From a virus: a DNA stretch of 42,444 nucleotides. This document shows positions 1 through 42,444 of the stretch, one piece after another (positions within the stretch are counted from its first letter, which is position 1; the number at the start of each line of letters is the position of its first letter). The stretch lies in IMG/VR virus record IMGVR_UViG_3300006734_000014, positions 1 to 42,444 of that record; one strand, given 5' to 3'. The translations under genes were made by a program, and so were the position numbers. The notes beneath the pieces were generated by a model. The model was not told the origin of the DNA. It worked only from the letters and a program-made list of their open reading frames with translations, and ran no database searches.

Positions 1-393
1 AACCCCATGATGCCTAACAACGCCAGCTTCTACATGGGTCCCCAGGCTGGTCAAGGTTACTTCCTGGCTGGCGAACCTGTGATGCCTACCGGCGTTCAGT
101 TCGAAGGTGTGAAGTTCTTCGAGTCGACCAACTTCCCGACCAAGAACATCACCGCTTCTTTCGATGGTGGTTCCAGCTACGCTTCCAAGGAAGTTGCTCA
201 AGGCTATTTCTTCGGTCCTCAGTCCGTTGGCGTGGGTATCGGTGGCCCGAACGCTCAGGTGCTCATCAACAACAACGACGACTTCAGCCGCTTCATCATC
301 CTGATTTGGCAACTGTACGCTGGCTTCGAAATCCTGAACAAGGACTTCGTGACCACCGCATTCAGCTTCGTCCAGGACGACGGCACTGTCTGA
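1..393 (+). CDS. C-terminal part of a major virion protein, possibly the major capsid protein (partial)
   Basis: The frame is open from the first base, so the two ATG codons at 7 and 10 are probably internal and the gene starts upstream of the window. About 130 residues are visible, rich in Gly, Asn and Phe. They include a segment with GPQSVGVGIGG followed by NNNDDFSRF and a hydrophobic strand, an arrangement seen near the C-terminus of some phage capsid proteins. Codons are strongly biased to GGT, GCT, ACC, AAC and CTG, as in very highly expressed genes, and the next gene shares this bias. The capsid assignment is inference from position, codon bias and this weak resemblance. Another abundant shell or tail protein is possible. 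Confidence 0.6.
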   Translation, partial: NPMMPNNASFYMGPQAGQGYFLAGEPVMPTGVQFEGVKFFESTNFPTKNITASFDGGSSYASKEVAQGYFFGPQSVGVGIGGPNAQVLINNNDDFSRFIILIWQLYAGFEILNKDFVTTAFSFVQDDGTV

Positions 394-427
394 TATCCAT
401 AAGAGTACACACATACGGAAAAGATAA

Positions 428-1225
428 ATGACCTATCTTTCGTCCAAAAAGATCTTCCCAGGTAACTGGGCGGAGCCTCTGAACGGTTGGTACAAGAACA
501 TTGATACCAACGACAGCGGTAGCAACGACGCTTCCAAGGGTGGCCCCACTGCTGTGCTGGCCATCCCCGGCTGGAAATATTTCCAGCAGCGTGGTTATGT
601 GGCTGTGACCAACACCTCGGGTGCTGGCGCTGTCGCTACCGGCACTGTGATCGTTCCTTCCCCTTACCGGAACGATGACACCCGTCCCGACATCACCGGT
701 ATGGTGATTTCTGGTGACGCAACCCTCCCTGCCTACGTCTACCGTGCCACTATCTCCGTGGCTTCTGGTTGGGATGGCACCGTAGCTTCCGGTATCTACG
801 CTGCTACCGGCACCGTGGTTACCTTCGGTCGCGACAACAGCGGTCCTGTGTCTGTTGCAGGCGCTGGTGAGGCTGTGGCACAGGCCAACCTCACCTCCAC
901 CACCTCTGGTTCCCAGGCTGGTGAAGTGTTCTTCGCTGGTACCTCTGCTGCCTATAGCGAGCTGCCCCTGCTGACCGCCACTGGCGCTGCTGGTGTGGAT
1001 GCTTCTGGCGTCTACAAGGAGCTGACTGCCTCCACCGAGTTCAAGGTGTACGCCCGTGGTACCACCACCGGCACCACCACCTCTGGCGGCTGGTACATCT
1101 CTGCTGCTGACTCTGCCGCCAACCGCAAGGGTTACTTCGTGGTTGAAGTGTGCTACCTGCAGCCTGATACCGCTCCTGGCTACGAGGACATCGACGGCTA
1201 TCTCCTGGGCCGCACTGTCAGCTGA
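428..1225 (+). CDS. Abundant virion structural protein
   Basis: This 265-residue protein is rich in Thr, Ser, Gly and Ala. Strand-forming stretches alternate with short turns, and no membrane segment or catalytic motif is visible. The ATG at 428 follows a purine-rich GGAAAAG. Codon use is as strongly biased as in the preceding gene, so both are probably made in large amounts late in infection. From position it could be a head decoration protein, a tail tube protein or a second shell protein. I do not recognise the family. Confidence 0.7.
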   Translation: MTYLSSKKIFPGNWAEPLNGWYKNIDTNDSGSNDASKGGPTAVLAIPGWKYFQQRGYVAVTNTSGAGAVATGTVIVPSPYRNDDTRPDITGMVISGDATLPAYVYRATISVASGWDGTVASGIYAATGTVVTFGRDNSGPVSVAGAGEAVAQANLTSTTSGSQAGEVFFAGTSAAYSELPLLTATGAAGVDASGVYKELTASTEFKVYARGTTTGTTTSGGWYISAADSAANRKGYFVVEVCYLQPDTAPGYEDIDGYLLGRTVS

Positions 1226-1236
1226 TTGAGGTAAAC

Positions 1237-1261
1237 TAGGACCAGGTAAATTCTGGTCCTA
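1237..1261 (+). promoter_or_regulatory. Perfect 9-bp stem-loop ending on the start codon of the HhH gene
   Basis: Arms TAGGACCAG (1237-1245) and CTGGTCCTA (1253-1261) are exact reverse complements around a 7-base loop. The last paired base is the A of the ATG at 1261. No T-run follows, so it is not a normal terminator. It would lie inside the ribosome footprint. Confidence 0.7.
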
Positions 1262-1689
1262 TGTCTACAACTGCTTCAGCCCTGTATCAACACAAAAAAA
1301 CAGGTGCACGGGTCAAAGTTGTAAGTGAGTGGGATAACGGCGATTGGTTCATGGTCGAAGACCAGGACGGTCGCCTTTTCACCGCTTACAAAACCGAGCT
1401 GGTTCCCGACGAAGCAGCCACGAAGAAAGTTCAGACACTTCAGGTTAAGGATAAGGCTGCTCAAGAGGAGCCTCGTTCTTTTCCGCCTGATACGCGTCTG
1501 AACATCAACGCTGCCACTGCCCAGATGATCGCTGATCATATCAAGGGTATTGGCCTCAAGACTGCCCGTGAGATCAAAGACCTGCAGATGTCCTTATCGG
1601 GTGAAAGGTTCAACAATCTCGAGCAGTTGAAACAGATTAAACGTGTCGATTGGGACGCGGTTTTCTCCGCAGACTTAATTCGAGTCTGA
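1261..1689 (+). CDS. Helix-hairpin-helix (ComEA-like) protein
   Basis: The protein has 142 residues. The N-terminal half (about 1-50) looks like a small beta-barrel, with alternating polar and aromatic residues around EWDNGDWFMVEDQDG. A charged linker follows. From about 78 the C-terminal half reads RLNINAATAQMIADHIKGIG and then LKTAREI, the classic helix-hairpin-helix pattern (NINxA, GIGxxxAxxI) that binds DNA backbones. In this family the motif gives sequence-independent DNA binding. Its place among virion genes suggests a head-associated or DNA-packaging role, which is inference. The ATG at 1261 has no Shine-Dalgarno sequence and sits at the foot of a stem-loop. A terminator follows at 1707. 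Confidence 0.75.
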   Translation: MSTTASALYQHKKTGARVKVVSEWDNGDWFMVEDQDGRLFTAYKTELVPDEAATKKVQTLQVKDKAAQEEPRSFPPDTRLNINAATAQMIADHIKGIGLKTAREIKDLQMSLSGERFNNLEQLKQIKRVDWDAVFSADLIRV

Positions 1690-1706
1690 CTCATCTCCTA
1701 CGGAAG

Positions 1707-1735
1707 ACCCCTGGGAAACCGGGGGTTTTCTTGTT
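1707..1735 (+). terminator. Rho-independent terminator
   Basis: ACCCCTGG (1707-1714) pairs with CCGGGGGT (1719-1726) around GAAA, with one G-T pair. A TTTTC and TTGTTTT tract follows. It probably ends the capsid-region transcript 18 bases after the HhH gene stop. Confidence 0.8.
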
Positions 1736-1756
1736 TTAGAATCAAAAATAAAACGA
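1731..1756 (+). promoter_or_regulatory. Small stem-loop just upstream of a start codon
   Basis: GTTTTA (1733-1738) pairs exactly with TAAAAC (1749-1754). The stem can extend to eight pairs with one wobble, ending at 1756, one base before the ATG at 1758. It directly follows the terminator. The arms are A/T-rich, so this is the weaker kind of example. Confidence 0.45.
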
Positions 1757-1757
1757 T

Positions 1758-2597
1758 ATGGCTTACGTTCCAGTTAGATCTGGTTTTACAGGTCCAAGTA
1801 ATAAGATCGGTGGTTCGTCTCCATACCATGTCGATCTGAAGATGCTGGAATCTCTTCCGATTGCGGATAGAGTAAAAGCTATTGATACGTTAGCAAAGCA
1901 ATATCGTTCTATTGGACGTGAGATTGAGTTCTCCAATGCTGCAGTTTCTGGTCAACGCTGGGACCCAGCCAAAGATTTGAGCGATAAGGTTGACCTTCTC
2001 AACCGTGCTGCTTCTGCGCATGGACACAGCAGGCATCAAGGGTGGCAATCGCTTGACTTTTATGTTCCGTTCAAGAACAAAAGCAGGTTCGATAAAGGCG
2101 CTGTAGAGGACGCCTCGATCTTCTTGCCGGCAGTTCCAGGGGGAAAGGTGCGCAGGGGCTCTGGAGGCGGCTACGGATACTACTCAGAGGCCCTGGATCC
2201 CAGCGGACAGGTTGTGTTCAGGGTTGGTCACGGCAATATAGATCGCCCGGAAAGCCAAGCAGAGATGTCTATTGCTGCTTCAACAACTCCACCTCCTGCT
2301 CCTCAGCTGCCAGCTCCTGAAGGCAGCGGAAACTCAAACCTAACCAATGCTTTTCTGGCAACAATGATCCAGAATCAGCAAGGGCAAAATCAGCTCTTGG
2401 AAGCTCTTACCGAAGCCATCGGAAAGAAAGAACCCCCCAAGAGTATTTCTAAACAACTCTCAGAAGCTATCGTTGGTAATGCACTCAGCCAAGCCTTAAA
2501 TCCTCAAGGATTTCTTAGCAAGTTCATGGGAGAAGATCCATTTCTTCAGGGTAGCGCCATGGGTACCGGCCAGTTCCTGAGCGGAAATCTCTTTTGA
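1758..2597 (+). CDS. Virion-associated protein with an M23-like central segment
   Basis: The protein has 279 residues. The N-terminus is mixed. Residues about 90-160 hold RHQGWQSLDFYVP, then GGKVRRGSGGGYGYY and QVVFRVGHGN. This order resembles an M23 metallopeptidase (His...Asp near a FYVP strand, a GGYG turn, then a strand ending in a His). The usual H-x3-D spacing and the terminal HLHFE motif are missing, so an active enzyme is unlikely unless the family has diverged. A Pro-rich linker (about 193-208, TPPPAPQLPAPEG) and a helical Gln-rich C-terminus follow. No clear Shine-Dalgarno precedes ATG 1758. It may be a scaffold, tail or peptidoglycan-binding virion protein. Confidence 0.6.
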   Translation: MAYVPVRSGFTGPSNKIGGSSPYHVDLKMLESLPIADRVKAIDTLAKQYRSIGREIEFSNAAVSGQRWDPAKDLSDKVDLLNRAASAHGHSRHQGWQSLDFYVPFKNKSRFDKGAVEDASIFLPAVPGGKVRRGSGGGYGYYSEALDPSGQVVFRVGHGNIDRPESQAEMSIAASTTPPPAPQLPAPEGSGNSNLTNAFLATMIQNQQGQNQLLEALTEAIGKKEPPKSISKQLSEAIVGNALSQALNPQGFLSKFMGEDPFLQGSAMGTGQFLSGNLF

Positions 2598-2608
2598 TTA
2601 GCTGCAAC

Positions 2609-2614
2609 TATAAT
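2609..2614 (+). promoter_or_regulatory. TATAAT-like -10 element inside a short dyad
   Basis: TATAAT at 2609-2614 lies within CAACT-ATAATG-AGTTG (2605-2620), a 5-bp inverted repeat. No -35 hexamer is visible at 16-18 bases. It is a candidate host-sigma promoter for the genes from 2637. Confidence 0.35.
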
Positions 2615-2636
2615 GAGTTGATGCTGGAAGGTAGAA

Positions 2637-3098
2637 GTGCAGTTATCTGACTTTGACAAAAGTAGGGTCAGGTATCACCTGGGCTACTTCACTGTTTCTG
2701 TTCCGGCGGGTGACTATGCCCGCTTGGAAGAAGCAATGAATACAGTCCCAGACTCCTACTTCTACGACAAGATCATCATTCAGATTGGTCGTTGCGATAC
2801 AGCAGAAAAGAAGACGGAAGTTGCAAGCTCTCCGTCCACGCGTTTGGAAACGATCCTTGGTGACGTTGACCGTACGATTCGTTCCAGTAATGCCAAGGAG
2901 GCATTAAAAGTCTGGGACGAAATTTACCTGTACGAAACCAATCGTTTGGCTAACATATTGTATGTGCCAAACTATAAAGATCCGTTCCAGGCTCGTTATC
3001 GCTACGAGCGCTCTGGTGCTGAGTTCATTCAGGCGTTACCTGGTCCTGCTGACACCGCTGTTGGCTCACGTATCTATCTCATGGAGAACTGGCGATAA
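2637..3098 (+). CDS. Probable head-tail junction protein (conserved phage structural protein)
   Basis: The protein has 153 residues and starts at GTG 2637 with GGAAGG about eight bases upstream. It begins with LSDFDKSRVRYHLGY, is helical and charged, and has an acidic middle. Its last base is also the first base of the next ATG (3098), so the two genes are translationally coupled. Size, helical character and location after shell genes suit a head-completion or adaptor protein. I infer that from context, and no catalytic motif is visible. Confidence 0.65.
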   Translation: MQLSDFDKSRVRYHLGYFTVSVPAGDYARLEEAMNTVPDSYFYDKIIIQIGRCDTAEKKTEVASSPSTRLETILGDVDRTIRSSNAKEALKVWDEIYLYETNRLANILYVPNYKDPFQARYRYERSGAEFIQALPGPADTAVGSRIYLMENWR

Positions 3099-4435
3099 TG
3101 TTAGGCTTCCTTCGTCAATTCGCTCAGTCGAGCCCACAGGTTCTGCGTGCCATCCAGGGCTTTGGTGCTAAGGCTGCACCTGCTATTAAAGCAGCTGCTG
3201 ATACCGTTACTAACCCAGCTACGTACCGAGCGCTGGCAGGGCAGGCTGAACGGGTGCTCCAGAAACCTTTACCTAAGGCTTTCGCTGGAACAAACTTTGG
3301 CAACATCCCCACTCGTTTCACGGGGATGATCACGGATCTGACCAATGCACCTGCTGGTTTAGCACGCAACGTACAGACCGGCATGGTCAATCGTGCGATC
3401 CAGGAAGCTGCTGGCGTTGCTCCTCAGCTCTCCCGTACCGTGGGGCAGGCAGCAAGCGGTGCTCTGCGTGCTCCTGTCATTGGTGAAGCGTTGCGGGCAG
3501 GTCAATCTGTCATGACCAATCCAATGCAAACTGCCATTCAAGTCGGCGGCCAGTTTGCTCGTGACCCAGGTCTGCGTCGTGAATTCCTTAAGCAGTTCGG
3601 CGGCACCAGTGAGAAAGCTGCTCGTGCTTTGAGTGGACAGGCTGGTTTTGGCCGAGTGGGTAGCCTGCTTCAGAACCTTTCTCCCGGTGGCGCAACTGGC
3701 CTGCGTGGCACTGCGGTTCTCGGTGGAATGGGAGGCATGGCCTGGGGCCTAGGCGATCCAAGTGCGCTGATTGAAGCAAGCCAAGGCGTTCAAGGTTTCC
3801 TGAAGGATCGTGGTTTGATTTACGATCCAGCCAAAGATTCGCGCGTTACTTCAATCCAAGATCGTCCTGTCGTTAATCCTGGTGAGCTTGCACCTGATTA
3901 CAGCGGTGCTCGTGATCGTGCGTTCAGGTTTGCTCAATATGCTGGAATGGATGGAACTGGACCCAGTTCTGCTCTGTTAAATGCTTACGATCAATACCGT
4001 AGAGGAGAATGGCCTGGAGTGACTCCCCCTGGTGGCACCCCGCCGCCAGCCCCGATCCTTCCTCCTCCACAAGGGGCGGGATCGCAAGCCGGACAACAGA
4101 CTCCTTCACCAACTGCACCTCCTGCACCTGGGGCGGTGTCTAACGGGGCCGGTGTTCCCGCACAACGCCAAAATGTTCAACAACGCGCGCTCTCTCAAGA
4201 AGTACTTAATGCTGCTCAGCAGTACGCTGCTCCTGCAGGTGTCCCCCTTTCTTCCTTCTATTCGGGCCAGCAGCAACTGGGTAGGAGCATGGAGCAGACT
4301 GGAGAGCTACAGCGTCGGTTGAAGGATCTTGGTGGTGCAGCCGGGATGAGCAACGAAGCCCTGATGCAATGGGCTCAAGCCAATCCGGAACTTGCCTACC
4401 GCGAACTGATGAAACTCCAAGGGAGGAGCCGGTAA
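3098..4435 (+). CDS. Ala/Gly/Pro-rich internal or tail virion protein
   Basis: The 445-residue protein begins with a helical N-terminus rich in Ala and Gly (FAQSSPQVLRAIQGFGAK). It continues through a long low-complexity helical body with glycine-rich hydrophobic patches near residues 195-215. A proline-rich linker (about 308-345) leads to a Gln- and Glu-rich helical C-terminus. Such alternation of amphipathic helix and flexible linker is typical of internal or ejected virion proteins that pass through the membrane, such as the T7 gp14-gp16 group. No direct homology is claimed. The gene is coupled at both ends, sharing a base with the previous stop and with the next ATG at 4435. Confidence 0.65.
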   Translation: MLGFLRQFAQSSPQVLRAIQGFGAKAAPAIKAAADTVTNPATYRALAGQAERVLQKPLPKAFAGTNFGNIPTRFTGMITDLTNAPAGLARNVQTGMVNRAIQEAAGVAPQLSRTVGQAASGALRAPVIGEALRAGQSVMTNPMQTAIQVGGQFARDPGLRREFLKQFGGTSEKAARALSGQAGFGRVGSLLQNLSPGGATGLRGTAVLGGMGGMAWGLGDPSALIEASQGVQGFLKDRGLIYDPAKDSRVTSIQDRPVVNPGELAPDYSGARDRAFRFAQYAGMDGTGPSSALLNAYDQYRRGEWPGVTPPGGTPPPAPILPPPQGAGSQAGQQTPSPTAPPAPGAVSNGAGVPAQRQNVQQRALSQEVLNAAQQYAAPAGVPLSSFYSGQQQLGRSMEQTGELQRRLKDLGGAAGMSNEALMQWAQANPELAYRELMKLQGRSR

Positions 4436-5112
4436 TGGCACCTAGGGTTGGCATCCTTCCACCGGAAGAGCGCATGGCCATCTTCCGTGGAGCCAAGCAA
4501 TTAGGCTTGGATCCATACGAATTTGGTGCGTTCCTTTCACTTGAATCGGGTCCAAATATGGATCCGAACATTGTGGGAGGTGCCGGTGGTCGTCACAAAG
4601 GTCTCATCCAGTTCGGTCAAAATGAACAACGACAGTACGGCATCTCTGGTCCACAGACCCGAGCTGGTCAGATGGACGCAGTTTTGCAGTACTTTCAAGA
4701 CCGTGGTTACAAACCAGGCATGGGAATTGCTCGTGCTTATGCAACTGTTCTTGGTGGTAATCCCAACGTTTCTTTGACATCACAGGATTCGTTCGGCACT
4801 TCGGTGCAATCAATGCTTCCTCGTTTCAGAAAAGGTGGTGATTACTACGCCAATGCACAACGAGTACTGGGGGATTTACCTCCAGAATTTGGTGCACCTG
4901 TTGGACAAGTTGCGCAAACACCTGCACCATCACCTGCACCTGTTGCTGCTGTCCCAACGACTACAGCAAAACGTAAGCAAAAAGCTGAGTCGCTTCTCAG
5001 TGACGTAAAAGAAGGGATTGTGCAGCAACTCCTGCGTAATGCACTTCAGGTTCCCAGTGTTCCAGGGGCCTTTGGCGCCATGGGTTTCCAAGGTATGGGT
5101 AAGTTGTTCTAA
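4435..5112 (+). CDS. Virion lysozyme/transglycosylase-like protein
   Basis: I place the start at ATG 4435 and not at the ATG at 4369, because it overlaps the previous stop (TAATG) and is preceded by GGGAGGAG. That gives 225 residues. The N-terminal region contains FGAFLSLESGPN, with Glu37 placed like the catalytic Glu of lysozyme-type transglycosylases, then GGAGGRHKGLIQFG, which parallels the GxxGLMQ motif of that fold. A Pro/Ala linker and a basic helical tail follow. A virion-carried transglycosylase would open peptidoglycan locally during DNA entry. The fold assignment comes from motifs only. The stop overlaps the ATG at 5112. Confidence 0.65.
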   Translation: MAPRVGILPPEERMAIFRGAKQLGLDPYEFGAFLSLESGPNMDPNIVGGAGGRHKGLIQFGQNEQRQYGISGPQTRAGQMDAVLQYFQDRGYKPGMGIARAYATVLGGNPNVSLTSQDSFGTSVQSMLPRFRKGGDYYANAQRVLGDLPPEFGAPVGQVAQTPAPSPAPVAAVPTTTAKRKQKAESLLSDVKEGIVQQLLRNALQVPSVPGAFGAMGFQGMGKLF

Positions 5113-5399
5113 TGTCGTATATCGAATACGCTGACAAATATCTACCGGGTGAGGTGTACCGCAGCCAGTATGGTGGTGCGGGCACCAATCCCTTTTATCA
5201 ACTGTACGCAAAAACAAAAAAAGGTGTGAAGTTCACACCTCAAGAGGAAGACACGATGTCTGGGGAATCGTTCCAGCGGTTTCTTAATCTTCAAAGGAAT
5301 CCTTCTTCTCTCTTTTCAGAAGCAGTGAAGTATCCAGAAGGATTCAATCAGTACATGAGCCTGGTCCGTGAGTTTGGCTTGAATCCGGGCTCGGTGTAG
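5112..5399 (+). CDS. Small virion-operon protein, function unknown
   Basis: The 95-residue protein starts at an ATG overlapping the previous stop (TAATG). It is rich in Tyr, Phe and Glu, with the motif YADKYLPGEVYRSQYGG, and no membrane segment is seen. Its last 56 bases overlap the 3' end of the opposite-strand endonuclease, so that gene was probably inserted against its end. Whether the present C-terminus (FGLNPGSV) is original cannot be judged here. Confidence 0.65.
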   Translation: MSYIEYADKYLPGEVYRSQYGGAGTNPFYQLYAKTKKGVKFTPQEEDTMSGESFQRFLNLQRNPSSLFSEAVKYPEGFNQYMSLVREFGLNPGSV

Positions 5400-5946
5400 T
5401 AATTGCAAAGGCTCTTTCCAAGGGCCAGCCTTTGTTGAGGCGTTTCTGCATTGACTGTGGAGTAATGCCTACCTCTCTGGCCCAATCCGCGATGCATTGG
5501 GTTTTCCCGTTAAAAGTATAAAGGCGAGTGGCACGCTTGCCTCCTCTGTTGCGAGTTTGCTCTTTTCTTGTAGCCCATCGACAGTTTTCTTTACAGTAGT
5601 TTTTATCGTTATTAATCCTTTCTAGTTCCATTTTGGGATCTGGTTTCTTGCCCATATCTGCCAGAAACACCGTAAAGTCTTCCCAAGCGGGATCGTAGCC
5701 AATTCCACGTCCACCATAACGTTCATAATGGGTTGTGCCAATGCAATTACAGCGGCTTTTCATTGCACACCATGAACCGTATTCTGGTGTTCTATCTCTG
5801 TTTCCACCATGCTTAAAAGAAGCGCAGTTTTTTGAACAATAGACATACCCTCTATCTCGCAAACGCTTTCTATGCCAAGCTGCGGTATTGCCTTGGCGTT
5901 CGTAAAACTTGCCACAGCAAGCGCACCGAAAAGTTGTTTGTGCCAT
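5344..5946 (-). CDS. HNH/AP2-type homing endonuclease
   Basis: The protein has 200 residues, on the strand opposite to all its neighbours. An N-terminal zinc-binding segment has CACCGKFY followed by YCSKNC. The nuclease-like core reads TPEYGSWCAMKSRC, YGGRGIGYDPAWEDF, ADMGKKP, ELERINNDKNY and NCRWATRKEQTRNR, a familiar phage endonuclease series. The C-terminus (FNGKTQCIADWAREVG...LNKGWPLERAF) is a NUMOD-like DNA-binding repeat. Such genes spread by cutting alleles that lack them. It sits inside an otherwise continuous plus-strand virion operon, so it is best seen as a mobile insertion. Confidence 0.85.
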   Translation of the reverse strand: MAQTTFRCACCGKFYERQGNTAAWHRKRLRDRGYVYCSKNCASFKHGGNRDRTPEYGSWCAMKSRCNCIGTTHYERYGGRGIGYDPAWEDFTVFLADMGKKPDPKMELERINNDKNYCKENCRWATRKEQTRNRGGKRATRLYTFNGKTQCIADWAREVGITPQSMQKRLNKGWPLERAFAITTPSPDSSQTHGPGSCTD

Positions 5947-5971
5947 TAGAATAAGAGAAGTTTTCGGAGGC

Positions 5972-5996
5972 CCCTGTCAAAGTAGCATAGACAGGG
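5972..5996 (+). promoter_or_regulatory. 7-bp stem-loop ending on a GTG start
   Basis: CCCTGTC (5972-5978) pairs exactly with GACAGGG (5990-5996) around 11 bases. The final G is the first base of the GTG chosen as start of the next gene. It lies between the divergent endonuclease and the downstream virion gene. Confidence 0.6.
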
Positions 5997-6787
5997 TGTT
6001 TAGTCAAATATCCAGTACTAGCAGCAACAAACAGCCCGTATTTGTTGACCGCCCGCTGTTTGATTCGGTGCGGGTCACAACTCAGACGGTTGGCAGCCAA
6101 GCAGGTAATACTATCTTTGTGCAAGGTGGTCAAGCGCCTTCCATCCTGGTGGATATGGATGCTGCCCTGGAGGAAGATAATAACAATGGCGGCGTGGTGG
6201 AAGCAATCACTATTATCCGCAATGATTATTACCGAGACGTTGATTATACTGTTTCATCCGGCACTTCCGGAAATGTTATATCGCTTACCAGTGGGCAGAT
6301 CGTTTTCATCTCTGATACTGGTGTTTTGACCAATGGTGTAGCCAGCGGATACGGTTACTACACATACACTGGCGGCTCCACTCTGACTGGAGTCAATACT
6401 GCACTTGACTACTCGGGTGGCACGACATCTGGTTTCTTGTACAACGGTGTCAGTTATGGTTATCAACCTGCTGTAACGTTTGTGTTCTATCACACTCGTG
6501 GCACGACGACTCCGATTCCAGCTTCTGGTGATTATCAAGTACTGTTTGCTAAAAAGGTCCCGGCTAATACGCAACGGGTTGATTGCACTGACGTAATGCC
6601 AGAACTGGCTGTGCCTGTTGTCTCTGCTGGTAATACGAACGGTCTTGGCGAAGGTGCCCCCTTGCGCAACAAGGGCGTTTACCTGGAGCGTGGCGACCGT
6701 ATTTACGTTGGCGTTTTTCCGGACGGCCCCAACATTTCTGGTTACATCCCAGGCGCACATATCACGGCACAAGGCGGTTTCTTCTGA
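5996..6787 (+). CDS. Beta-rich virion structural protein
   Basis: I choose GTG 5996 (263 residues). The earlier ATG at 5909 would overlap the opposite endonuclease gene, and the residues it adds look unstructured. The protein has many Gly, Thr, Ser, Val and Tyr residues with repeated strand-turn patterns (SGYGYYTYTGGS, TFVFYHTRGTT). It ends with a well-formed domain containing ERGDRIYVGVF. This suits a tail or head surface protein. It lies directly upstream of a large structural gene (two-base gap), so the two are cotranscribed. The start is uncertain because of the endonuclease insertion. Confidence 0.65.
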   Translation: MFSQISSTSSNKQPVFVDRPLFDSVRVTTQTVGSQAGNTIFVQGGQAPSILVDMDAALEEDNNNGGVVEAITIIRNDYYRDVDYTVSSGTSGNVISLTSGQIVFISDTGVLTNGVASGYGYYTYTGGSTLTGVNTALDYSGGTTSGFLYNGVSYGYQPAVTFVFYHTRGTTTPIPASGDYQVLFAKKVPANTQRVDCTDVMPELAVPVVSAGNTNGLGEGAPLRNKGVYLERGDRIYVGVFPDGPNISGYIPGAHITAQGGFF

Positions 6788-6789
6788 TC

Positions 6790-28958: not shown

Positions 28959-31591
28959 AGTTCTTCTTCGACAACCTCCATTTTCTCATCAGTATTCGCA
29001 TCTAGCACGTCACCGTAAAACTCTTTGTACTTTTCTTTGTCTGAAGACACCTCCACAATGGAAGGCCACCCTTCATACTTGGAATCTGACTCGCGAACGG
29101 CAACGTTGATCACACCCATACCACGTGAGTTTCGCTTGGCAAACACCCGCATCTTGAGCTGGTGGGTACAGATGTCAAGGAACAGCGGCTCAAATCGGTT
29201 ACGCGACATAATACCGACGTTGCACTGACGGCAGAACTCCGCATAGCTGGCGTACAACCACTTGTCCTGGTTGGCATAGATATGAGACGAACCCATCGGT
29301 GCGTTCTTGGTAAAACCAACCGAGGCACGCACACCTGGATCAAACACCACCTTGTGCTCCATCCAATCCAGTAACGGGTTGGACCGCAGGTTTTGCATTT
29401 TCTCGTACTTCTGGAAGAACTTCACCTTGTTGGCGGTGTTCATCAGGTAGTCCCGCATCTCCTCCTCTGTCATATCCAGCAGCCAGTTCACCAGTCCTGG
29501 CAGCAAGGGAGAGAACACACCTTCTGGCTCACCTTTGGAATTGAACTTCATCAATTCCTTTTGTTCATTCGGCCCGCCCGTAAACGGACGGTCAAAAGGA
29601 ATGGTGAGACGACGACGTGCCAAACCAGAAGTGTAGTCAGTTGACTGAATAGCTTCGTTTGCTGTGATCATCACCATCCCGTGGTACTGGAATGGATCAA
29701 GCGATTCACCCTGATACTTACGTTCAGAACGAATCCAGTCGTTACCGGTGATTGCTTTCAGCCTAGAAACAGAGCCGCCCCAACGGTCAGCATCCTGGAA
29801 CAGGAGAAGCTTTTTACCCATATAGGCCGCTGCTTCAAAACGATTTTTCTCCATGTTCTCAAAGTCGGTCGAGTAGGTATTACTCTTGCCGACTAGGGCC
29901 ACTGCCAGGTTGGCGTAGGTGGACTTACCAGATTTACCAGGTCCGACAATCTCGACAAACTTCTGGATCTCGTAACGACCCAGCAGTGTTGCCCGAAGCC
30001 AGGCACGTAACACTTGAGTACGCTCCCAGCTGTCATGCTGCGTGTGCTTGAGCCACTTAACAATCTCTTCACAAGTAGCAGAGGGGTCATATGGGTACGG
30101 CATCTGCTGAGTGAGGTACAATTCCCTGCTGAAGGACAACAGCTCCCTGGTACCCACATCCAGTACTCCGTTCGTGAAGAGGAGGTAGTCAGCACCGGAG
30201 TACCAATCGTCGAAGGTAACGATTGACTGTAGCTGAGAGAAGATGTCATTCATCAAGTTCGTGCTGAACCCGTTTGGCAGGAAGTCACTACCCAGCTGCT
30301 GGAGCTTGTATCGGATGTCACCCATCATCTCAACCTTGGTCAGAGGAGACCAAAGCCCATCCGCCTTGTGTTCATATAAGAAAAACTGACCATGAGGTTG
30401 ACTGAACAGCAGATTGCCCCTATACATCTGCAGTAGCACATCCGTAACTACGTTCGATGAAGGGTTGCGTTGCCGCTGGTCTTTCTTTCCTGATTTTTTG
30501 GCCGGCCTCTGCACAGGCAGTACTGGAGCGCCAAAGAAATCTTGGGCGTTTACAGTCTTTGGCAGGGCCACACCTAAATCTTCTTCCATTGCAGTTAAGA
30601 CATTTGCGACGTGATCTAGTAGCGCATCATCAACATTCAACGCCCGATAGTCCTGAGAAGGCTTCCAACCCTGCTCTTGGGCCATGTGAACAAGGGTGCC
30701 AAGACCACGACCACCACCCTTAGAAAAGGAACGCCACCTACGATGACACTCACCCTCTTTGTACTTAGAGGAGTGCTTGGACCATTCATCCCAAACTTCT
30801 AGGAGAGACTCATCGACTTCATGCAGCGTTTGACCAACGCTGATCCACATGTCATAGTCGTCAACTGCTTCTGGGCATTTTTCCAGAATTCCCCAAGTTG
30901 CCTCCACTGCGAGCTGGATATCACGCTCGGGTGTGATTTCAGACTGTACCGCAAAGTTTGGACCAACCATCCGAGTAATCTCTTTGGCTGGCACACCTTG
31001 CTTGACATTCTTCTGGATGATGGCATTCATCAACCAGTCCGGAAACTCAGGCAGCTTTTCAGTCCACTCAAACCCCAGTCCCTCACCCGTAAAGTACCCG
31101 TCAGTCTCGGGGTGAAGACCCATTAGCACCCCCTGGTGCCGTTTCCATAGGATTTCAAGCTTCTCTTTATTTTCTTCAGCGGTCCAGGTGTACTTGTTCC
31201 TGACGAGATGTTTGTGTTTTTCTCGGTCAAGCCGGTACAGCTTCCGTTCACGACCGATTTTGCCACTGAAGATGGTCAGAGTCTCGGGCAGTGCTTCCTT
31301 TAACGGAAGATCCGATAGCTCCTCCACCAGCTTGTAAACACTGGGGCCATCGACATCAACCCAGATCAGGCCATAGGGATGGTTGTAGACAGGCCCGCCG
31401 AGCAGGCCAATTGCTTTACAATCACCTCCAATAATCTCCTCTTCGATTTCTCGGACAGTGAACGGTTTATTCTGCCAGCCTGGTATGTACGGACCCTTGT
31501 TGGGTCCTAGTGGAGTCAGGGGCCAATCGACAGGAATGTAGTCCAGCCGAATCTCACCTGGACGAAGGGCTTTTTGATTCTGACCGGTCAT
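28955..31591 (-). CDS. Primase-helicase (prim-pol plus SF3/D5 helicase)
   Basis: The protein has 878 residues. The N-terminal archaeo-eukaryotic type prim-pol domain has the metal site IWVDVDG (Asp79, Asp81). A PriCT-2-like linker follows: YDMWISVGQTLHEV, then WSKHSSKYKEGECHRRWRSF. The C-terminal superfamily 3 helicase of the phage D5/P4 type has Walker A GPGKSGKST (550-558), Walker B LLLFQDAD (595-602) and MVMITANEA with LARRRLTIPF (sensor and arginine finger area). It opens and primes the fork, and the phage must supply or borrow a polymerase that is not seen here. It is coupled on both sides by ATGA overlaps. Confidence 0.92.
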   Translation of the reverse strand: MTGQNQKALRPGEIRLDYIPVDWPLTPLGPNKGPYIPGWQNKPFTVREIEEEIIGGDCKAIGLLGGPVYNHPYGLIWVDVDGPSVYKLVEELSDLPLKEALPETLTIFSGKIGRERKLYRLDREKHKHLVRNKYTWTAEENKEKLEILWKRHQGVLMGLHPETDGYFTGEGLGFEWTEKLPEFPDWLMNAIIQKNVKQGVPAKEITRMVGPNFAVQSEITPERDIQLAVEATWGILEKCPEAVDDYDMWISVGQTLHEVDESLLEVWDEWSKHSSKYKEGECHRRWRSFSKGGGRGLGTLVHMAQEQGWKPSQDYRALNVDDALLDHVANVLTAMEEDLGVALPKTVNAQDFFGAPVLPVQRPAKKSGKKDQRQRNPSSNVVTDVLLQMYRGNLLFSQPHGQFFLYEHKADGLWSPLTKVEMMGDIRYKLQQLGSDFLPNGFSTNLMNDIFSQLQSIVTFDDWYSGADYLLFTNGVLDVGTRELLSFSRELYLTQQMPYPYDPSATCEEIVKWLKHTQHDSWERTQVLRAWLRATLLGRYEIQKFVEIVGPGKSGKSTYANLAVALVGKSNTYSTDFENMEKNRFEAAAYMGKKLLLFQDADRWGGSVSRLKAITGNDWIRSERKYQGESLDPFQYHGMVMITANEAIQSTDYTSGLARRRLTIPFDRPFTGGPNEQKELMKFNSKGEPEGVFSPLLPGLVNWLLDMTEEEMRDYLMNTANKVKFFQKYEKMQNLRSNPLLDWMEHKVVFDPGVRASVGFTKNAPMGSSHIYANQDKWLYASYAEFCRQCNVGIMSRNRFEPLFLDICTHQLKMRVFAKRNSRGMGVINVAVRESDSKYEGWPSIVEVSSDKEKYKEFYGDVLDANTDEKMEVVEEEL

Positions 31592-31773
31592 GCCAATTCC
31601 TGTTCCTTGATCTCTACTTTAAAGTTTCTGTCCTGAAAAAAGCCCTCCTTTAGGAGCGTATAGGCATGCAGATGCATCAGGGTGGGCAGATAAAAACAGT
31701 CTCCATCAGCCGCATCGGTCATGCGACTCATGAGACTATTCATCCACTCACCCACGGCGATGTGTACGTCCAT
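31588..31773 (-). CDS. Small protein coupled to the primase
   Basis: The 61-residue protein starts MDVHIAVGEWMNSLMSRMTD and ends EIKEQELA. It is helical and overlaps the primase start by four bases. It has no known motif. It may be an accessory factor of replication, as the coupling suggests equal expression. Confidence 0.6.
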   Translation of the reverse strand: MDVHIAVGEWMNSLMSRMTDAADGDCFYLPTLMHLHAYTLLKEGFFQDRNFKVEIKEQELA

Positions 31774-31803
31774 GGGGAGGTCTGATTTGGGTGTTCCCTT
31801 ATC

Positions 31804-31872
31804 CTACGGCCGCCAATCCGAGGGGACCATTACACCTTCTGGAAGATCAGTGAGTCTTATTAGACTCAGCAT
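31804..31872 (-). CDS. Possible 22-residue peptide
   Basis: The frame MLSLIRLTDLPEGVMVPSDW followed by RP and TAG lies over the end of the next upstream gene. Its only support is a plausible, protein-like sequence and its fit between two coupled genes. The gap 31774-31846 is otherwise empty. Confidence 0.2.
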   Translation of the reverse strand: MLSLIRLTDLPEGVMVPSDWRP

Positions 31873-31999
31873 TTGTCTCAAGTGGATCTAATTCTTCAAA
31901 CTGTTTTAGTAGCCGTTCGTACACCTGCAGTGCATCTTCCCTGGTAACAACAGCTGTCTCACATGCGACTTGCCATGCGTGACGTTTACGGCTTTCCAT
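31847..31999 (-). CDS. 50-residue hypothetical protein
   Basis: It begins MESRKRHAWQVACETAVVTR and continues EDALQVYERLLKQFEELDPL with an acidic tail. The ATG overlaps the stop of the upstream gene by 14 bases, and composition is like its neighbours. Small helical proteins of this kind are frequent in phage replication operons. Function is unknown. Confidence 0.5.
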   Translation of the reverse strand: MESRKRHAWQVACETAVVTREDALQVYERLLKQFEELDPLETNAESNKTH

Positions 32000-32267
32000 C
32001 TTTCCGTTGGGATTCCAGCTCATCGTACCAAGGTGCAGTCAGGCGCATTTCACCACCAAGCTTTTGAGACTCACCAGTCTGAAGCTTGGGGTCAAACGAT
32101 TTCTCTGTGTAGATCGGGCGTTGTTCTTTCTCCCGCTCTAACTCGGATTCAATCCGATTTTCCAGCTCAATCATATCAAGCCTGGCCTTAAGTTTTGCTT
32201 CAAACCAGACACGTTTCCACCATCGGATGATGGCGTCGATGATCTCCTTAAACAAGGTCCGCTTCAT
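31986..32267 (-). CDS. Charged helical protein of the replication operon
   Basis: From ATG 32267 it has 93 residues: FKEIIDAIIRWWKRVWFEAK with an amphipathic helix, then a long charged helix (ELENRIESELEREKEQR) likely to be a coiled coil. The start lies 20 bases inside the end of the nuclease gene. A frame start at 32309 exists but would overlap further. It may be an adaptor for the nuclease, which is inference. Confidence 0.55.
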   Translation of the reverse strand: MKRTLFKEIIDAIIRWWKRVWFEAKLKARLDMIELENRIESELEREKEQRPIYTEKSFDPKLQTGESQKLGGEMRLTAPWYDELESQRKDGKP

Positions 32268-33102
32268 AAATAGAACAGTTGTCAACCTGCTTGTAGTATT
32301 CAGCAACAACCTTCAGCCAATCTTCTCTCAGCGAATCAAGAAACCGCCTGGAAATCTTGAAGATCTGAGTCCTGACTGGAGTCGACACTAGGATTGCAGC
32401 CTGGTCCACTTTGAGACCAAGGGTTTGTTCAATAGCCATATCGTAGGCAGCGAGTTGTTTGCATGTCTTTTTAAATTTCATGTACCCACCGAGCAGGTCA
32501 CGCCATTCCTGCGAACCCTTCTCGTATTCCTTAGGCCACTTGCGGCTGTAAGGCTTCACACTGGTCTTCAGATCAGCGAGAGTAAGTTTATTGCGAACCA
32601 CACCGATAATGTCAGGAGCGCCAGCCCAAGCACGACCCTCATCGTCGCACCCCCATACGCGAGCCACATCATCAGCACCAATTGTGAAGTTAAAGTCATC
32701 ACAAACAGGAGACTCTGCCCACAGAACATCAGAAAACTGATCCAGAATCGGCGGCATCCCCGCCCAAAAATCCTTGTATTCATCAGGGATCTCAGGATTT
32801 TTGTTTCCTTTTAGGTACTGCTCCATGCCAAAGTGAACTGCAGTACCGCGCTCAGCAGCAGCTTCTTTGACGCCTGGATTTGCTTTCGACCACATTTCAA
32901 GCTTCCGTTTGTTTGCTTCGGAAGCTGTTTCGCTGATAATAGTGGTTACGGACGGCGCAGGTCCAGTAGGTAACGGAGTGGTGTAATGCCTTTTTCCGTT
33001 AAGCGTAATTCTGGCTGCGGTCCTATTCAGTGACCGCATAGTCTCTGGTTGCTGATCCTTAGCGTAAATCCAAGGATCGTTTGTCTCTATCTTAGCAACC
33101 AT
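32248..33102 (-). CDS. PD-(D/E)XK exonuclease (RecB/Cas4-like)
   Basis: All core residues of the fold are seen in the 284-residue protein: ERGTAVHFGME (His90), WAESPV (Glu130), AWAGAPDIIGVV (Asp164), LTLADLKTS (Asp177 and Lys179) and KQLAAYDMAIE (Gln216-x3-Tyr220). Such phage exonucleases degrade host DNA or resect ends for recombination-driven replication. It heads the minus-strand replication operon, and a short stem (33097-33110) lies over its start codon. Confidence 0.85.
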   Translation of the reverse strand: MVAKIETNDPWIYAKDQQPETMRSLNRTAARITLNGKRHYTTPLPTGPAPSVTTIISETASEANKRKLEMWSKANPGVKEAAAERGTAVHFGMEQYLKGNKNPEIPDEYKDFWAGMPPILDQFSDVLWAESPVCDDFNFTIGADDVARVWGCDDEGRAWAGAPDIIGVVRNKLTLADLKTSVKPYSRKWPKEYEKGSQEWRDLLGGYMKFKKTCKQLAAYDMAIEQTLGLKVDQAAILVSTPVRTQIFKISRRFLDSLREDWLKVVAEYYKQVDNCSIYEADLV

Positions 33103-33110
33103 TGATGGTT
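33097..33110 (-). promoter_or_regulatory. Short dyad over the exonuclease start codon
   Basis: AACC and GGTT flank ATTGAT, and the symmetry extends to AACCAT and ATGGTT with only two bases between. The minus-strand ATG (33102-33100) is inside the dyad. With four to six pairs it is weak. Confidence 0.3.
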
Positions 33111-33154
33111 TTGTTTATTGCGCCTAATCTAGTACAAAAGGAAGGACTTTAGTT

Positions 33155-33256
33155 GTGCAAGGATTCAATTACGCGATTGCTGCAGTCCTAGGAGCTATGC
33201 TTGTGGTCATCAGCCTTGACGCTTACATATTCCTGAAAGAGGTTGCCGCACGATGA
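33155..33256 (+). CDS. 33-residue single-span membrane protein next to hli
   Basis: The GTG start has a strong Shine-Dalgarno (GGAAGGA, eight bases upstream), rare in this genome. The protein is MQGFNYAIAAVLGAMLVVIS followed by LDAYIFLKEVAAR: one membrane helix with a short charged end. Its stop overlaps the hli ATG (ATGA), so it is translated together with it. In size and layout it is like the small photosystem or cytochrome b6f subunits, but it matches none that I recall. Thylakoid location is inferred from the partner. Confidence 0.65.
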   Translation: MQGFNYAIAAVLGAMLVVISLDAYIFLKEVAAR

Positions 33257-33501
33257 ACGCCTTACAAAAGACCAAGCTCTGGATCTTGGGGATGTGGTCA
33301 TGCATCAGCTGGGTGATTGTTGAGATTTACAAAGAGTACTGTCCTGATCTGAACTTCAAAAACATCCCGCTCCACCCGTCTGACTACATCTGGTATGCAG
33401 AACGCTGGAACGGAAGGGCAGCCATGCTTGCCGTTGTCTTTATCTTGCAGTGGGAGTTGATTACCGGCCAGTCAATTTGGGAGTTCATAGGTGTCCGTTA
33501 A
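33253..33501 (+). CDS. hli: High-light-inducible protein (Hli) with an extra N-terminal hydrophobic segment
   Basis: The 82-residue protein holds the Hli signature ERWNGRAAMLAVVFIL followed by E and TGQSIWEF, at about residues 50-77. Glu50, Asn53 and Arg55 are the chlorophyll-binding and ion-pair residues of the LHC fold. Hli proteins quench energy and protect photosystem II, and cyanophages carry them to keep photosynthesis running. Phage Hli are usually 35-60 residues with one span. Here residues 8-28 (KLWILGMWSCISWVIVEIY) form a further hydrophobic stretch. It overlaps the genes on both sides. Confidence 0.85.
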   Translation: MNALQKTKLWILGMWSCISWVIVEIYKEYCPDLNFKNIPLHPSDYIWYAERWNGRAAMLAVVFILQWELITGQSIWEFIGVR

Positions 33502-33652
33502 GCTTACCCGTTTTTACTACGACGTGGATGAGGAGGTGCGTACTGCGTGCTTCCGCAACAAGTCGTGCGATGAGGTTGACACCGACAAAGCAGACGAGTA
33601 TGAAGAGTACCTAAAACAAACGGGTATCGACTATACCCGCATAGACCTCTGA
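33491..33652 (+). CDS. 53-residue acidic protein of the hli operon
   Basis: Starting at GTG 33491, inside the end of hli, it reads SVKLTRFYYDVDEEVRTACF, then RNKSCDEVDTDKADEYEEYL. It ends with the TGATG that opens the glycosyltransferase gene. The strong coupling on both sides supports a real gene. It has two Cys and many acidic residues and no known motif. A CGGGTAT...ATACCCG stem (33621-33639) lies inside its end. Confidence 0.55.
   Translation: MSVKLTRFYYDVDEEVRTACFRNKSCDEVDTDKADEYEEYLKQTGIDYTRIDL
33621..33639 (+). promoter_or_regulatory. 7-bp perfect stem-loop upstream of a glycosyltransferase start
   Basis: CGGGTAT and ATACCCG flank CGACT. The stem ends 12 bases before ATG 33652 and lies within the preceding coding sequence. 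Confidence 0.45.
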
Positions 33653-34497
33653 TGGCAGCACCGATCCTGGCTGTACTGACTCTGTGGCGAGACAGCGGTG
33701 ATTACATTACTGATTCCCTGGCCCGGTTTGACGAGATGGAATATCTCCTCAACAAGCAGGGCATTGGTTGCGTCTACTCATTTTTTGAGAACGATTCCGA
33801 GGACAACACCCCATTTGAACTGCTCAGTTGGCTGCGGAAACACAAAGGTATTTTGCAATCTGAAACCATTGGCGCACCTCGGTGGGGCAGCGTCTCCTCC
33901 CTAGATCGAGTTCGTTACCAGGCCCGGTACCGCAACCTGGCACTCCAACCCCTGAATGCGTATTACAACTATGACTATCTGTTGGTAGCCGATAGCGATG
34001 TCCACTGGGAACCTGATCTCCCACTAGAAATGATCAAACGCCTGGACAAGGAGGAGAGCTGGGGGATGGTGTCACCCAACACAATACAGAACGTACGCGA
34101 CTACGTAGAAGATACCGACCGCCCCTCCTATTTTGATAGCTGGTCCCTCAAAGACAGGGACGACAATCAGTGCTTGACCTTTGCTGCAAATCCTTTCTTG
34201 CGAAAGACGGATCGAGAACGGTGGGAGAAAGGCCAACCCGTGTCATGCAATAGTGCGTTTGGCTCGATTGCCATGGTGAAAGCTGAGGCCATGGAATGCC
34301 AAGACGGTGTTGAGTGGGCCGTAGTTGATGGTGTAGAGCACTGGGAATTTTGTGCTGGTCTCCGCAGCAATGGATATAAGGTCATCGCTGATCCCAGTTT
34401 GCATGCTGAGATCGTGCACAAAAAAGAGGTGGTGCCCCACCCCGATATTGTTCAGTATCACCGAGACCGTCTTCAGGTTGCCCTGGCAACGTCGTAA
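33652..34497 (+). CDS. CAP59/Anp1-like glycosyltransferase
   Basis: The 281-residue protein has a GT-A-type plan: LTLWRDSGDYITDSLARFDE at the start, CVYSFFENDSEDNTPFELLS, DYLLVADSDVHWEPDLPLEM with the DSD metal motif, and EHWEFCAGLRSNGYKVIADP near the end. These features recall the fungal CAP59/Anp1 mannosyltransferase group. A second, more distant member lies at 36716. The donor cannot be read, but the nearby gmd suggests a GDP-hexose. Its 3' end overlaps that of gmd by 25 bases. Confidence 0.75.
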   Translation: MAAPILAVLTLWRDSGDYITDSLARFDEMEYLLNKQGIGCVYSFFENDSEDNTPFELLSWLRKHKGILQSETIGAPRWGSVSSLDRVRYQARYRNLALQPLNAYYNYDYLLVADSDVHWEPDLPLEMIKRLDKEESWGMVSPNTIQNVRDYVEDTDRPSYFDSWSLKDRDDNQCLTFAANPFLRKTDRERWEKGQPVSCNSAFGSIAMVKAEAMECQDGVEWAVVDGVEHWEFCAGLRSNGYKVIADPSLHAEIVHKKEVVPHPDIVQYHRDRLQVALATS

Positions 34498-35498
34498 GAA
34501 ACCATCTCCTCTACCAGATCTTCCAGGGTGGAATTAAGTTTCCACCCTAATTTTTTCTGTGCATAGCTGGAGTCACCAAGCAGGGAATCTACTTCTGCTG
34601 GACGGTAGTACTCAGGGTTGATGCGGATTACCACCTGATCAATCTTAGGACAGTACCCAACCTCATCAATGCCTTCTCCTTCCCATACGATGGGCAGACC
34701 AGCCTTGTCAAAAGCCATCTCACAGAAGGTACGGACACTCGTTTGTTGACCCGTGGCAATCACATAGTCACCCGGCTCATCTTGCTGGAGCATCAGGTAC
34801 ATGGCTTCCACATAGTCACGGGCATGCCCCCAGTCCCGCTTGGCATCCAGGTTACCCAGCTCAACAAACTCTTGACGGCCACGCCAGATCTGACCAACTG
34901 CCCTGGTGATCTTACGCGTCACGAACTCTTCGCCACGAAGCGGTGATTCGTGGTTGAAAAGGATGCCGTTACACCCGAATAGGCCGTAGCTTTCCCGGTA
35001 GTTGATTGTCAGCCAGTACCCAAACAACTTGGCGACACCGTATGGACTACGCGGATAGAAGGGCGTCGATTCTACTTGGGGCACCTGCTGCACCTTGCCG
35101 AACATCTCTGATGTTGCAGCTTGGTAGAACTTTGGTTTGGCATTGGCATTACGACAAGCCTCCAAAATATTCAACACCCCTATTGCGTTCGTATACGAGG
35201 TACTCCCTGGTGACTTAAAGCTGACACCTACATGACTCTGAGCTGCCAGATTGTACACCTCATCTGGAGCAAAGGAATCTACAGCCCGATGCACAGAGGT
35301 GGCATCGGTCATATCGGAGTACTCAAACTTGACTTCAGCCGGGATCTGACCATGAAAGATCCACTTGAGTTTGTCTTTGCTGCCTGGGTTTGCGTTGTTA
35401 CGAATCAAGCCCAGAACCTGGTACCCCTTATCGATCAAGCTACGGGTGAGGTAGGCGCCATCTTGACCGGTAATTCCAGTGATCAGTGCTTTTTTCAT
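34473..35498 (-). CDS. gmd: GDP-mannose 4,6-dehydratase
   Basis: The 341-residue length is usual for the family. ITGITGQDGAYL (6-17) is the NADP-binding loop. AATSEMFG holds Thr129 and Glu131, SPYGVAKLFG holds Tyr153 and Lys157, and NHESPLRGEEFVTRKITRA with LDAKRDWGHARDYVEAM form the GDP-sugar site. It converts GDP-D-mannose to GDP-4-keto-6-deoxy-mannose, the entry to GDP-fucose, perosamine, rhamnose or colitose. The divergent gene at 35550 acts on this type of product. Gmd genes occur in other cyanophages and are thought to alter surface sugars. Confidence 0.95.
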   Translation of the reverse strand: MKKALITGITGQDGAYLTRSLIDKGYQVLGLIRNNANPGSKDKLKWIFHGQIPAEVKFEYSDMTDATSVHRAVDSFAPDEVYNLAAQSHVGVSFKSPGSTSYTNAIGVLNILEACRNANAKPKFYQAATSEMFGKVQQVPQVESTPFYPRSPYGVAKLFGYWLTINYRESYGLFGCNGILFNHESPLRGEEFVTRKITRAVGQIWRGRQEFVELGNLDAKRDWGHARDYVEAMYLMLQQDEPGDYVIATGQQTSVRTFCEMAFDKAGLPIVWEGEGIDEVGYCPKIDQVVIRINPEYYRPAEVDSLLGDSSYAQKKLGWKLNSTLEDLVEEMVSYDVARAT

Positions 35499-35500
35499 CG

Positions 35501-35529
35501 AGACTTCTGTCTATACTCGTAACTATAAC
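35501..35529. promoter_or_regulatory. Divergent promoter region between gmd and the PLP enzyme
   Basis: TATAGA on the minus strand (35510-35515) and TATAAC on the plus strand (35524-35529) lie back to back. AGAC/GTCT (35501-35512) forms a small stem next to the gmd ATG. Confidence 0.35.
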
Positions 35530-35549
35530 CAGGATGTAAAGCGGTGGAC

Positions 35550-36728
35550 ATGGCTCTGTTTGATTGGCCGCTCCAGAAAAACACCATCGGCTTTGACGAA
35601 AAGCTGGCGCTGATCAAATTCATTCTTACCAGTGACCGTTTTACCAACGGTCCCAAGTGCCGTGAGTTTGAGAACGAATGGTCCCGCTGGCAGGGATGCA
35701 AGTACAGTTTGTTTGTCAGCAGCGGCTCTACCGCCAACACTCTCTTGCTTGACGCAACACGAGAACTACTGTTTGGCAAGAATGAAAAGCTGACAATCTT
35801 GTGCCCTGCTGTCAACTGGGCAACTAACATCTCGACCTTCAAACAACAAGGTCACGACATTTATTTCTATGACATCGATTACTATCGCTACTCACCAACC
35901 CTTGAATCTCTGGAGTACCTTCAGTCTCAGGGCGTAAAGCCTGACATCATTTACGCCACCCACCTGATGGGGTTTGGTGCCAACCTCAACATTGTTCGTT
36001 CGTTCTGGCCTGAGGCAATTCTACTGGAAGACTGTTGTGAATCCCATGGAGCAATTACGTTCGACTGTAAGAAGGTAGGCAACCTGGGACTTGGCTCAAC
36101 CTTTTCGTTTTACTTTGGCCATCACATGACCACCATTGAAGGTGGCATGGTATGCACAAATAACGAGAAATTGTATAACTTAATGCGTGCAAAAAGGTCT
36201 CATGGCTTATCTCGTGAGATGTATGGACAGTACCGGCTTGATATAGAGAATCAGTACGAAGATATTGATCCGGCCTTCCTGTTTCCAACCGAAGGATATA
36301 ACTTCCGGAACAATGAATTAGGAGCTGTAATTGGTAAAGTACAACTTAAAAAACTAAATGAGTTCATATATCAACGTGCCGCAAATTATCGTAAGTTTGA
36401 AAATGAAATGCATGAGCACCCAGCTATCAAACACCTACCCAATCACTGGGGCAACAGCGCCATGACACTTCCGTTCCATTGTGTCTCAGCTGAGTCTCGT
36501 GATTACATGATGAACTTCCTCAGGTACTTGGGCGTTGAAACCCGTCCGTTCCTGGTAGGCAACCTGTTGCGTCAGCCCTTCATGAAGGACTACGACAAGA
36601 GTGTGCGTTTGCCCAACACAGAAGAAATCCATACCCACTCCTTCTATATTGGGAACAACCATTTCATCAATGAGCGTCAGGTTAAGGCGCTTACTGACAA
36701 ACTCCATCAGTACCAATGCGTGCTCTGA
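35550..36728 (+). CDS. DegT-fold PLP enzyme with His in place of the catalytic Lys (ColD/E1-like sugar 3-dehydratase)
   Basis: From ATG 35550 it has 392 residues (a GTG two codons earlier is possible). The fold is the DegT/DnrJ/EryC1 sugar aminotransferase type: FVSSGSTANTLLLDA (cofactor loop), YATHLMGFGANLN, LLEDCCESHGA (Asp) and LGSTFSFYFGHHMTTIEGGM. In sugar aminotransferases the residue six before the Glu of GEGG or AEGG is the Lys that holds PLP. Here it is His191. The same change marks ColD, which removes the 3-hydroxyl of GDP-4-keto-6-deoxy-mannose, and E1 enzymes. With gmd next door, GDP-4-keto-3,6-dideoxy-mannose is the likely product. No ColC-like partner is seen. Confidence 0.8.
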   Translation: MALFDWPLQKNTIGFDEKLALIKFILTSDRFTNGPKCREFENEWSRWQGCKYSLFVSSGSTANTLLLDATRELLFGKNEKLTILCPAVNWATNISTFKQQGHDIYFYDIDYYRYSPTLESLEYLQSQGVKPDIIYATHLMGFGANLNIVRSFWPEAILLEDCCESHGAITFDCKKVGNLGLGSTFSFYFGHHMTTIEGGMVCTNNEKLYNLMRAKRSHGLSREMYGQYRLDIENQYEDIDPAFLFPTEGYNFRNNELGAVIGKVQLKKLNEFIYQRAANYRKFENEMHEHPAIKHLPNHWGNSAMTLPFHCVSAESRDYMMNFLRYLGVETRPFLVGNLLRQPFMKDYDKSVRLPNTEEIHTHSFYIGNNHFINERQVKALTDKLHQYQCVL

Positions 36729-37450
36729 TCTCGACCATCGTTCGCAACCGTGGACGCCACATCTCATCTTGGGCCAACCAACTAATCCAGCTGGCTGAGC
36801 AAAACCCTGATGTGGTGTTCGACTTGTTTGTGTTCGAGAATGACTCAACGGATACAACAAAACAGGCTCTACTTGCTGTAGAGCCTTTACTCAACAAAAA
36901 ACTAAACAAGGTTGACATTCAAATCACCAACCTTGATTGGCCCTATTTTCATTCCGTTAAAGCAGAACAACGAGTTGACTACCTGGCACAAGCCAGGAAC
37001 AAAACATTGGATCGTGCACACGAGGTTTACAACCTCGCTACATATGACAAGGTGGTGTGCATTGAACCTGACATCAGCTATCACACGTTTGCAATCGGTA
37101 AACTTCTGTACACCGATCTTGATATTGCCTCTGGTTACAGCTTCCTTCCCCAGGGAATGGGCGTACCAGATTGGATCTATGACAGCTGGGCAACCCGAGT
37201 ACATCCAGAGGATAGTGAATACTTCGGCCCACACATTTCTGAACTGCCTGAGTGTTTGCCCGTAGCTTCTACTTTCAATTGTTTCTGCGTCTACCAAGCA
37301 CAACCATTTATTGACGGCGTCCGTTTCTCTGGTATCAACCCACGCACCAAAACCTGGGACTGCGACACAACCAACATCTGTTTTGAATTTGCAGATCGGG
37401 GATACGACAAAATTGGCATGTACAACATTGGCGTTCTCCATAAACCCTGA
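36716..37450 (+). CDS. CAP59/Anp1-like glycosyltransferase (second copy)
   Basis: The protein has 244 residues. VFENDSTDTTKQALLAVEPL, YLAQARNKTLDRAHEV, DKVVCIEPDISYHTFAIGKL and TFNCFCVYQAQPFIDGVRFSG follow the order of fungal CAP59/Anp1 transferases. It lies just after the ColD-like gene, overlapping its end by 13 bases. It shares FENDS with the transferase at 33652. It might transfer the dideoxy sugar made by gmd and the PLP enzyme, which is inference. Confidence 0.75.
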   Translation: MRALISTIVRNRGRHISSWANQLIQLAEQNPDVVFDLFVFENDSTDTTKQALLAVEPLLNKKLNKVDIQITNLDWPYFHSVKAEQRVDYLAQARNKTLDRAHEVYNLATYDKVVCIEPDISYHTFAIGKLLYTDLDIASGYSFLPQGMGVPDWIYDSWATRVHPEDSEYFGPHISELPECLPVASTFNCFCVYQAQPFIDGVRFSGINPRTKTWDCDTTNICFEFADRGYDKIGMYNIGVLHKP

Positions 37451-37452
37451 TC

Positions 37453-37484
37453 GGTTGACACACCTGCTATTGTTGAGTTAACCG
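37453..37484 (+). promoter_or_regulatory. Promoter candidate with a consensus -35 box
   Basis: TTGACA (37455-37460) is followed 17 bases later by TTAACC, a poor -10. CGGTT and AACCG at the outer ends form a possible stem. It would serve the small-gene cluster from 37499. Confidence 0.3.
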
Positions 37485-37498
37485 TATTGCGTACAAGT

Positions 37499-37699
37499 AT
37501 GTCTCTGCCAGAATATGAAGAAGCACTTCTGAAGGGTTACGAATTCCTCGAAAACCACAATCAGTTGCTGCATAGTTTACAGCTGTCCCGCATCAATGTT
37601 GATAATCACACCTATACTGAGAACACCCAAGGAATCGGAAATGAGCCTCTCCAGCCAAGTGAAGGAATCGGTCAACCAGGCAGCGGAGAACCTGCGTGA
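37499..37699 (+). CDS. Small hypothetical protein
   Basis: From ATG 37499 it has 66 residues: SLPEYEEALLKGYEFLENHN, then QLLHSLQLSRINVDNH and a Gly/Pro/Gln-rich end. The first half is one long helix. It overlaps the next gene by 59 bases in another frame, as do several genes in this cluster. Function is unknown. Confidence 0.5.
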   Translation: MSLPEYEEALLKGYEFLENHNQLLHSLQLSRINVDNHTYTENTQGIGNEPLQPSEGIGQPGSGEPA

Positions 37700-37841
37700 T
37701 GCGCTTGCGTTTGCTGCACGCGGCGAACATCCCATTGTGATCAGCATGCTTTCTGATATGCTGACCAGGCTTGACTCCTTGGAGCAGATGGATGAGTTCA
37801 TGGAGAAATTCAGCGGTGCCGCAAGCAAGTCGCAAGGCTAG
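37641..37841 (+). CDS. Small helical protein found in many cyanophages (SSQVKESVNQAAENLRDAL type)
   Basis: From ATG 37641 it has 66 residues. SLSSQVKESVNQAAENLRDA is followed by FAARGEHPIVISMLSDMLTR and LDSLEQMDEFMEKF. This two- to three-helix protein, with the AARxERP- or AARGEHP-like turn, recurs in cyanopodo- and cyanosiphophages. I do not know its role. A frame start at 37596 is less likely. Confidence 0.7.
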   Translation: MSLSSQVKESVNQAAENLRDALAFAARGEHPIVISMLSDMLTRLDSLEQMDEFMEKFSGAASKSQG

Positions 37842-38034
37842 ACAACCGACAGAACAAGAACGACTAGAAGAATACTTCTGGAAGTTACAGGGCATGATTC
37901 CCATGCCCCCTAAGAATTGGGCTGCAAATGCTAAGCCATGTAGGTGGGCTAAAATACTAGAAGAACGTAAGAACAATCCCGATGGCTCAGGAGAGCGGGA
38001 AGTACACGAAACCGGGCCTTCGGGAAAAGATTAA
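37816..38034 (+). CDS. Small conserved protein (FWKLQGMIPMPPKNWAAN type)
   Basis: GTG 37816 lies inside the end of the previous gene and gives 72 residues. QERLEEYFWKLQGMIPMPPK and NWAANAKPCRWAKILEERK form the conserved part, and the sequence after about residue 55 lies over the next gene and looks accidental. The pattern is familiar from other cyanophages. Function is unknown. Confidence 0.6.
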   Translation: MPQASRKARQPTEQERLEEYFWKLQGMIPMPPKNWAANAKPCRWAKILEERKNNPDGSGEREVHETGPSGKD

Positions 38035-38266
38035 AGACCGTGTGATGGCTGGCTCCAAGGGTGGCAAACCCGGTCAGTGGTCTGCACGTAAAGCTCAGAT
38101 TGTTGCCCGTGAGTATGAAGAAGCGGGTGGCGGATACAAGGGCGGCAAAGGTGAGAAGCAGAAGTCCCTGGAGAAATGGGGCAAAGAGAAGTGGATGACA
38201 AAGGACGAGTACGAAAAACGCAGCAAAGCTAAAGCTGCAGCCAAAAAGTACAAGGATAGTAAGTGA
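37982..38266 (+). CDS. DUF5872-like basic protein
   Basis: The 94-residue protein reads ESGKYTKPGLREKIKDRVMA, then GSKGGKPGQWSARKAQIVAR and SLEKWGKEKWMTKDEYEKRS. These are the hallmarks of the DUF5872 family found in large DNA viruses and phages. It is strongly basic and may bind DNA or a virion surface. Its stop overlaps the next ATG (TGATG), and that gene is of similar type. Confidence 0.8.
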   Translation: MAQESGKYTKPGLREKIKDRVMAGSKGGKPGQWSARKAQIVAREYEEAGGGYKGGKGEKQKSLEKWGKEKWMTKDEYEKRSKAKAAAKKYKDSK

Positions 38267-38469
38267 TGGCAGACAAGGCTATACAGAAGGGATATACCAA
38301 GCGGTACCTACCAGAGAAAGCCTGGGCCTCTCTGTCCAAAGAAGAGCGTACGGAGACCGACCAGAAGAAGCGAAAAGCCAGCCGCGAGGGTAAACAGTTT
38401 GTTCCTAACACTGAGCGTGCCAAGAAAGCTGGTCGCGCGGCACGTCGCTACAAAGAATCCAAGTCATGA
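38266..38469 (+). CDS. Small basic protein (KRYLPEKAWASLS type)
   Basis: ATG 38266 gives 67 residues: KGYTKRYLPEKAWASLSKEE, then a Lys/Arg-rich middle and FVPNTERAKKAGRAARRY. It is coupled to the DUF5872-like gene by TGATG. The YVPNT or FVPNT plus AGRAAR ending occurs in similar small viral proteins. Function unknown, DNA binding likely from charge. Confidence 0.7.
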   Translation: MADKAIQKGYTKRYLPEKAWASLSKEERTETDQKKRKASREGKQFVPNTERAKKAGRAARRYKESKS

Positions 38470-38481
38470 TATCCTGACAAA

Positions 38482-38555
38482 CGGAGCAATACCGCTCTGG
38501 GACTAATAGTCGAACAGTCCCTAACTGTTACGAACGTAGTGCTTCGCAACAAGTT
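38482..38555 (+). ncRNA. Structured leader RNA candidate with three stem-loops
   Basis: Three stem-loops follow closely: CGGAGC/GCTCTG (38482-38499), GGGACT/AGTCCC (38499-38521, six exact pairs, 11-base loop), and AACT-GTT-CGAA with TTCG-AAC-AGTT (38523-38555, about eleven pairs with one mismatch and one bulge). A terminator follows 20 bases later, just before a start codon. The sequence codes for nothing. The layout resembles an attenuator or riboswitch leader. I could not match it to a known class. Confidence 0.5.
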
Positions 38556-38574
38556 GAGTAGGTAGGAAGTTATG

Positions 38575-38602
38575 ATCCCGGTTTAGTACACCGGGATTTT
38601 TT
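38575..38602 (+). terminator. Rho-independent terminator directly before a start codon
   Basis: ATCCCGG (38575-38581) pairs with CCGGGAT (38591-38597) around nine bases, then TTTTTT. The GTG of the next gene begins one base after this tract. Confidence 0.85.
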
Positions 38603-39280
38603 GTGACTACTCTTGTCGCCAACGTACCTCCAGTCAAAGTCTGGGTACGTCGCGAGTATCTACGTGACCTACGTGATGGACACGGTGAGTACACGCCAGG
38701 TTATTGGGTGACGTGCAAGTCCTTGACAGGACGTGCCCTCTACTTTGAAACTTACCTTACGGCCTATGGTGCGTTATACGACAAGCTTCCCATCAGCGCG
38801 TTTCTTGCCTGGGATTCTGACCACCCAGACAAGCCTGTAGCACCTACACCAGACCTGGAGCTAACCGACCTGCAGTTCTGGAATGGGTTCGATACAGGTC
38901 TGACCGTAATCGAAAAGAACCTCATTTATAACATGGAGTTCCAGGTGATGACCCGCAGTGCCGGGATCATGACTGGCGAGTACCTCTTTACGATTGATAA
39001 CTACCACCCTCACCGCAACGAACCAGACTTTTACTTTGCTGAGTTTCCAGACGAGCACAAGTCCCACAACATTGTGGCCCTGTCAAATGGACAGATTGGT
39101 GCCTACCCAAACAACAGGTGCCGCATGGTTGACCCATCGCTTAGCAACCACAACCTCAAAACACCAGACTTTAAGGTATCAACAAGATACTTTGACGTAG
39201 AACACGCCCCCAAATGGGGTCGTCTTGGAGAATGTGATGATTACTTTTGGAAGACACCAAACGAGAAAGATGTACAATAA
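38603..39280 (+). CDS. Conserved hypothetical phage protein
   Basis: From GTG 38603 the protein has 225 residues: VKVWVRREYLRDLRDGHGEY, then ALYFETYLTAYGALYDKLPI and DNYHPHRNEPDFYFAEFPDE. It is rich in Tyr, His and Asp, with no membrane segment. The same opening (VWVRREYLRDL) is known to me from other cyanophage hypothetical proteins. The start is flush with a terminator, so it is either made from its own transcript past that terminator or is under attenuation. Confidence 0.7.
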   Translation: MTTLVANVPPVKVWVRREYLRDLRDGHGEYTPGYWVTCKSLTGRALYFETYLTAYGALYDKLPISAFLAWDSDHPDKPVAPTPDLELTDLQFWNGFDTGLTVIEKNLIYNMEFQVMTRSAGIMTGEYLFTIDNYHPHRNEPDFYFAEFPDEHKSHNIVALSNGQIGAYPNNRCRMVDPSLSNHNLKTPDFKVSTRYFDVEHAPKWGRLGECDDYFWKTPNEKDVQ

Positions 39281-39313
39281 ACAAGTCCCCCCTCTCTTTT
39301 GATGGGGCTAAGT

Positions 39314-39327
39314 CCTGGTGCACCAGG
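39314..39327. repeat. 14-bp perfect palindrome upstream of the tRNA
   Basis: CCTGGTGCACCAGG is an exact palindrome in the 100-base gap before tRNA-Pro. It has no loop, so it suits a protein site or a recombination site more than an RNA hairpin. Confidence 0.45.
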
Positions 39328-39382
39328 CCGCCAGTGTTCAGGTCCGTCATTGGTTACGGGCAGCCTGTTCTGCTGGTGTCAA

Positions 39383-39454
39383 CGGGGATTAGCTCAGAGG
39401 CAGAGCGTTGCGTTTGGGACGCAAAAGCCGTAGGTTCGACTCCTACATCTCCGA
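39383..39454 (+). tRNA. tRNA-Pro (anticodon UGG)
   Basis: A full cloverleaf can be drawn. The acceptor is CGGGGAT with ATCTCCG (one G-U), the D stem GCTC/GAGC with a seven-base loop, and the anticodon stem TTGCG/CGCAA with loop TTTGGGA (anticodon TGG). The variable loop has five bases. The T stem is GTAGG/CCTAC with loop TTCGACT, and the discriminator is A. CCA is not encoded. It reads the CCA and CCG codons of Pro. The D-loop is short and lacks the usual GG. Confidence 0.9.
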
Positions 39455-39506
39455 TATCAAGAATCCCAATAAATTAGGTATATTAAGAATACGAATAAAG
39501 CCATGA

Positions 39507-39851
39507 ATGCCGTTCAAAGACCCAGACAAGAATAGAGAATATCAACTTGAGTGGTATCACAACAACAAGAAGCGTCTTGGATCTAACCTCAAAAAAAGGC
39601 GGACTGATAATCGCAATCTGATTGATGCTTACAAGGAAGAGATTGGTTGCTCTTGCAATCTATGTGGAGCTATTGATCATCCCGTAGCTTTTGATTTTCA
39701 CCATATCAATCACGAAGAAAAAGAATATACCGTTTCAAAGATGGCAGGGTACAAATGGGAACGCATTCAAAAAGAGATTAATAAATGCGTAATGGTATGT
39801 GCCATCTGCCATCGCAAATTGCACAAAGGACTTCTTTGTTTATTGACCTAG
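39507..39851 (+). CDS. HNH-like endonuclease next to the tRNA
   Basis: The 114-residue protein reads YKEEIGCSCNLCGAIDHPVA, then FDFHHINHEEKEY and CVMVCAICHRKLHKG: two Cys pairs and the FDFHH histidines of a small zinc HNH nuclease. It begins PFKDPDKNREYQLEWY, a helical basic lead as in the HNH gene at 14026. Location beside a tRNA is typical for mobile endonucleases. It meets dps tail to tail, with a four-base overlap. Confidence 0.8.
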   Translation: MPFKDPDKNREYQLEWYHNNKKRLGSNLKKRRTDNRNLIDAYKEEIGCSCNLCGAIDHPVAFDFHHINHEEKEYTVSKMAGYKWERIQKEINKCVMVCAICHRKLHKGLLCLLT

Positions 39852-40411
39852 CTACTACGAAGAGTCGCTTTAATCTGCCAAGCAGCTTTGAAGGCTTGGC
39901 CACAGAGATCAGCCATGTAGTTCTGGATATCAATAGCACCCACCTTGGCAGCAATAGGCTCCAGCTTTTTGGTCTTCATGCCTAGCTCTTCTAAGTTCTT
40001 GTAGTACACAGCGAGCTGGTCGGTACCTTTGTAGCTGGTAACATGCTGGATACCAGAACCGGCATCGGCTAGCCCCCTGGCGCACATGGGCATCAGGTAG
40101 TCCATGCTGCGAATGAATTCACCGAGCGTATCGAACTGAGTCTGATGAGCTTCGTACTGGTCTTTAAGGAATGCGTGCACCCCAAGGAAGTTGCCCCCCT
40201 CGTAGTTCAGGTGAATGAGATGGGCTTGTGTCTGAAGTTCCTTGAGGTAGGAACAGAGGGAGATGCACTGCTGGATGAAGGCACCAACATCACTACCCTT
40301 TGACTTAGCAGGAGCTTTTGGCTTGGCCTGTGGCTCAGGAGTCACCACCTTCTGGGGTAGTTCTACCCCCATTTGGGGTGGTTGTTGTGTCTGAGGACCA
40401 GGGGTATACAT
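39848..40411 (-). CDS. dps: Dps-like ferritin (DNA protection)
   Basis: The protein has 187 residues. After a 40-residue Pro/Lys-rich tail comes a ferritin-like four-helix domain. The key residues have the exact Dps spacing: His67, His79 (+12), Asp94 (+15) and Glu98 (+4), in HLIHLNYEGGNF, HAFLKDQYEAH and FDTLGEFIRSMD. Dps forms a 12-mer that oxidises iron and shields DNA. Phage copies may protect DNA under oxidative light stress. Met and Tyr residues in the second half suit the helical bundle. The Lys/Pro tail may contact DNA. Confidence 0.85.
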   Translation of the reverse strand: MYTPGPQTQQPPQMGVELPQKVVTPEPQAKPKAPAKSKGSDVGAFIQQCISLCSYLKELQTQAHLIHLNYEGGNFLGVHAFLKDQYEAHQTQFDTLGEFIRSMDYLMPMCARGLADAGSGIQHVTSYKGTDQLAVYYKNLEELGMKTKKLEPIAAKVGAIDIQNYMADLCGQAFKAAWQIKATLRSS

Positions 40412-40437
40412 AACTTTTTGTCAATAGGACCAGTTTA

Positions 40438-41757
40438 TCAGAGGCTGATTTCTTCCCAGTCGATTGATGCATAGGCATCATCGCCCGCATTTTTAGCTTC
40501 CATCGTGACAGTAAAGATCTCTGGAGTATTTGTCAGACCATTACGACGCAGCTGAAACTGAAAGAGTGCAGCCTTAAGGATGTCTATAGGGTTTGTGCTT
40601 TGAGTTGTAGAAGACACATAACCCTTGGCTAAGGTGACTCCACCACTAATTGTTTCACCACTGAGGTTGTACTCCACAGCAGAATCAGAACCAGCACTGG
40701 TCCAGGTACCACCAGAGATTGTGCCTCCTTGCCGGAGACGCCATTCAAAGTATGCATTATTACCCACGCCAAGGATACTAGCTGCCGTTGGAATAACTAC
40801 AGCATCAAGTCGGTCAGGCGATGTCTTGAGTCTGATGGAAGCAATGGGATACTGAACACCAGTAGCAGTCAGATCCCTTGGAGTCGAGACAGGTGTGCCA
40901 ATTGCACGTTGCTTGCCCCGCAGTTCATACCCACCTTCTGAGAGGACAGTAGAACAAATTTGTTTTAGTGTGCTGCTACTTGACGTAGCAGACAAGTTTT
41001 CAATTTCATAACGCAAGGGAAGCGTTGCTGTAGTGATGTAAGTTGAGGTAATAAAATTAGCGTGATGGAACGAATGACAGTGTACGAGTTCACCGTTAAT
41101 AACAAACCCCATACGTACTGTGCCAAGGCCTAACCATTCAATGTCCATCCAGAAAATTTGAGCTTTGGTGATATCAAGGGTATAACCAGATGGTCCTTTG
41201 CCATCTAACTTATCTACATTCCAATTGGTTTGGTTGATTGTTGTTTCAGCTACAGAACCAGTAACAGAGTTGCGTTCAACAAAGCTAAGGGTTGATCCAC
41301 TGAGTTGAACATAAAGACCATTGTCATCATTGAAGTAACCAACCCGCTGCCTCAAGTTGTCCTTGGCAGGTGACATCACAAAGGTGGACATGATCAACAA
41401 GGACTTCCCTGGTTGATACGAGAAGACTTGCTGGGTTTCCCTGGTGACATAAGCACCAGATGTCGTAGAAACATTCAGTTCAACAAGACCTTGATTTGCA
41501 TTGAAGGTTGCATCAGAACTAACCCCTGTTGCCGTTGCCCAAAGTCCGTTGTCTTGATAGCGATGACTGGAATCAAATAAAGTAAGAGGTTCAGAAACAC
41601 GAGCACGACCAAAGGCATCACCTGCGGGTGTACCAGCTGTGGTGACAATGACAGGACGTTCAGGGAAACTTGTTACTTCTAAAGGCTGACCACTACAAGT
41701 CTGCGTCTTGACTACTTCATATAAAAGAGGCTCATCTGCTTCTCTATAAATAGGCAT
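40438..41757 (-). CDS. Virion surface protein, lectin-like beta fold
   Basis: The 439-residue protein contains DAFGRARVSEPLTLFDSSHR and YQDNGLWATATGVSSDATF, then a beta-sandwich region with VYFNDD-like and MDIEWLGLGTVRMGFVINGE motifs. A protein with this FGRxRVSEPxTLFDSxHRY opening is widespread in marine phages and in cyanophages, and probably is an appendage or fibre-like protein. The C-terminal end has many Ser/Thr strands. No enzyme motif was found. Confidence 0.75.
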   Translation of the reverse strand: MPIYREADEPLLYEVVKTQTCSGQPLEVTSFPERPVIVTTAGTPAGDAFGRARVSEPLTLFDSSHRYQDNGLWATATGVSSDATFNANQGLVELNVSTTSGAYVTRETQQVFSYQPGKSLLIMSTFVMSPAKDNLRQRVGYFNDDNGLYVQLSGSTLSFVERNSVTGSVAETTINQTNWNVDKLDGKGPSGYTLDITKAQIFWMDIEWLGLGTVRMGFVINGELVHCHSFHHANFITSTYITTATLPLRYEIENLSATSSSSTLKQICSTVLSEGGYELRGKQRAIGTPVSTPRDLTATGVQYPIASIRLKTSPDRLDAVVIPTAASILGVGNNAYFEWRLRQGGTISGGTWTSAGSDSAVEYNLSGETISGGVTLAKGYVSSTTQSTNPIDILKAALFQFQLRRNGLTNTPEIFTVTMEAKNAGDDAYASIDWEEISL

Positions 41758-41762
41758 CGTAC

Positions 41763-41984
41763 TTAGCGCTTTTCTTTTATTATCTCAGTCCTCCACTTTG
41801 CATTGAGGTGACCGTAGTCCCTTGGCTCCGTAACAGCTACATCAGTAGTGCCGCAAACACCGCATTCACCTATGTGCATGGTGCTATAGGAATTCTTGGG
41901 ACCTACGTATTCTCCGTTTTTGTACCAAGCGCCATACTTAACGCCACAGTCATGACATATCCAACTGGGATATATAGGGTCCAT
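41763..41984 (-). CDS. Small zinc-ribbon protein
   Basis: The 73-residue protein has CHDCGVKYG (10-18) and CGVCGTTD (40-47), two CxxC pairs forming a zinc ribbon. Its stop lies close to the start of the virion protein gene and its start is coupled to the upstream gene. The fold could bind DNA or RNA, but no partner is evident. Confidence 0.65.
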   Translation of the reverse strand: MDPIYPSWICHDCGVKYGAWYKNGEYVGPKNSYSTMHIGECGVCGTTDVAVTEPRDYGHLNAKWRTEIIKEKR

Positions 41985-42295
41985 CAGTCGTCTGATAGGT
42001 GGTGATACCTAAGCATATCAACCAGTTCCTTGGCACGGTCGTATTCTTTCTTGACAGCCTCCATGTTTTCGTAAGCTGCAGCATAAAACGCTTTATAGAA
42101 CTCTTTGCCAGATAGTTCGTACTGATATTGAGCAAGCGTATCAGCAAAATGCTCTTGTGCTCTCTGGACCCACGTGTCCTTCAGGTCAGCCTTGGTGTAA
42201 ACATCTTTGCCTGATGTCATAGTTGGTTCACCATGATTGCTTTTATACCATTCTTGCCAGGCTTGTACAGCTTCGATTGGATCTGGTTCAGTCAT
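41984..42295 (-). CDS. Hypothetical helical protein
   Basis: ATG 42295 (103 residues) is chosen over a GTG at 42319 because the latter lies inside a terminator. The sequence DPIEAVQAWQEWYKSNHGEP is followed by a helical acidic body ending KKEYDRAKELVDML. It is coupled to the zinc-ribbon gene. It has no known motif. Confidence 0.6.
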   Translation of the reverse strand: MTEPDPIEAVQAWQEWYKSNHGEPTMTSGKDVYTKADLKDTWVQRAQEHFADTLAQYQYELSGKEFYKAFYAAAYENMEAVKKEYDRAKELVDMLRYHHLSDD

Positions 42296-42302
42296 GGTGT
42301 CA

Positions 42303-42332
42303 AATAAAAAGGCGCCCACTAATGTGGACGCC
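42303..42332 (-). terminator. Rho-independent terminator, minus strand
   Basis: GGCG-CCAC and GTGG-CGCC (with one mismatch pair) surround TAAT, followed on the minus strand by TTTTTATTTG. It ends the operon entering from the right edge. Confidence 0.8.
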
Positions 42333-42349
42333 CTAAGTCTAGTTGATAA

Positions 42350-42444
42350 TCAAGCTGTAATTGGAATGTTGGGATCCTGTAACAGTTGGATCTTACCGCT
42401 TTGAAGATCCTCGATGAACTGCAAACGATTGAAGTAATCGTCTC
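42350..42444 (-). CDS. C-terminal end of an unknown protein (partial)
   Basis: An open minus-strand frame runs in from the right edge and ends with DDYFNRLQFIEDLQSGKIQL and LQDPNIPITA before TGA. Only 31 residues are seen. It is followed by a good terminator, which supports its being a real gene end. Confidence 0.6.
   Translation of the reverse strand, partial: DDYFNRLQFIEDLQSGKIQLLQDPNIPITA

Follow-up and report, generated by a model that had tools for sequence, protein, structure and literature searches.

Why would a phage place a hairpin directly against the start codons of some of its genes, within the footprint of the initiating ribosome? The question was raised by the viral record IMGVR_UViG_3300006734_000014, analyzed here over its full length of 42,444 nucleotides (the window). 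The window is a cyanophage and a relative of Synechococcus phage S-EIV1. The freshwater cyanobacterial virus group to which these phages belong seems to put hairpins in this position at selected genes. We assign a probability of roughly 0.7 to the reading that these stems are RNA read-through locks of the type found at e, soc, and I-TevI of phage T4, here in an unrelated cyanophage lineage. On our best reading, the carriers are two cell-wall-degrading enzymes, a glycosyltransferase, and an HNH endonuclease, joined by the terminase in relatives.

The abundance of such stems was compared with shuffled sequence. A strong flush stem was defined as a perfect stem with a stacking energy of ≤−9 kcal/mol and a 3′ end at −6 to +2. 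In the window, strong flush stems were present at 9 of 54 starts, compared to a mean of 1.12 (maximum 4) in 200 dinucleotide-shuffled leader sets, a comparison that is post hoc because the starts were picked by hand and included the sites first noticed. Internal in-frame ATG or GTG codons of the window carried them in 18 of 332 cases. The genome-wide excess in S-EIV1, using the deposited starts, was not significant (6 of 128 vs. 3.2, with 18 of 200 shuffles reaching 6). The relatives back the stems independently, as described below. A search of Rfam at gathering scores returned a single match, a tRNA.

The initial annotation had treated eight or more sites as one group. The stems at 1261, 5996, 12825, 12986, 14026, 22946, 28575 (minus strand), and 38603 were confirmed by their coordinates, but unlike things had been lumped with them (1758, 5996, 13675, 33102, 33652, and 35498), and one architecture is shared by six sites: 1261, 12986, 14026, 22946, 28575 (minus strand), and 38603. 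At each of these, a −10 hexamer (TAnnnT) lies 21–26 nt before the start and overlaps or nearly touches the 5′ arm of the stem, which puts the predicted transcription start either in the loop or among the final bases of that arm. The earlier statement that the arms share no sequence was right between genes but overlooked this hexamer at its near-constant spacing. It was also correct that Shine-Dalgarno sequences are usually missing: of the 54 starts, 8 had an SD-like word (−18 to −6), and no stem gene was among these 8.

Upstream of gene 1261–1689 (plus strand), the hexamer TAAACT (1232–1237) lies 23 nt before the start, with a predicted +1 at 1244 (A); the hairpin (1237–1261) has arms at 1237–1245 and 1253–1261 (9 bp, 7-nt loop), and its 3′ arm ends on the A of the ATG. 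The phage lysozyme gene 12986–13639 (plus strand; Pfam PF00959) has the hexamer TAGTAT at 12959–12964, 21 nt before the start (predicted +1 at 12971, A), and a hairpin at 12963–12987 with arms 12963–12971 and 12979–12987 (9 bp, 7-nt loop) that takes in the AT of the ATG. For the HNH endonuclease gene 14026–14463 (plus strand; PHROG 3106), the hexamer TATAAT (13999–14004) lies 21 nt before the start and within the 5′ arm, and predicts a +1 at 14011 (A); the arms of its hairpin (13997–14024) are at 13997–14005 and 14016–14024, with 9 perfect bp and a 10-nt loop. The glucosaminidase/C39-like peptidase gene 22946–24049 (plus strand) carries TAGAGT (22918–22923) at 22 nt before the start, where it overlaps the 5′ arm; the hairpin spans 22914–22942 (arms 22914–22922 and 22934–22942, 9 perfect bp, 11-nt loop), and its loop contains the predicted +1 (22930, A). 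On the minus strand, the glycosyltransferase gene 28575–27313 is preceded by TATAGT (28598–28603), 22 nt before the start (predicted +1 at 28591, A), and by a hairpin at 28578–28596 with a 5′ arm at 28596–28590 and a 3′ arm at 28584–28578 (7 bp, 5-nt loop). Gene 38603–39280 (plus strand) has TATGAT at 38571–38576, 26 nt before the start (predicted +1 at 38583, T), and a terminator-form hairpin at 38575–38602, with arms 38575–38582 and 38590–38597 (8 bp, 7-nt loop) and a T run extending to the GTG. This site had been described as a terminator, which its stem and T run support, but it had been set apart wrongly, as its promoter-in-stem layout is that of the others.

The hexamer was enriched well beyond these genes. 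TA[TAG][AGT]NT at a spacing of 20–24 was found at 16 of 54 window starts (3.8 in shuffles, with a maximum of 10 in 300) and at 27 of 128 S-EIV1 starts (8.8 in shuffles, maximum 19). The expected +1 is the seventh nucleotide after the hexamer, which was an A in a fraction of 0.89 of 46 leaders in the 22946 family and likewise 0.89 of 54 leaders in the 28575 family. Among ten stemless families (182 leaders), an A was present there in 0.66, and apart from the hexamer itself no position was more informative. In the window, an A occupied the predicted +1 at 5 of 5 stem sites on both strands, apart from 38603 and 12825. These patterns suggest that the hexamer acts as a promoter and that transcription begins at the predicted +1. 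Regarding the polymerase that would read it, no Sigma70_r2 protein (PF04542, the one sigma type covered) was found among 8 records, whereas 10 of 14 control genomes matched, and a phage sigma factor of this type was rejected on this basis.

Given this predicted start, 134 leaders with both stem and hexamer were examined for how much of the 5′ arm their own transcript would hold. The whole arm lay inside it in 7, was partly absent in 61, and was wholly absent in 66; at 1261, 12986, and 28575, one or two bases from the end of the arm are retained. This bears on the possibility, also raised in the initial annotation, that the hairpin is carried complete at the front of the gene's own mRNA, where it protects the 5′ end or serves as a nuclease cleavage site. 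The stems do lie where the predicted mRNA begins, they are conserved as RNA, and with a promoter placed by inference, a start before the arm is conceivable. A second hexamer farther up (spacing 40–44), however, occurred in 0–13% of lock-family leaders. A single-subunit RNA polymerase (PF00940) that starts right after the motif was rejected: no match was found in 8 records, where the control was also silent, or in 16 further relatives, where the S-CBP3 control matched. With the predicted +1 located within the 5′ arm or beyond it, 5′-end protection is a poor fit, and we regard it as unlikely.

Homologous leaders were then used to ask whether pairing itself is conserved. BLAST hits were excluded if the alignment began beyond residue 8 (flush-stem homolog counts) or 15 (whole-genome half-swap), if no start codon lay near the aligned start, or if the locus lacked 90 nt upstream; near-identical leaders were removed (over 80–90%, varying by analysis). 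In the 12986 stem, 94.4% of cells were paired, compared to at most 71.3% in any slid register, and double, compensating changes were found in 6 of 8 pairs. The half-swap test gave z scores of −11.1 for 22946 (n = 59), −8.0 for 12986 (n = 22), and −7.3 for 28575 on the minus strand (n = 46), so that the compensation originally proposed as a test was indeed observed. Smaller values were obtained for the S-EIV1 62875 family homologous to gene 1261 (z −4.7, n = 14) and for 38603 (z −4.1, n = 11). Across whole genomes, 8 of 88 families reached z ≤ −4; in shifted windows, the counts were 1 of 88 and 1 of 86. A perfect flush stem was limited to 43% of 75 homologs of 22946 and 44% of 70 homologs of 28575; a flush stem was present in 2 of 3 homologs of 14026, which are too few for testing. 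The idea that the stems are chance structures picked by eye draws on S-EIV1, which alone lacks a significant excess, and on the several listed sites that fail in homologs. Compensation and half-swap refute it for 12986, 22946, and 28575, and we consider its probability negligible.

The kind of mismatch tolerated in the stems points to the pairing molecule. In 112 leaders, G.U outnumbered A.C by 53 to 11 (18 vs. 24 in control stems), indicating coding-strand RNA. The 28575 family (3 G.U, 6 A.C) and the terminase family (3 and 3) showed no such excess, and much of that in the 22946 family may be one inherited change. A DNA palindrome, acting as an operator or as an extruded promoter hairpin on double- or single-stranded DNA, would be in keeping with the overlap between palindromes and promoter. 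A DNA device, however, would treat G.U and A.C alike, and a single protein would not be expected to recognize arms that are unrelated from gene to gene. We rejected this explanation as extremely improbable.

The remaining sites did not belong to the same class. The weaker ones had been presented as the same kind, which the homologous leaders did not bear out: perfect flush stems were found in 11% of 56 at 13675 (half-swap z 0.0), 9% of 47 at 33102 (z −1.6), 0 of 12 at 33652 (z 0.1), and 0 of 6 at 35498 (z 0.0). At 1758, a GC-rich terminator-like stem lies farther upstream, together with a weak AT stem. The 7 bp stem ending on the G of the GTG at 5996 was dropped; this site marks the right-hand limit of a ~600-bp stretch whose counterpart in S-EIV1 is ~40 bp. 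The membership of the small ORF at 12825 (plus strand) is doubtful. Its stem (12791–12824; arms 12791–12800 and 12815–12824) has 10 bp with one mismatch and is flush, and a hexamer, TAAGCT, is present at 12795–12800; among 21 homologs, 10% had a perfect flush stem, and the half-swap test gave z −2.6 (n = 19). Two further sites were left uncounted: 37596 (z −4.0, n = 25), a mixture of unlike leaders, and 14460 on the minus strand (z −3.6, n = 17), which by eye resembles coding sequence of an overlapping gene.

Taken as read-through locks, the stems would work as follows. RNA entering from upstream would carry both arms and fold into a hairpin, with the ribosome landing site and the start codon buried inside. 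The gene's own promoter would consist of the −10 hexamer alone, 21–26 nt before the start codon and in or against the 5′ arm. RNA made from it would begin in the last bases of that arm or in the loop, would form no hairpin, and would leave the start open, with initiation on a short leader of ~14–20 nt without a Shine-Dalgarno word. Because the long RNA would fold shut and the gene's own RNA could not form the hairpin, translation would occur solely when its own promoter fires, whatever the read-through from its neighbors. At 38603, the T run would give the hairpin a terminator-like action as well. This reading presumes that read-through RNA is produced over these genes, that it is probably repressed in translation, and that the hexamer promoters fire late.

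Predicted folding was consistent with such a switch. The opening cost of the region −12 to +5 around the start was computed for 135 leaders of six lock families, in which the median fell from 10.7 kcal/mol in read-through RNA to 3.4 in own-promoter RNA. Among eleven promoter families free of a lock (176 leaders), it changed from 5.1 to 3.9, and 19 of the 176 dropped by at least 4 kcal/mol. Identical code applied to T4 gene e gave a drop from 16.2 to 4.7 or 2.0. The stems lie in the ribosome footprint, and the regulatory character proposed at the outset was supported.

Two explanations account for the location of the stems by other means. In the first, they end transcription of the preceding unit, are set tightly against the following promoter, and leave translation unaffected. 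A stem with a T run does lie directly before the GTG at 38603, in its homologs, and in an HNH homolog in L157. The 35948 and 36728 families (minus strand) of S-EIV1 relatives have terminator-like stems 8–12 nt before the ATG; these score in the whole-genome half-swap yet lack a hexamer and were excluded from the locks. As had been said of most sites, though, no T run follows the stems of 1261, 12986, 14026, 22946, and 28575, which are therefore unlike intrinsic terminators, where a T run follows a GC-rich stem, and several 3′ arms extend into the start codon itself; pure insulation is improbable. In the second, translational coupling, the hairpin would shut the start until a ribosome finishing the upstream gene melts it. 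Co-directional open frames end at most 150 nt upstream in 59 of 62 leaders for 22946, 39 of 50 for 28575, and 12 of 27 for 12986 (median 41, 26, and 38 nt before the start, respectively), and most leaders have such an end in four of the five lock families tested. The gap varies widely among homologs, however, and coupling leaves the promoter in the 5′ arm at near-constant spacing unexplained, which makes it very unlikely.

Read-through locks have a close precedent, although the initial annotation knew of no described class with this position. PMC3014915 and PMC2988022 describe the T4 leaders of e, soc, 49, I-TevI, mobE, and segB as having a late promoter within the 5′ arm, with a hairpin over the initiation region solely in long transcripts and hairpin-free short transcripts from the promoter in or at that arm; the carriers include the lysozyme gene and homing endonucleases, with mobE from Aeh1. 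The stems described here are likewise predicted to place a helix over the initiation region of the long transcript (10.7 vs. 5.1 kcal/mol), and the predicted +1 of the putative promoter would remove the 5′ arm from the gene's own transcript. They resemble T4 e-type leaders in being cut by a putative promoter, in having lysozyme and endonuclease genes among their carriers, and, with respect to gene e, in a similar drop in opening cost. The T4 stems bury a strong SD, whereas the stem genes here have no SD-like word at −18 to −6; the T4 late promoter is TATAAATA, whereas here it is TAnnnT without a −35. Glycosyltransferase and terminase genes also carry locks here, in an unrelated phage lineage. 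The lack of TATAAATA at the stems and of PF04542 among the 8 records sets the T4 machinery apart and leaves the principle unaffected.

Other hairpins near start codons are less similar. In T4 genes 25 and 38, split-SD hairpins just ahead of the start codon aid initiation by bringing a distant SD close, as PMC3014915 describes. Their SD is at the outer foot of the hairpin, where the leaders inspected here have the promoter hexamer (the SD scan covered −18 to −6). Operator hairpins of the MS2 replicase type resemble the present stems in that the 3′ arm contains or adjoins the start codon, and are bound by a protein at a fixed sequence, whereas arms and loops here vary from gene to gene. IS10 and IS50 transposase leaders are protected from outside transcription in a similar manner: read-through RNA folds over the start region, and RNA from the inner promoter does not. 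Those, however, are transposon ends with a single gene, and an SD is involved.

Whether the whole lineage uses promoter-embedded hairpins, of an origin independent of T4, to tie the translation of chosen genes to their own −10-only promoters without Shine-Dalgarno words, through start-codon burial or termination at the start codon, is in our estimate evenly balanced. It would provide a testable gene-timing rule for a widespread and hardly studied cyanobacterial virus group. The T4 trick, half a hairpin hidden in the promoter, likely arose more than once, with a lysis gene guarded again, and start-codon structure could be selected for rather than against where only the wrong transcript is affected. 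Covarying stems cut by a −10 hexamer may also allow promoters and transcription starts of uncultured phages to be found from sequence alone. The genes chosen under this lineage-wide reading are those for cell-wall lysis, a glycosyltransferase, an HNH endonuclease, the terminase, and others. Families with the promoter and without a lock, such as 2637, 8997, and the primase, were common.

Genes are named here by the window position of their start codon, with a minus sign for the minus strand. The best deposited relative of the window by megablast was Synechococcus phage S-EIV1 (6% of the query covered, 77.7% identity). The two primases were 55.7% identical across 98% of their length, and the gene order, compared by eye, matched the deposited S-EIV1 annotation. 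Scans of IMG/VR with four anchor proteins returned 1, 56, the best 80 of 111 and the best 80 of 111 loci, respectively, many of them on the same contigs. A tRNA-Pro gene (anticodon tgg) was located at 39383–39454 on the plus strand.

The initial annotation had described hairpins whose 3' arm ends at or near the start codon (flush stems, −6 to +2). Perfect flush stems of ≤−9 kcal/mol were present at 9 of 54 window starts, a set that we chose ourselves and that includes the starts of that annotation, while 200 shuffled sets averaged 1.12 and never exceeded 4. At ≤−12 kcal/mol, six of the 54 remained vs. 0.33 in shuffles. Internal ATG/GTG codons of the window carried a stem of ≤−9 kcal/mol in 18 of 332 cases. 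At the deposited S-EIV1 starts, flush stems occurred at 6/128 vs. 3.2 in shuffles, a count reached by 18 of 200 shuffles; therefore, either stem density or start calls differ from the window. The genes involved encode a phage lysozyme (12986; PF00959), a glucosaminidase fused to a C39-like peptidase (22946), a glycosyltransferase (28575−), an HNH endonuclease (14026; PHROG 3106), a helix-hairpin-helix match under its cut-off (1261) and a PHROG 3704 protein labelled ferredoxin (38603), which had no Pfam match and whose S-EIV1 homolog is labelled PurM.

Selection on pairing was investigated with a blind half-swap test, in which leader 3' halves were exchanged among homologs in 51 window families of at least three non-redundant leaders each. 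Own halves folded better in 22946 (z = −11.1, n = 59), 12986 (−8.0, n = 22), 28575− (−7.3, n = 46), 38603 (−4.1, n = 11), 37596 (−4.0, n = 25), 14460− (−3.6, n = 17), 5996 (−3.4, n = 13) and 12825 (−2.6, n = 19); the remaining 43 families ranged from −2.0 to +2.1. A second run, which started from S-EIV1 genes and covered tiles of additional contigs, gave z ≤ −4 at the start in 8/88 families, vs. 1/88 for controls 42 nt upstream and 1/86 for controls 39 nt downstream. Five of the eight were counterparts of 22946, 12986, 28575−, 1261 and 38603; terminase was the sixth (z = −5.2, n = 15), and the last two were leaders of terminator-like form. In L004/L003, at S-EIV1 35948–36283 and 36728–36949 minus, and in their relatives, GC-rich terminator-like stems were observed 8–12 nt before the ATG, with no hexamer, and these covaried (z = −4.9 and −4.4). 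For 12986, 28 leaders of one stem form (27 distinct) had 94.4% of cells paired, vs. 36–71% in slid registers, and double-sided changes in six of eight pairs. All five measures exceeded shuffles, save the number of double-changed pairs, reached in 13 of 500. By these sequence comparisons, stem pairing is selected in the relatives.

With stems located by Watson-Crick pairs and any internal mismatch permitted, 112 leaders of six families contained 53 G.U, 11 A.C and 33 other mismatches, vs. 18, 24 and 66 in control stems found 40 nt upstream by the same search, totals that count inherited changes more than once. The G.U excess stems from the 12986 and 22946 families; G.U and A.C numbered 3 and 6 in 28575− and 3 and 3 in terminase. 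The mismatch spectrum points to stems that act as coding-strand RNA.

A −10-type hexamer, TA[TAG][AGT]NT, was found 20–24 nt upstream of the start in 16/54 window genes (shuffles 3.8, maximum 10 in 300) and 27/128 S-EIV1 genes (shuffles 8.8, maximum 19). It was almost invariant at this spacing and almost missing at 40–44 in many homologous families, including 12986 (94% vs. 0, n = 52), 28575− (94% vs. 1%, n = 70) and 8997 (100% vs. 0, n = 31). Among hexamer-aligned leaders of ten families lacking flush hairpins (n = 182), the sole informative outside position was an A 7 nt past the last base of the hexamer (0.66), the place at which transcription from a bacterial promoter of the sigma-70 type would begin. 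Both the 22946 and the 28575 family had this A at 0.89; in the 12986 family a conserved A lay one base further on (0.77 of 30). The ten families lacking flush hairpins showed no −35 word, with information below 0.15 where one would be expected. We infer that the hexamer is a promoter element, and in this phage group promoters appear to be made up of just the −10 hexamer and the +1 A.

Among 201 non-redundant leaders of eight families, folding placed a flush hairpin in 143, of which 134 also had a hexamer, accepted at any spacing from 17 to 28. Relative to the predicted +1 (seventh nt after the hexamer), the 5' arm was wholly upstream in 66, cut in 61 and wholly within the gene's own transcript in seven; in 14026 and 22946 the hexamer forms part of the 5' arm itself. 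A lock is predicted for this group, in which the hairpin would shut the start in read-through RNA and be absent from RNA begun at the gene's own promoter. The modelled cost of opening −12 to +5 fell between RNA from −60 and RNA from the predicted +1 in 1261 (14.7 to 2.8 kcal/mol), 12986 (12.7 to 5.3), 14026 (11.4 to 2.6), 22946 (19.8 to 3.0), 28575− (9.2 to 1.8) and 38603 (18.0 to 7.6), and remained high in 5996 (15.4 to 12.1, spacing assumed). Across 135 lock homolog leaders the cost went from 10.7 to 3.4 kcal/mol (drop of at least 4 in 93), vs. 5.1 to 3.9 in 176 leaders of promoter families without a lock (19).

The lock principle is already known from T4, where locks on a lysozyme and homing endonucleases are described (PMC3014915; PMC2988022). 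The same computation on T4 gene e gave 16.2 falling to 4.7 or 2.0 kcal/mol for its two late promoters. In the cyanophage, too, lysozyme and endonuclease genes would be guarded. Unlike in T4, the predicted cyanophage locks lack a Shine-Dalgarno sequence and have a −10-only promoter, in an unrelated lineage; as a conserved, covarying multi-gene device there, this appears new. In mostly open-access literature on S-EIV1, cyanophage and T4-type leader hairpins, titles and the openings of abstracts described no such leaders for the lineage.

In L157, a relative contig, the leader of the 14026 homolog has a long stem round a TATACT hexamer and then a T run directly before the GTG, and may be a terminator-form lock on the HNH gene. 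The leader of another HNH gene (8997–9347), at 8964–8997, was conserved across relatives between hexamer and ATG in sequence, not structure (20 leaders inspected out of 43); the HNH protein may bind or home there. Window 5400–5995 places ~600 bp between homologous genes where S-EIV1 has ~40 bp, and contains a minus-strand frame (5344–5946, 200 aa) with no Pfam match. Similar DNA occurs in contigs L002, L142 and L228 and, at the right end, in L211 and L145. The 5996 stem lies at this right end, and in L211 it carries a T-A to C-G change.

Follow-up and report, generated by a model that had tools for sequence, protein, structure and literature searches.

The question raised by this locus is what a virus would make with a nucleotide-sugar enzyme in which a histidine takes the place of the lysine that binds PLP in sugar aminotransferases. 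The gene lies at 35544..36728, on the plus strand of a 42,444-nucleotide stretch of viral DNA (IMG/VR record IMGVR_UViG_3300006734_000014; hereafter the window), and encodes 394 amino acids from the GTG at 35544 or 392 from the ATG at 35550, which is the more likely start and the one from which His191 was counted in the initial annotation. Its product falls in the DegT/DnrJ/EryC1 fold family (PF01041, 2e-52), and this match together with an AF2 model places it among the fold type I PLP enzymes. The nearest solved structures by sequence are four ColD entries (2gms, E 1.6e-49), followed by E1 (1.5e-27) and then by Lys-type sugar aminotransferases. Modelled by AF2 from an alignment of 49 viral relatives (mean pLDDT 91.3), the protein gave ColD chains as its 12 best matches in a Foldseek search of the PDB (top TM 0.87), then E1 and then GDP-perosamine synthase. 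With ColD first in both sequence and fold, the gene is predicted to encode a ColD-type (His-type) nucleotide-sugar 3-dehydratase, at about 30% identity to the E. coli enzyme. Purifying selection on it is strong, with pN of 0.02-0.09 vs pS of 0.38-0.59 among close relatives, and 0.17 vs 0.72 between the window and locus L004 (NG86 in both cases). A scan for promoters and terminators was not used as evidence, as promoter-like sites were no commoner than in shuffled sequence.

The histidine itself sits in the motif FYFGHHMTTIEGG (codon 36120..36122, plus strand) and aligns with native ColD H188 and E1 H220, in line with the replacement claimed in the initial annotation. ColD H188 is the residue mutated in 3b8x (H188N) and 3gr9 (H188K/S187N), and the 2r0t sequence has a lysine at the same position. 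This histidine is shared by every one of the 49 viral proteins in the alignment and by 80 of the 80 bacterial homologues checked; with the purifying selection on the gene, the replacement is not a matter of chance. Besides H188, the ColD residues G56, S57, D159, E162, S183 and N248, which we take to be cofactor-site residues, are identical in the aligned window protein. The lysine-to-histidine swap has been described as the key difference between 3-dehydratases and sugar aminotransferases, and a 2Fe-2S cluster as present in E1 and SpnQ and lacking in ColD (PMC8987622). In the window protein the E1 cysteines C251/C253/C257 are aligned with R222/M224/Y228, so that the 2Fe-2S cysteine set is missing, the ED(C/N)C motif alone retaining its Cys positions.

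Three other readings of the enzyme have to be weighed against these data. The names in the databases speak for a sugar aminotransferase similar to GDP-perosamine synthase (3bn1, 3dr4) with PLP on another lysine, since both families matched by the protein, PF01041 and phrog_3139, are called aminotransferases; furthermore, GDP-perosamine synthase shares the fold and the probable substrate (it uses the same Gmd product), it is the first Lys-type match by fold, and K215 is also invariant in the viral alignment, with an Ile at the aligned ColD position. However, every relative that was read has a histidine and no PLP-binding lysine at the motif position, ColD and E1 rank above every Lys-type enzyme by sequence as well as by fold, and GDP-perosamine synthase, a Lys-PLP aminotransferase, is only 22% identical; the position of the histidine and these rankings led to the rejection of this reading, which is very improbable. 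Even harder to sustain is an iron-sulfur 3-dehydratase of the E1/RfbH type acting on a CDP sugar: RfbH is indeed the best NCBIfam match and the relatives in S-CAM7 are annotated as CDP-4-keto-6-deoxy-D-glucose-3-dehydrase, but the score is 150 bits against a cut-off of 423, the neighbouring gmd makes a GDP sugar and the E1 cysteines are replaced, so it was rejected on the cysteines and the score. An enzyme of the 3-dehydratase fold with a different outcome, for instance the 3,4-isomerisation or epimerisation of a GDP-keto sugar, would fit a phage clade distinct from the characterised ColD, yet it is also improbable, because neither the catalytic histidine nor any residue aligned with the cofactor site has been lost.

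The genes on either side point to the substrate and to a possible use of the product. On the minus strand, an intact gmd for GDP-mannose 4,6-dehydratase (34473..35498; TIGR01472 470 bits, curated cut-off 415) diverges from the ColD-like gene with 45-51 bases between the starts; the adjacency pointed out in the initial annotation recurs in 30 of 30 close relatives. Downstream, capB (36716..37450, plus strand; PF11735 2e-16) encodes a CAP59/CMT1-type glycosyltransferase, a candidate user of the sugar, whose start overlaps the end of the ColD-like gene by 13 bases; a CAP59 gene is present downstream in all 30 closest loci and adjoins ColD in 24/24 island loci (see below). A second CAP59-type glycosyltransferase gene beyond gmd, capA (33652..34497, plus strand; PF11735 5e-10), is an optional part of the cassette, found in nine of the 24 ColD-type island loci. 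Taken with the top ranking of ColD and the missing E1 cysteines, the linkage to gmd supports ColD-type 3-dehydration of the Gmd product as the best reading, and the probability that the protein is a ColD-type 3-dehydratase acting on GDP-4-keto-6-deoxymannose fed by the phage Gmd can be put at about 0.8.

The family, the fold, the histidine, the absence of Fe-S cysteines, the linkage to an intact gmd and a transferase, the purifying selection, the exchange at one island and the absence of ColC in large relatives were all computed here; the reaction, the use of host Fcl, the sugar identity and the acceptor are inferred, as follows. The phage Gmd would convert host GDP-mannose into GDP-4-keto-6-deoxy-D-mannose, on which the ColD-like protein would act as a metal-free, PLP/PMP-dependent 3-dehydratase. 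PMP would be made in the enzyme from PLP and glutamate and form a ketimine at C4 of the sugar, His191 would act as the base for the loss of the C3 hydroxyl, and hydrolysis would release GDP-4-keto-3,6-dideoxy-D-mannose. Most likely, the GDP-L-fucose synthase of the host (Fcl, a ColC homologue) would then epimerise C5 and reduce C4, producing GDP-L-colitose, since ColC is lacking from the phage records searched. The final transfer, onto a glycan on either the host surface or the virion, would fall to the adjoining CAP59-type transferase.

The last reduction is the step for which the phage offers no gene of its own. ColC, which the initial annotation had proposed to look for outside the window, did not appear: a search with the Fcl-like protein of S-CAM7 found no Fcl/ColC match in 19 close viral records, and gmd was the only PF01370 match in 12 of them of 64-88 kb, the S-CAM7 positive control giving two. 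These records are linear, none is flagged complete and ends may be missing, but they break at different places and reach up to 88 kb vs 79 kb for S-EIV1. A ColC hidden elsewhere in the phage was rejected on these searches. Thus, the joint presence of ColC and ColD that a complete colitose pathway would involve was not found in the close relatives, the window itself being a fragment. Owing to this absence from large relatives, colitose would need a host enzyme. Among 386 Cyanobacteriota genomes surveyed, 57 contain CsoS2, which served to mark alpha-cyanobacteria. With a threshold of E 1e-40, Fcl was found in 40 of these 57; with one of E 1e-50, a ColD-like gene was found in a single one of them (G384). 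Host Fcl may therefore finish the sugar, and the last step most probably comes from the host. The tree joins the ColD-like protein of G384 (locus L180) to E. coli ColD, and a more divergent Fcl relative adjoins its gene; the two are likely a true ColC-ColD pair.

The colitose-like sugar proposed by the initial annotation consequently stands as a plausible product and not as a settled one, another reduced 3,6-dideoxy sugar being possible, and the chances of colitose as the final product are about even. A reductase that does not epimerise C5 could complete the work of the same 3-dehydratase, giving GDP-3,6-dideoxy-D-mannose, with the stereochemistry of tyvelose, or a related sugar. Such an ending would agree with the lack of any ColC/Fcl homologue in the 19 close viral records, with gmd as the sole SDR of the PF01370 type in the 12 larger ones and with the 17 of 57 sampled alpha-cyanobacterial genomes that have no Fcl at the threshold used, but it is the less likely ending, as most of the sampled candidate hosts do have Fcl and, in the related T4-like phages, ColD comes with an Fcl-like gene.

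The more distant viral loci resemble those of the T4-like cyanophages S-CAM7 and ACG-2014f, which have gmd, fcl and ColD in a row on a single strand and often a GT11 gene after them; an fcl homologue (at least 40% identity) stands directly before ColD in 29 of 50 such loci. On the GDP-L-fucose synthase model, whose cut-off is 500, the Fcl-like protein of these loci reaches 420-422 bits; it is for this reason regarded as an Fcl relative, which may work as Fcl or as ColC. The gmd-fcl-ColD-GT11 order, as read from the genes, may supply the whole route. These cassettes share with the window the enzyme family (40-46% identity) and the gmd that makes the substrate, but all their genes, an Fcl/ColC-like gene and GT11 included, lie on one strand near tail-fibre genes, whereas CAP59 transferases, a divergent gmd and no Fcl are found in the window. 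Genes for sugars of the host surface are known from phages, among them gmd and fcl in T4-like cyanophages, and a modification of the surface against other phages has been proposed (PMC9602691); no 3,6-dideoxyhexose route in cyanophages was found in the open-licence literature searched. The phage 3-dehydratase relatives (phrog_3139; KU686212.1 164022-165155) are labelled as aminotransferase, hypothetical or CDP-4-keto-6-deoxy-D-glucose-3-dehydrase, and those that were read show the His motif of the ColD type and lack the E1 cysteine set.

In a quick tree, whose deep forks remain open, the window protein falls in an all-phage clade (19 rows with support 100; 22 rows with 96), which is nested in a broad His-type family from many bacterial phyla, and E. 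coli ColD sits on a separate branch. Because of this separation, the substrate could differ from that of ColD, and its assignment as a GDP sugar draws mainly on the neighbouring gmd and less on descent. The window protein resembles E. coli ColD (2gms, 3b8x, 3gr9) in fold, histidine for lysine, aligned cofactor-site residues, absence of Fe-S cysteines and link to gmd, but it is phage-borne, has no ColC alongside and carries G190 in place of S187. A Crocinitomicaceae MAG contig (L089, 1303-3398) with gmd-ColD-fcl, whose gmd is 80% identical to that of ACG-2014f, nests in the phage clade and would be either a phage contig in the MAG or a transfer. Relatives of the ColD-like protein are encoded in at least 564 viral stretches of IMG/VR and at least 530 genome stretches, so that the rarity claimed in the initial annotation holds for the alpha-cyanobacterial genomes sampled, with their single ColD-like gene, and does not extend to viruses and bacteria in general.

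Most of the 42 kb fragment runs collinear with Synechococcus phage S-EIV1, the primases being 56% identical, and judged by these similarities the source virus is an S-EIV1-like Synechococcus phage. The four genes of the cassette, in the order CAP59a-gmd-ColD-CAP59b, are missing from S-EIV1 and sit exactly between two small plus-strand genes with orthologues there: on the left, a gene that matches the high-light-inducible family (33253..33501; phrog_178 5e-5; 46% identity to S-EIV1 13681-13893) and, on the right, a gene conserved with S-EIV1 (37596..37841; 56% identity to 14786-15025). The cassette is thus an insert in a conserved backbone. An exonuclease-like gene on the minus strand (32248..33102; phrog_298 7e-32) adjoins this sugar island and was used to anchor a survey of the 80 loci most like the window exonuclease, near-identical contigs included, so that the following counts are not population frequencies. 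Among the 59 loci with the whole flank, 24 carry gmd, ColD and CAP59b, 15 a different His enzyme, four only a CAP59a relative and 16 none of these genes. The 15 alternative enzymes, at one point suspected to be aminotransferases, a suspicion that was rejected, proved to be His-type proteins of the E1 class that carry the motif SFYPAHHITT and, without exception, the CYCVG...C cysteine set; the two that were scored reach 353 and 359 bits on RfbH. They have the fold and the histidine of the ColD-type enzymes and lie at the same genome position, but they differ in the four cysteines for 2Fe-2S, in an identity of 28-32% to the ColD-type and in the company of an SDR and a GT2-like gene, to which L248 adds RmlC and RmlB above curated cut-offs (E1/RfbH-type cassettes are located at 2656-5431 in L188 and 782-5442 in L248). 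The ColD-type and the E1-type cassettes were never found together in the 59 loci. A tentative model, given somewhat less than even odds, is that S-EIV1-like cyanophages have a dedicated island that swaps unrelated GDP/ColD-type and E1-type cassettes converging on a 3,6-dideoxyhexose, and that the phages with the ColD-type borrow host Fcl, which would turn the fucose route into a colitose route by a single step.

Four points go beyond the initial annotation: ColC is lacking, the phage probably depends on host Fcl, it is S-EIV1-like, and ColD-type cassettes are exchanged for E1-type ones at a single site. If the reading is correct, a phage lineage of small cyanobacteria adds a sugar for which no ColD-type gene turned up in 56 of the 57 candidate-host genomes sampled, and does so at a site that holds another dideoxysugar enzyme in sister phages. 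The system would then be a model in which receptor masking, superinfection exclusion or decoration of the virion could be tested. Databases list cyanophage ColD-like proteins as aminotransferase or hypothetical.

Some minor observations concern the rest of the island and of the window. Several islands free of dehydratase encode a conserved protein of ~195 amino acids (IVETGTYREENNYTGDGCSTLLFDNY), possibly a methyltransferase (L217 4992-5579, L253 4600-5181, L187 4892-5473), and two islands with only a CAP59a relative (L227 2529-5440, L211 1922-3002) contain apparent genes for a HAD phosphatase and a sugar nucleotidyltransferase, which would make them additional sugar cassettes in this position. 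In the window, the best PHROG match of 38603-39280 is phrog_3704, named ferredoxin, a label that looks wrong for a protein with three scattered cysteines and no ferredoxin motif. Finally, a GT4-type glycosyltransferase (27313-28608) and an S-adenosylmethionine decarboxylase (28599-28958) adjoin the primase and are common to S-EIV1.
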